64,000 nucleotides of DNA, taken from NCBI GenBank assembly GCA_029931535.1, contig JAQPZY010001548.1:1800001-1864000 (forward strand). Direction: 5' to 3'. Under the pieces are notes generated by a model. The model saw only the letters and a program-made list of their open reading frames with translations, had not been told where the DNA came from and did not search any database. This document shows, piece by piece, positions 1 through 64,000 of this stretch (its first letter is position 1; each line of letters begins with the position of its first letter). This stretch comes from Margaritifera margaritifera. Lineage: Eukaryota; Mollusca; Bivalvia; Unionida; Margaritiferidae. Position numbers and translations under genes: made by a program.

Positions 1-1780
1 ATACCCTAGCTGCAGATACCACCATTTTGCATTTGAATAGCCCACTTAAGGATCCCCTTACATATCAGTATGTAAGTATATGTTACAATGTAGTAATCAC
101 CATGGCATGCTGAAAAGTGGTGCTGATATATTGTGGTATATGTTGTCTCTATGGATTGATGGTTGAAACATCACAGAATGAATATCAATACAATTTATAC
201 TGTTGGCTGCTGTGGTGTTGATCATCATGAACAATGCATTGAGTTATCACACCTAAAATTTCTTTTCCTCATGCAATGCTGTAAATCCCTTTATTCAAGG
301 TTATGCCTTTTTAATAGTGGTAACTAAAAAGGTGATTTTTGTGATCTTTTACCAGGGACATACTGTTGCCTTAGCTTGCATTTGCAGTTTAAACATTAGG
401 CTACGTAAGATTCGTATAAGAAGCAAATATGAACATTCTGTGCTGTGTCAAACAAATTTCAAAGTCAGATGGTAGCCCAGCATAAATTCAGTCTCATAGA
501 GAAAGCTTAAAAATATGTTAGCTTTTAAACTGCCTTCCACACACACACAGAAAAAAATATCGAAAATTGAGATAATGGCATGACATGATTTTGTGGCTGT
601 CCCAAGAATTGTGAAGAAAATATTTTGAAGAAAGGAACACAGGAGTCAAGAAAAAAGGGAGAATCTGAGCAGGGATATAAAATGTCAGACATGATTTAGC
701 ATTTAAATTTAAATGAGGTGGGATGTTTTCAAGTGCATAGTACATCATCCACTCGTATCATGATGTCAACAAAGTGGCAATGAGGTCACTGTGGCACATG
801 CAACTATTCACAGGCAATCCATAATGAACTAGAAGCTTGAGAAAGCAAATTTTTGAGAGCACATACTCCCACTGACCAAGTGTCGATGCCAGACAATTTG
901 TGCCGGACCTAAAACCTGTTCTGCCTATAAAGGTGTAGTAGACCCAATCAAAATCAAGACAATTATCTGAATACAGTGCATGTTTACAATTTAAGGAAAG
1001 CAAGTCTCATTATATAAACCCTATGTCACTGAGTTTAAATAACACTATTTTTTTACCATAGCACAAGGGTTATCAGAAAATTAAATGATCCAAACTGGAT
1101 GATCTGGGAGGATTTTTGGTGATAGGGCCATCATTTTACATTGTTAGTTGCGACAAAGAGCAGACTAATAATATTAGTTAAAAATCAGTTTTGGGAAGGA
1201 ATGCATCTTTGAGATTACTTGTGTTGGTTTTATTATTGAATAATAATTATTCCCCTTTGTCTTCATATCACATATTACTTGGCTACCTGAATTCAACATA
1301 TAGTAACCCAGACAAAGTATTCTGTTAGCCTCAGGGCTCATGGGCACCAGATTTTTTTTTACCTTGCAGTATCTGGAAAAGTTGGGACTGCATTATCCCA
1401 CCCCTTTGTGGATGAATGCATGTACAGTGCATGTGTAAAGCCTGTAGTTCTTCTGTACACTGTTTCTGATGAAGATTTCAAACATTAAAGTGGTGCAGCT
1501 CTAATGGCTCACCATCACAAATCCCCATGCTTTTCATATATTGCTGCACCTAAAACAGCATTATTTTATACCCCCTAGGCTACTTCCTCCACAATCCCCC
1601 CAAAGTTAACTCATTCATCCTTAATCTAGACCATGTAGTCATATTCTATCTACTGTAAAACCAGTGTTGAAAGACCACACAGGTGACCATCTAAAAGTGA
1701 TCACTACGAGTAGGTGGTCTGTGTATGTAGGTAAAAAATGAATTGATGTACATACATGTATAAATGGAAGCCAAGAAACT
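1..1780. other. Non-coding stretch, no gene recognised
   Basis: AT-rich sequence. The open stretches on the minus strand around 520-1000 are short, lack recognisable motifs and have no convincing splice context. No TIR, LTR or tandem array stands out. Confidence 0.6.
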
Positions 1781-1789
1781 TAGTCTTTA

Positions 1790-2595
1790 TACACTGAGAA
1801 GCTGCTGGACAAATCCCCTATGAACTATTCAATGATATACAGCATTGCTTGCTTGGATCCATCATTAGTCTTGTCAATTAGAGATGTTTCAGTCCGTCAG
1901 TTCAAGAAGATGCACAGAGTTCTAGTTTCCAAGAGAAACTTTCCCTCACAAAATTGTGATGAGGCTATTACACAGTGGAACACATTTATTCATGAAGCTG
2001 TTGCCCATGGGTCTCTGGGATAATTTAATAGACAGCGTGATTGCCTTGACAAATTTTACTTTGACAGGCTGGCATTGAAACCCAGATTTTCTCATGTATG
2101 GAAAGTAGTAAAAATTGTGCTGCTATTATCGCATGGTCAAGCCTCAGTTGAGCTTGGTTTTAGTGTCAACAAGGAAGTTGAGGCTCACAATTTGAAGGAG
2201 TTAAGTGTGGTCACCAGAAGAACTGTCTGTGATTACACTGACAGTGTGGGTGGAGTGGAGAATGTTCTTATTACTCCAAAACTATTGATGCATTGCAGCA
2301 GTGCTTATCACCAGTATCAGGCCTATTTGGATGAAGAAAAAAAGATGAAGACACAAAGAACAGAAAGAGAAAATCAGAGATGGAAGAAATAGATGAAATC
2401 AAGAGAAAAAAAAGAGACATTGATATGCTGAATAAGAGTGCTGATGACTATGCAGAGGAAGCAGAAAAGATGAAGCTGTTTTTTCTAGTCACAAAAAGCA
2501 ACAGCATGAGGAGGACTGGTAGATAAAGGCAGAAGAAATAAAGCAGCTTAATAAACAAATGGATGAAAAGCTGCTTCAAATTAAGAATACTTGAA
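1790..2595 (+). pseudogene. Decayed hAT-like (hATC-type) transposon-derived protein, C-terminal part
   Basis: One reading frame runs through about 1811-2392 with a single in-frame stop at 2021-2023. It then continues in another frame to about 2595, so it carries at least one nonsense change and one frameshift. The segment around 2117-2190 reads LSHGQASVELGFSVNKEV, a serine-histidine...VE.GFS signature. That resembles the hAT C-terminal dimerisation block (LPHSNADVERVFS), in a version common in repetitive uncharacterised proteins of aquatic invertebrates and fish. Downstream, codons for a Lys/Glu-rich coiled coil follow in the shifted frame (KRKKRDIDMLNKSADDYAEE, then KSNSMRR). I infer the dead last exon of a transposase-like gene. 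The N-terminal part and terminal repeats were not found. Assignment to hAT rather than another DDE family is only moderately secure. Confidence 0.6.
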
Positions 2596-3245
2596 CAGAG
2601 AGATAGTTTACATATTGAACTGTTGGATTTTAAATTTTATCACCATTCTTCTACAGTCTATCTTTGCTTGTAAATATCCAATTTTACATTGTGTTTAATT
2701 AATTACACATACAATTTTAATTTATAGTATCAGAAAATGTCGCTTTATTCCATTGCTCACTCAAAATTTTAACCTTGAAAAGTCATGAAAAACATTGAAA
2801 AATGCTAGAATTTTGTCAAAAGATTCTGCTGCGGACCCTGGGATTAATATGGACAAGTAAAATAGCTTGTGAATTTAAATTCAGAGGTTTTAGAAGAGAT
2901 AGCATAATAGCTATATGGACACAGATAGACAGACACATTGAGGGTATCACAATTTGGTAATTATCTTAATTATTAATTTGGAAGGATTGTAGATGTGCAA
3001 AACAGGTCTATGTTTATCACCAAAAACAAAGGTTATCTCATTATTTAAAAAAAAAACAACTGGGATTTTATTGAACATATTGCACTGTAAGAGAATTTCC
3101 AACACAGATTTATTAATTGAAAAATAAACACAACAAGCATTTACAAAAATATTTGATAATTATTATTAAAAAGAAAAAGTTCTAATTACACAGTATAGAC
3201 CTTTCCAACATGTCAATCAATCATGCTTAGCACTTTCTTATCTAA
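2596..3245. other. Non-coding stretch, no gene recognised
   Basis: AT-rich, with A-runs and no motif I can assign. It separates the decayed hAT-like exon from the 3' end of the minus-strand LINE. Confidence 0.5.
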
Positions 3246-3249
3246 TTAT

Positions 3250-5335
3250 CTGTTGTTCATCCTTCGAGTTCAAAGATGACCATGACATCACTAACTGGTT
3301 TGGTTTCCATGAGAACATGACTGGGAATGGTTCAAATAACTCAAATCATCCATGACACAAGCGAGCTTGCCCATTGCTGAACCATTACAATGAATTTCTC
3401 TGGGCAACCAAATTTTGTAATGATCTTCCAGAGGCCCCCATGACTGGTTGTGTCAAGGGTCAACAAAAGACGTGTACAGGTTGGAGTTCTGTTTCTGGCA
3501 TTTCTTCTAGAATTGATGAGCTGCAAAACACCATGTCTGTGGTTCCTTGTCCTATCCTGAAGCCACATTGACTCTCAGGCAGGAGCCCTTGATCAGTGTG
3601 ATGCACAGAGGGATTCAGCAGAATTCTGGTGAGGATTTTGCCAGCTATTGACAACAAGGAGATACTCCAATGGTATTCACAGGATTGCCTGTTGCCTTTA
3701 GTAGCTTGTACAAATGGATAATGGATGCATCATTGTACTCCTGGCATATAGTTCCTTAAGTCCACATTGACTGGAAGAGTTCAGTCAGTTTCTGAGCCAT
3801 GTGTGAGCCTCTGGCTTTATAGATTTCTGCTAGTATAGCATCTGATCCAGGTACTTTGCCATTTGACAGCAGGTCAGTTGCTTTCTCAGTTTCAGTCAGA
3901 ATTGGAGGATCAGCAAGAGATATGTTGATTTTCACTTGGGATGTTCAATCAGTTGCCTCCTCACTGATATATATGATTGTTGATTGAGGATGTTATTGAA
4001 GTGTTATGCCCATCTTTGTGGTATCTTTTCTTTGTCAGTGAGCAATGTGGTGCCATCAGCACTCAGTATTCGAAATGTTCCTGATGACTGGCCTGTGGAT
4101 TGTCTTCAAAGCATCATAGAAGTTCTTCATGTCATTCCTGTCTGCATAGGACTGAATCTCATCTGCCTTATTGTTCAGCCATGAGTCTTGCAGCTCTCTG
4201 AGTTTGCATTGGACAGTCCTCTTGATGTTGCTGAAGGCTGCATTCTTAGATGATGAAGTGCCATCTTCTAAACAGGCCTTTTGGAGCTGATGTTTCTCGT
4301 TCAGTAGTCACCATACATCAGCATCATTCTGATCAAACTAATCATGATGTTTACATGTGGTGGGACCAAGGGTTTTGGATGCAGCTGAGTACACAGTTGC
4401 TGAAGGATACCCAATTTTCCTCAACATTCTCAGAGCTTGCATTAATTGTTACTAGTTACTAGTTGGTTGTATAGTTCTTCAATAAATGCCTGTTTCACAT
4501 TCTCCTGGGGTTTTTTTGTTGTTGGGGGGGGGTGCTCTTTTGCCTTATGGTCGTCTACTAGGCTGAATCCGGATATTGAGCTTGGAGACTATGAGCCTGT
4601 GGTCAGTCCAGCATTCTGCACTTCTCATGGCCTTTGTCACTTGGACATCTTTCCTGCCTCTTCTGATGATGGCATAGTCAGTGAGATGCCAGTGCTTGGA
4701 GCATGGGTGCATCCAAGACGTTTTGTTGCAGTTTGGCAGGCAGAAGACTGTATTGGTGATTAGGAGGTCGTGTTCAGCACATTTTCTCAGTAGGAGTCTG
4801 TTGTTTCATTTGCCAAAGCCATTTTTGCCGATGATGCCTGGCCATGTCTGGTGATATGCACCAACTCCAGCATTGAAGTCACCAGGGATCATGAGTTTGT
4901 CTGCCCTCAGCACTTATGCGATAAGAGACTCTATGTCTTCATAAAATTTGTCCTCGATCTCATCTGGGTTGGTCATGGTGGATGCATAAATGCTGATGAT
5001 AGTTACATGTCTTTTCTAGACAGTTTGCATGAATCTGTCATTTACACCTTTTGGGAGATTTGTGAGCTTGCTGACTAGCAGTGATTTTATGGCAAATCTA
5101 ACACCAGCTTCACATCACTCTTCTTTACTTAAGCCACTCCAGAAGGTGTAGCCGGCTCCTATTTCAGTGAGTTGTTCTCCCTCAGCTAGGCAAGTTTCAC
5201 TCAGGGCTGACATCTGGATGTTGAATCTGCCCAGTTCTCTACCAACTAGAGCTTTCTTCTCTCAGGTCAGTCTGCTGATGTACTGTCCATTAATGTGCAC
5301 ACATTCCAGGCACCAATGGTGAGTGACATCGCCTT
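3250..5335 (-). mobile_element. Non-LTR retrotransposon (APE + RT), internally deleted and inactive
   Basis: Read on the minus strand. Near 5320 the sequence opens with an endonuclease start of the type 'LTIGAWNVCTLM' and continues through decayed endonuclease and linker to a reverse transcriptase fingers region. Two overlapping frames (3657-3460 and 3568-3341) give LSIAGKILTRILL, LLPESQCGFR and GLWKIITKFGCPEKF, classic LINE RT blocks. The RT then breaks off: the catalytic (Y/F)xDD box and thumb are missing. Within about 100 bp the sequence passes into what looks like the element's 3' end (WSS-type codons, then 'gaacaacagata', about 3250-3290). About 1 kb therefore appears deleted. Numerous stops and frameshifts make it inactive. 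The family is widespread in fish and molluscs. I do not assign a clade. Confidence 0.8.
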
Positions 5336-5960
5336 TGTCTTTTTATGTGAATTTCAACCATTGAGGTGAAACAGGCAATGTTTAGTGCACCTTTTATAGC
5401 CCCTTCCTCATGCTATGGGGTGAGCAATGTTATCCTAAATAGGGCTCCTCAGTCACCCAAGGGGCTTCCAAGTTCCACTACTGCTTCAGTCCAGTGAAAA
5501 GTGATCCTGTTCCCTGAGCTGCCTGTGTGCAGGTTTTGCAGCTACAGCTCCCAGTGTATCCACACTTGCTGGTTTGCCACTAGCCCATTGCCACAGGACT
5601 TGATGAAGGTATATGGTGTTGAGGGGGAAAGTTGAGCAGTCACCCTCACTCTCTTGTCTGTGCTTGTCTCAATCCAATGGTGCAACAATGTCGAGGCATA
5701 TGGAGATGAGTGGATGCAGTGGGTGACCATCAGGTCCTGTTGCACCTGAGCTGATGCAGTGTGCTTTCCACACAGCTCTTGCTTTCTGCCTTCACAGCAG
5801 GGGGTGATAAGCATATTTGCTTGATGCCTGATCCACCAGAGAGGACTTTACCAAGGGAGCCAGATGTAGCTGTCCACTCTGGGTCAACAGTCACAGGTAG
5901 TAATGTCTACTGTTACTTACAGTAGCAGGAATAGCCTGATCTGACCATAGATAATGGGAG
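5336..5960 (-). mobile_element. Probable 5' untranslated leader of the same LINE
   Basis: This lies directly upstream (on the minus strand) of the endonuclease start at about 5320. It is GC-richer than its surroundings and lacks a long frame with LINE motifs. It ends upstream near 5960, where sequence composition changes. Continuity of composition is the main evidence, and the outer boundary is approximate. Confidence 0.5.
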
Positions 5961-6980
5961 GTCTTAGGCCTGGTTGTTAGTAGTTGCATCATGACCCATA
6001 ATTTGGGTCACCACTTGGGAATGTTCCCACAACATGGACTAAAATAGAGGAAATATATATAGTAACTTTTAGCCAAAATCTCTCAGAACTACTGCTTTGA
6101 TTTTGCTAAATTTTGCAAATGGCGTGGCCAGGGCTTATGGCAAATTTCTGAAAGGTCCATTGTTACCTAACTCAGTCATAAATCTGAACATGTACCTTTT
6201 AAGAGGACAAGTTTTCCTTTTCCTACGCTCTACACCTTCTTCACAGAGCCTTCATGGGGCATTTGATTTTAGCAATCTATCAATTGAATAGTTGTCAGAG
6301 TTTGTATGGTTAAGAAAATAATTGTTGGAAACTTTTATTTGCAGTGAGACAAATGTACCTACCTCAACCATTACTTTTTTTGTTCTGATTATGACAAACA
6401 AAATAGAATTGAAGCAAATGTTAAATTTTCGGATTTGAATATTTGTTGAATGTATTTGGATAGAATTTGAGTATAATTTATCAGCGGTAATAAAGTGATC
6501 AAATCCATCTTTTTTCCTTTCTTTTTTTTTGTCTACTTTCATATTTATTGACATCCTCTCTCCTCACCAAGCCACATTGAAAACACTGTAAACTCAGTCA
6601 TCTAAATCTAATTAAATGACATTTTAGAAGTCTTGAGTAAACTTTCTTTTTGGATTCAGAAATCTCAATTGAATGTTGGTATTATTTTAATAGCAGCAAT
6701 TACTTATCCTGTCGCTATTGTTAGCTTTGTCATTTTTGTGCCAAAAAACCACCGTCCGTTCGATGTGAATACATCCTCCCACAGAGTGGAAAAAGGCATT
6801 AGTATGACCTTTGCACTCCAGTCTGTGCCTCGTTTAGGTTTGCCTAAACTCATCATCTTTTTTTCGGATGCCATACTGAATAGACGTTGCCTGAAGACAG
6901 CACCAGAGAAAATTGTGCCTGTTACAATTACCGCATTAGCAGTCGCCTCTTACAGTTCATAATAATTCTATATGGTGTTG
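5961..6980. other. No recognisable gene; short unassigned open frames on both strands around 6.63-6.96 kb
   Basis: A plus-strand frame of 109 codons (6633-6962) and an opposing minus-strand frame of 54 codons (start near 6873, sequence MASEKKMMSLGKPKRGTDW) overlap. Neither shows a domain I recognise. The stretch has more CpG than the rest of the window, which could mean young transposon sequence or a regulatory region. Confidence 0.35.
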
Positions 6981-7578
6981 CACTATCCGTTCGTTTAAAA
7001 TTCCGTTTTGTAAACTTTCCCCTTTATTAGAACTTAGTTCTTAAGGGGCTACCAGAGGCTACCTCGTGTATTCCACCCCTTAAAATGGGTGGAAACACTC
7101 AATTAATTTACTGATAAGAAACAACTGAGGTACGGGTAAGTCTCTATATTTTTACAATAACAGCAGGCCCTGCCTAACAGAGAGAACACGTATACCGCTC
7201 TCTTCGAAAGAACGTGACCATTATCGGTAAAATTTTCACGTACAGTGTATATCATATTCAATTAATGTCCACACTATGAATTGCGTGGTCTTTGCAATAT
7301 GTTCTGCATGTTACTTAATAAAATTCAGTGACATTTTTTATTCTTTCACAGTTTAACAGGACGACATACAGGTACGTAACCGGTTATTCCTAACGAGGTC
7401 AAATTTATCATTTACCTCGTACATACAGGTACGTAAAAAAGAAGAAAAAAAAAGTGCACAGTGGTGTAAGTGGTACGCACTAAATACAAGCAACGTAGTA
7501 CATACACAGTGGTGTACGCTGTACGCACTAAATAAATCAAGGTGAGTTTTCACATGAATTACTTAAACTATCAGAATA
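6981..7578 (+). mobile_element. Likely 5' flank or leader of DIRS-like copy 1, with short direct repeats
   Basis: CpG-containing sequence immediately upstream of the Gag start. It contains the motif acatacaggtacgtaa twice (near 7364 and 7423) and two imperfect copies of an element ending in tacgcactaaat (near 7458-7487 and 7504-7532). A 7-bp inverted repeat (tccaccc / gggtgga) sits near 7071-7092. I infer it is part of the element because of position. No terminal repeat partner was identified. Confidence 0.4.
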
Positions 7579-8938
7579 ATGTCAGCACAGTCTGTGGGGA
7601 AGTGTGGCCACAAGAAGGGCTCTTCGGACACTCACCCAGACTGCATTAAGTGCTCCAAGTGCACACGAAAAAATTGTTGCACACTTTGTGAATCATGGCC
7701 TTCTGCCACCTGGCATCTAGTGGATTCCAGACGTACTTATCGAGGACACAGGAATATTCCCTCCATCACATCGTCAGATTTTTCTGGATTCACTGTGAGA
7801 TCTCGGCTTTTGGGACAAACTTCATTGGAAGCCAGTGAGGCCCCTCTAGAAAGAGAGACTGGACATTCGACGAGTAAATCACCCCCTCCCCACAGGGGGG
7901 GAGAAGATGAACACTTCTCACATTGAAGCCTCACATAGCGAGTCACTCCCTCCTGTTAGGGAGGTTGAGCACTGCGACAGCGGGTTGCCCCCCCCATTAG
8001 GGAGGTTGAGCACTGTGACAGCAGGTCGCGCCTTCTCATTAGGGAAGTTGAGCACTGCAGCAGCGGGTCACGCCTTCCCATTAGGGAAGTTGAGCACTGC
8101 TCCCCTCACCTTTGGGATAGTGATATTTCAGTCAAAGATGATTCCCTCTCTGACCATCACTCATTGGCCTCACGGTATGGGGACAGGGTACGGACTGAGT
8201 ACCCCCCTTTACTGTCCCATCCTGTGCAGGATTGGAAGTCTGCCCACTGGGCTCAGACTAGGGAAGGGGAACGGATCGGCATCCCTCCCAACCCTATTAT
8301 CCCAATGAATCCTTATGGGATGTGGGGCCCTCCACCTCAAGGCACGTGGTCCACTATGCACCGTCGGCTACTGTACCTTTCCCTTACAGTCAAGGTGATG
8401 CTGCTGCTCGTGTCCTGCCATCACCTCCTCTAGAAGGCTAGAGGTGTCACATCATCCAGGGTAGACAGGCGGTCTGGCCTCCCAACTAGAACTCATTCTG
8501 AACTACGGGCTGTGGCACAGACTGCTCCTATGCACGAGGGACATAGCGATGCCCACCCACTCCCTGACTCAAAGTATACCAAATGATGATGAAGTCCTCT
8601 CTATTCTCGTTGACTCAAATGAGTTTGAGACAGAAACAGCGGCACTGACACCTCCCAGGCCCACCCATTCCTCTCAGTTGGAAGTGGAGGAAGAGGTCTG
8701 GTCCTTTGATAAGGCAGTAAACGAAGTTTACCGCCTCTTACCCCTGGAATTGTTCCCCAAACCATGTGGCACACAATCCAAAAAGATACTCTCTCTTATG
8801 GAAAAGATCTCCGGTGAGCAAACACAACCAGACCTCTTGCTTTTCCCTCATTCACCAACGATTGAGGAACTATCCCAGAGGCTTTCGCTAGGCCAAAACG
8901 TAGCTCGGCAACGTCAATGTAGTCTGTCCCTTCCTTGA
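7579..8938 (+). pseudogene. DIRS-like retrotransposon copy 1: Gag-like ORF, frame-broken
   Basis: The first frame (7579-7926) begins with a Cys-rich block, HPDCIKCSKCTRKNCCTLC, followed by ESWPSATWHLVDSRRTY. That is the pattern of N-terminal Gag-like proteins of marine-invertebrate DIRS elements. The reading then moves through three more frames: 7907-8308, 8164-8433 (with IPMNPYGMWGPPPQG) and 8549-8938 (with EEEVWSFDKAVNEVYRLLP and PDLLLFPHS). The same blocks in the same order occur in copy 2 at 58.5-59.7 kb, which shows that this is one family. No RT, RNase H or tyrosine recombinase follows, so this copy is truncated after Gag. At least three frame changes make it non-functional. The Gag name rests on position and the Cys cluster. 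Its biochemical role is not known from the sequence. Confidence 0.75.
7956..8122 (+). repeat. 42-bp minisatellite, 4 copies, inside the DIRS Gag
   Basis: Units starting with ttaggg(a/g) at 7956, 7997, 8039 and 8081 are spaced 41, 42 and 42 bp. The 42-bp period is 14 codons, so in the 7907-8308 frame it makes a repeated peptide of the form LGKLSTAAAGHAFP. Copy 2 of the element does not show this expansion. Confidence 0.85.
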
Positions 8939-10093
8939 CATTAAGACCGTTAACGTTGAAGATTTTTTTACTTTAATGATGACATCCTGGTGATAAACCC
9001 GGTGGCCTTTTGGTACTTTTGTGTAAAAGAATGGGGTTTGGCTTATCAGTGGGAGAATTATGGTACTGTTTACAGGGAGAGTGATTTAACAAATCATAGA
9101 CCTTTTTTCCCAGCAAGGGGTTACATTTCAGTAAAGTGCACTTTCACAATCACTCTATTAGTAGAGAACACAGGCAAGCCATTTCCAGTTGACACCACAC
9201 ATTTATATTTTGCTTCAAATAAAAAATTATTAACCTTAACATTATTGCTTGTAATTTTGTTAAAGGCATATTGTTAAGACAAAAAGGGTGGGTTTTTATA
9301 CTGTTCACACCATGACCTTGTCAGATCTTTCTGGTAAATAAGTACATATCCCTTCTGTAAGTTTTGTGCATTTTGTAAGTTGTAAGTATGTTGGTTTCTT
9401 TCCTTAGAAAGATGTGTATCTAGTTACTGTATGTGCAGTTTGAGGGAGATCTTCATTATATTACTCACTATTCAATATTGTGCTTTGGCTTACTTGTCTT
9501 GGGAACATTTTATTTATTTTTCTTGCCCCCTTAATGACTAGAGCTTTGTCAAATTTGTAAAGAGACTTGCATTTATTTCCACAGGGCTTGCTACACTCTC
9601 AACACTGATTACAGAATGTGTGCATCTGAAATTATAAATCAATTTTTCCATTATAAGTAGTGATGAAATAAAGACCCCATTTTATCCTTTTTTAAATGAA
9701 ATGAACATCCAGATATGAACATTGCAAAATGTTTTAAAAGATCTTAGAAGATCAAGGTGCATACTAGTTTTTTAAAAAATTTAATAGATATGTTATACAG
9801 CCTGATTTTACCAGCATATTATACAAATGCCCATCCCAGTTAATACTGATCGAATACATGTTACATAAAGAAGTGTAATTGCTTAGCCATATGATTTGTA
9901 TGATGTCATCCTGCAGTTACCATTAGAGATGACTCACATTGTATTTCCTCTTTATTAAACCCAGAGGCCATCACATTTTACAACAGATTCAAACTATGCA
10001 GTTTCAGTACAGCTTTAGCTGAAGTGAACTCCAAATGCAGTAGAGTGCTGATGTGAAGTACATGTATTCATGAAGAGCCAGACATTTTGAAAG
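8939..10093. other. Non-coding stretch after truncated DIRS copy
   Basis: AT-rich. A 95-codon open frame at 8990-9277 has no recognisable motif. No array or TIR is visible. Confidence 0.5.
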
Positions 10094-10291
10094 CTTGTGT
10101 GAGTTTAGTTTAGTTTTTGCTGAATTTAATGGCACTTTTCAACACATGATTGTCTACATCATGCCAAGGAAATGGGAACTAAGTGCATTTTCCAATGACA
10201 CACCGAAGCAGCCAACCCGAGCTGGGCAGGTATCGAACCTGCAACCCTTGGATTACAAGTCTGACACTTTACCAACTGAGCTACTGCAGCT
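10094..10291 (-). mobile_element. tRNA-derived SINE (Thr-like head)
   Basis: The 5' head lies at the right end (minus strand). The A box reads tagctcagttgg (10271-10283 in complement), the B box ggttcgatacc (complement of 10229-10239), and the anticodon position TGT (complement of 10255-10257). The acceptor arms do not pair well, so this is a SINE head and not a working tRNA. The body continues leftward with gtgtcattgg...aaaagtgccattaaa and a short A-rich tail. The same body occurs at 13.96-14.11 kb. Confidence 0.8.
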
Positions 10292-10519
10292 AGTGTACTA
10301 TGTATATGATTTTATAAGCTGTAAGCTGTGATATGCTGTAGTTTTTGGACAGAAAGGTTTATTGTTAACAGGGCTGGAAAAATCCTTTATCCTGCAGCAG
10401 GGCATGTACAGTATGGGGATGGGGGCTTTTTTTGGTGTTTTTACAGCACAGCAACACAAGTAGGTTATTGAGTTACATTCTTTTACAGTAGGCCAGAGGT
10501 CATTTTTAGGTATAAAAAA

Positions 10520-10980
10520 AAGCATAATGCACAGTGTGTTGTTTATTAAAACTGGGAAAATGATTTCAACCTTAGTAAATGCCAAGTCTTACATGTACAT
10601 GTCACTTAAGCCAGACACCAAATTTGACATGTATATTTTGCATGGTGAGAAACTAGCAGTTGTAAATCATGCTAAATACCTTAGTGTAGCCTCAGCTAGA
10701 ACCACCATATCTCAAGATTAACAACCAGTGCCAATAGAACTTTAAGATTTCACCAGACAAAAATCAAAACCAAACATGAAGGAATATGCAAAACTGCTTA
10801 TAAATCCTTGGTTAGAATGCAACTTGAATATGCCTCCTCAGTCTTCAGCCCATGAACATTGGAACAGCCCAGATATTGAACAAATTCAAAGCAGAGCAGC
10901 TCCATGGGTAAATAAAAACTACTTGCAAAGTAATAGTGTAAATGATATGCAAGATACCAGTTAGTACCATACCCTTACAA
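10520..10980 (+). pseudogene. Non-LTR retrotransposon RT, C-terminal remnant
   Basis: Pieces of two frames carry the typical end of a Jockey/CR1-like RT polyprotein. They include LHGEKLAVVNHAKYLSVA (about 10640-10695), matching the usual 'L.G..L..V..AKYLGV' block, and then IEQIQSRAAPWVNKNY (about 10875-10925), matching 'IE.IQRRAARFV...Y'. Stops and frame changes intervene. The fragment is 5'-truncated, and no tail or target duplication was identified. Confidence 0.75.
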
Positions 10981-10984
10981 TATA

Positions 10985-11745
10985 AAAAGACAGCTGTGAC
11001 CTGCATTTTATTGGCTTATGTTAACCTTTTGCATTTAGCTCATGACCACATTGGTGTTTTATATACTGTATAATACGGTTATACCTGGAATCATGAAACT
11101 TGGTGAGAGGGTGCATCTTGATGAGTACTACACCATTATCTTAAAAGTAGGGTACTGTGACCAGTATTTCAAATTTTAAAGACTTTGGGTCAGTTTGATG
11201 TTTTTACTGTTCATGCTTTATTCATTAAACTAGATAATTGTATACACCTCAGTACTACACATATACCAAAATAGGTCACATTTGACCTATATTTTACATT
11301 TTACTGGCTTAGGTTAAGATTTTGCATTTAGCTCATGACTACATAGGTTTTATTCATGCACGGGGATGCATCTTGATGAACACTACTCCCTCATATTGGT
11401 AGTAGGTCATTATGGCCCACAATTTATGCTTTACTGTCTTGGGTTACATTTTATGTTCGTTAATTTCTCAGGCACTGTTCATGCTTGAAACATGAAAGTG
11501 ATGAGCATCTCTGTTACTACCATACTCTTCCAACAAAGAGGCTCATCATAACCTATCTTTCATGTTTTACTGACTTTGGTAATGTTTTTGCATTTAGCTC
11601 AGGACAACAAGTTTTTGGCATGTTACATATATATGCATACTGTCCCATCTAGAATCATGAAACTTGGTGAGTGGATGCATGCAGAATTCAACACTCAGCT
11701 ATATGCACAAACCCATAGGATTTCTATTTAGAAATCCAAGGTACT
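10985..11745 (+). repeat. Tandem-array family 3 (about 146-bp units), degenerate
   Basis: The block 'tttgcatttagctcatgac' recurs near 11030, 11323 and 11588, roughly one or two unit lengths apart. Intervening blocks contain atcatgaaacttggtgag and a 'gtcattatggcc' type segment. The same unit type occurs at 46.98-47.29 and 48.83-49.23 kb. Confidence 0.65.
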
Positions 11746-11751
11746 GTATAT

Positions 11752-13074
11752 CGGTAAAGATTGTTGATTATGCTCTTGGATAAAATGTTTTCTCTGTTAT
11801 AACATTTGAGTTTAATTTCCCTGGCCAAATTCCTAATTACTATATATTCCAAATGCTTTGTTATAATGTTCCTTTGTTACAACATTTAATTGGTTATAAC
11901 GTTTAATTTGTGTTCTCTGTTAGAGAAAATTAGCTCAGTTATAACGTTTTTATCACCAGACACCCCGAAACCAGGTAAACAGTGGCAGTCATTTAAATAA
12001 CAAACGCATAACAAAGGTGCCAAGTAATAAAGGCATGATAAGTACACCTCATTCATAATCTCTAAATAACAAAGGCACCAGGTAACAAAGATGTGATAAT
12101 CAAAATTTATTCAAAATCAACAATTTTGAATTGTGGGTTCCTATTCAGTGCAAGTAGGATAAACCATGACAAGAAATGATTTGTTTTGTTCATTTTTGTA
12201 ACAAATAATAAAGAAATATAATTTATAAATATCCTTTAGCTATTGTTCTATACATGTATGTTGAATAATTGAGTAATATTTTGAAGTAAATATCTCTCAT
12301 GTTCGCAGCAGTCATCTTCGAAGTATTGACTCTACTCCAAAGATACCTCACAAGCCTTGACAAAATTTAGTGCAAAATATATTTATTGTCAGCAATCAAT
12401 ATGATTTATCATGTAAGACATAATGTTCCACAAATCGTGTTGCAAACTGTTTTGTTAAGACAGGGTTAAGTGAACAAACAGTAATAACGATTATGATATT
12501 GCTGATGATGTTTCCCTTGCTATGATGTGTGATGTGTTACACCTGCTTGGGTCTGGTAACAAGGATGCTGATTTCTCAGATTATGTTAATTCCGATAGTG
12601 ACATTGTCACATCTGCAATGCCAACAATTGAAGATATTGTTTGTGAAATTAGTGATTGCCAAGAAGCGACCAATTTTTCTGCTGCTGGAAGTGATGAGGA
12701 CAATGATGACTTAGAATCAGCCATTGTACCCGAAACCCACGAGGTTCTAGATAGCTTAGTGGACATTAGACTGTATCTACAAGATCAGAGTGACACACCT
12801 GATATTCCTTATGAGCATTTGCATGTCACTGAAAAACATATCAACAAAAAATCTCAGATAAATAAAAAACAGATGACTATTGACAGTTTCTTTCTTTATT
12901 GACACTTTCATTGGATGGTAAAACTTGTTTACTACATCTACATCCAGCATCATTAATATGGACACAAACATAAACTTTTTGAAAAATAAACGTTGAATTT
13001 TGATATAACGCTTCTCAGTTATAATGTTATAAAAATCCCAGTCCCCTGTGAAATGTTATAAACCATCTTTACTG
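11752..13074 (+). mobile_element. pogo/Tigger-like (Tc1/mariner superfamily) DNA transposon, internally eroded
   Basis: The left end reads (c)ggtaaagat and the right end, in complement, reads cagtaaagat. Both ends carry several 'gttataac(a/g)tt' subterminal repeats (near 11808, 11896, 11938, 13015). That style is typical of pogo/Tigger elements, whose ends begin CAG and insert at TA. A TA follows the right end. The left TA is off by one base, so the duplication is not clean. Inside is the remnant of a transposase C-terminus at 12.5-12.9 kb. At about 1.3 kb it is shorter than an autonomous element, so the DDE core has been lost. Confidence 0.65.
12480..12902 (+). pseudogene. Tigger/pogo-type transposase C-terminal tail
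   Basis: A 126-codon frame starting at 12522 contains AMPTIEDIVCEISD, an acidic Asp/Glu-rich stretch, ETHEVLDSLVDIRLYL and a final KKQMTIDSFFLY. This order (SD.PT..EI., acidic linker, 'EAL..L..L..Y', then a terminal Q(S/T)SI.(D/S)FF) is characteristic of the C-terminal region of Tigger/jerky-like pogo transposases. The DNA-binding CENP-B box and the DDE catalytic domain are absent upstream. It is bounded by the terminal repeats of the element above. Confidence 0.65.
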
Positions 13075-13299
13075 TATATGAAATTATAAACTGATACCTA
13101 TATAACAGAGAGGAAAGTGCTTATTCCTGGAACCCACATTGTATGTATGGATACATGATTATATGAAAGAAATGTATGTGGAATGACAATGTTATAATCA
13201 AAAAGGTTAGAGAGTTATAATTCTTTCCAAACAGGAATTGAGCCTGTGTTGTGAGCAATGGCACCTTATGTATGTTTTTGAATTTATCTCTGTTTTTAC

Positions 13300-13565
13300 A
13301 GCCTTATGAGTGGCCCTGGGTGTCATAGTGGTTTAAGGAGCTCACCTTTCCAGATCACTGACATCTCACCTCAGTCCACATGGGTTCGAGTCTCGGCTCA
13401 GCCAACGTCGGTATGTGAGAAAGCTTGCCAGTACATGTAGTTTCCAGTGGTTTGGTTGTTCTTCCCGGGGTTTTCCTGGGTTCTTCCTCCACCAAATATA
13501 CTGACCACACTGACCACCATGTATATCATGTGCTGAAAAATGGCATTAAACCAACAAATCCACAA
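13300..13565 (+). mobile_element. tRNA-derived SINE, family with 'ggcattaaacc' 3' region
   Basis: The head 'ccctgggtgtcatagtggtt' is followed by a B box gggttcgagtctc near 13383. The body has 'gtgagaaagcttgccagtac', a 'cttcccggggttttcctggg' segment, and the end 'tgctgaaaaatggcattaaacc' followed by an imperfect tail aacaaatccacaaatccaaatcc. The same body in reverse is at 15.9-16.05 kb and a degraded head is at 46.6 kb. Confidence 0.8.
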
Positions 13566-13955
13566 ATCCAAATCCAGCTTTATGTATGTACATGTACTTT
13601 GTTTTACAAAACCTACCTTTATATATGTCTGTCTCATACTTTTATTTATTTACCCAGGGTGTGTTATGTTAGAAACTTCCAAATTCCTTAATTTATCAAA
13701 GGAAGGCTGTATATAAATAGAATTGATTTGATCACAATATTAGACTTTTAAATGATACTGGATATAAATAACAATCCATACTTTGTCATCAGTATTATGA
13801 AGTGATACAGCTACCAGGCAACAATCATGAGGTAGCCGTGGTTATGTCTATTATCAATATTAGTTTCATTATAATTGGTCTTGATTTAAATGGGCTTTCA
13901 ATATTATACCATGCTTTTTGTTAGTAAGAAAATAAGAGGAATGACCATGAAAAAA
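13566..13955. other. Non-coding, no feature recognised
   Basis: AT-rich sequence between two SINEs. No coding or repeat signal was found. Confidence 0.5.
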
Positions 13956-13964
13956 AACACCAAA

Positions 13965-14112
13965 AGTGACCCCCGGGTTCGATACCTGCCCAAGCCATCC
14001 TGGATCAGCTTCCTCTGTGTGTCCTTGGGAAATGCACTTGGCTCATATTTCCTCTGTATTATATAGCCAATAATATATAAAAAGTGCCATTAAAACCAAC
14101 AAGAACAAAAAC
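13965..14112 (+). mobile_element. 5'-truncated tRNA-derived SINE
   Basis: It starts inside the tRNA head at the B box (gggttcgatacctgccc near 13975) and continues with gtgtccttgggaaatgcactt, ending aaaagtgccattaaaacca plus an A-rich tail. This is the same family as the minus-strand copy at 10.1-10.3 kb. Confidence 0.75.
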
Positions 14113-14154
14113 AATATTAAAATTGTATAAGAACTCCTTCGCCAAAGTTTTTGG

Positions 14155-14410
14155 ATGACTTTCAAGTTAGTAAGAAAAAAAACTATTTTGGGCTTAGAAG
14201 TTCAAAGGTCAAGGTTAATTTGAAAGAAGAAGAATTTTTGTGCAGAGTAACTTTTATTATTTGTGGATGGCTTGTACTTAGGGTAATAAAGACAACTGTA
14301 GATTCTGGGGACCAGATGTCGGAGGTCATGGTCATGGTAAGTCTAATAAGAAAATAATGGTTTCTGCATGGTAACTTCAGTTCATGATGACATACTTCGA
14401 TCAAAGGTCC
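14155..14410 (+). repeat. Tandem-array family 5 fragment (about 140-bp units)
   Basis: It contains 'tttgtggatggcttgtactta', 'gggtaataaag', 'caaaggtccaggtcattcattgag' and 'atggtttctgcat', blocks shared with 52.08-52.33 kb and 59.75-60.37 kb. It leads directly into the 31-bp minisatellite. Confidence 0.7.
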
Positions 14411-14750
14411 AGGTCATTCATTGAGACCCATTTGTTAATCAAGGTCATTCATTGAGACCCATTTGTTAATCCAGGTCATTCACTGAGACCCATTTGTTAA
14501 TCCAGGTCATTCACTGAGACCCATTTGTTAATCCAGGTCATTCACTGAGACCCATTTGTTAATCCAGGTCATTTACTGAGACCCATTTGTTAATCCAAGT
14601 CATTCATTGAGACCCATTTGTTAATTCAGGTCATTCACTGAGACACATTTGTTAATTTAGGTCATTCACTGAGACCCATATGTTAATCCAGGTTATTCAT
14701 TGAGACCCATTTGTTAATCCAGGTCGTTTATTGAGACCCTTTTGTTAATA
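14411..14750 (+). repeat. 31-bp minisatellite, 11 copies in exact register
   Basis: The unit is aggtcattcactgagaccca plus tttgttaatcc. Unit starts run from 14411 to 14721, and 310/31 = 10 intervals, so there has been no indel between the first and last unit. Substitutions occur, mostly in the last four units. The unit begins with the aggtcattca block of the family-5 array that precedes it, so it probably arose by local expansion of that array. Confidence 0.92.
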
Positions 14751-15900
14751 ATCTCCAGAGTCAATCATGCCCTAGTATTGCCTACACGGAAGCTGTTAAA
14801 TAGAGTGGACATAAAATGTGCTGTTCACAGTACTCTTGCTCATGATTTAATAAGAGACAGATATTGCAACCACATCAGTGTACATCCAGTCATTCAAAGT
14901 GTTCATAGTAATATGATACACCAAGGTAAAAAGAAGTGATGTAATATCAGTGATGTGATGATCGTTTTGAGCTGGGCAGCAAGCATTGATTTTACAAAAA
15001 CGGACTAAAGTATATTTATCCTGCACTGAAATGTTGGACTGGAGGCCCTTTTGTACAATATTTATTTTTTCTAACCTTCCCCATCATTTGTAGATCACTA
15101 ATTACCAACGTCACCTTGGCACTTGGGTACATATGCCTCAAGGAGTATTCATGGAAATGCCTCTTTCCCGTTGAATTTGCATTTAGACCTTCAGTTACAG
15201 TGACAACTTTTGAAAGGACACTTAGACCACAAAATCTGTTATTTGTGGACAGGTATCCTGCTTATAGAGGTTGAATGTGAAAGGGAAAGTAAACAAGGGA
15301 TTTATAGTGTCCTTAAGGTGTAAGTGTTCTTATAGACAAGTTGTACTGTTATAAAGTGACTTAAGATGATAGGACTTTAGTCACATTTATTAGGTCCTGA
15401 CTCTAAAATTTGGTAGGCATGGTTAGATTCTGTACTGTATGAGACAGCCTCTACTGTTTATATGTATTATATTTGTCTTACTGGTATATTTTGACATTTT
15501 CTTACAAGTGTATATATTGTGTCATGTATGTATAAAATGTTATGTCAATGCTTTTGTCCGTTAGATTTCATTCAAAGTATAACAGTGATACAAACTTAAG
15601 TACATGCCACATTTTTCATAATTATAGTCTAATGATACATGTATGTCTCAATAGCAGTGATCATCAACTGCCATGTACATGTATACTTGAAGATTTAGTT
15701 TAATGCAGACTTAATAAAGGGATGAAACAATAATTTATATGTAGTTAAATCCTTTTGTTTTCCTAATGTATTTTAGTAGCCAGAGAGGGAAAGAGAGAGA
15801 GAGAACATGAACAAGGTTACTTTGCTATTATATGAATGATAATACTTGGCAAATTTGGTATATAGTAGAGGACTTCAAGGAAAGTTAGTTGTACTCAGCT
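14751..15900. other. Non-coding stretch, no gene recognised
   Basis: AT-rich. It includes a short purine run (gagagg...agagagaga near 15780-15805) and no coding frame with motifs. Confidence 0.5.
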
Positions 15901-15902
15901 AA

Positions 15903-16086
15903 CTGGTTTGGTTTGGTTTTATGGGTTTAACGCCATTTTTCAGCACATGATAGGCTATACATGGCGGCCAGTATATCTGGTGGAGGAATAACCCGGGAAG
16001 AACCACCAACCCACGGGAAGCTACTGGCAAGCTTTCTCACATAAATACATTGGCCGAGCCCACTCAGATAATTGGGTTACCTGCAT

Positions 16087-16090
<4 letters not shown>
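15903..16090 (-). mobile_element. SINE body (minus) with a neighbouring 3' LINE/SINE tail
   Basis: The complement of 15903-16050 matches the body of the SINE at 13.3-13.56 kb: 'gagaaagcttgccagta', 'cttcccgtgggttggtggtt', 'ctgaaaaatggcgttaaaccc'. The tRNA head is missing. The right side ends 'ggttacctgcataaataaagact', which looks like a 3' end with an AATAAA-type signal running into an (ATT)n tail. Confidence 0.7.

Positions 16091-16096
<6 letters not shown>

Positions 16097-16133
<37 letters not shown>
16097..16133. repeat. (ATT)n microsatellite
   Basis: About 12 trinucleotide units, immediately after 'aataaagac'. It is probably the tail of a retroelement. Confidence 0.9.
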
Positions 16134-16465
16134 GATATATCTAATTAGGTACAGTCCAAAATTAGGTCAGAACTTTTTCTGATGTATGTATGGTTGTGGG
16201 GCCTACTGTACGTCTCTTGCCAGCTCTAAATCTCTTTGTGATTATATGTTGTACTGATGATTTTGTGCCAGTATTCATTATGTGCAATAAGAAATAGTTG
16301 TAAGCCTGACACCTTGCCAGTGATGACATTTGTTAGATGCCTTACAAGTCACATTCTTCACATTTGCTACTCATCAATACTAAACAAATCTGTTCTCTAC
16401 TAATGATTTTTAATGGTTTGAAAAATGTGATATCCCTGCATTGACATAAAGGTAAAATGCATATA
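16134..16465. other. Non-coding, no feature recognised
   Basis: No coding or repeat signal was found up to the start of the 146-bp array. Confidence 0.5.
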
Positions 16466-17061
16466 TTTTGTTTGGACTGCTCAGACATCCAGTATGGTTG
16501 CCACAGCAGCCATCTTGAAAATGTTTTTGTCACTATTTCTCCTGAATGGATGGTCATATCAGCATGATGTTTTCACTGAAAGACTTCTTACAATGTTTAG
16601 TTGGTCCCAAATGAAAATGGTGCAGATCTGATGTCCAATATGGCCAACAAGGCAGCCATCTTGAATATTTTATTGCTTTGCAGCCTTCTTGAAAATCTTG
16701 TTATTGCTACTCCTCGTGTACGGAAGGTCATATTGGCATTGGGTTTTCACCAGAAGACTTCTTATGAAGTCTAGTTGGTCCTAAACGAAAATGGTTCCAC
16801 CTGGGCATCCAATTTGGCAACCACTATGGCCATCTTGAAAATCTTGTTATTGCTAGTCCATCTGAATTGATGGTCATATTGACATGGGATTTTCGCTGAA
16901 AGACTTCTTATGTTGACTAGATAGTCCTATATCAAAATGGTGCTGATCTGATGTATAATATGGCCACCATGGCAGCCATGTTGAAGATCATGTTATAGCT
17001 ACTCCTGAACTGAAAGTCATATTGGCATCGAAATTTCACCAGAAGACTTCTTACGATGTCT
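16466..17061 (+). repeat. Tandem-array family 2 (about 146-bp unit), left half, split by an RTE LINE
   Basis: About four units. Each unit carries 'atggccacc(a)tggcagccat', 'cttgaaaatcttgttat', 'ctcctcctgaatgga', 'ttttcactgaaagacttctt', 'atgatgtctagttggtcc' and 'taaatgaaaatggtgc'. The array resumes at 20107 after the LINE. Stop-free stretches encode peptides like MAAILKILLSLLLLNG, but I see these as a by-product of unit sequence and not as genes. Confidence 0.9.
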
Positions 17062-17072
17062 CATCATCATCA

Positions 17073-17321
17073 TCACTCCTCTTCATTCCCTCTGGAACAT
17101 AGGACCTTCACTGCAGTTCTCCATTTGTCACAGTCTTGGGCTAATTGTTTTGCCTCCCTCCAGGACATGTGGATGGTCTTAAGTTCTTTATCCAGGTTCT
17201 TCGCCAAGTCATGACTGATCGTCCTCTTCTGAGTTTGCCTTGAGAGTTCCAATCCAGGACATGGCGAGTGATGTTGGACTGGCCTCTCTGCAGGGTATGC
17301 CCAATCCATCTCCACTTGCAT
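17073..17321 (-). pseudogene. RTE LINE C-terminal region
   Basis: An 82-codon open piece with VEMDWAYPAERPVQ, KRTISHDLAKNLDKELK, WREAKQLAQDCDKWRTAV and a final LCSRGNEEE. It keeps the layout of the RTE polyprotein end (WRWIGHTLRR..., then W..L...A.DR..W R..V..L). The stop sits next to the TGATGA tail. It is separated from the RT frame by decayed sequence (17.32-17.69 kb). Confidence 0.85.
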
Positions 17322-17695
17322 TCCTTAATGGTGTCAGATATGGGTTTCTATTGTGTTCTCAGCTGTAAATCCATGTTGGTGATTCAGTCTGGCCATCTGA
17401 TGTGCAGGATCTGTCAGAGATGAGTATTAATGAAGACCTGCAGCTTATATTCCAAGTTTTTTGTGTGTCTCGGGGGTCTTTGCCCATTAGAGCAGCACTG
17501 ATTGGATGTTGGAGTTGAACAGTCTAAGCTTTGTTTTCAGGTGGATGTTATCATTTCTTCAGACTGGTCTGAGAGTGGTAAAGGCATGGCGTGCCTTGGC
17601 AATCCTGGCCTTTATGTCCTCATCAGTTCCTCCTGACTAGTTCAAAGTGCTGCCAAGGTATGTGAGCTTGTCAGCATTCTCAATGGCTTCTCCCT

Positions 17696-18682
17696 CTAAG
17701 ATAATAGGTGCATCCTGGTTGTATTGGCTCGCAGACATTTTGTCTTGTTGGCATTGATCTCCCGGTCGGTGGTTCGGCCTGTGGTATATAGGCTCTCTGT
17801 CTTTAATTGCATGTGCTGGAGTGTGTGTGACAACAGTCTAATATCATCCACAAAGTCCAAATCTTCCAGTTTTGGGGTCAAAGTCCATGGTATTCCTCGT
17901 GGTTGGTCCATTGCCATCTTCATCACCCAGTCTATCACTAATGAGAATATCATTGGTGAAAGTAAGCATCCTTGCTTGATGCCAGCATCAACAGAGAAAG
18001 AATGAGACAAGTCTGTGTTGCGTATGACATGACAGGTTGTGTCTTTGTAGAGGCACTGGATAATTCTGACCATCTTCTCTGGAATGCCATAGTATCTCAG
18101 AATTTTCCAGTTGGTGCTTCTATCCACCATGCCAGATGCTTTCCTGAAGTCAGCAAAATTTATATACAGGGGTGACTGCCATTCTAGGGACTGTTCTTTG
18201 ATAATGCAAAGTGTTGCTACCTGGTCTGTACATGACCTCCCAGCCCGGAATCCTGCTTGTTCTTCTTTCAGCCTGGAATCTACTGCAGACCTGGTTCTCT
18301 CCAAAATCAGCCTTGTGAGAATCTTCCTCAGTAGGGATAGGAGCTGAATACCTCTACAGTTCTGGTAGTCGCAAAGGTCTCCTTTCTTGGGAATCTTGAC
18401 AATGTAGTCCTTCCTCCATTCTTGCATCACCTCTTTTTTGTCCCATATTTCCTGTAGAAGGTCAATCAAGGTGTCTGCTGTAACTGTGGCATCTACTTTT
18501 AAGGCTTCTGGTGGGATGTTATCCAGGTCGTGGGCTTTACTACTTTTATTTTTCCTGATTGCCTGTATGACCTCTTCCTTGTTAATGGGTCCTATGTTGG
18601 TATCCAGATCCTCTCCCTCTTCTGTGATGGGTGGGTCTTCACAGGTGTGCCCCTCAGAAAGCTGCTGAAATGTTCCTTCCAC
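17696..18682 (-). pseudogene. RTE LINE reverse transcriptase domain (longest open piece, 328 codons)
   Basis: This is the best-preserved coding piece of the window. RT blocks in order: INKEEVIQAIRKNKSSKA (residues 33-50), DYQNCRGIQLLSLLRKILTR (105-124), EEQAGFRAGRSCTDQ (140-154), YINFADFRKAS (173-183), GIKQGCLLSP (234-243), LEDLDFVDDI (272-281). The first catalytic Asp (178) and the FVDD box (277-280) are present. The normally conserved AFD after the first Asp reads ASG, which would probably hurt activity. It would copy LINE RNA into DNA at the nicked target. The upstream linker lies in a different frame (18948-18592), so a frameshift falls near 18.66 kb. A stop ends the frame before the thumb is complete. 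Family identity is secure, but the copy is dead. Confidence 0.9.
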
Positions 18683-18948
18683 CTGTCAAGCTGTTCTGCT
18701 GGTTTGCTGAGAATATTTCCATTCTTCCCACATACAGGCTTGTTTGAGATGGTTTTCCTCCCTGATAGTTGCTGTTTGATGTTGTAGAGGCTTCTCATGT
18801 CATTTATTTTTGCAGCTTTCTGTGTATCAGTGGCAAGGTTGTTGACAAGTTCCCTCTTATCTTTCCTCATGCTCTTCTTGACTTTCTTATTATTTGTCTT
18901 GTATTCCTCCTGAAGACGCTGTTTCTGTGCTCTGGTCTTTTCCTGCAC
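18592..18948 (-). pseudogene. RTE LINE linker between endonuclease and RT
   Basis: A Lys/Arg/Glu-rich coiled-coil-like stretch (KKVKKSMRKDKRELVNNLAT) ends with NGNILSKPAEQLDRWKEHF, the usual 'LL.......RW.EHF..LL' block just before RT. It overlaps the RT frame by about 90 bp in another frame, which marks a frameshift. Confidence 0.8.
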
Positions 18949-19145
18949 AAGTCTCTGCTTGATTTCTCGTCTGTCTTCAATCTTCTTGATTGTATCTTCT
19001 GACAGCCAGCTCTTCAGCTTCCATCTCCTGACAGGTTGATGTGAATGTGCTTCTAACTCATTCCCACTTCTTTTCTATGAAGCCATCATCAAGGTCAGCA
19101 AGAGCCTGGAATCTGTTGGAGAGGGGAATGGTGAACTGTTGTTTC

Positions 19146-19990
19146 TCAACAGTCGTGAGCCTGGAGGTGTCGTATCGTGGGTGTTTCTGAAGTCCAGTCT
19201 TCTTTAATTATGCTGCTAATTCTAGTCTTTTGTTTTGCCATCACCAGCGCATGGTCTGAGCCAACATCTGCTCCTCTACAAGCTCTAACATCCATCAGAG
19301 TCTTCCTCCATCTACAGGAGATGGCAAGGTGGTCAATCTGATTCTCTATTACTGAATCTGGGAATTTCCATGTAACCTTGTGGATCCTACAATGGGGAAA
19401 AACTGTTCTGCCAATCATAAAGTTGTTCAGCCCACAGAAGTCAGCAACGAGTTCTCCTTTGTCATTCATCTCACCTAGGCCCTATTTACCCATGATGAGT
19501 TCCAGTCCAATGTTCCAATCCATCTCCACTTTTGCATTCATGTCACCCATCACCAGTGTAACATACCTCTTTGGTACTCAGTGAAACATGCTCTGCAGTT
19601 GCTCATAAAAATCCTCCTTGGCTTCCTGGTCTGCAAGGTTCGTTGGAGTGTAGCACTGTATAATGGTTATATTTTGGAATTTTTACTGGAATCAGGCTCT
19701 CAAAATCCTTTTGCTGACTGGTTCCCACACCATCAGGCTTCTTTTTGCTTTCTTGCTTAACATCAGTCCCACTCCATTCCTGTGGTCGTCGTCCTCGTTG
19801 GGCGGTTCTGAGTAGAGGAGATGTCCTGATGCCAAGGTGATTTAGCCTGATGTTGTCCATCAAACCAGTCCTAGGATCTCCAACCTGTACCTGTCCATCT
19901 CTTTGGCAACTTGTGCTGTTTTCCCTGTCTCGTTCAGTGTTTTCACATTCTATGTCCCAATCCTTGTAACAGTCTTGGTTTGGCTGGTCT
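19146..19990 (-). pseudogene. RTE LINE AP-endonuclease domain, frame-broken
   Basis: The 19469-19146 frame contains NDKGELVADFCGLNNFMIG, RIHKVTWKFPDSVIENQIDH and GADVGSDHALVMAK. The last is the C-terminal SDH catalytic motif of APE-type endonucleases, and the NQIDH block precedes it. The 5' half (19863-19603 and upstream to about 19.98 kb) contains TWNV-like and LNETGKTAQVAKEMDRYRLE segments, interrupted by stops. The product would nick target DNA for reverse transcription. The order APE then RT confirms the RTE/Jockey type of LINE. Confidence 0.85.
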
Positions 19991-20106
19991 CCTTCAGATG
20001 CTTTCCCCTGGGTTATTTCCGTTGATCCAGTGAATTTTCTGCTGTGTTGGTTTCTGTAGCAAGGCTTTGTTTTTATGTGGTGGGGGTACTAGCCCCACGC
20101 ACAACC

Positions 20107-20745
20107 CTTATGATGTGTAGTTGGTCCTAAATGAAAAAGGTTCCATTCAGACATCCAATATGGCCACCACAGGTGCCATCTTTAAAATTTCCTAAATGAA
20201 AATGGTACTGATCTGGCATCCAATATGGCCACAGCAGCCATCTTCCTGAACTGAATGGAAAGTCATATCCACGTAAGGTTTTCACTGAATACTTCTTATA
20301 ATGTCTTGTTTGTTTGAAATAAAACTTGTGACAATCTGATATCCAGTATGGCCATGAACACCTTGAAAATCTTATCGCTACTCCTCCTAAATGGAAAGTC
20401 AAATTTACATTGGGTTTACACCAGAAGACTAATTATGGTATCTAGTAGTCCCGAATAAAAATGGTGCTTATCTGACTTCAATTTGCTGTTGTCCTTTCAA
20501 AATCTTCTTGCAGCTACTCCCCCTAAATGGAAAGTCATATCGACTTGAGGTTTTCACCAAGAGACTTCTTAAGTTGGTTCTGAATGAAAATGATGCCGAT
20601 CTAACATTCAGTAAGGCCACCATGGGATCATCTTGAAAATCTTGTTATTGCTACTCTTCCAGAATTTATGGTCATATCAACATAAATTTGTTACCAAAAG
20701 ACTTCTTATGATATTTAGTTGGTCCTAGCTGAAAATGGTGCCCCA
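20107..20745 (+). repeat. Tandem-array family 2, right half after LINE insertion
   Basis: About four to five units of the 146-bp family, with tagttggtcctaaatgaaaa and 'atccaatatggccaccac' blocks. Several units are shortened. It continues the array broken at 17061. Confidence 0.88.
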
Positions 20746-20855
20746 CTCTGCATCATCGCTGCTAAGTAAGTGCCTTGTGCCTCTGCTATCTGGGAATTTA
20801 CTATCCAATTTTGGATATTATCCCTATGCCTACCAGCTTGGTGGACACATACATG

Positions 20856-20857
<2 letters not shown>

Positions 20858-20914
<57 letters not shown>
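20858..20914. repeat. (TAA)n microsatellite, tail of the adjacent minus-strand LINE
   Basis: About 19 units. On the minus strand it follows 'aaaataaagtgttta', so it reads as the (TTA)n tail of a retrotransposon 3' end. Confidence 0.9.
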
Positions 20915-20915
<1 letters not shown>

Positions 20916-21480
20916 CACTTTATTTTATGAGGGTATCACAGTTAGTATAATATAGTATTCTCACCAGAGGCCCTCAGGATATAAGTATAAAAACACAAAG
21001 TGTATATGATATACATTAACAGAGCAAATTTAAGAGCATGTATTTCAATATTTCAATATTTAAAATGACAACTGCCTTTCAAGATAATGGTTATACAATT
21101 TTATTTTGAACACATTTAGATTTGTTTCTGATCTAATGGTTATGGGGAGTTCATTCCATAAAATAGCACCAGAGTAATCAAATGACTTTTTAAAGTATTT
21201 GTTTCTGGAAATGGAATTCTGTACCAATCATTTGTAATTAATCTCAATTTAGGTCCCTGGGGTTGTTCTTCTGACTTAAAATGAAACATACCTCGTAAAT
21301 ATTGATGGCAGTGTTCATTCTTAAGTTTGAACATTAATAATGACTTGTGGTAAGCCAATCTGTATTTAACTTTCAGCCATTTCAATTCCCAGAATAGAAT
21401 TTTGGAAGGCGTATCAAATGGTAAATCTAGGATAATTCTTGCTGCATGTTGAGAGTCTAACAAAATAGTTCCAAATTCTT
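20915..21480 (-). pseudogene. 5'-truncated LINE: RT C-terminus and 3' end
   Basis: A 107-codon frame (21463-21140) reads QHAARIILDLPFDTPSKILF, then WELKWLKVKYRLAYHKSLLM, then LRGMFHF and NDWYRIPFPETNTLKSH. This is the typical carboxy end of Jockey-superfamily RT polyproteins ('Q.RAAR.I......P...LF..L.WL....R..YHK...'). A short 3' UTR with aataaa and a trinucleotide tail follow. It lacks everything upstream of about 21.48 kb, as expected for incomplete reverse transcription. The clade is not assigned. Confidence 0.85.
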
Positions 21481-21784
21481 GGTCCTTTACTTATTTTCTT
21501 GTAATGACTTTTGCTAACGTCAATCTAATATATGTCTTGATTGTAATTGAAACTAAGCAAAATTCTTCATAAAAATGTGTTAACATGATTGTGTTTTTGC
21601 AAAATGTAAAATTGCCCATCTCATTGGAGCAGATTCTGTTGTCGGATCTTCTGTTTCATAGGTGTGTAGTTTTTGCACAATGTCAAGCTCATCAATTTTG
21701 GAGGTCAATAATTCATGCAAGTAGTATGGAATCCCATAATGCCTAAATGGAAGTGATCAGTTTTGATACACCCGGAACTTGGGA
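21481..21784. other. Non-coding, no feature recognised
   Basis: AT-rich sequence between the truncated LINE and the next array fragment. Confidence 0.5.
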
Positions 21785-22125
21785 AGTTTGAATGGTGCCC
21801 CACAGACATCCAATATGGCTGCCACAATGAACATATGGAAAATCTTGTCACTAATTTTTCAGAATGGATTGTCATATTGGCATAGGGTCTTCACCAAAAG
21901 TCTTCTGATGGTGTCTTGTTTGTCCTAAATGAAAATGGTGCTTATATGACATCCAGTATAGCTGCCATAGTGGCTACTTTGAAATCTTATCACTCAAGAA
22001 TATTAGAGATGGCTTCAACACTCAGCAGTTAAAAAAGAAAAAATGGTCTTATCTTAAATTCCAGGAAATTCTTTTCATGCAGCAGAGCATCAGCCCCTCT
22101 GAGGGACTCTTCTTTTTTTAGGATT
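21785..22125 (+). repeat. Tandem-array family 2 with its hairpin terminus
   Basis: Two units, then the terminal segment 'cttcaacactcagcagtt', 'aaaatggtcttatctta', 'ggaaattcttttcatgcag', then a hairpin agcccct-ctg-agggact (22092-22108) followed by cttcttttttt. The same terminal segment is at 32.66-32.77 kb and 42.95-43.07 kb. Confidence 0.8.
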
Positions 22126-22335
22126 GACTTGAGAACATACAATTTGCTGTTGTCCTTTCAAGATTCATTATAGTCTACAAGTTTGATACACTATAATTCA
22201 TACCATAATATACATTCAATAAAATGAAACTCTCTCTCTCCAAAACACACATACAGACATAATGCACAGTAATAAGTGCATTCTCAACCTTACTCCCAAT
22301 TACATGTAAATATATGGACATATATGTCTGTACAC

Positions 22336-22338
<3 letters not shown>

Positions 22339-22429
<91 letters not shown>
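22339..22429. repeat. (AT)n microsatellite, about 91 bp
   Basis: Uninterrupted TA dinucleotides. Open frames across it are artefacts of the repeat. Confidence 0.95.
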
Positions 22430-22432
<3 letters not shown>

Positions 22433-22684
22433 GACTTTGCAGTATTTGTATGGTAAATAATTGATATGGATTAAGCCTTTCATGCATCATGGAGGTGGAA
22501 GGGCCATTGATTTTAGCTTTAAAGAATCCTATATCCATTTTATTTACCATTTTCTGTTTAAACCTCTTGGCTTCCAAACCATGAATGATGTAGAGTAGTG
22601 GAAATATCCATTTTAAAATGTACATGAATGTGAGCTAGTATGTCATTTTGAATAGAACACCCACATGTCTGTCAGTAATAGAAT

Positions 22685-22892
22685 GGAGCTACAGTGGCTT
22701 ACTTTTTGAGGGACTTGACTCATGATCAGTAGGTAGCAGGTTTGATTCCCACCATTAGGTCAGCCTGGATTGGCTGCCGTTGTGTGTACTTTGGCAAGGC
22801 ACTAATTTACATGTACATGTACTCTACTTGCCTGGGCATGATATAATCTATTTTGCAGTGATGTAAAACACCAAACCAAATTGTCAATTAGA
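22685..22892 (+). mobile_element. tRNA-derived SINE, diverged
   Basis: The head 'gctacagtggcttact...' has a B box caggtttgattcccacc near 22737. The body is 'gtgtgtactttggcaaggcact' and the end is 'tgatgtaaaacaccaaacc'. The body layout matches the SINEs at 10.1 and 14.0 kb. Confidence 0.7.
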
Positions 22893-23932
22893 TTGTTTTT
22901 TCTTGCATGACAATGCTATACCATCATACGTGTATAATGCACACACTATAATGTTGTAGGAACTATTATTTTACTATAGATATTATAGTAATGAACTACT
23001 GTCTAGCCAGTAAAAATGCTTGCATCCACATATGCATCACATCAGCTTGCCCACCTTGTGGCTTGGACAATAGAATAGGCCCAATGTGCCCTCATGCATG
23101 TCAGAAGAGGCAGCTAATGGAGGAACATTTTTGCACTGGGATGATGTTCCAGCTGAGAAGGTCTTGGATTTTTAAAATGAGTGTGGTTTATATAGAAAAT
23201 TGTACTTTGCATTTTAAGGATTTTACCCTTTTTTTCTTGATCTTTGTTTTTTGAGTGCAATTTTGGGGATACCTAAATTTACTCAGCACTTTGTAGCCAG
23301 GATTGTTCTGATATGACAGTAAATCTTATATATGCATACATACATATACATCAGTTTGCAGTGTGGCTGCATTTAGCGGTATGAATTAGATTAATATATC
23401 CTCCAGACTTTGCATTCACCATGTTTTCTCATGGAGAACACTGCCCAATTCCACTTGGTGTACACCTGGATGGTCAGATGGGTAACTGTATGCAGTGGAC
23501 TTGGTTCAATCTATTAAAGATTTCAGACAAACAGCATGGATCTTGACCTGCTGATGGGCGTTATGGCTCCAAGAGTTTTGGGTTGTTTTTGTGTCTGAGT
23601 GTGAGAAATGTTTTGTTTTTTAGAACCAGGTTGTAAGCAGTTTGTGGTGAGTACATGTGTATTATGCCAGGGTACATAGGGTAGTCTCAGCACTAAATAA
23701 CCTTCATGTTTGCCTGTGCTGGAAAACACCAAACCAAAGAACTAAATCCTGCTACTGTAGCTTGGGAAAATACTTGAGATTTGAACCTCTTATGGATACA
23801 CTGATATAGTTATTAGTTATAAGGAGGTCAAGTTGTTACTGATCTAATTTACAATTAGTGTAAATCTGAGTCAGTAACATAATGCACGGGCAGATGTTGT
23901 TTGTTCTACTGATTAGTCCTTACAAACTGCAT
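22893..23932. other. Non-coding stretch with scattered repeat traces
   Basis: No gene recognised. A segment near 23.04-23.13 kb (cttgcccaccttgtggcttg ... agaagaggcagctaatgg) resembles a dispersed repeat, and 'ggaaaacaccaaaccaaag' near 23.72 kb resembles a SINE 3' end. Both are weak. Confidence 0.45.
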
Positions 23933-23997
23933 AGACCCAGATCTGCCGCCGCATAATGCGCCGGCAGATCTGGGTCTATGCAGTTTGCAGTTGGTAT
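23933..23997. repeat. Near-perfect 65-nt palindrome (hairpin repeat)
   Basis: The 26-nt arms 23933-23958 and 23972-23997 are exact reverse complements (starting caaactgcatagacccagat). Inside, after one c/c mismatch, CGCAT (23960-23964) pairs with ATGCG (23966-23970) around a single A. Related but diverged hairpins occur near 34.85-34.91 kb, and similar half-motifs occur in the arrays at 40.36-40.97 and 55.42-55.77 kb. Confidence 0.95.
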
Positions 23998-26757
23998 CGG
24001 CTTTTACATGAGTATATACATACAGTAATAAACTTAAAAGTCAAATATGGAGGTTTATATTATAACATGGTTTTCAATCTTCAGATCTTATAAACCCCAT
24101 ATACTTTAGTAGTAGAAAATTATGTCATGTTATTCACAAATTATTTAGGGATAAAAGCATTACCCTCGCTGAAGTTGGAGCAAGAATTACTGCCTCTGAT
24201 ACATGTGCAGCAGCTGTGGCATGACAGACGTACTGAAATAGAGATAATGGTGTTAGAGAATTGCAAAAGATCAAAACATATAGAGGGTGAGTTTAAAGAA
24301 ATGGAAGAAATTGAAATGACATGCAACTGCATATAGACCACCTACAAGCTATTCAACAATTGCTAGCTGAAGAAATGACAATAAAAAAATAAACAAAATT
24401 GTTGTGACATGATTGTTGGAAGTATTATGATGGTTCTGCACAGTGCATATATGTACATGGAAATGTGATTTATTGGGTGTTTTTTGTTTTTTTTTTCAGT
24501 TTTTGTTCGTCACAAAGAAAAATGAAATATATTTTTTTAAGAATAACTCCTTCACGATAAACTGCTGTAACTGGAGATGCTAAAATAAGGCAGAACCCTT
24601 TAGGTATCACTCTAATAATAAATGTTTTTCAGTAATCTTTCGCCATCTTCTGCCTGATATGTGCTATTTGTATATCTCTCCTTACTAGGAAAGGCAAGAG
24701 GAAAAGATGAAGAAAGGTGCTTTTGCTCTTTAATTTTTTTACCCTTATGGATGGGCACAACTTAATTTTCTTTTCTTTATTTCATTTGCTTTCGTTTTCT
24801 ATTTCCCTCTTTCCTGATATAATCTCAAAGTCAAGTTTCAGCTGTTGTCTGAATATGTTTAAAGATCTACTTAGCATTTAAAAAGTTTTGCAATCATTTG
24901 ATCACTTGTAATAAGCTTGAAATGAAGTTGACAATGTGCAGTACTTTCAAACCTCTTGATAATACTTTCTGTTGAATCCCAGTTTAAACAGTTTATTTGT
25001 ATTTTCTGCACCATTTACTCCTCCAAATATTAAAAAGAAAAGAAAAGAACTTTATCCTGTTCTTGCTTGCAAGTTTAGACCATAAGTAGCACAAAAGAGC
25101 CATTATTTCCTCTCAAATAACTATTCCATCAACACACTTCTATAATAATGGGCGGATTGCTTTCTTTGCAATAGTGTCACGCAAAGCAGTAAACAGAGCC
25201 TTTGTAAAGGGAGGTAAGGCAGTTGTTAATTTTAGAATAGGTCACTTCACATTAGTGCTTAATTTCAGCAAATAGGTGGGAATAAATTGTACTGGTCAGT
25301 GCAAAACATATTTTTTTGGGACACATGTTAATTCATAAAATGAATGAAAAATGTACATATAAAAAAAAAATCAATATTTGACCTTGAAATTTATGCAAAT
25401 GTAGTTAGGAAAGCAGATTTTTGAAAATGTTGTTCACTTGAAATATATTATTCACCATAATGTATACAAGTAGTGAAATTTTCTTTCTACATATATACTG
25501 AATTTTTAAAAAAATTTAAAAATCAAGTGATGCTAAGATGTATGTATTATAATTACAGTATCCAAATACAGTAATTCTCCATAATAAATCAGGGGTGATT
25601 AAAAGAGGGAGCGAGCGGGGCTCATCATTGGAAAAGACTTTCTTAAATAACAATTGGCATACATTTAGTGACATTTAGTGAAAGTTCTGGATGCATTTAT
25701 CCTCAAATATGGGGTTATTATTAAAGAAATACAGTATGCAAGTAACTGGGAGAAAAAAGAAGGAATCAGTTCAATCAAACTTTAGGTATGCATATCTTCA
25801 GGCATTTCTATGTGAAGATATTCAAATATATTTACGCTTTACATGCTTGCAACTTAATATTAATACATTAAAACTTGCCACTACCTTTAGTCAGGCTGAG
25901 GAAATGTAGAAGTTGGGCTTTCATAAAGTACCATAATTTTCTCTCATGTCCATTTCCCAATATTTAAAAAAATATTTTCCCAGCATTTTGGCAAATTTTT
26001 ATGTAAGATATTTTTCTGTTGATGATAAGCCCACACCCTCTTTTTAAGGAATTTATAAGGTCAATCATGACAAGAGAGATAGAGGAACCTCTTGAATGCT
26101 TGTTTGAAATAAAAATGGGATGAAATGAGTTAAAAACTTGTATTTTTTGCAAGTCTTGGTGAACAATAGATTGAAATTATCCAATGGGTTTCATAAATTT
26201 CATTTGAAATGAGCTTAAATGTAAGAGTCTGTTGATCACTTGATGAAAAGTTTTCAATACAACTGTAACATAATCTAGTGAAATGACTGCAGTGCAATCA
26301 GATACCACAGACTTTGCTCATTTGCTTAGTGTGATGCTATGAGTTGGTGGATGACATCATTAGGGTACATGTAATATAAATAAATATATGAGTTTATTAA
26401 CCTATATAACTGGTAGTCATGTGACTTATTGTACATTACTTTGATCTTGTTTCAGTGCCAGTGACTACCACAACCACCAGAAACTGATGATCATCAGGTA
26501 GTGGGAGAGAGAGAGAATGGGAAGGATAGAAAACATCCAGTTTGATGCCACATATTACCCAGTGGCAGTGCTGAGTTGTACTTTTTTCTTGTGCCTCTTC
26601 AAATATGTGAGCCCCAATTTGTCTGCACGACTGTCTCCTAGATTTACCCAACTGTCAGAGAGCAAGCAAATTGACTGGCACTCTAGGTAGGTATTAAACA
26701 TTTTATGTGTACCTATTAACCTATTTATAAAATTTTACACAAATTGCTTTGCTGTAT
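23998..26757. other. Long non-coding stretch, no gene recognised
   Basis: AT-rich throughout. A 69-codon frame at 24127-24336 (ELLPLIHVQQLWHDRRTEIE, Glu/Lys-rich) with a further coiled-coil-like stretch to about 24.39 kb in another frame could be a decayed exon of a Myb/SANT-like or transposon protein. There is no motif strong enough to name it. No TIRs or arrays are visible elsewhere in the stretch. Confidence 0.45.
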
Positions 26758-27282
26758 TAGGCTTCTGGGATGGTGTTGTACATATACAGTTATAGGCTTC
26801 TGGAATGGTGTTGTACATATACAGTTATAGGCTTCTGGGATGGTGTTGTACATATACAGTTATAGGCTTCTGGGATGGTGTTGTACATATACAGTTATAG
26901 GCTTCTGGGATGGTGTTGTACATATACAGTTATAGGCTTCTGGGATGGTGTTGTACATATACAGTTATAGGCTTCTGGGATGGTGTTGTACATATACAGT
27001 TACAGGCTTCTGGGATGGTGTTGTACATATACAGTTATAGGCTTCTGGGATGATGCTGTACATATACAGTTATAGTCTTCTGGGATGGTGCTGTACATAT
27101 ACAGTTATAGTCTTCTGGGATGGTGCTGTACATATACAGTTATAGGCTTCTGGGATGGTGTTGTATGTATACAGTTATAGGCTTCTGGGATGGTGCTGTA
27201 CATATACAGTTATAGGCTTCTGGGATGGTGCTGTACATATACAGTTATAGCCTTCTGGGATGGTGCTGTACATATACAGTTA
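26758..27282. repeat. 35-bp minisatellite, exactly 15 copies
   Basis: The unit is taggcttctgggatggtgtt plus gtacatatacagtta. Starts run from 26758 to 27248 at exact 35-bp spacing (14 intervals of 35). Point variants (ttg to ctg, tagg to tagt or tagc) are concentrated in the right half. There are no unique spacers, so it is a minisatellite and not a CRISPR array. Confidence 0.95.
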
Positions 27283-27845
27283 CAGCCGCTTTAGGAAAAG
27301 ATGGCTATGATGTCACTTGTTTACATCAGGGTCTCCACCAGAGGCATAATCTGGTCATTCTTTCTAGCGAAGCTGCATTTATCCATTACAATATACAGAA
27401 TGGTGTGTCAATCTTGTGCAATAGGAGAATGTCCAGAAAAAACATACAGATGATAGGAGGGTGTTCAGTTTTCAGCTCTACTTCTCATAGACCAGAAGAG
27501 CTTATGGGATGGTCTGTTGTCCATTGTCCATCCATTAGAACAAGTTTGTTATCGCTACTCCTCCTAAACTACTTGGAGGATTGCCAAGAAACTTTACAAA
27601 CACATTCATCCCATGGTCTAGTTGATCTTAGATGGAAATGGTGCTGCTCAGACATCCAATATGGCCACCATAATGGCCATCTTGAAAATCTTCTTATCGC
27701 TACACCTCCTGAATGAATGAAAATATCAACATGGGGTTTTCACTAAAAGAATTCTTATGATGCCTTGTTGGTCCTAAATGAAAGTGGAAAGATTTAACAT
27801 CCGATATGGATGCCATGGCAGCCATCTTGAAAATCTTGTTAGCTC

Positions 27846-28138
27846 CCCCCCCCCCCAATATGTGTTTGACCGTCGCTGTTTCTCGTTGCCGACCCTAGCA
27901 CTTTTTTCCCCCTCCCCCCCCCCCAATTTTTTTTTTCTTTTTGTAGAAACAATCACATTGCCGAAATTGATTTGTGCATATAATTGAGCCGGTTTTGCCC
28001 AGTACTTTCAAGTGCTTGAAATATTATTTGATTTATATATAATGTTAAAAAAACAACAACAAAAAATAAAATAAAAATACCTGCCTACCCTATTTTTAAA
28101 ACCAGTGTAATAGGAAACACACATGTTATTTTTTTGTT
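27846..28138. mobile_element. Inserted segment of about 290 bp with poly-C tracts inside the family-2 array
   Basis: The array unit 'cttgaaaatcttgtta' breaks at about 27842 and its continuation 'ttattgctacttcttctgaa' resumes at about 28143. The insert contains two C-runs (about 27845-27857 and 27911-27923), a T-run, and CpG-containing sequence unlike the array. Possible duplicated 'tta..gct' flanks are too short to be decisive. The element type is unknown. Confidence 0.55.
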
Positions 28139-29146
28139 TGCCTTATTGCTACTTCTTCTGAATGGATTATCATACAGTATCAACATCGAGTTTTCACTGA
28201 AAGATTTCTAATGATGTCTAGTTGGTCCTAAATGAAAATGGTGCAGATCTAGCATCCAATATGGACACTATGGCAGCCATCTTGAAAATCTTGTTATGCT
28301 TCTCCTCCTGAATGGATGGTCATATCAACATGGGGTTTTCACTGAAAGACTTCTAATGATGTCTACTTAGTCCTACATGTAAATGAAAACGGTGCTAGAA
28401 AATGGTACCAATCTAAAGTCCAATATGGCCACCATGGCAGCCATCTTGAAAATCTTGTTATTGCTATTTCTTCTATATAGATGGTCATATCAACATGGGG
28501 TTTCACTTAAAGACTTCTTATGATGTCTAGTTGGTCCTAAATGCAAATGGTGCAAATCTTAATCCAATCCAATATTGCCACCATGGCAGCCATCTTGAAA
28601 ATCCTGTTATCGCTACTCCTCCTGAATGGATGGTCATATGAACATGGAGTTTTTACTAAAAGACCTCTTTATGATTTCTGTTTGGTCCTAAAAGAAAATG
28701 ATGCCATTATGACATCCATGGCAGCCATCTTGAAAATCTTGGTATCGCTCCTACTCCTGAATGGAAGGTCATATCAACATGGGGTTTTCAATGAAAGACT
28801 TCATATGATATCTACTTAGTACTAAATGAAAATGGTGCTGATTTGGGGTCCAATATGGCCACCATGGCCGCCATCTTGAAAATCTTATTGCTACTTCTGC
28901 TGAATGGAGGGTCACATGAACATGGCATTTTTACTAAAAAAACTTCTTATAATATCTACTTTGTCCTAAATGATAACGGTGCCAATCTGAAGTGCAATAT
29001 GGCCACCATGGCAGCCATCTTGAAAATCTTATCCTTGCTACTTCTAAACAGAAAGTTATATTGACGTGGGGTTTTCACTAAAGGACTTATGATATCTGGT
29101 TGGTCCTAAATGAGAATGGGGCAGACCTGATGTCCAATATGGCCAC

Positions 29147-29376
29147 TAGGGGTGAAACGATTCATCAATACTTTTGCCATATCGATACAAGAGGTGAAGA
29201 ATCAATACAAAACGATATCTACCCTATATAAGTTACTTTAATCTTCAGCAGTCATGAATAATTATTTGTCGTTTGCCTTCTTATTCTTTAAACTGAGGAT
29301 CGATAATGTATCATATCGTAGTCTGTGTATCATGAATCGTATCAATACGTGGCACAGGTGTATCGTTTCACCCCTG
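29147..29376. mobile_element. hAT MITE, 230 bp, with 8-bp target-site duplication
   Basis: The terminal inverted repeats are (t/c)aggggtgaaacgat (29147-29161 and the complement of 29362-29376). They are flanked by an exact 8-bp duplication ATGGCCAC (29139-29146 and 29377-29384), which is part of the family-2 unit. Eight-bp duplications and CAGGGGTG-like ends are typical of hAT elements. It has no coding capacity, so an autonomous hAT would be needed to mobilise it. Confidence 0.92.
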
Positions 29377-29586
29377 ATGGCCACCATGGCAGCCATTTTG
29401 AAAATCTTCTTATCGCTACTCCTCCTGAATGGGTGAGCATATCAACATCGGGTTTTCACTAAAAGACTCCTTATCATGTTTACTTGTCCTAAAGAAAATG
29501 GTGCTGATCTGTCATCTGATGTACTTCCATCCATTAGCACAAGTTTTTTTATCGCTGCTCCTAAACTATTTTCAGGATTGCCTTGA

Positions 29587-29588
<2 letters not shown>

Positions 29589-29668
<80 letters not shown>
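29589..29668. repeat. (AT)n microsatellite at the boundary of array and LTR
   Basis: About 80 bp of AT repeat with one 'atct' interruption, ending exactly where the gypsy LTR begins. Confidence 0.92.
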
Positions 29669-29672
<4 letters not shown>

Positions 29673-30074
29673 ATGACTAGGGGTAATGTAACAAAAGAAA
29701 AGACTCAAACAAGCTTTCAAGATTTAAATACAAATATTTAATTTCCTAAAATATTAAAATATTTTAACAAACAATCAAAGTGAAAGAATTAAAAATAACT
29801 TACAGTATAGAATATCCTTAAAAGTCCTAAATTGTTCTAAAGTTCACTGATCCGGAAGTTAATCCAAGTATTCCAAATGAAGTAGGTTTCGAATGAAACC
29901 TTCACTGTACTGATGTGCTAATAAGATTCGGTTATATCCAAGTGTTATAAATTCCAAATAGTCCTTGCGAATATGGAATATCACAAATTCTAGAAATGTT
30001 TCCGATAATTCCACGGAGCTGTATAATTATTAAAGTTTAAGAACAGTACTGAATTCCTAAATGTACTGAATGTA

Positions 30075-30159
<85 letters not shown>

Positions 30160-30656
30160 TATCACTGAAGTAGAATATCCACACATAAAATGAACCAATC
30201 TCATTTTATGACCTCTCAGGCCGAACAAACCATGAACGAATGCCTAAACACAGCAATACATCTTATATATATAGCTTCTGAATGCGCAGAACAGAGTAAG
30301 GAAAACCAATTTAAATTGTATTGGGACTTAAAAACAATTTAATCCTTCTAGAAAACAACCTTCTCTGAACCAATCAGAAACTAGGTTCTGCGTGACACCG
30401 CTAAAGTACCAGTGTACTGACGTTATTACGAGTCAATAAAGTATTGACTCTTAATTTGAAGTTCAACAAATTCTCACGCTCTACCTCACGTGATATGATT
30501 CATGTTTAACCAATATTTCCTAAGACCAATGTACTAAGTCACATTGAAATACCGTATATGTACTTTCTGCAAGACGACAGCTGTTAGACTATTATGCAGA
30601 GATCATAAACCTATACCACCATTTAAAAACCAAATAATACATAATTCCGTAATACC
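29669..30656 (-). mobile_element. Ty3/gypsy-type LTR (3' LTR of a minus-strand element)
   Basis: It starts tgttatgactaggggtaatg and ends ataattccgtaata. A close copy with cleaner ends (tgttacg...cgtaaca) is at 56512-57447. On the minus strand the LTR is preceded by a purine tract (aaggggaaagg, complement of 30657-30667), the expected polypurine tract. An (AT)n tract lies inside (30080-30162). The terminal TG/CA has decayed at the right end (ta instead of ca). Confidence 0.82.
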
Positions 30657-30930
30657 TTTCCCCTTAAAAAAAAGAAATGTTTTATACAATAAAACTTTCT
30701 TTTAGCATTTGCTTCTAACATATAAGTAACTGATTGCATAAAAAAATAATACATGATACAGTCATGTATACAAAACAATGCAAACTTTAAAGTTATGCAT
30801 GTGAAAGTGCATCAGCAATTATATTTTACTTAGAAATAGCCATAATCTTAGCTTCTATTGGTTTTATTTGTCTATGTCCCACAACATAACCTAAAAAGGT
30901 AACACAGGCACGACAATATATATACACATG
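30657..30930 (-). pseudogene. Ty3/gypsy pol remnant: RT fragment fused to RNase H end
   Basis: On the minus strand (30920 to 30788) the frame reads CRACVTFLGYVVGHRQIKPI, then EAKIMAISK, a stop, then NIIADALSHA. The first part is the RT block '(Y/F)LG..V...G..P...K', and the second is the 'N.(V/I)ADALSR' end of the gypsy RNase H region. The sequence normally between them (several hundred bp) is missing, so this is an in-frame-looking deletion. Only about 120 bp separates ADALSHA from the polypurine tract, with no integrase downstream of RNase H. The fragment is dead. Confidence 0.78.
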
Positions 30931-31039
30931 CACATGCATATATAGATTAAGATCCCAGATCATAACTATCAAGTCAAGCCACTTAGAACATAATTTTTCA
31001 TGGCACTGTGAGGTGTGACTTGCATTGTGTTTGAAAGAA

Positions 31040-31320
31040 GTCTCATTGTGATTAGTTTTATTGTCTTCTTTGATGAAGTATATCTGGGTCTACCTGTGCT
31101 TGTAGAGAGAAGATTTAGGCACTCTGTGGCTTGTGCCAGCTTGCACTTTGATTTTCATTATCTTGATTAATTGTATTGTCTACTACAATTTGATGAAGTG
31201 TATGTGGGTCTAGCAGGGCTAGGGGAAGGGTAGTGTTAAGTAATTAGGCCCAGTGTAGCTTGTATCTACTTGAGCAAGGAAGTTTGTTTTTATGGCTTTC
31301 CTTGACAGGCACAGATAAGA
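31040..31320. repeat. Two diverged direct repeats of about 110-120 bp
   Basis: Blocks 'gatgaagtatatctgggtct' (near 31072) and 'gatgaagtgtatgtgggtct' (near 31191) recur, with a following 'ggcttgtgccagcttg' / 'gtagcttgtatctacttg' segment. The 'ctgggtcta' motif is shared with the 23.93-kb palindrome. Confidence 0.5.
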
Positions 31321-31395
31321 GTAGACATTATAGGCCAAGTTGAGGATGGCTCAGGTGACACAGTGCTGGTGTTAGATCTATTGTTTATGTCTTAA

Positions 31396-32009
31396 CTCAT
31401 TAACTCCCTAGCACCACGTTTACGCGTCATGAGGTTGTACCCTACTTCCAAGCTCTTTAACATCAGCATCATTTAAGATACACTAAAGTGGATGGTATTG
31501 CAGGAAAGTAGACAGACATAGCTCTACAATGGTACCAAATAATGTCGACTTTCTACTCGCATTAAAAAGTACAGCGAACAAAATGCATTTTTTTAGACTA
31601 TTATTTTTAGGTCGAAAATTAACAGTTGCGGAACCAGAGTTTGTGTCCGGAATTTAGACTTTTTGGCCATAGATATAATGCAGACCCATCTGAACTGCAC
31701 ACAGACAGATGAACCTTTGCAAAAAGTAGGATAAGTTTGAGATTTGGGGAAAAAAGGGGCCAGGACACAAAAATCGGGGGTCCAATACGAAAAAAAAAAG
31801 AAAAAAAAAGAAGTCCAACTTTTACCTTTCTGCACATGTGCGAGCATAATAGCCAATGATAAACTATGTTTCTGACACACCTAAGCATCCGGCTAAACGA
31901 TAAACTTTCTTAAGCAGATGTGTTTTGCTGCATTCAGAAGTAACCCCAAAAATGCGATGCCTACCCCCATTTCACGTGAAAATGAAAAAAATCTCCAGGG
32001 GTTAATGAG
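31396..32009. mobile_element. piggyBac-like non-autonomous element, 614 bp, TTAA-flanked
   Basis: TTAA at 31392-31395 and 32010-32013 flanks inverted ends ctcattaac(t/c)cc. TTAA duplication is the hallmark of piggyBac-superfamily insertion. The interior has more CpG than its surroundings, which suggests a younger insertion, and no transposase. Short frames across it are not coding. Confidence 0.82.
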
Positions 32010-32013
32010 TTAA

Positions 32014-32658
32014 CACAGTTCAAGAAATCCATTATAAGTCCAAGCCAAGCATCCACTGTCCTGAAAAAAAATGGTATTTGTTGATGGGAATACAATACAT
32101 TTAACTTTATTTTCATGTGAATTAGTGATTTTGGACACATGCTGTGAGTATTTGTAGAGTTGGAAATTAGTCCTAGGTTCATTCATCTGCATCAGTGATA
32201 AGTTGTTCCTGACATGGATAGGGATACTGTCTTGATTTTATTTGATGCAGATAAAATCTGGGATTACCTTTCTGTATGAATTTATTCTACATCATGAATA
32301 TCCTAATGGGTGAATCTAGAAAACTCAGATGGACTGGATTAATTGAAAATTGTTTACAGTATTGGCATTGTTAGATTTACCACCATTTTATTTGTTTGCA
32401 GAACTCAGGTAAGTATTTTTAAAAAATAATACAATTTTTAATAGCACCAGTCACAATGAGGATTTACCAAAGTATTTAACTATTTAGATTTACCAAAAGC
32501 ATTTAAGTACTTAGATGAACAATATCCATGATTATAAAAATAGAAGATGACCGAATAATCATATGATATTCACTGATTTTGACAAAGTACTTCTAAGCAA
32601 TTAATTACCTGGCCACCATCTTGCAGCATGAATGAAATGATGTGAAACCACGTGTTTT
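32014..32658. other. Non-coding, no feature recognised
   Basis: AT-rich sequence between the piggyBac-like element and an isolated array terminus. Confidence 0.5.
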
Positions 32659-32659
32659 C

Positions 32660-32772
32660 ATCATTCAAAATCTTAGACATTGTTAAAAGGAAGAAATGGT
32701 CTTATCTTGATTTCCTGGAAATTCTTTTCGCCCAGTAGAGCATAAGTCCCTTCTAGGGACTCTTCTTTAATA
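32660..32772 (+). repeat. Isolated terminus of array family 2 with perfect 7-bp hairpin
   Basis: It contains ttcaaaatctta, 'aatggtcttatcttga', 'ctggaaattcttttcgccca', then hairpin AGTCCCT-tct-AGGGACT (32745-32751 / 32755-32761) and cttcttt. It has no 146-bp units beside it, so the terminus can move or persist without the array. Confidence 0.75.
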
Positions 32773-34844
32773 TTAAGTAAAAGAAATGCAGGGAAAAGGA
32801 AGATCATTTCTACACACACAGATGTCATGTCAATAGACGATTTGCATGATTTTGTCAAATCTTAAAACGGCCCTTTCTAAATCATCAGCCAAATTGGTAA
32901 GTGAAAAAACGACATTTATATTTTTTCTATTTAATTTCCATATATTGTTAGCCTCCACAAAGGAATACGTATACACTCAATTTTGCCCACGTACCGATAG
33001 TTAGGGACCGACTATTTAATGTTCGGATGAAGATCGTTTTTTTCCCCCTTTATCTCAAGATACCTTTTTTTTCCAACAAAATATGATAAATACAGATTTT
33101 TTTACAAATCAGAGCAAGAGTACCTGCTCATCAAGTATGATGTTAGAAAACTCATTACAGTAGTTTACCTAAGGGACATCTGTCCATAAAGTACAACATT
33201 CTTTGTTCCCTTACTCTTCTTTATAGTTAGGTTGCACTGTAAAATTTTCTTATACCTCTGTCTATCCATCCATCCATCCTCCCAAAGTTTTCTCAGGTAG
33301 ATTACAGTAAAAACAGCTGTAGCATAAAGGTGGATAACGGTGGATGTCAAAGAAATTGTGCATGATAATAGGTTAGAAAATTATGCTATAGGTATTTTGT
33401 TCTTTATTCAGAGTACTTGTTAAAATACTAAATGTAGTCATATAATATTTTTCTTACAAAGCACTAAAAATGCATTGATCATAAATAATATCAATTATAT
33501 TGGAAATTCACATGTAGTCAGAGTGTTGGCATTAGGCTTATGAATTGGAAAGTTAAGTATAAAGTAACACTTGCCTATTCCATCCAAAATTGGAAAGTTA
33601 GCAATGACAGCATTTAATAAATTGATTACAGCCAAAAGCAGAAACCTACATGTAAGGATTAATAGATGCACTTAGGTGAACAGATGAGATCTCTGACTGG
33701 CACATTTGGTCTTGTGTGCAGGTTTTAATAACTGTAACATCCATAAAGCAATAAAGAATACAGACCTTTACAAAAATTACACAATTAACTCATCCAGGAA
33801 TAGCAGATAATAAGACAAAAAGACAAAGGTCTCATTCACCCCAGTCATTAGGAATTGTAACTTCACAGGCTAGTGATTTAAAGCAGCACCTGTCATGCTA
33901 CAGTGAAAGCAGGGTGAGAAGATCTCTCATTATGACATTTTTGGCATTGTGCTAGTTTTGACAACAGATAAACAAGCAATACGAACCTCTGAACTCACTA
34001 TGTGCATCCATGACTGCTAATCCTTTAGAGGCAGAATGATATCATCATGGGGATTTTGATGACTATGGCACTACAGTGGCAGTTTGACAAGTACATACAG
34101 TACATCTGGTTTATGAACTTTAGCACACAACTTTACCTTATAAATCTAACCAAATCAGTAAATAGACCCAACTTTTCCCTCATTTTTTCTTTGCATCTTG
34201 GTTTGGAACAATCTGCATACTGTCTGCAAACTCTACTCATCAATCGTGGTTACAAAGGATTAAATAAAGGTCTGTAGCGTTTATATCTGGCTTTATGATA
34301 CAGTTGTTCGTAGCAGTCTTGTTGGTAAATGACAAGTGGTCACTCATAGCAGAGGTCACTTAAATCAGGTTTTAGTCTAATGTTATTTCATACTAATTAG
34401 ACACATTTGTCAATAATTATTTTTTTTAAAAATATGGAACTGGGATGAAAACTGGGATGGAAATTTCTCATACAACTACAGACAATCTTTCATTGTCTAT
34501 AATGTATATCAAACTATATAAACACTGTAGACTCAGATATCTTGTCATATAATGTGTCAAAAGATCAGGGTCTATTGTTTTGTTTTTGCCTTCTTCCAAG
34601 GGAACTGTAGGGGAAAAGTTTCCAAGGGAGAAAACAATAATAGATTTAGTAAATCACAAGATGTCATATAATGTCAGCATGTGGCAAATGAGCCCTCTGA
34701 CACAGGCATAATATCCCATAGTCAAGGGGAAATGCATACTGTCCTAAAATATATCCTTGTAGTTGGTCAACTGCAACTTGAGAATTTATAACATGATGTA
34801 CTAAACTTTTTATTTGCTGACATCAATGGTAGAATAAACATTGT
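32773..34844. other. Long non-coding stretch, probably intron or intergenic
   Basis: No coding motif. A short 'tctgtctatccatccatcca' tract near 33.26 kb resembles the lead-in of the tandem-array families but is not followed by an array. Confidence 0.5.
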
Positions 34845-34915
34845 AAGACCCAGATCTGACACATTATGTGACAGCAGATCCGAATCTACACTGCTTGCAG
34901 TTTGGCACATACTAC
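34845..34915. repeat. Imperfect hairpin related to the 23.93-kb palindrome
   Basis: The arms 'gtaagacccagatctg' and 'cagatccgaatctacac' are separated by acacattatgtgacag, with the same CAGATCTG / CATAATG layout but several mismatches. Confidence 0.65.
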
Positions 34916-34953
34916 ATATGAAGAAATACGTTTAACTTGTATTTTTGTTTCAG

Positions 34954-35043
34954 GGTGAACTCCAGTCTCCATGCCACTGTTGTCAGTGCTTTCTGTGTTT
35001 ACACTATACTGTACGAAAAGGAGCTAAATGAGGAACCAATCTG
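34954..35043 (+). CDS. Internal exon of a TLC-domain membrane protein (TLCD4/TMEM56-like), partial gene
   Basis: This is the only convincing host exon in the window. A strong acceptor (pyrimidine-rich tract ending tttgtttcag) precedes 34954, and gtatat follows 35043. The 90-bp exon encodes RVNSSLHATVVSAFCVYTIL, then YEKELNEEPIW. This matches the first part of the TLC (TRAM-LAG1-CLN8) domain as found in TLCD4/TMEM56: Asn-Ser, a conserved His in the first helix, a hydrophobic membrane segment, then an acidic loop ending in (D/E)P(L/I)W. The exon starts with the last base of a codon and ends two bases into the Trp codon, so the phases are consistent. TLC proteins are multi-pass membrane proteins linked to lipid sensing or synthesis. 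The exact function here is unknown. Flanking exons were not found in the window, so introns are probably long. It could be a pseudogene fragment, but the intact splice sites argue against that. Confidence 0.72.
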
Positions 35044-35143
35044 GTATATATCTCTCACTCTCATGTTTTTTATTTATTGCTTACTATCAGAGAAACTGTA
35101 CAATGTAGCTCAGAGACCAAATACATGTACTCTCTTCTAGTTT

Positions 35144-35283
35144 GAAGAACTACCAATGAGAACCTATTATATATTGTATGAACTACCAAATGAAAACCTA
35201 TTATATATTATATGAACTACCAAATGAGAGCCTATTATATATTGTATGAACTACCAAATGAGACCCTATTATATATTGTATTT
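35144..35283. repeat. 34-36-bp tandem repeat, 4 copies
   Basis: The unit is gaactaccaaatgagaacct plus attatatattgtat. It lies about 100 bp downstream of the TLC-domain exon, in the presumed intron. Confidence 0.88.
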
Positions 35284-35479
35284 ACCCTGCTGTTAGTCAG
35301 TGAAACACATTTACATGTACATTCAGGGGTGTATGGGAAGGGATTGAAAATAACAGATGCACAACTTTTGATATGTATCTATTGCCTAGAGATCTCATTA
35401 ATAAGAATGACTTCTTCCAGAACCTCCACTTTCTAGTTCTGAACTCCCAGTGTTTAAAATTCTATCCACAGTTTTTAGC

Positions 35480-36685
35480 TTATGGTATGGTCCTGTGTCT
35501 GTCTTGCATTGTCCAGCAGAAATTTATGTTTTGAATTTGTTATAAAGCACTTGGCCAATTTCAGCCTAATTTAGCATAGAGCATCCTGGCATTAAAGGTC
35601 TTTTAAGTTTGTACAAGTGATGCTGATCCACCATTACATATGGCCACCATTACCAAAATTTAAAAAAAAAACTTTAAATTACTTCTCGAAAAGTGCCTTA
35701 CATAATTTGACCAAATTTGATAGAACGCATCCTGTCTTGAAGTGCTTTTATGTTGTACATTTAATGCCAATCCACTATCAAATATGGCCACAATTTGCTA
35801 AAAATAGAAAAATATTTGAATGACCTCTCAAAAACCTCATACCAGTGTCTGACTGAATTTTTTACAGAAAGCATCCTGGCATGAAGGACTTTAAAACTTG
35901 TACAAATGATGCTGAGCCACCATCAGATAGGCTGCAGTTGCTAAAAATAGAAATCCTTTCAGTGATTTCTCACAACCTAAAAAACAGAATTTAACCAAAT
36001 TTGACAGAAAACATTACTTTCAAATTTGTATGGTGATGCTGATTCACCATCAAATATTGCAGCCATTACTAAAGACAGAAAAACAATTAAATAACACTTC
36101 TTCTCAAAAACTGGTGAACAAAATTTCACTTTTCTACATCTTTGATGAAATCCACTGCAATAGTTCAGATGCATCAAAACTATCTTAGGCACTAACTTGG
36201 ATGCAACATAAAAATCAGCATACATGTGGGTTGCCATTATATTGCATTTTTTGGAAATAGTTGTATCTGAATGAAATGACTGAAACTGTTAGTGCAAGTG
36301 ACCTTTCCAGAACCAGCCAAATCACAACGGTTTGTTTTGTCATCCTATGCAAAGCCCAACAGGTTGAACTCAATAAACATTTTATTTTCTGTTTAAGCTA
36401 TAAGAGTGCTTTCTGTTAATGCGAGTAACATTCTTCTGTGGTTGGCAAAATCAGACAAAGTTTTAATGATTTTCTATGGTTGGCAAAATCAGACAAAGTT
36501 TTAATAATTTTCTTTTGGACTATAATAGGATGCAATAACAGCTCATTAATACCTGGAAAAAATTTCTATCAAAGACATCCTTCTGATCCAGAATTCCCGT
36601 TCATTGCACTTGCATTTGGCTATAAGGCAGATATCAGCCAAATCAATGATCTAAGGTCCATTTGGGCCTCTTGTTAGTATACTAG
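35480..36685 (+). repeat. Tandem-array family 1 (about 145-bp units), pearl/Helentron-like, with hairpin terminus
   Basis: About five units with 'gcatcctggcatgaagg' near 35581, 35728 and 35870 (spacing 147 and 142), each with '(a)ccaaatttgacagaaa', 'tgatgctgatccaccatca' and 'aatatggccaccattac'. The terminal segment 'tgcatttggctataaggcag' ... AGGTCC-attt-GGGCCT (36654-36669), then cttgtta, matches the end of the array at 51.2 kb. Confidence 0.85.
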
Positions 36686-37990
36686 ACTTCCAAATTTTAT
36701 AGAAATATGTGGCCCTAAACTTTGTTTTAAAAAATTCTAAAGAAAGCTTCAGTGTTACCATTACTTTTCCCTCTACCTGGACTGAAAATGCAGCCCCATC
36801 ACATCCTCACAAATGTGGTGAAAAATCAATTATAGCTATTAACCAAAGTTAATGTAACAGCTGAATAAGTTTTCTCATAAACAGCAGCTTTATGGATTTT
36901 ACTATTGAACCATAGCTTGTTTATAGATCTTGATATAAAGTTAAGATTTATCGCATGGGTGCATGGTACACTGTCTTATGTTTTGGCATTTTATATGGAC
37001 CTGGTCAGAAACTTAATGGAGGTGAAATGTTGGGGTTCAAGAGTTTTATGCTGCATCTTTGCCATGGGATGTTCATGTAGTAGATTGAATATGTGTTTGC
37101 TTTCTTGAATTTTCTTCTAGAAAGAGGTCATTAATATGTCTATATACAATATTCCAGTCAAAGCCTTTTTTTCTTTTAACATCTCCTAAGCAGTTCATAC
37201 CCCATTTGAAATGACAAAAGGAGAAAGACTGCGGACAGTGGGTTTATACAACTTTTATTGTACCAAAAATTAAAGATTTGGTAGTTGCTGTTACTTGTTG
37301 TTAAGATTGGTTTTTGTTTTGAGAATGATGTCATACTGAGTGTGCAACTATTTGTGTAAGAAAACTTGCTTTATTTTATTTTATCATGGTATTGTTTCTT
37401 TCTTTCTCCCTCTGCTTTTGTAAGAACAAGGGGACACTGTGTGTAATATATACTGTAATACAGTTTTAGATTTTTATCTGTTGGGGAAGAGCGGGGTGGG
37501 GTCTAGATAAGTAAGAGAAGTGCTGAAACACGCAGTTTTTGTGTTGAATTTAACTGAATAATTAAAATTCTTCCCCAAGTCTAGCTTTGGCTCTTAATGT
37601 TGGAGCTGTCCTAATATCCATGAAAATACATGTTAGTGACTTTGCACAATTTTCCATGAATAAGATAACAATCCTATACATGTTAACATAGCCTTCCTCC
37701 TTTCCCCCCCCCCCCCCCATCCCTCCCTTGCAAGCCCCAAGAATGCTGGATTTACAGCTGGGCAAACTCAAGCAAGTTTGGTTAGGAGTAATGCTCATAA
37801 GTTGTGTAGTATGGTATGTTTGGTTCACATAGTTGCCTGTAATGTAAGTAAAGTCCTTATAATGTCACAGCTTAAACAGCTTAATTATTAAATTATTATT
37901 TGATTTTTCTGATGGGGGGGGGGTCATGATGATAAGTTTCTGACTCTGGGGTTGGGGGGAGGGGTTGGGGTTGCAATGTTGAGAAGTTAT
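36686..37990. other. Non-coding, no gene recognised; homopolymer C and G runs
   Basis: It contains a C-run near 37704-37718 and a G-run near 37914-37923. The 67-codon frame at 36905-37108 is hydrophobic but has no motif or splice context. Confidence 0.5.
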
Positions 37991-38439
37991 TATCATCATA
38001 CATGTTACAGAACCAGGATTTCAAACCAGTAGTTTTACAAATTTTGATCAGTAGATTGGCCTCTAAACCAGTAGATTTTTTATCGGCATACATTTTACGT
38101 TTCAGGGGGATGGAAAACAAAACAATTGGGGTTTTTTTGTGCCATAATATGTATTCTCTTCATACTATAATAAAATAGCAAGTCTGAACATGAATCAGAT
38201 TTAGATTTTGATGGAATATGTTACAATAATAATTAATACGAGTCAGTATACATTCAAATAATGACAAATAAAAAGTTGTTTATCTGACAGTTCACTGCAA
38301 AAGAATTTTCTTTTATAAAATCCAATAGCATTTTTAGTTTCATTCACAAGATCACTGTCAAGTGACCACTAATGACATTCTTTGTGATTATTAAACTCCA
38401 CACCTTACAGGCTCTCAATAGTTCTCTGGTCCAGATTTC

Positions 38440-38729
38440 CCCTTGAATCACTTTCTATTTTGCGAAGAATTTAGATGTCCTCTCTGTATCAGCATTAAAA
38501 TGTTGTAATGACAGGACAAGCACATTCAGCCTGCAAAGAAGTTCTAACTTCAGTTTTCCTGCTGCTGATTTTGTAAGGTTGCTGACTACTCTCCAATACT
38601 CCTCCAAGCTATGTTCACCCCGAGGAGGAAGTTCCTGACTTGGATTTGGGATGTATTCCTGAGCCTCATCCTCAAGGGTTTCTTTCTCTTTATGGCTCAG
38701 ATCCAAAAATCTGTTGGCAAGTTTCACCA
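38440..38729 (-). pseudogene. hAT transposase C-terminal (hATC dimerisation) exon
   Basis: A good 3' splice site (tttttatttacag, complement of 38730-38742) opens the exon. The frame to 38455 contains HSLEEYWRVVSNL, LKLELLCRLNVLVLSLQHFN and ADTERTSKFFAK. This is the hATC pattern: 'YW..' then 'L..L...VLSLPHSNADTER.FS'. A +1 shift then continues as KIESDSRGNLDQRTIESL, the usual follow-on segment. The domain mediates hAT transposase dimerisation. The catalytic DDE core is missing between this exon and the N-terminal piece, so the element is non-autonomous. The conserved PHSN reads QHFN. Confidence 0.82.
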
Positions 38730-38971
38730 CTGTAAATAAAAAATAAAATAAAGATTGATTTAGACTTGAAAATTAAAACAAAAAAATACATGACGTATTT
38801 ATGCTTTTATGAATAATTTATCCAAACTTTAAAATTAATTATCTTGTAATATATTTTTAACTGTTTAACTGACATATTTTATCTAGGGCTTGAACTTAAT
38901 TTATGTGCATGAAAACTTCAAATAGTTTATGAAATACAAAAGATGCATACCTTTGAAACACACAATGCAAA

Positions 38972-39091
38972 TTAAGGCCAATGGCTACTCTCGTGCACAC
39001 ACTTAAACTCTGATATCCAAGCATTGTTGAACTTGTAATATTTCTTAGCTGGTGGTTTCTTAGCATTGGGAGAAAGCACACGTTTTGGCAT
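38972..39091 (-). pseudogene. hAT/ZMYM-type transposase N-terminal exon
   Basis: A 39-codon piece begins MPKRVLSPNAKKPPAKKYYK, then FNNAWISEFKCVHESSH, and is cut by a stop at 38972-38974. The following residues in frame (FALCVSK...CIFCIS) look like the start of a BED/TTF-type zinc finger (ALC..C...F.ISHGG). This layout matches the start of the repetitive ZNF862/ZMYM-like hAT proteins of aquatic animals. The equivalent ATG in copy 2 is at 62141-62143 (minus strand). Confidence 0.72.
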
Positions 39092-39709
39092 TTTGACATG
39101 AATTGAACAAAAAATGTAAGAGTTGCCCTCTTAAAACATCTTGAACAATACAATAATAATTAAACAAGACAAAAATCAAAATACTTACTCCACTGTCTCT
39201 GCCGAAATAATTTTTTATTGTCGGTCTCTTCATTTTATCTTCCCACCACTAAGGGTCGGCCGATTTTCATCATAGGCTCAAAAGATATCATGGACCACCT
39301 TTTATCCATTTATTACTTATAACACCTAAAAAAAAACCCATCCTGCATTTGGCCTTAAACTCCTCAAATTCCAACAATAAGGTAATCAGTTAGCAGCTTG
39401 CTGTGTACACATGTCAGCTGTTCTTTAACAATTCTAATCCTATTGCACTCATCATTGCACTGGTCATTGTACTGGTGGAACATTTCCGGTCCCCAGTAGA
39501 CTGGTTCTGGCTAGTTTCTATAATGTGTTGATGAAATGCGTAAAAATACTGGGTTTTTTTTGTTTTTTTTATAATTTTATTGATATTTTTTTTAATTCTT
39601 GTAATTTTCAAAAGTGGTAGATTTGAACTACTAAACAGTATGTGCGGTAGACAGCCTTTAAAATGGTATTTTTTGGCCTACCGCCGGTAGAATCACATGT
39701 ATGTATCAT

Positions 39710-40359
39710 GATTGTCCCATATTAATCATTGGACAATCATGATAATAACTTCTCAACTGAAAACAATGACAAATTTCCTCAAACTTCTATGTAGAAAAGT
39801 TTTTCCAATTAGAAGCCAAGCCCCCACCCCCTTTATTTTTTAAAAAACTTTTAAAACACAACATATTATCATGCAGTTAGGGGGGTTGTCATAGAAGAAA
39901 TACTGTATTGTCTAAACAGTCTACATATATGAAGAAGGAGTTAGATTTTCTGAACTCATTGATGAACATGAAGATTGGACGATCTGTGAAAATCTGCAGG
40001 AGAGACGTATTTTGACAATATGATAACATCGAGATCCCATACATTTTTGTTCCCTATTTTGTTTGTAAAACTGATAGATAACAAGTAAGGTTAAGATTTA
40101 CATTTTAAAAAATCCTGCTCTGTAAACATGTCATTTAAGGTGAAATTAACATGAAAAGATATTGGATTTTAATATAGAATAATAGTTCAAATGAGGTATT
40201 TCAGTAATGTGTTTAAAGAGTTCATGGGCAGAAAATGAAGAGGTTAGGGATGGGGGTGGGGTTAACTGGTTAGGATAGAGGTGAGGAACATCACTTTACT
40301 TCTGCCTTGCTGGCACAGTTTATTGTATGGTACCTGTATTTACTTGTGTATTGTACACT
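39710..40359. other. Non-coding, no feature recognised
   Basis: AT-rich, with no coding or repeat signal. Confidence 0.5.
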
Positions 40360-40970
40360 CAGTTGCTAAACAGTGTAGACACAGATTGTCCAGTGCATAC
40401 TGTGCTATTAGATTAAGATGTATGCTATTCATTCTGTAAGCAAACAGTGTAGATACATATTTCCGGTGCATACTGTGCTATTAGATTGAGATGTATGCTG
40501 TTCATTCTGTAAGCAAACAGTGTAGACACAGATTGTCCAGTGCATAATGTGCTATTAGATTGAGATGTATTATATTCATTCTGCAAGCAAACAATATACA
40601 CACAAATCTGCAGATAATGTGTTAGCATATTGAGATGTATGCTGTTCATTCTGCAAGCAAACAATATACACACAAATCTGCAGATAATGTGTTAACATAT
40701 TGAGATGTATGCTGTTCATTCTGCAAGCAAACAATATACACACAAATCTGCAGATAATGTGTTAGCATATTGAGATGTATGCTGTTCATTCTGTAGCATA
40801 AAGAGTAGACACCGATCCACAGATAATGTGTTAGCAGATTGACATGTTTGCTGTTATCTACAGATAATGTGCTAGCAGATTGACATGTTTGCTGTTATCT
40901 ACAGATAATATGTTAGCAGATTGACATGTTTGCTGTTCATTCTGCAAACAAACATTGTAGATCTCAATCT
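40360..40970. repeat. Tandem array of 70-73-bp units, grading to about 41-bp units
   Basis: About six units of 'attgagatgtatgctgttca', 'ttctg(t/c)aagcaaacag', 'tagacacagatt..ccag', 'tgcata(a/c)tgtgctatt', then shorter units 'agcagattgacatgtttgct' with 'gttatctacagataatgtg' (40.83-40.93 kb). The 'cagatt...gcataatgtg' motif is related to the 23.93-kb palindrome. Confidence 0.88.
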
Positions 40971-40987
40971 GTTTGTGCATTATTTGT

Positions 40988-41076
40988 ATAGGTCATTGAA
41001 TTTGTACTAACAAAATATTTGTGTGGATGAAAACAGTGAGTGCACACAATTATTTTTCACAAATTCAATAACCTAT
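40988..41076. repeat. Two-stage foldback (hairpin), 89 bp
   Basis: The outer arms 40988-41005 and 41059-41076 pair at 17 of 18 positions (ataggtcattgaatttgt). The inner arms 'aaaatatttgtgtg' (about 41012-41025) and 'cacacaattatttt' (about 41043-41056) pair at 13 of 14. The loop is about 17 nt. This could be a small foldback MITE. Confidence 0.82.
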
Positions 41077-41229
41077 TTATGATTAACTTTAAACCATTAA
41101 GAGACATACAACTGTTACAACAAATTTAAAAGACCCATCCCAATCTTAAAAGTTTAGTAAATGAATCCATTCATGCTTACTTTGCTATGACATCGCATAA
41201 TATCGATCACTGATATGTTGTGTTGCTGG

Positions 41230-41640
41230 TGAAGTTTTCACAGTGGCAGAAATACTAGGACTCATTCTCTTTTTGCTGATGAAGCATCTAATTGGACAAA
41301 TTTTTTGAAAGTAATCAAGCATTATCATCTGAACTTATTCTTTTGCTTTCAAGTAGTGGTTATAAAGATTTTTGTTTAAAATCAACTCTAGATTGTACAA
41401 AATGTGTCTCAGTTCTTTCAAGTAGCATCTCTGATTTTTGTGATTTCATTTTCTGGTCAGCAAACTTGAAACTGAGATGATAGCTCAGTTAATGACCAGA
41501 ATTCTCTCTGCTATTTGCAGTGGCTGCTATACTGCCAACACTAGTATCGCATTGAAAAGTTCTTTTAAAATTTCAAAAATTGCAATTTCGCTTACCCTGC
41601 CATCAGTATCCCAGGATGCCATGTTCTCCATAAACAGAAA
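41230..41640 (-). pseudogene. Decayed reading frame of unknown origin, or a first exon
   Basis: On the minus strand one frame runs from MENMASWDTDGRVSEIAIFE (near 41.62 kb) through KELFNAILVLAV, QPLQIAERILVIN, AIISVSSLLTRK and YLKELRHILYNLELILNK, with about four scattered stops. Evenly spread stops in an otherwise continuous, helix-rich frame suggest a decayed ORF, perhaps a retroelement ORF1-like protein. Alternatively the first 12 codons end at a good donor (gg|gtaagc, near 41589), which would make this a host first exon. The sequence does not decide between these. Confidence 0.35.
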
Positions 41641-42530
41641 TAGCCATACATCACATGGTTGACAACAATAAGTGCAAAAGTTCAGCTACAATCCGACCTT
41701 ATCTGCGTTTGAAACGAGAAAATATTGAATCGTTTAGTAATGCAAAATGGATGGGAATTGGTTTCAGGTTTGTAAGATGGTCGATCAGAGCCTGTGTTGT
41801 ATGCATATTATACACGGGTATTTACATTATTAGCAAGTCTTCTAAACAGCAGATTTAACATACTCTGCATATGATGATGCACAACATTATGGTAGCAAAT
41901 CAGTAATATCATTTATTTTTACCAGAACGCATTTCACAATATCTGCTGCTTAACAGACAGTTTTTGCCATCACATTACAAGTAATTATACCTGTCCAAAT
42001 GTGACCATCTATAGTATGGGCCCGTTCGATTCTGAATCATACACCACCTTCGGTCTTCGAAAGTATTTACCTGGGCCAGTTACTATCTAGCTGAGGATTA
42101 TTTAATCTCTATATACCTTACAAAATTTCAAACCAAACCTTGATCCGTCTACGCATACTTTTTTAATTTGGAAAAATAAAGTTGTTAACGACGAGTGCAA
42201 TGATAAAGAAAATGCTATTTATAGTACAAGCACTGCCTAATACACGTCATAAGGTGCATGGTTGCGACGCGGATATTCGCATTCATAAAACTAAAACACG
42301 GTACATTTAAACTGTATAAAACATGCACAATACAATCCATTATAATCAGTAAAATTAAAATAACGGCTACGAAACTACAGTGAAACAAATTATCTGAATG
42401 ATAAAAATGTAATGTAAGTAAAATATAGACTTTATCATTTTTTTGTTAATTATATGCCACACATTCCAAAATAATGAAATCATGAATAAAAATAGCATTA
42501 TAATATTCTTCTAAAAATCATAATAAAGTA
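41641..42530. other. Non-coding stretch with locally raised CpG
   Basis: CpGs cluster near 42020-42060, 42187-42200 and 42240-42305 (tgcgacgcggatattcgcat), unlike the CpG-poor surroundings. This would fit a promoter for a minus-strand gene starting near 41.62 kb or a young insertion. No TATA box or terminal repeats could be confirmed. Confidence 0.35.
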
Positions 42531-42534
42531 CATT

Positions 42535-43072
42535 TATTTGGGCCTTAATGAAAATGGTGCACATCTGAAGTTCAATATGGGCTCCACAGCAGCCATCAGG
42601 AAAATGTTATGGCAACTCCTCCTGAACAGAAAGTTATATCGACATGTTGTTTTCACCAGAAGACTTCTTATGATGTCTATTTGGTCCTAATAAAAATGAT
42701 TCCCCATGGACATCCAGTATGGCTGCTGTTGCCTGGTCCTAAATGAAAATGGTGCCAATCTTACGTCAAATATGGCCACCATGGCAGCCATCTTGAAAAT
42801 CGTGTTATCCTTTCTCTCCTGATCGAAAAGTCCTGTCGGAATGGGGTTTTCACCAGAAGTCTACTTATGATGTTTAGTTGCCCATAAAGAAAATGATGCT
42901 CTCTGACATCCAATATGGCCAGCAGAAAGTTTTGAAAATCTTGTTATCCCTCAATAATATCAGATGGTTTCAACTCTCAGCAGTTACAAAGAAAAAATGA
43001 TCTTATCTTGGATTCTTGGAAATTCTATTTGAATGGTAGAGTGTCAGTTCTTTTGAGGGATTTTTTTTTCGT
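42535..43072 (+). repeat. Tandem-array family 2 with degenerate hairpin terminus
   Basis: Three to four units, then the terminal segment 'ttcaactctcagcagttaca', 'aaaatgatcttatcttgga', and a hairpin agttctt-ttg-agggatt (43045-43061) that still pairs through G-T wobbles, followed by a T-run. Confidence 0.82.
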
Positions 43073-43574
43073 AAGTGGATGGCCATATCCAGCATGCATG
43101 CTGCTGGATTTCAGTAGTTTTCAAGCAATAACCCTTGATAATAGGATATTCCTATTCTGGTTCATCTGTGGATTCTGTAATTAACTTGTATAATCATGAT
43201 TTTTAAGCTAAAAGAATACAAAGGCCTTCAAGATAAAGGTATATGTACATATATTTAAATTTGGATCTCCATTTAATTTTTCCTTTATTTTACTTCTTAT
43301 TGATTGTAATCAACCATTTTTATTCTCTGATGCATGTGGGTTTTATTTTTTTCACCACATATACTCTTGCATTTTTGATATATGCATTCCAGTTGTCCTA
43401 GTTACTGATACTTTAATAAAGCATCTTTTCATGTACAATATACTTTCTTTTTTTTTGCATAATTCTCTGTCATCTGCCAAATTCAGTGTGGGATTTAATC
43501 ATTTGATATACTTTATTTCACAGTGTCCTGTTGGAATGGCACATGGTGTGTTTATTTTAGAAATGATTAACGCT

Positions 43575-44225
43575 ACTGGTCATTCATGCATGCATCCATC
43601 CATTAGCACAAGTTTGTTATTACTGCTCCTCCTAAGCTATTTGGAGGATTGCCATGAAACTTTGCTCACACGTTCAGCCAAAGGTCTAGTTGATCCTGAA
43701 TGTAAATTATGCTGCTTGGACATTAAATATGGCCACCACATTGGCTAGCATGAAAATTATATCATTGCTTCTTCTCAGTGAAGGGTCATATCAACATGGG
43801 GTTTTAACTAAAAAACTTCTTATGATTGGTCCTAAGTGAAAATGGTGCCAATTTGACCTCCAAATATGGCTGCCATGGTGGCTATCTTGAAAATCTTGTT
43901 ATCGGTACCCCTTCTGAATGGATGGTGTCTAGTCGGTCCAAAATGAAAATGGTGCCAAATATTACATTCATTATGGCCACCACAGTGGCCATCTTGATAA
44001 TCTTGTTATCACTATTCATTCTGAATGGATGGTCATATCGACATGGAATTTTCACCAAAAGACTTCTTATGAAATCTGGTTTGTAATGAAAATGGTGCCG
44101 ATCTGACCATTATGAAAACCTTGTTGGCCATCTTGAAAATCTTGTTTTCAGTACTGTACTACTCCTTAATGGATGATCATCAACTTCAACATTGGGTTTT
44201 CACTAAAAGACTTATGATATCTAGT
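43575..44225 (+). repeat. Tandem-array family 2 with lead-in unit
   Basis: It starts catgcatgcatccatcc, then the lead-in unit (attagcacaagtttgttatt, ctcctcctaagctatttgga, ggattgccatgaaactttgc), then about four units. It has the same order as the 27.52-kb array. Confidence 0.88.
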
Positions 44226-45170
44226 TGCATGTATGCCAACCATTCTGTATTATGCATAGTGATTCTGCAGTTTTGGGTGTCACTACATCACTATGCTGAG
44301 TACAGCTGCACTACAGATTCTGTGTCCATCCTGCTGAGTTTCTATTGTCTGAGCATTTTGGTTGTTTCTATGTTCCAAAAGAGCACACAGACTGGACAAG
44401 CCATTGGGATTTTCTGGAAATTCTCATATTTAGCCAGTGATATTACAGCTACTGTATCACATAGGCCCAGGCATGAAGCGCATGTGAGTATAAGTGTTGA
44501 ACTGATTCTTTCTGCAAAATGACCATTATTAACAATGTCATCCTCATCCAAGTCATATCAGAATGATTGGCTTGAGTATACAAGTGAGGGGCCAGTATTT
44601 GAATATTGTAGAAATGATGACTGTGCTGTTATCTGCACAGTGTGTGTAAAAATGGTGTGTCAGGAATGACAATCTTTGCTAGTCAGGTGTCATTTACCCA
44701 CTTCATTCCACATAGCCCTTGGCATATTTAACTAGCTGAAACAGTGTCTATTGCTCTGCTATCACTTCTCTGTTATCTGATTGGATGCAGCTGAAAGAAA
44801 CTGATCCAATTAGATTGCTCATTACATTTATCTAGAAAGATAGTTTGGAATAATAGTAGTGGCCTCTGACAACAACAGCACATGTTGCATGTTGGTTTCT
44901 CCAATTTAAACCTTTCACACACAAGTTTTTCTTTGGAGGCAAGGCATGTTGACATCAGGAAAGTCACTGTATTGAGTACCTAACAGATCTAAATGAACAA
45001 ATGATTTCACTTGCTGCAGCTAGCAACTCTTTCATCCACAAGAGGGCACTTCTTCAAAACACTTTAGCTAGCTACATATGCCAGGGGTCAATGTGGAACA
45101 AAATGGATAGATGACCCATGGCTAGCAAAGATGCAGGCATGAAGAGTAGGGTTGATTTGTAGATGGCATA
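44226..45170. other. Non-coding, no gene recognised
   Basis: Includes open stretches of up to 136 codons (44112-44522) that begin inside the array and show no domain. Confidence 0.45.
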
Positions 45171-45171
45171 T

Positions 45172-45545
45172 AACTAGGTCAAAGCACATGCAGTAGACGA
45201 AGCTGGTGGCAATAATGCCAAGATATCTTTTTGTTTTTCCAAGACTGGAGCAGCAAAAAAAAGAGTTTCTTGTGCAGAGACATTGTTCATGGATGTTTTG
45301 ACTGAACATAATATACCAATATCAGTGCCACCCACCTCTTCAAAGATGTTTCCTGATTCTGCAGTGTGCCATGATTCCATGTGCAGATGCACCAGAAGTA
45401 CTGCCATAATTAATGTTTTGGAGATCATACCAATCTATCAATTTCAGGATATCGAAAACTCTTCCATTTGCCCTTGCAACTGTGAAGGGGACTACTGTCC
45501 TGTTTTTGTAACATTGTGATGAAACTGGAGAAAAAATGTGAGGTT
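45172..45545 (+). pseudogene. hAT/ZMYM-type transposase middle fragment
   Basis: A stop-free frame from about 45190 to 45518 reads GNNAKISFCFSKTGAAKKRV, then SCAETLFMDVLTEHNIPISV, then KMFPDSAVCHDSMC and CTRSTAIINVL. This matches the segment 'E..F..F..EHN(I/L)P....DH...L...MFPDS.IA....C.RTKT.AI' found between the N-terminal zinc finger and the DDE core in ZNF862/ZMYM-like hAT proteins. The normally present DH before L...MFPDS has been lost. It is probably related to the element family at 38 and 62 kb, but no ends were found here. Confidence 0.62.
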
Positions 45546-45679
45546 ACAGCTGTATCATGACCAGTGTACTGATGAAGAAATATTCCATCTACTTGACAGT
45601 GAACTAAACAGATGATCTATCCCATGGAAGAATTGTATTACCTTTGGTTCAGAACACTATACTCAGAGTTCGAAATTCT

Positions 45680-46587
45680 AGTACATCCAATATGTCCACA
45701 GTGTTGTCCATCTTTAAATCTTGTTATTGGTACTTCATTATGAATGGTCATATCGTGATGGGGTTTTCACTAAAAGACTTTTTATGATGTCAAATTGGTC
45801 CTAAATGAAAATGGTACCAAACTGACATCCAATATGGCTACCGTGGCAGCCATCTTGAAAATCTTGCTAATGCTACTTCTCATAAACGGATGGTCATATT
45901 GACATGGGTTTTTCACTACAAGACCTTTTATGATGTCTACATGGTTCTAAATAAAAATTATGCTAATCTTACATCCAGTAATTCCACCATGGTAGCCATA
46001 TTGAAAATCTTGTTATACACCTCCTAAATGGATGGTCTTATTGACAGAAGGTTTTCACTACAAGACTTCTTATTACATGTATGTCTACTTGGTACCAAAT
46101 GAAAATAATGCCACTTTGACATCAGATATTGATGCTTTGGTGGTCATCTTTAAAATCTTGTTATCACTACTCCTCCTAAACAGAAACTCATATTGACATA
46201 GGGTTTTCACTACAAGATTGCATATGCAGTCAAGTTTGTTTAAATAAAAATGGTCCTGATCAATGATGGCCATCTTGAAAATCTTATTATAACAAGTTGA
46301 CATAGGATTTTCACTAAAATACTTCTCACTCTATGTAGTTGGTCATAAATGAAATCGACCTTCCTCGCTTAAATGGATGACTTTACCAACATTAAAAAAA
46401 AACTTATTTCTCACAGTAACAGCAACTTTTCACTAAGACACTATTATAGCAGTATGTAGCTGGTTCTGAATGAAAAAGGTGTTTGTCTGACTTCCAACAT
46501 GGCACCATAGTGGCCATCTCGAAAATCTTATCACTGCTCCTTGCATGAATGATGACATTTACAAGGGTTTTTACTAAAAGACTTCTT
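45680..46587 (+). repeat. Tandem-array family 2, about six diverged units
   Basis: Units with 'atccaatatggctaccgtgg', 'cagccatcttgaaaatctt', 'ttttcactacaagactt' and 'tggtcctaaatgaaaatgg'. Unit lengths vary more than in the 28-kb array, indicating age. It ends where a SINE head begins. Confidence 0.85.
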
Positions 46588-46745
46588 GGGGCCCTGGCTG
46601 GTCGAGTGGTCTAACATGCTTGCCTTTATAGATCACTCACATCTTACCTCTGTCCACGTGCGTTTGGGTCTTGGCAGGTTTTCCACGCTTGTTATTACTG
46701 CAGCTGGGCCATTTCATTTCACTCAAATATATCCCAAGGTACAAA
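46588..46745 (+). mobile_element. Degraded tRNA-derived SINE
   Basis: The head 'ggccctggctggtcgagtgg' is followed by 'ttgcctttatagatcactca' and 'cctctgtccacgtgcgtttgg', paralleling the SINE at 13.31-13.39 kb. The body diverges after about 46.7 kb. Confidence 0.65.
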
Positions 46746-46974
46746 ACCGTGTAATAAGTCCTTCAAAGCTTTTTTCATCCCTGTCCTTTTTTAAACAAAG
46801 GGACAAACAACAGAAACTTTGTGATTCTCCACCTGGGCTTATAATAGGAGAAATAGTATACATGCACTCAGTGGTTTCAGATCCTTTGGAAGCAAGATGG
46901 TGGGTTGGGCTGTGGTTTTGGGGTTCACAAATTGACAGGTGATAAACAGTGCAGAGACTAATGCATTGCTGTAG

Positions 46975-47290
46975 ATTTTTGGTGGTATTGCAAAGAAATT
47001 CTGGCCTATGGATTGACGATGTCTGTCCGTCTGTTGACCCATCCGTCTGCCATCAACACTCGGGGTTTGCGTTTAGGGCATTTGTGCTTACCTTTGGGTT
47101 GAGCTCAGTTTCTTATGTTAGGGTTTGCATTTATGTCATTTTCTCAGACACTATTGCTTGTAAAGTCACATAAGTTAGTATTTACATGTGTCATGTGGAG
47201 TACTACACTGTCAGTGAAAATAAGGTCACTGTGAACAGTATTTCATAGACCAGTGATTTTGGTTGACCTTTGCACCACAGAAGAAACTAT
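46975..47290 (+). repeat. Tandem-array family 3 with TCTGTCC lead-in
   Basis: The lead-in 'gatgtctgtccgtctgttga' with 'cccatccgtctgcc' (47019-47052) is followed by a unit with 'tttctcagacactattgctt', 'gtcacataagttagtattta' and 'gtcactgtgaac'. Confidence 0.7.
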
Positions 47291-48824
47291 ACATTGTAAT
47301 TAATTCTGACTGTTAGGAGTACATAGATTACATTATTGTAATTACAAATAGGTAAAATATTTAATCAACTACCTCTACAGTAGAACAATCAGTTTAATTT
47401 CTTTTGTTTCTAAAACTTCAAAAAAAATGACAGTCTAAAATTCTTCAAAGCTATTTTGAAACAACTCCTATAAATGTACATGAGAGTACATGCATATGTG
47501 TCGTTACACTAAGTTATGCATTCAGACCATACGATGTTACAAGCAGGTAACCTCAACTTTACAGCTATGTGTTTAAGGGGTTAATTAAAAACAAAAATGT
47601 AAATCTTTTGGAATTGGTCAATTTTTGGTGAAGATTTGAAAACTAAAAACAAATAAATCACTTTTCTAGTGGCATTTGGTTAAATATGTTTATCTACTTG
47701 TAATTACAGTAATGTAATCTAGGTACTCCTATCAGTTAGAACTAATTACAATGTATAGTTTTTGCTGTGTTCATTTGAAGTCATATGGCCGTAATACGTG
47801 GTGTACTGACCAAAACAGGTACATAAACCTTAAATATCAGGAAAATTACAATCATCTCTATTTTCATTTTGTTTTATTTAATGACAGACTTTGTGACCAA
47901 TTTGAGTTTATATTTATGAAGATTTTCTTGGTGGTTGATGATGTTAAGAGATTAGATTGGGGCAGATTCTTTTGCTGTACGTGTAAAGTTATGTATTTCA
48001 ATATGCTTACATTTTCTTGTTATTAATATTGTTGTTTGTAAATAATTTAATACCTGCGTTTTTCAATGATGATTTTGTATTTGAGTAATTTCTTAATTTA
48101 AACACAACACACCTGAATAACATCAGCTAAACAATCTATTTGCAGATTGTTGACTTGGAGAAGCTAGCTTTGATAGGACTGTACCACGTTTCATATAGTC
48201 TGTAAGAAAAACAATGATGACAGATCTCATCCATGTTGGACTGCAAGGGGTGTTCTGGTTGCACTGCACACAGTAGCACATGTTCTTGGTCTCAAAATCT
48301 ACTGGACATCCCTTGCACTAAACTCTGTCATTTTTTGTGCCAGAATCCATGGAAAATCTTTGTACACCCTAATCATTTTGCAAAATGGACTTGTTTGAAT
48401 TCTGGATACAATCTCTTATGGCAATCATTGTATTTGAAAATGCTTACATTGAAGGCTTGTACAATTTATTTCCAAATTATGGTTTTCGATAAATATAGAA
48501 CAAATGCTGGTAGAAACTCATCTTGCTCATACTATAGATAAAACTAGACAAGTATTGTCAGTTTTGATTCATTAAATGTACTCATAAAGTGTGATTACTC
48601 TGCTGTGAGACATGAGAGATAGCCAAATATCATGTGGGTTTGGTTGCTTCGGGTTGGATTTTTTCATTTGCGTTTTTTTTTACACTGAATGAAATATTTG
48701 TATGCATTTTTGGACAGAAAAAAAATGATTATATTTTGCCATCCAAAATTGTGCAAAATATATGGTAGGTTTAAGACAGGTTTGGGGTATAAAAGGAAGA
48801 TTAACTGAGCTGTGTCATTTTTGT
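47291..48824. other. Non-coding, no gene recognised
   Basis: Open stretches of 91 and 102 codons (47751-48026, 48233-48541) lack domains and splice support. Confidence 0.45.
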
Positions 48825-49230
48825 CTGAACTGATGATGTCTGTCCCTCTCTTCATCTATCTGCTCACCCATCCATCATCCAGCCTAAACACTCACATTAG
48901 TATTGCATTGAGGTAATTTTCTCAGACACTTGCTTGTAGAGTCACATAAGTTGGTATTTAGATGTGTTATGTAGAGTACTACACCTTTTGTTACAACTTA
49001 GGTCCCAGTGACCTATATTTTATAGTACATTGATTTTTGGTTGACCTTTGCATTTAGCTCATTTTTCTGGCACTATTGCCTATGGAGTCACATAACTTGG
49101 TATGTAATTGTCGTGAGGAGTACTGTAGCCATCAGTCTGCATTTAGTTTTTTTTTTATCACACACTATTGCTGATAGTCACATTAATTGGTATTTAGATG
49201 AGTCAATCTGTGATTTAAAGGAATCAAAAA
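48825..49230 (+). repeat. Tandem-array family 3 with lead-in, two to three units
   Basis: The lead-in is 'gatgatgtctgtccctctct' with 'cacccatccatcatcc'. The 'gagtcacataa' block recurs at 48939 and 49085 (146 bp), with 'tttggttgacctttgcattt' between. Confidence 0.75.
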
Positions 49231-49479
49231 AGCTATAGAAATTGGTACATCATGACTAAAAATGAATTTACAGTATTTGTCGTTTGCAATTCATCCATAT
49301 CATTTGTTGTTTCTGTCTGTGGTAGTGAACAGACCTCTGAACTTACCACTGATATGTCCAATAACATAAGACAGATTTGATTGACTGTTGGGTATATTTT
49401 CAGTACTAGAGGTATGGATAAGTTATGTGCCAGTTTTGTTTGAGATCCATCATGTGTTTGGCATCGTGCATTGGGTGTC

Positions 49480-51237
49480 CATCAACAAGTACTATTTTAA
49501 ACTTCGTGTCAAAAAGCACTAAACCAATTTTTACCAAATTTGGCACAGAGCATCTTGGCATGAAGGCCTTTCAAATTTGTACAAATGATGCCGATCCACC
49601 ATCAAATATGGCTGCCATTGCTAAAAATAGTAAAAAGTAAAAATCCTTTAAATTACTTCTTCTCAAAAACCACTGAACCGAATTTGAGAAAAAAACATCC
49701 TGTCAGGAAGACCTTTCAGTTTTGTACAAACGATGCAGATGTTACTAAAAATAGAAAAACCACTTTTACTAAAACTTAAAAAAACTTTAAGCAACTTCTT
49801 CATCAAAACTGCTGAATATAATTTTGACCAAATTTGACGGAAAGCATACTGGCATAAAGACCTTTCAGGTTTTTATAGATGATGCAGATTTGCCATCAAA
49901 TATGGCTGCCGTAACAAAAAACACGAAAACCTTTAACTGACTTCTTTGTACAAAAAAACATAAGAAAATTTGACAGCATTCATGATCCTGGCATAGAGGG
50001 CTTCAAAATTTGTTCAACTAATGCTGATCCATCATTAAATATGGCCACCATTACTAAAAATAGAAAAACATTTAGACAACTTCTCCAAAACTGCTGAACA
50101 TAATTTGGTCAAATTTGACAGAAAGCATCCTGGCATGAAAACCATTCAGATTTGTACAAATAATGCCAATCCACCATCAGATATGGCCACCATTAATAAA
50201 ATATAAAAACCTATATAGCAACTTCTCCAAAAAGATCAAATAGAATTTGACCAAACTTGACAGAAAGCATCCAATTATGAAGACCTTTCAGACTGTATAA
50301 AAGGTGCATATCTGCCATCAAATAGGGATGCTATTACCAGAAATAGAAAAACCTTTGAATGACGTCTCAAACATATTTTTAACAGAAAGCCTCCTGGCAT
50401 AGAGGGCTTTCAAATTTTAATAATTTGTGCCAATCTACCATCGAATATGGCCAGTGTTACCGAAAAAGAATCAGACCATATCTGATAGAAAGCATCCTGG
50501 TATAGATGGCTTTTAAGTTTATGATGCAAATCAACCAGCTGAAATGAGAAAAACCTTGAAATGACCTCTTCTCCAAAACTGTTGAATTGAATTTGACCAA
50601 GCTTGACATAAAAGATATTTGCACGAAGACCTTTTAAGTCTATAAAAATGATCCTGATTCACCATGGCAGTCATTACTTCAAATAGATAAACCTTTAAAT
50701 AACTTGATCACAGCATAGAATTTAACCAGTCTTGATAGAAAGCATGCTGGTATGAAGATCTTTCAAATTTATATGAATGATACCAATCTGCCATCAAATA
50801 TCGCTACCATTACTAAAAAGAGAGACATATTTAAACAACTTATCAAAAACCACTCAACTGAATTTAACCAAATTTGAGAAAGAGAGAAATAGTGTCCTGG
50901 CATAGAGGGCTTTCAAATTTGTACATTTGATGCCAATCCACCAGGAAATGTAAATATCATTTATACAACTTTATCTAAAAGAAACTGAAACAGAATTGGA
51001 CTAACATTGATATGAAGCATAGGGGCCTTTGAATATTGGACAAATGATGCTGATTTGCCATCAGGTACGGTTGAAGATGTAAAAACTAGAGAAACCATGA
51101 AAGAGTTTGTTTTCATATCATATGCAAAGTAAAGTATTGGAAGAAATTTCAACAAAAAGCACAACTGCTCTTGCATTTGGCTCTTAGCGAGATTTTAGCC
51201 AGGTGAGCAATCTTAGGCCCATTTGGGCTTCTTGTTA
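49480..51237 (+). repeat. Tandem-array family 1, about 12 units, with hairpin terminus (pearl/Helentron-like)
   Basis: Units of about 145 bp carry 'gcatcctggcatgaag', 'cctttcaaatttgtacaaa', 'tgatgctgatccaccatca', 'aatatggccaccattact', 'aaaaatagaaaaac' and 'gaatttgaccaaatttgac'. The end, 'tgcatttggctcttagcgag' ... 'ccaggtgagcaatct' ... AGGCCC-attt-GGGCTT (51215-51230), then cttgtta, matches 36.65 kb. Arrays of this kind are known from bivalve 'pearl' elements and other non-autonomous Helentrons. Confidence 0.87.
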
Positions 51238-52020
51238 CATATTTTGTCTTACTTGATAAGCCTGGACTACTTCATTCCATGATTTCGTTTTATATTGGTC
51301 TGTAATGAATTTGATAATGTAGAGTTTTACTGATTTTCACTCACTGTTTGAGGGAAGGTGGTTGTAAAAATAACTAAAATAACCAGGAGAAATGTTTGTC
51401 ATACAAATATTTTATTTACACAATTTTTCCATCCACATATGAGCATAAAAATATATACATGTTGATGTATGCATTCTAGTTTATTGCAGTGGGTGGATTT
51501 TCATCTGACATGGTGTATGCAGGTGTATGGACCTTAACCTATACTGTTTAGTGCCACCTGAATGCATGGGGGTAGGGGCTTGACATGTGTCTTTATTGTC
51601 AAATGAGAATGGACTATCTTCTTCAAGTAGATGGAGGTGCTTGATCTATTGTTTCTGTAACTAAACAAAATCTATGCATGACACATTGGAGACAACTCAA
51701 ATAGGATAATATGTATGGAACTAGGCATGAAATCAATAACAAAGACGGGACATGTTTAACATTCATTTGAAGTAAAACATGTCATAGACAGTTGTCATCA
51801 TAATAAAAAAATATTCAAAATCCAGGTTTCATTATTTACATAACAAAAGGATCATTTAAATATTTTAAGGATTATTTTTCTTTTATTTTCAAGTGGGTGT
51901 GTTGATATTATACAAATATATGTACCAAATATTTTCATATATGACCTTTACATACATGTTTGAGAAGAATAGATGAAAGGGTTTATATTACTGTCATAAG
52001 ACAAGGTGTATTATGTTGTG
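51238..52020. other. Non-coding, no gene recognised
   Basis: AT-rich, with no coding or repeat signal. Confidence 0.5.
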
Positions 52021-52021
52021 A

Positions 52022-52330
52022 TGTTGTCCATCTATCCATCTGTCTATCTGTTACCAATGTTGTTTCTGCTCAATAACTCCAGTTGTCCACCATCTATAGT
52101 TGTCAAACTTTGTGGATGGCTTGCACTTGGGGTAAGGAAGAACCATATTGATTTCAGGATCAAAAGATCAAGGTCACTGACTGAAAGATGACAACTTGTT
52201 TCCACACAATAAATTAGTTCTACATCACAGACCTGGACCAAACTCTGTGGATGACTTGCATTTGCAGTAAGGAAGAAGCCTATCAATTTTGGCGTCTAAA
52301 GATCAAGGTCTGTGTGACTGAAAGAAGAAA
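52022..52330 (+). repeat. Tandem-array family 5 with CATC/TCTG lead-in
   Basis: The lead-in 'gttgtccatctatccatctg' + 'tctatctgtta' is followed by two units with 'tttgtggatggcttgcactt', 'ggggtaaggaagaac' and 'aaaagatcaaggtcactgac'. Confidence 0.8.
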
Positions 52331-53626
52331 AGGTGCATATACTTCAGTAGAACAAAATATATTTTAAAAAATAACAAAATAATACACGTTAGGGATTATA
52401 ATGAATGATTTGTAATTTAAACTGAAGAAAAATATAAAATTTAAATATAACAAGTAACACTCTAAGTTGATAATAATTTGAGAATGTTATATTTATAGGA
52501 CTAGTTTATAAAAATGAAGACAAAAAAAATCAATTACAATCTTGTGTATGAAGAATTTTTATGAAGGAAAAAACTGAGTTAAAATTTATTAATAACGCAA
52601 TGTAGCCTCTAGCTGAACAACTAAAAGTGTCTCTTATATACACCAAAAAAGGTATCTAACATGGTTGATGCAATCTTTAAAAAATCTTGAATTTGTGAGG
52701 TTACCTTGAAAACTCTTTGAATTTTGAAAAAAGTTGATTTTATCCTTCAAAAGTCCTTGAATTTGTTGAAAAATTTCTTGGATTTTCCCACAACTCCTTG
52801 AATTTGCCTGAGTGAATACAAAAAGTTAAAACTGAATAAAATATACAACTTTCTAAATTCAGAATTTTTGTTATTTACTTATTTTCCAAAACTAATGAAT
52901 AAATAAATAAAATGTGATAAAATTCGGTGGATCAAATGACACGTGGCGTGTAATCATATGTAGCAGATGGAGTGGTGTCCATTTGCTGTAATGGCATGCT
53001 AATTTGTTTTCTTTTTTCTTCTGCTTTTGTACCAATTTATGCAGTGATAAACAAAGTAACATGGACAAAGTTCGATTTCTGTAAGAAATAATACTCCTTG
53101 AAAACTTTTGGATGTCCATGAAAATGCCATAAAAATTCCTTGGAAAAACAGCTATCTGAGGCTGTATAAACCATGATCTAAGTATGAGAATTTCTTTACA
53201 TAAAGAAGAAAGACTTTGCTTTAAGAAGAACATATTTCTTGTTAAAAAAACAAAGAAACATACCTAAGTTTTTATGTTTATTTGCAGAGAAATGTTGATA
53301 TAATCTTAAGATTTATAACGCTTGTATATTTTTAAGCAAGTTTGATATATTTGGTTAAATAGGGTTTTACAGTTTCTACCATTGCCATATTAAAGTACCT
53401 GAAACAATTGATGTTTATATGTTATCACATGTTTTTGTGCATTATTTTAAGGCATTTGATATATTCAGTGCCATTACTCATAAATTAATTTAAATGTATA
53501 TTTTGTATTTTTGCTTTAAATTTATTTTTTTTAAAATAACCCAATAAGCTTTCCTCCAGACACACTTCCAAAATCCATGACCTTAAAAAAATCATGAGAA
53601 ATTCAGTAATCAACCGTGGCTGATGA
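52331..53626. other. Non-coding, no gene recognised
   Basis: AT-rich. It includes several near-repeats of 'cttgaatttgt' around 52.69-52.81 kb. No domain is seen in the 113-codon minus frame at 53233-52892. Confidence 0.5.
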
Positions 53627-53697
53627 GATTTTGGAAAACAAACCTGCAACCTTCAGGTCACAAGTACAAGGTCATAACCACTGAGCCACTGCAGCTC
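53627..53697 (-). mobile_element. tRNA-like SINE head only
   Basis: The complement reads gctgcagtggctcagtggtt (A box) ... gaaggttgcaggttt (degenerate B box), with an anticodon-loop region around cttgtactt. No SINE body is detectable to the left. Confidence 0.6.
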
Positions 53698-53819
53698 TAT
53701 TGGGCATGGATTCCAATGGTTTCCAAGTTTTGACTCCAGGGGTGGGGCCCCTGGAGGTAAGGACAGACCCAGAAATCCATGCTGACTGCAGAGATTAACT
53801 CCACTTGTACTGCTAAGTA

Positions 53820-54315
53820 AGTGTATAGTGCAACTCGTCCCCATGTTTTTGATGGATTGCCATGAAAAAACTTGGCAAATATTATGGTCATCACATGAAG
53901 ATCTACATATAGATGAATTACTTTGCCCCCCACAATTTTTTTTAGAGTTAATTGCCCATTTTGACTATTAGCTTAATACAGTGTATGGCAAAATCTCATT
54001 AGTACATCTAGTCAGCCAGTGTTTTTCAATTGCCATGAAAGTTGGGAACTATTATGGTCATCACATAAGATGTACATATCGACTAATTATTGTGCTTACT
54101 TAATTTTTGTTAGAGTTATAGCCCTTTTTTTACTTACAATTAGATGCAATGTATGACAGAATTTTGTGAATGCAACTACTCTTGCAGTTTTTAATGGACT
54201 GCTGTGAAACTTAGTATATATTATGGTCATCATCAGAAGATATGCATGTTGACCAATCATTGTACTTGCAATGTTTTCACAAGAGTTATACCCTTTTTTT
54301 GTACTACAAACTTAT
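53820..54315 (+). repeat. Tandem-array family 4 (about 170-bp units), three units
   Basis: 'attatggtcatca' recurs at 53881, 54051 and 54220. Each is preceded by 'ttgccatgaaa(c/g)tt' and followed by 'agatctacatat.ga..aat', 'agagttatagccctttttt'. Confidence 0.8.
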
Positions 54316-54489
54316 CTCCATCATGGGGTAGAAGTTGGTTGCGGGAAAGTTGGGGGCATATTTTTGTAAGCAAATTACTCAGCATTACTCTAGTTTCCAT
54401 TTCAGATATCCATTTTACAAGATTTGCTTTAGCATAGTCGGTAATTAGGGTTTTGCATTATTGGGGGGTTCTATTGTAATCACCTTTTA

Positions 54490-55165
54490 CATATGTCTGT
54501 CTGTTTATCTGTCCATTCATACTTCTTGTAACCACTATAACTCTGGAACCATTGAACACAATTGGATACCATTTTGGTAGGTGAAAAGCATATGTCTTTT
54601 CAGGTCCAATTCTGATGTAGTAGTTGATCTTTTTTCCATCAGTTTTGAACTTCCTCTACAGCAGATTGTTGTAACCACTGTAGATCAGGAACCATTCCAT
54701 ATTCTGATGCAGTTGGTGTGTACATATCTTCATAGACCTAGATGTGCCTTTTATGGGTTTTGCCTCATCAGCTCGAGAGTCATGCTTTTGACACTTGACT
54801 TTGTATCGTCACTTGTGATGTTGCTTGTAATCAGCATAGCTCAAGAACTAAGCAACATATTCTGATGCAATTTTATATGAATATTGTCTCAGATTTATGT
54901 GTGCCTTTTATGGGTTTAGTCTTGAATGCTCAGTTTTGGACAGAGTAACAGCTCTTGTCAAATACATTCTTGTCTTCACATGGAAACTTGGAATGTTGCC
55001 TGCAATCAGCATAGCTCAGGTTCTGATGGAATTTGGTAAGAACATTGACTGTTAGACCAAGATGTGCCTTTTATGGGTTTTGTCACATCTACTACAATCT
55101 GGACAGAGTTATGGTCCTTGTTGATCAACTTAATATCGTTACATTTGATGTTGCTTGTAATAGGT
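54490..55165 (+). repeat. Tandem-array family 6 (about 160-bp units), three to four units
   Basis: It starts after 'atgtctgtctgtttatctgt' + 'ccattcata'. 'gtgccttttatgggttt' recurs at 54744, 54901 and 55064, with 'ttgcttgtaatcagcatagc' and 'tctgatgcaattt' blocks between. Confidence 0.8.
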
Positions 55166-55419
55166 GGACCTTAAAGAAGTTGGATTTCAAGCATCCCAAG
55201 TCTTCATTTAGAGGAGTTATACAGCAGCTGAATGCCCATCGTCTCAGAATTTTGTTTTCCCAATGCAAGTTTCTTTGTTTAAGGCTCAATGGAGCAAATT
55301 GTAGTGAGCAGAGCCCATTGTGATGCCCCCATTGCTAATACTGTAGCTCTAGTTTCAATTTATGCCAGCAAAACCATTATTAATTCCTTACAATCATCAA
55401 ATACTGTATTTACTCATGT

Positions 55420-55775
55420 GTTACATGTCCCAAATGCAAATAGCATAGACCCATATCTACCATTCTATAATGTGATGGCAGGTCTGGTTGTGTGCTGTCA
55501 GCTTGGAACAAGATGTTGTATGATCAGCATAGGCTCTGATCTGATTTCACATTACTCTACAGCAGACCAGGGTGTGTGCTGTTGTCTTTGAACAAGTGGT
55601 AGAATTACCAGCATAGACTCTGATCTGCCATCCTGTAATGCATTGGCAGGTCTGGGTGTGTGTTGGCTTGGAACAAGAGTTAGTACGAACAGCATAGACT
55701 CTGGTCTGATTTTACATTATTGTACAGTAAGTAGATCAAGGTGTGTGCTGTTTGCATTTGTATGCATGTTATGCA
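55420..55775 (+). repeat. Tandem repeat of about 95-100-bp units with palindrome-family motifs
   Basis: Units contain '(a)gcatagactctgatctg', 'ccat.ctgtaatgcattggc' and 'aggtctgggtgtgtgctg', four copies. The layout (catagac..AGATCTgcc ... TAATG ... ggcAGgTCTgggtgt) mirrors the 23.93-kb palindrome at lower identity. Confidence 0.72.
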
Positions 55776-56264
55776 TGAGCTTAAAAAGTACAAGATTTTT
55801 TTGCTCCATTATGTACTTGAACTTCTAGCAGTGTCCCAGTAAATTTTACAGGACTCGTATAACCAGGACATGTAATTTGTAGAAGATGTTTTATTGCTGG
55901 ATTTTTTGTTCTTTTCACATTGGGAGGTATAACTGTAATTTCTGTATTTTTCAGGTGGGATAGCCCCATGGTAAGAACAAGCTGTGCTATTGTGGTAGGA
56001 TACATGACTTCGGGTAAGAAACTGAGTGTAACAAAATAATCTCTTCATGTTTGTCTGACTTGCAAAAAATTTCTTCAAAGGTGAGTGCAATTAAAATTGT
56101 CTGTCTGTCCTTACTGCACCAAACTGGAACTTGTTTCTTTAAATGCACTTAACTTCAGTAATTGTCACTTGGCTTCACAAACAAGTTGACCAGTGGACAG
56201 TGACAGAAGTTTGTTCCATCTGTATTCTATCCCAAACATAAAAGTAGCTCAGAAGGCCAGAGCT
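55776..56264. other. Non-coding, no gene recognised
   Basis: No coding motif or array is visible in this stretch. Confidence 0.45.
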
Positions 56265-56511
56265 TTACTTGTGTTTTCAGTGGCATGAAGTGACAGAGTA
56301 CTTAATTCCCAACTGGATGGTACACTCCAGTCCATTGCAAGTTTACCCCATTTTTATTTTCAACTGCTGGCACTCCTTTACAACTGTTTTGATTAGAGCA
56401 ATGTTGAGTGCCATGAACACAATTACAGTACAATCCAGGACTTTCCTACCCCAAGTCAGCAGGTCTTCCTCTGGGACATACTGCCTCTTAATAGAGGACA
56501 TGGAAGATCAC
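56265..56511 (-). mobile_element. Probable SINE fragment
   Basis: It contains 'actggatggtacactccagt', 'ccattgcaagtttacccca', 'tttacaactgttttgattag' and 'agcaatgttgagtgcc'. That layout (tggat.g.ac.c.agtcca.tgca.gttt.ccc ... acaactg.....agagcaatgt.gag) is known to me from minus-oriented invertebrate SINEs. The tRNA-derived head is eroded by the gypsy LTR insertion point. Confidence 0.5.
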
Positions 56512-56909
56512 TGTTACGACTAGGGGTAATGTAACAAAAGAAAAGACTCAAACAAGCTTTCAAGATTTAAATACAAATATTTAATTTCCTAAAATATTAA
56601 AATATTTTAACAAACAATCAAAGTGAAAGAATTAAAAATAACTTACAGTATAGAATATCCTTAAAAGTCCTAAATTGTTCTAAAGTTCACTGATCCGGAA
56701 GTTAATCCAAATATTCTGAATGAAGTAGGTTCCGAATGAAACCTTCACTGTACTGATGTGCAAACAAGAATCAGTTATATCCAAGTGTTATAAATTCCAA
56801 ATAGTCCTTGCGAATATGGAATGTCACAATTTCTAGAAATGTTTCCGATAATTCCACGGAGCTGTATAAATATTAAAGTTTAAGAAAACAGTACTAAATC
56901 CTAAATGTA

Positions 56910-56964
<55 letters not shown>

Positions 56965-57447
56965 TGAAGTAGAATATCCACACACAAAATGAACCAATCT
57001 CGTTTTATGATCTCTCAGGCTGAACGAACTATGAACGAATGCCTTAACACAGTAATACATCCTATTATATAGCTTATGAATGCGCAGAACAGAATAAGGA
57101 AAACCAATTTAAACTGTATTGCGACTTAAAAACAATTTAATCCTTCTAGAAAACGATCTTCTCCGAACCAATCAGAAACTAGGTTATGCATGACACAGCT
57201 AAAGTACCTATGCACTAACATTTTTTCCAGTCAATAAAAGAATCTAGGTCAGAAGTTCAACCCTCACGCGCTAAATCACGTGATATACTAATGTTACAAG
57301 CAACAATATTTCCCAAGACCAATGTACTCAGTCACATTGAAATACCGTATATGTACTTTCTGCAAGACGACAGCTGTTAGACTATTATGCAGAGATCATA
57401 AACCTATACTATTATTTAAAAACGAAATAATACATAATTCCGTAACA
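56512..57447 (-). mobile_element. Solo Ty3/gypsy LTR with target-site duplication
   Basis: The ends are tgttacgactagg and taattccgtaaca, with TG/CA termini and a short inverted repeat tgttacg/cgtaaca. The flanking bases are TCAC on both sides (56508-56511 and 57448-57451), or ATCAC if the last a is assigned to the duplication. There is no internal sequence on either side, so this is a solo LTR left by LTR-LTR recombination. It is nearly identical to the LTR at 29.67 kb apart from the (AT)n length. Confidence 0.9.
56919..56960. repeat. (AT)n microsatellite inside the solo LTR
   Basis: About 42 bp, against about 83 bp at the same position in the other LTR copy (30080-30162). Confidence 0.92.
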
Positions 57448-57451
57448 TCAC

Positions 57452-58535
57452 AAAATATACAAGTCATATGTTTAAAGGTAAAAGTCGTCTGGAAATTCTG
57501 GTATTTATTTAAGATCAGAAAATATACTCTTATAACTGCCTGAAAGGGGTAGGGAGCATCCATCAGGCCTATTGTTATTTGTATTGTTGGTTAAATGGCC
57601 AGTTTAATACCAGTAATAATAATCTGTTGCTATTGCAAAGCTTACTCTTTTCTGGAAGGAAAATACCCTCGACCGTATGATGAGAATTCATCCTCACATA
57701 GTGTGACTTTCTAGAAAGTACCAATGTCTAACCCATGACCCTGGCCCATGCGCAACTAGCCCTCATTCTTTTTCTGGTTGCAGTCATCATTATGTGTGCT
57801 TTAAATACTTGGAAGAAAAATTGTCTTCATCTTGAGGCACAAAGTAAGCATTTTCATTACATGCATTGTTTTTACCATGTGGAATTACTGCCAGATCAAG
57901 ATTTATTCTTGTTCGGAATTAGCTCTTGAGAGAGAGTTTTTGTCATTTTTGGGTTATGTTTTTTTTTTCTTCTTCATAACCTTACATTAAGGTTACTCTC
58001 CAACAGGGGTGTCGGTATAGCTATTATTGTGTTTGAGAATTATTTTATTCCTTTTTCTAGCTCAGATAGGTATTTAGTTATCCCTATCCATACCAATTTG
58101 GTCTGCAGACTTATCTTGATTCTGGTTTATTGTTTTCATACAATAACAAATCATCAGAATTCATATTCCATTTAATCTGACTTTTACTATTTTTATTTTT
58201 ATGGAAGGAGGTCGCACACCAGTCCTTACTTTCATTTATGCATCTTTAGTGATCGAACATATTTTATCCTTAAAAGTCAGTTTAGGATAGTATTCCTAAT
58301 TATTTCTTTATTATTAGCATCTTATCAAGCTGGTTTTTTGCTAATTTTTGTCCCCCAATACCCAGTAATAAGTGTTGCTGACATCTTTGTCATTAAAAAA
58401 CAAAAAATAACATTGCAGACTTTATTATAATTAAAGCATCAGTTGTGCTTGTGTTAATTCATTTAATAGAAACAATGCACAAAAACAGGCAAGATCTTGC
58501 TGAGAAGTTTTATTGTTCCTCTTTTTCAGATTTTT
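57452..58535. other. No recognised gene; possible DIRS copy 2 upstream region
   Basis: A 64-codon frame at 57735-57929 starts with a hydrophobic segment (LALILFLVAVIIMCALNTW) that could be a membrane helix. It has no family match or splice support, so it is not called. Confidence 0.4.
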
Positions 58536-58539
58536 CTCT

Positions 58540-59743
58540 TGCAGCAATGCCAAAGTAGAGTGGGGGGTGGTGTGGGCTCAAGAAAGCCTCCCTGGAATAC
58601 CCACCCCACTCGCCTTGCTTGTACAAATTGTAAAAGGACAGATGGCTGTCCTTTTTGCAGTCTGTGGTCTGGCAAGGTCTGGGACCTCACTGAAAATAGA
58701 CGAACATACAGAGGGAGGAAGAAAAAGAAATGGCTTTCCTCTTCTTCCTCAGAGTCCTTCGGGTCTCAGTGAAGAATTGGGATAGTCTCTTCAGAGAGAT
58801 TTAAGGCCTATGGGGCCCCTCCCAAGGGAGGATATAAGGGGGAAGTTGTGCCCTTCCGTGAGGGAGGAGCACCTTTTACAATCCATTGAATCCCTCTTGG
58901 GTTGGGAATTGGCATACAGATGCCAAATTAGGGAAGGGGATCAGATCAGAATCCCCCCTTATCCTGTAATTCCGCTAAATCCCTATGGGATGTGGGACCT
59001 TCCACCGCAGGGAAGTGATTGGTCCTTCCCCTGTATGCACCCATAGACTTCAAGGCCATGTTGTAGTCTCTGGGCTGAGATCGCCATCTCATAAAGTGGG
59101 CTGAGAAATGAGGAAGGGTGGCAGATCTTCTTCCCCCAAACACCCCAGGCTGGTTGAGAGTCACTCTCACCCACTTGCCAAGTCTGCCACTGAGGACAGT
59201 CCTTTAGCTCCATGTGAGGTCACTCTTACTCCCAAGTCTCCCTTGCAACAGAGAAACATTGGGTCACAAAGTCCTGCCTCCCAGGAGTGAGTGCAGGACA
59301 AGGATGTCCTGTCCATTCTCATATATTTTCACGAGTTTGACATAGAACAGCCTGAGGTGGCACCTCATCCTTTCAGGTCCCCTACCTGCTATCAGCCATC
59401 AATCAAGGTGGCAGAGGAGGAAGAGATCTGGTCTTTTGACAAGGTGGTTCATGAGGTTTACTGCCTTTTACTGTGTCCCCAGCCTTCAGGCTCCAAAGAC
59501 ACTAATATTTTCTCCAGCTTGGAGAGGCTCTCTGGAGCTACCTCCCACCCAGATCTTTTGTTGCTTCCTCACTCGGCTATGGTTAAGGAGCTTTCAAAAG
59601 GTTTAGTAAGGGTCAGGAGTTTGCTAGACAGCATAAGGGTTGGTCTGGCCCCCCCCCCCCTTAGGTTGAGAGCTTTGGCCTCTGAAGCTAGTTATATGGT
59701 TCACACCCCTTCATGGCCCCTAAAACCCAAAGGACCCTATTGA
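58540..59743 (+). pseudogene. DIRS-like retrotransposon copy 2: Gag-like region, frame-broken
   Basis: It has the same block order as copy 1: a Cys cluster HPTRLACTNCKRTDGCPFC, then LWSGKVWDLTENRRTYRG (about 58597-58710), then IPPYPVIPLNPYGMWDLPPQ (58.95-59.01 kb), then EEEIWSFDKVVHEVYCLL and HPDLLLLPHS (59.41-59.58 kb). Pieces lie in at least three frames (58497-58772, 58810-59046, 59291-59743). The last frame runs out at 59743, where array family 5 begins. It is the upstream part of the element that continues at 60.8 kb. Confidence 0.78.
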
Positions 59744-59744
59744 T

Positions 59745-60400
59745 TTTGGGCTCAGAAGCTCAAAGGTCAAAGACTCTGTGACTAAAAGGAGGAAAATGGT
59801 TTCTGCATAATATTTTGAGTTCTCCACCATCAACAGTTATCAAACTTGGTGGATAGCTTGCACTTGGGGTAAGGAAAAACCCTATCAATTTCAGGCTCCA
59901 GAGGTTAAAGGTCAAGCTCATTCAGACTGAAAGAAAAAAATGGTTTATGCACAATGACTTGAGTTCTCTATCATCTACAGTTACCAAGCTTTGTGGATGG
60001 CTTGCACTTTGTGTAAGAAAGAACCCAATTGATTTTGGATTGTACAGCCCAGTGACACTATGACTGAATGAAGAAAAATGGTGTCTGCACAATAACATTA
60101 GTTTTACATGACATACCTCAACTAAACTTTGCGGATGGCTTGCACTTGGGATAAGGAGGAAAGCTATTGCCTTTGGGGTCAAAAGGTCAAAGATCAAGGT
60201 CACTGACTGAAACAAGAAAAAATGGTTTCCACACAATAACATTAGTTCACATCACAGAACTGGCCCAAACTTTGTGGATGGCTTGTGCTTAGGGTAAGGA
60301 AGAAGCCTATAGATTTTGGGGTAGAGAGGTGAGTGGTCAAGGTCACTCTGACAAAGGGAGGAAAAAATGGTTTCTGAACACAAATTTCTGTTATCAACAC
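59745..60400 (+). repeat. Tandem-array family 5 (about 140-bp units), five units, between DIRS Gag and RNase H
   Basis: 'gtggatggcttgcactt' recurs at 59849, 59993, 60131 and 60274 (spacing 144, 138, 143), with 'tcaaaggtcaa(g/a)gatcaaggtcac' and 'aaaaatggtttc.gcacaataa' between. It replaces the position where the DIRS reverse transcriptase should be. Confidence 0.85.
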
Positions 60401-60819
60401 AGAGGAATGTTAAACATTGGGTGGACGTATAATGTGCCTCAATACTGGATACTGGTCACCGAGTACACAATGAGTACCAGTCATGATAACGGTCACCAAG
60501 TATACACTGCTCACTCATCACTGGTCTCTGGGCAATGAACATACTAGGAAAGGGGACAGGACCTATGTTGCCCCCTTTCCATGTTTCTATTCAATCCCTG
60601 TGGACTGTGGAAATTCCCCTTTCAGGGAAATTATATTGGTCATCATCCTGCAGCACCATGGATAGCTTCTGCATGGTCCCTAGCAGTACAGATGTTAAGG
60701 GTTGGACATCCCCATCTTCTACTCAGGAGAGGGTTTGACCCCCTTCCCCTTGAAAGAAGCCTAGAGAAACATTCTTGTCCTTCAGAAAAGGCAATCACAA
60801 TAGTCCCAGGAAGAAAGTC
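60401..60819 (+). mobile_element. DIRS-like copy 2, unresolved pol segment
   Basis: Several short overlapping frames with no clear RT motif. The composition is like the flanking DIRS sequence (higher GC, few A/T runs). Presumably this is eroded pol between the array and RNase H. Confidence 0.45.
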
Positions 60820-61427
60820 TTCTCCACATAAACAACTTGGAATTGAGAGCTGTGCTCTTCGCCCTGAAAGGGTGCAAAGATCAAATCAGGGTCATTGCAT
60901 GATGGTTTTCTCAGACAACATATCAGTGGTTGCATACCTCAGATAAAATGGAGGCACTCATGCTTCTTCTATTTGCATGGAAGTCTGGAACATTCTGCAC
61001 TGGGCAGAGTCAGAAGGAATTACATTCCATGTTTGTCACATTCCAGGAAATAAAATATCCTTGCAGACAGTTTGTCCAGAACAGGCAAGGTTCTGTAGTT
61101 CTAACAGAATGGTCTCTGCATCAATCAGTTGCAGAGTTCTTGTTCAGTCTATGGGGGAAGCCTCTAGTGGAATTGTTTGCCACAAGACTGAACAACAAGC
61201 TCCCACTTTACGTCACCACAGTCCCAGACCAAAGAGCCTGGGCAGTGGATGCCTTCAGCCTGAGGTGGGATCAGTGTTCGTATATGTGCTCCCACCCATT
61301 GGATTGATTCCACAGGTACTTCAGAAGGTCAGGACATCTACGGCTCGGATTATCCTGATAGCACCTCTTTGGTCTCAAAGGTCTTGGGTCAATGAATTTC
61401 TCAACCAGTTGATAGACCAATCTAGGG
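60820..61427 (+). pseudogene. DIRS-like copy 2: RNase H and following pol region, frame-broken
   Basis: A run of blocks in shifting frames: NNLELRAVLFAL (about 60829-60865), MVFSDNISVVAYL (60901-60941), AWK.WNILHWAESEGITFHV and CHIPGNK (60.97-61.05 kb), TEWSLHQSVAEFLF, LVELFATRLNNKLPLYVTTV, then PDQRAWAVDAFSLRWD, and finally LPPIGLIPQVLQKV and ARIILIAPLWSQRSW. 'SDN.(T/S)VVAY', 'H.PG..N..AD', 'DLFATR.N.KLP.FVSP.PDP.AWA.DA' and 'ILIAPLWP...W' are signature blocks of DIRS pol. At least two frameshifts are present. The pol frame is then cut by the hAT insertion at 61428. Confidence 0.85.
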
Positions 61428-61839
61428 CATACATGTGACAGAACCTGGACATCAAACCAGTAGATTTACACATTTTGATCAGTAGAGTGGCTTCTAAACC
61501 AGTAGATTTTTTATTGACATAAATTATATGTGTTTAAGGGGATTAAAAAGAAAACAAGTGGATTTTTTTTACATAATATGTATTATTTTCATTCTGTAAT
61601 AAAATAGGAACTTTTGAACTTGAATCAAATTCTAATGGAAAATGTTACAGTAATAATGAATGAATACTGGTGTATTGTCATATAAATGAAAAAGAAAGCG
61701 CTGTATATCTCATAGTTCACTGCAGAGATTTTTTAAAATAAAATCCACAAGCATTTTTAGTTTCTTCACAAGATCACTGACTGGTGACCACTAATAACAT
61801 TTATTGTGATTGTTAAGTTTCACACTTAACAGAATCTCA

Positions 61840-62143
61840 ATAGTTTTCTGGTCCAGATTTCCCTTAAATCACATTGTATTTTGCGAAGAATGGATAATGT
61901 ACTCTTTGTATCAGCATTAGACGTGGCAATGACAAAAAAAAACTTGCTCAGCTGTCAAAGAAGTTCAAACTTCAGTTTTCTTGTGGCTGGGTTTTTAACA
62001 CTGCTGACTGCTCTCCAATATTCCTCCAAGCTAAGTTCACCCTGAGGAAGAAGTTCCTGAGTTGGATTTCAGATGTATTCCTCAGTCTCATATTTCTTAT
62101 CCAGTGGTTTTTTAGCATTGGAAGAAAGCTCATTTTTTGGCAT
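61840..62143 (-). pseudogene. hAT copy 2: N-terminus fused to hATC remnant
   Basis: The start codon is at 62143-62141. After about 19 codons the sequence jumps to the segment before the hATC block (ELSLEEYWRAVSSV, then FELL, degraded 'SNAD' region, then GNLDQKTIEIL near 61.85 kb). Several stops and shifts are present. Compared with copy 1, about 0.4 kb is missing between the two parts. Confidence 0.72.
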
Positions 62144-62401
62144 TTTGACATGAATTGAACAAAAAATATATGCGCTTCCCTTAAATATTCCTCTAAAACA
62201 TCTTGAACAATGCAATAACAATTAAACAATACAAAAACTCAAAATAATAACTCGAATGTTTCTGCCCAAATCATATTTTGGTTGGTCTCTGTTTTTTATC
62301 TCAAGACTTGAAAAAGCCATCATGAACCAACTTAGATTCCTTTATCACTTCTAACACCTCATTTAATATTTGGCATTTGGTCTTAAACTCTCCAGATAAC
62401 A

Positions 62402-62498
62402 ACAATAAGGAAATCAATTAACAATAAGGAAATCAATTAACAATAAGGAAATCAATTAACAATAAGGAAATCAATCAACAATAAGGAAATCAATTAAC
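62402..62498. repeat. 19-bp minisatellite, five copies, inside hAT copy 2
   Basis: The unit is acaataaggaaatcaatta. Copy 1 has a single unit at the equivalent place (acaataaggtaatcagtta near 39.37 kb), so the expansion occurred in this copy after divergence. Confidence 0.93.
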
Positions 62499-62756
62499 AG
62501 CTTGTTGTGTAGGCATGTTAGTCTTCTTAAGTCGATTACTCAGCCACACATCACTGCACCAGTCCCCAGTAGACTGGTTCCCGCTGGTTTCTGTAATGTG
62601 GGGATAGAATGCGTAAAAAGTCCGTTTTTTTAAATAATTTGTGTACAAAATCGTTTGTCTTTCCAAAGCGGTAGATTTCAACTGTAAAATGGTTTGTGCA
62701 GTAGATGGCCTCTAAAATGGTATTTTTATTCTACTGCTAGTAGAATCGCATGTATG

Positions 62757-63960
62757 CCAGGGTGCTACCTCAGTGGAAAGATCTACTATCGCAACACAAG
62801 GGGTCTCCTTCACGACAGTCTTCAGATTCTCCACCTTCATGCTTGGCTCATCTCAAGCAATCTATCTGCTATCGAACAAGATCACTGACTGCATCATTCA
62901 GGCCTGGAGATGATCTAACTCCAAGATCTATGATGCAAACTGGAGAATCTTTTGTGATTGGTACACTAGGAAAAATATTAATTCTAGCTGCCCCTCTCTT
63001 TCCACAGTAGCAGATTTTATACTCTTACTCATTGAGGAGAGATCATGTTCAGCTTCCACAATCAAAGGTTAATAGGACAGTCCTTTCAAACACACTTAAA
63101 TTCTCCAAGGGCACAGCCATTGGCTCAGATCTTCATTTAGTGGATCTTGTTAAGTACATTGAGCTGCAGAGACCGGTGTCTCGCTCCTTGATGCCAAGAT
63201 GGAATCTCGCATGTTTTATAGGCAAAATTCCCTTATAAACCTTTGAGCGAGGCTTCATTTGAAAATCTTTCACTTAAAAACTGTTTTTCTTCAAGCTGTA
63301 GTCTTCTCACCACAGAGAAGAAACAAACTGCATTCCCTCTTTATAGAGGAGGAATGCTTCCGGTTCAATGAGAATTGTGACTGTTTCCCTTTTAAGTCAG
63401 CCAGGTTTTCTTGCAAAAAAACAACTTCCCTCAGTACTGCCATCTTCTATAGAGATCCCCAGTCTCAGACACCTCAGTGCTAGGGATGATTAGGATAGAC
63501 TTTTATGCCCAGTTAGGGCACTTTGGTTCCATTTCCCATCTTCAAAAGGGAGAAGGAAGAGTAAGAAACAGCTTTGCTTTTCCTTCCCTTAAAGGGCTCA
63601 GCTGATATTTCATTATCTCCCATCTATTGACGGATTTCACTTCCTATTAAGATTGCTTATCAGTCACTCACTGAGTGAAATTTCTATTCATGAGAATGAA
63701 ATCCCATGAAGTAAGGGCTATTGCTACTTTTTGGGCATATCTTAATAATTCATCTTTGGGGGACATTGTGCAGGCTGTGTTTTGTTGATCATATAAGATC
63801 TCCTTTTACCTGTTGTCATTATCAAAACCAGAGCGAAGGTGTTTTTTCTCGGTGTCCATTGTTGTGGCGCAAATGGTGAACCAAGCTGCTGCTGTATAAC
63901 AGCATTTGAGTGGTCATCTAGGAGGTAATTTTCCATTTTTACTACTTTGGAGGTCATCAG
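62757..63960 (+). pseudogene. DIRS-like copy 2: tyrosine recombinase region, frame-broken
   Basis: After the hAT insertion the frame resumes (VLPQWKDLLSQHKGS, then SCLAHLKQSICYRTRSL). N-terminal recombinase-like sequence follows near 63.0 kb (ADFILLLIEERSCSAS...NTLKFSKGTAIG...LVKYIELQRPVSRSL). Catalytic boxes: LKTVFLQAVVF..QRRNKLHSL (Arg near 63316-63321; the Glu usual in RxxE(L) reads Lys), HEVR at 63705-63716, and a Tyr in ISFYLLSL at 63807-63809, followed by VVAQ, a common end of this region. The enzyme would integrate circular cDNA, in place of an integrase. Stops near 63239, 63481 and 63787 and one or more frameshifts make it inactive. Confidence 0.8.
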
Positions 63961-64000
63961 CCTCCCTCCCCACTAACAAATTCAGCTGAACAATAGTGAC

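Follow-up and report, generated by a model that had tools for sequence, protein, structure and literature searches.

Genes and tandem arrays in the window

The window, by which we mean the whole stretch of 64,000 nucleotides analysed here, carries exons of a TLCD4-like gene on its + strand: the first coding exon at 26456–26686 (part of the 5′UTR, the ATG and the coding sequence to ...DWHSR, with splice acceptor and donor), the exon VNSSLHATVV..EEPIW at 34954–35043 and a partial exon (DSPMVRTSCAIVVGYM) at 55959–56006. They were located by tblastn with a protein query. The sole Rfam match across the window is a − strand tRNA at 10220–10290, inside a repeat. TRF and near-diagonal self-BLAST detected tandem arrays at 16.5, 20.3, 27.7–29.5, 35.6, 42.5, 43.7, 45.7, 48.9, 49.5, 52.1, 53.8, 54.7 and 59.7 kb with shifts between units of ~103–174 bp (overall, tandem units of ~100–180 bp), while an array at 11.0 kb has a longer period. 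A preliminary description of this DNA had noticed such arrays between 27.5 and 55.2 kb; we confirmed them and found that the set also extends outside this interval.

All array features described in the following lie on the + strand, a point that the preliminary description had missed. Family 1 units at 16476–17061, 20107–20742 and 21791–21994, followed by a right flank with a palindrome, probably belong to a single element (16476–22115) whose parts are separated by a LINE on the minus strand and by other DNA. A further left end with lead-in and first units is found at 27465–27841, and the units continue at 28136–29593, including a second lead-in block at 29526–29593. An apparent end of this element at 27.84 kb was rejected, as the unit resumes at ~28.14 kb after ~295 bp of other DNA; we take the right flank at 32682–32769 (palindrome AGTCCCT..AGGGACT, then CTTCTTT) as its right end. 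Family 1 is also represented by an element with a worn right flank (42524–43069), an array with a weak lead-in (43575–44227) and an array at 45677–46587. Family 2 elements occupy 35480–36676 and 49470–51238. Lead-ins followed by units were identified via a density scan for family 3 (47015–47280, one unit), family 4 (48830–49250), family 6 (52010–52335) and family 5 (54480–55175). The remaining features are a family 3/4 array at 10995–11690 (BLAST and self-BLAST), family 7 units at 53800–54330 (self-BLAST; oriented by a GATTGCCATGAAACTT block resembling family 1), a family 6 array at 59729–60380 (TRF) and a family 6 remnant at 14260–14384 (from the TRF and profile-comparison results). A 31-bp tandem array follows this remnant at 14408–14749.

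The density scan counted rotations of GTCT, GTCC and ATCC on both strands of the window. At a threshold of 14 it yielded six peaks on the + strand (27496, 33240, 47015, 48837, 52012 and 54477) and none on the − strand; the Markov control, run at thresholds 15 and 17 only, gave no peaks in 10 of 10 sequences. Five of the six peaks lie immediately upstream of an array, the exception being an orphan lead-in at 33240–33279. This bears out the suggestion that a lead-in of the GTCY/CATCC type precedes the units, with the qualification that the lead-ins proposed at 43.59, 35.49 and 49.48 kb, the last two of which had been called weak, stay below the threshold of 14. With regard to the recurring gaaactt(t/g)g-like block described earlier, a profile comparison of units linked families 1 and 2, which are distantly related (best E 1.2e-4, no shuffled matches for that profile), and related no other pair of families, so that across families 3–5 the block amounts to a likeness by eye. 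One stretch of family 4 is 81.6% identical to family 3.

Element ends and class assignment

Hairpins had been proposed as the ends of families 1 and 2, followed by CTTCTTT and CTTGTTA, respectively, and both were recovered. The right end of family 1 consists of AGTCCCT..AGGGACT plus CTCTTCTTT near 32.74–32.77 kb, with a mutated form near 22.09 kb, and the window contains right flanks at 22.1 and 32.8 kb and a worn one at 43.05 kb. Both family 2 elements end in an identical hairpin plus TCTTGTT (36655–36675 and 51216–51236; one mismatch each to the pattern, expected number 0.00), and of a further 39 genome matches that were scored, 18 terminate at 51235–51237. A scan for CTT[GC]TT with stems of at least 6 bp returned two + strand sites (32762, and 61139 outside any array) and none on the − strand, compared to 0–1 per Markov sequence; this pattern is too loose and missed family 2. 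No 3′ end or palindrome was recognised in families 3–7 by this one hairpin scan, which overlooked that of family 2. Loci retrieved as relatives by the hairpin pattern in viral_contigs and genome_contigs had no similarity to any family and were discarded as chance matches; two 19-mers searched in viral_contigs gave 0 matches.

Across the genome we found 12,438 left ends of family 1 (6196 + 6242) and none with the reversed control. Copies on several contigs show subterminal inverted repeats, microsatellite, units and a 3′ palindrome, and their ends do not differ from copy to copy, a difference that had been named beforehand as a refutation. The consensus was built on 12 left and 20 right places, seven of the latter being other-strand back-hits of the palindrome. 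It contains a subterminal inverted repeat GCTCTACTG/CAGTAGAGC of 9 bp that was matched by 3 of 5000 shuffles; in HINEs 11–12 bp are normal. In four single family 1 copies this repeat was not significant, and a subterminal repeat sought in two family 2 copies was no better than in shuffles. The left flank of the consensus holds an inverted repeat complementary to the 5′ subterminal repeat (AGCTCTACTGGTC..GACCAGAAGAGCT; 12 of 13 positions pair by eye, with a perfect core of 6 by script). The element ends are T-rich (TTTTTAGCTC.. and ..CTTGTT).

Taken together, we consider it likely that the window arrays are non-autonomous Helentrons (HINEs), placed almost always in sense in host introns of this genome. 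The relationship to HINEs and pearl elements suggested before is supported for family 1, which combines a left end with inverted repeat, a GTCY microsatellite, units, a subterminal repeat and a 3′ palindrome. It is plausible for families 2 and 8, which have a common 3′ end with a palindrome and a lead-in or left end, while families 3–7 display units and, in 3, 4, 5 and 6, lead-ins. A pattern of equal ends with different units is supported for families 2 and 8, given their common 3′ end and units of no significant similarity; families 1 and 2, as noted, have units that are distantly related. Both patterns, like flanks with unlike units and related units, are already present in the oyster paper as far as available (PMC7492417). 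As a class described in oysters, the elements are ordinary for bivalves. That the arrays are unrelated local satellites sharing lead-ins and ends by chance is scarcely credible: families 3–7 indeed lack unit similarity to the remaining families, but the chance expectation of the lead-in and 3′-end motifs is near 0 and the left ends of family 1 recur by the thousands; for families 1, 2 and 8 this reading no longer stands.

Orientation relative to genes

All 15 recognised elements of the window lie on the + strand, parallel to the TLCD4-like gene. A 264-kb block contains TLCD4 exons on the + strand and ALG14 exons on the − strand as divergent genes, and within coding spans the elements are in sense in 14 of 14 cases in TLCD4 and in 2 of 2 in ALG14 (minus). 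In seven stretches from five channel genes, whose spans were inferred from same-strand exons flanking each stretch, we counted eight sense elements and one antisense element, or 9:2 when orphan lead-ins are included; the exceptions are a family-2-like stretch (L186) and an orphan lead-in (L189). Of the six genes found to contain elements, five have them in sense throughout, and the sixth (C738) is the source of the one antisense copy. Four family 8 hits (1823690, 1887849 and 1911453 on the minus strand, 1810431 on the plus strand) were dropped from the counts because they were judged by eye to represent a SINE inside the library copy; the hit at 1823690 falls within the window. Neither L179 nor L168 gave a Pfam match on the minus strand, so no gene can be assigned to the minus-strand element at 1.8955 Mb. 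As a descriptive control, in which family 8 arrays are still included, pairs of other repeats classed as ‘no array’ comprised 82 direct and 62 inverted pairs.

Neighbouring copies of family 1 point indirectly to the same bias. Among the copies listed genome-wide, neighbours less than 100 kb apart share one strand in 17 of 18 pairs (p 7e-5), compared to 3 of 5 at 100–150 kb and 16 of 36 above 150 kb, while the strand totals are even (1311:1258). Opposite-strand neighbours below 100 kb amount to two pairs, both on C22. The near-complete sense orientation of HINEs inside genes is new here; we found no description of a gene-strand bias for Helitrons or Helentrons in the open-access literature.

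Possible origins of the bias and known systems

To our knowledge, target-strand choice by Helitrons is an open question. An autonomous Helentron with a HUH Rep/helicase presumably copies HINEs by rolling circle, as established for the family. The enzyme would attach its copy, a single strand, to target DNA that is itself single-stranded; if the coding strand bared by transcription were the usual target, insertions would come out in sense. We tentatively regard insertion into transcription-exposed single strands as the most likely reason for the sense bias and slightly favour it over selection, which follows close behind. In the latter case both orientations would insert and antisense intronic copies would be lost through mis-splicing at acceptor-like sites repeated along the array, which is a serious contender. 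Using a scoring matrix entered by hand and untrained, we counted 27 sense and 62 antisense acceptor-like sites in 19,650 bp of HINE sequence at a threshold of 7, versus 108 and 94 in a control of 41,071 bp of TLCD4 intron sequence outside the HINEs (Fisher p 3e-4). At thresholds of 8, 9 and 10 the sense:antisense counts were 12:23, 2:13 and 0:4 for HINEs and 55:50, 31:17 and 13:5 for the control. However, this excess is carried by families 1, 2 and 6; families 3/4, 5, 7 and 8 together have 10 sense and 5 antisense sites and yet lie in sense within genes in 9 of 9 cases, which counts for insertion over selection. A bias near 24:1 also exceeds the intronic biases known for other elements. Polyadenylation signals were rejected as a cause (AATAAA 16 times in sense, 12 times in antisense).

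It is unlikely that the copies instead enter the lagging-strand template at forks running co-directionally with transcription. The orientation does switch between the divergent genes ALG14 and TLCD4, but strand agreement stops near 100–150 kb (numbers above 100 kb being small), and replication domains in animals typically exceed this length several-fold. Bacterial IS200/IS605 elements provide the precedent for such targeting (PMC5371812, as far as available). Tandem duplication of a host segment, which would give nearby copies a common orientation, is less probable still: TLCD4 has a tandem paralogue and some close pairs (7–20 kb) could be duplicates, but unrelated families agree in orientation within the window, the family 1 copies there are merely ~65–85% alike, and 11 of 12 pairs at 30–100 kb agree among the family 1 copies listed.

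A more specific version of insertion, in which the Helentron enzyme picks its target strand by transcription and places the single-stranded copy into the exposed coding strand of transcribed (germline) genes, is possible, if doubtful. If true, thousands of HINEs along the genome would preserve a record of which way transcription runs, and their orientation could serve as a fossil map showing gene strand and, via age, past germline expression. More generally, insertion would point to a single-stranded, transcription-linked target, while selection would show that splicing filters satellites carried by transposons. Any annotated bivalve genome would allow an immediate test of the bias.

According to the available parts of PMC7492417, Cg_HINE of Crassostrea gigas has a left flank with subterminal inverted repeat, inverted repeat and GTCY/GTCC/GTCK microsatellite, central repeats mostly of 140–180 bp and a right flank with subterminal repeat and palindrome; the window elements share this anatomy but differ in sequence and probably belong to a different bivalve. 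Cg_HINE is integrated in both orientations on the assembly, and no analysis by gene strand was found in those parts. Pearl (Crassostrea virginica, Anadara), DTC84 (Donax) and MgE (Mytilus) are named there as relatives; Pearl, a non-autonomous element with short arrays of ~160-bp central repeats re-classed as a Helentron, resembles the window elements by description. In the available parts of PMC4067079, DINE-1/HINE elements of Drosophila and mites combine subterminal inverted repeats, inverted repeat, microsatellite, optional tandem repeats and a 3′ palindrome with T-rich insertion; their hosts are insects and mites, and a gene-strand bias was not found there. A parallel in orientation is IS200/IS605, which transposes as a single strand and whose orientation mirrors the exposure of single strands in the host; however, these elements are bacterial, use a different transposase and show a bias that tracks replication (PMC5371812, parts available), whereas the HINEs of the window appear to track genes.

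Arrays, lead-ins and element ends

Both the tandem arrays and the lead-ins of the preliminary description are genuine: in the window the density of GTCT, GTCC and ATCC peaks six times on the plus strand and never on the minus strand, and Markov sequences scanned at two thresholds, both higher than that used for the window, gave no peaks. Five of the six peaks lie directly ahead of an array, units are ∼100–180 bp long, and array places beyond the coordinates first reported were found at 11.0, 14.3, 16.5–22.1 and 59.7–60.4 kb. The hairpin ends ascribed to families 1 and 2 were recovered as well: an identical hairpin plus TCTTGTT terminates two family 2 copies in the window, and the family 1 terminus AGTCCCT..AGGGACTCTTCTTT near 32.76 kb has a mutated version near 22.1 kb. 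We also observed minus-strand LINE-like ORFs (17061–20106), apparently inserted within a family 1 array, and, within a family 1 unit array, a short element whose inverted ends ggggtgaaacgat..atcgtttcacccc were recognised by eye (29146–29376).

Genome-wide searches covered an assembly of 2,453,371,941 bases in 1696 contigs. Allowing up to 3 mismatches in 28, the family 1 left end was found at 6196 + 6242 places and its reversed control at none. The family 1 left-flank consensus TTTTTAGCTCTACTGGTCATAGACCAGAAGAGCTTATGGGATGGTCTGTTGTCC (12 flanks, several contigs), which also carries a second inverted repeat, and the right-flank consensus CAGTAGAGCATNAGTCCCTTNAAGGGACTCTTGTT (20 rows, 7 being palindrome back-hits) yield the anatomy of a HINE (non-autonomous Helentron): subterminal inverted repeat, second inverted repeat, microsatellite, units and 3′ palindrome. 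The subterminal repeat of the consensus is 9 bp long and was matched by 3 of 5000 shuffles; in the four single copies tested it did not exceed chance. For the family 2 end, among the best 40 of 3327 candidates scored, 18 of 39 matches (window itself excluded) stop together right after CTTGTT and another 7 at query position 262, ahead of that end.

Orientation within genes

The window lies within a plus-strand TLCD4 (TMEM56)-like gene. Its exons were located by tblastn with protein queries (best E 2e-24), at 1826456–1826686, 1834954–1835043, near 1855959, 1871140 and 1877690, and at 1880946–1881260 of the contig; a plus-strand paralogue occupies 1918628–1933986. A splice acceptor at the first coding exon shows that there is an intron 5′ of it. 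On the minus strand lies ALG14: exon 2 matches PF08660 (E 1e-8) and has a splice acceptor, exons 3 and 4 gave E 1e-7 and 4e-4, the latter under Pfam's cut-off, and exon 1 came from a motif search, its donor phase fitting. Gene spans throughout are based on few exons per gene. The two genes are divergent neighbours (1702239–1881260) and lie close together in the human genome too. A 35-bp tandem repeat (fifteen copies, 96% matches, 26758–27282 of the window) starts ∼70 bp past the first TLCD4 coding exon.

Searched by BLAST against both strands of the window, the families gave copies on the plus strand; the few minus matches of one query were short, weak (E 8e-4) and within plus arrays, and one family 8 minus match was judged a SINE. 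Family 7 in the window was oriented by one block that resembles family 1. In the 264 kb around the window, all elements kept between 1.7769 and 1.8905 Mb are on the plus strand. Counted by hand, with an array interrupted by other DNA taken as one insertion, 14 of 14 elements in the TLCD4 coding span run along the gene strand (sense), as do 2 of 2 in that of ALG14, both family 8 on the minus strand of intron 1 (1.7138 and 1.7230 Mb). Outside the coding spans, the five elements that precede the first coding exon of TLCD4 are all plus; downstream of the coding span lie two plus elements (1.8816 and 1.8890 Mb) and one minus element of family 1 (1.8955 Mb). As a rough control in the 264-kb block, repeat pairs in which a listed array took part were 452 direct and 68 inverted, and the other repeat pairs were mixed (82 direct, 62 inverted). 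The comparison is descriptive only, since family 8 pairs remain among the others and each element contributes to many pairs.

Other repeats were seen nearby. Same-strand copies of one dispersed element, similar to each other by up to 97%, lie at 29669–30652 and 56512–57445 of the window and at 1784611–1788755 of the contig. DIRS-type-like retrotransposon coding remnants (ORFs, by eye) share one strand in the window (7579–8938, 37997–39703, 59291–62756), and a kindred plus-strand stretch lies inside ALG14 intron 1 (1727184–1728392).

Long ion-channel genes, marked by PF00520 exons, were sampled in seven 10-kb stretches of five genes, each flanked by same-strand exons that probably belong to one gene, least surely in contig C246. 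The plus-strand gene of C246 holds three family 1 elements and one of family 2, all plus, and that of C1458 elements of families 6 and 3/4, both plus; the minus-strand gene of C1405 holds elements of families 7 and 2 (the latter in two pieces, one count), both minus. In the minus-strand gene of C738, a plus stretch resembling the family 2 part between units and right end is antisense. A long-intron stretch of the fifth gene (C805, 4070001–4080000) gave no match to the HINE library; it carries tandem repeats of high identity (95% across 1.7 kb). For these genes the tally is 8 sense to 1 antisense (one-sided p 0.02). It becomes 9 to 2 (p 0.03) when orphan lead-ins are added, of which there were three: one sense (stretch L187) and two antisense (L189, and L186 in C738, the last counted with the stretch there). 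Together with the genes around the window, 24 of 25 elements are sense, or 25 of 27 with orphan lead-ins.

Strand agreement along the genome and its possible cause

Strand agreement was also followed genome-wide, from coordinates only. An initial set of 180 listed places gave same-strand pairs in 8/8 cases below 100 kb (7 independent), and the 100-kb limit was chosen afterwards. A 19-base core sequence from the family 1 left end occurs at 1311 forward and 1258 reverse places; there is no overall strand bias. These even counts agree with the available text of the oyster paper, which reports both HINE orientations on the assembly, an observation that says nothing on gene strand (PMC7492417). The first 100 places listed, merged when <3 kb apart, gave 99 elements: adjacent pairs below 100 kb shared the strand in 17/18 cases (p 7e-5; 11/12 at 30–100 kb alone), against 3/5 at 100–150 kb, 2/5 at 150–300 kb, 9/18 at 0.3–1 Mb and 5/13 beyond. 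The 19-base query is contained in the 28-base left-end query behind part of the initial set, so some places (e.g. on contigs C34 and C58) occur in both lists, which are therefore not independent; the union with the initial set (254 elements, the window's contig excluded) gave 23/25, 4/7, 3/9, 15/31 and 17/37 in the same bins. Among the listed places, both opposite-strand pairs below 100 kb are on one contig, C22, and close same-strand pairs may derive from segmental duplication. The pair test measures coherence over gene-sized distances and not sense itself, which comes from the introns.

In the open-access literature, as far as its text was available, we found no description of a gene-strand bias of HINEs. 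As its cause we tentatively prefer a bias at insertion, in which a single-stranded copy would be joined to the coding strand bared by transcription; this would account for every family alike and without a heavy load. Selection against antisense copies is nearly as likely: acceptor-like sites in the elements number 62 antisense versus 27 sense, compared with 94 and 108 in other intron DNA (p 3e-4), but the excess is confined to families 1, 2 and 6, and families 3/4, 5, 7 and 8, which lack it, are yet 9/9 sense within genes. Replication-linked insertion is improbable, as strand agreement fades at 100–150 kb, a distance closer to the length of a gene than to that of a replication domain, which is usually larger. 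In the accessible parts of the respective articles, the bacterial precedent for a bias at insertion, IS200/IS605, has its orientation set by replication (PMC5371812), and for Helraiser a mechanism of strand displacement is proposed, the fork being at the donor (PMC5876387).

Relations among the families and to known elements

The family 8 end at 1713779–1713819 of the contig matches the family 2 3′ end (E 1e-6), and the unit profiles of the two families have no significant match (E 2.1); they carry one common 3′ end on unrelated units. Family 1 and 2 units are distantly related (best E 1.2e-4, from a profile that drew no shuffled hits), and AGCTTATGGKATGGTC is common to their left flanks by eye. 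For part of the set, families 2 and 8, these results support the proposal of a superfamily diversifying by replacing its unit; for families 3/4, 5, 6 and 7 profile comparison detected no unit relation to others, and no right end was recognised.

The suspected kinship with HINEs was right in kind. As far as the available text of the cited papers goes, the anatomy found here matches that of the oyster Cg_HINE (PMC7492417), HINEs of Drosophila and mites are the same kind of element (PMC4067079), and the unit-replacement pattern corresponds to group 2 among the oyster elements (PMC7492417): the present elements add new members to a kind already published for another bivalve.
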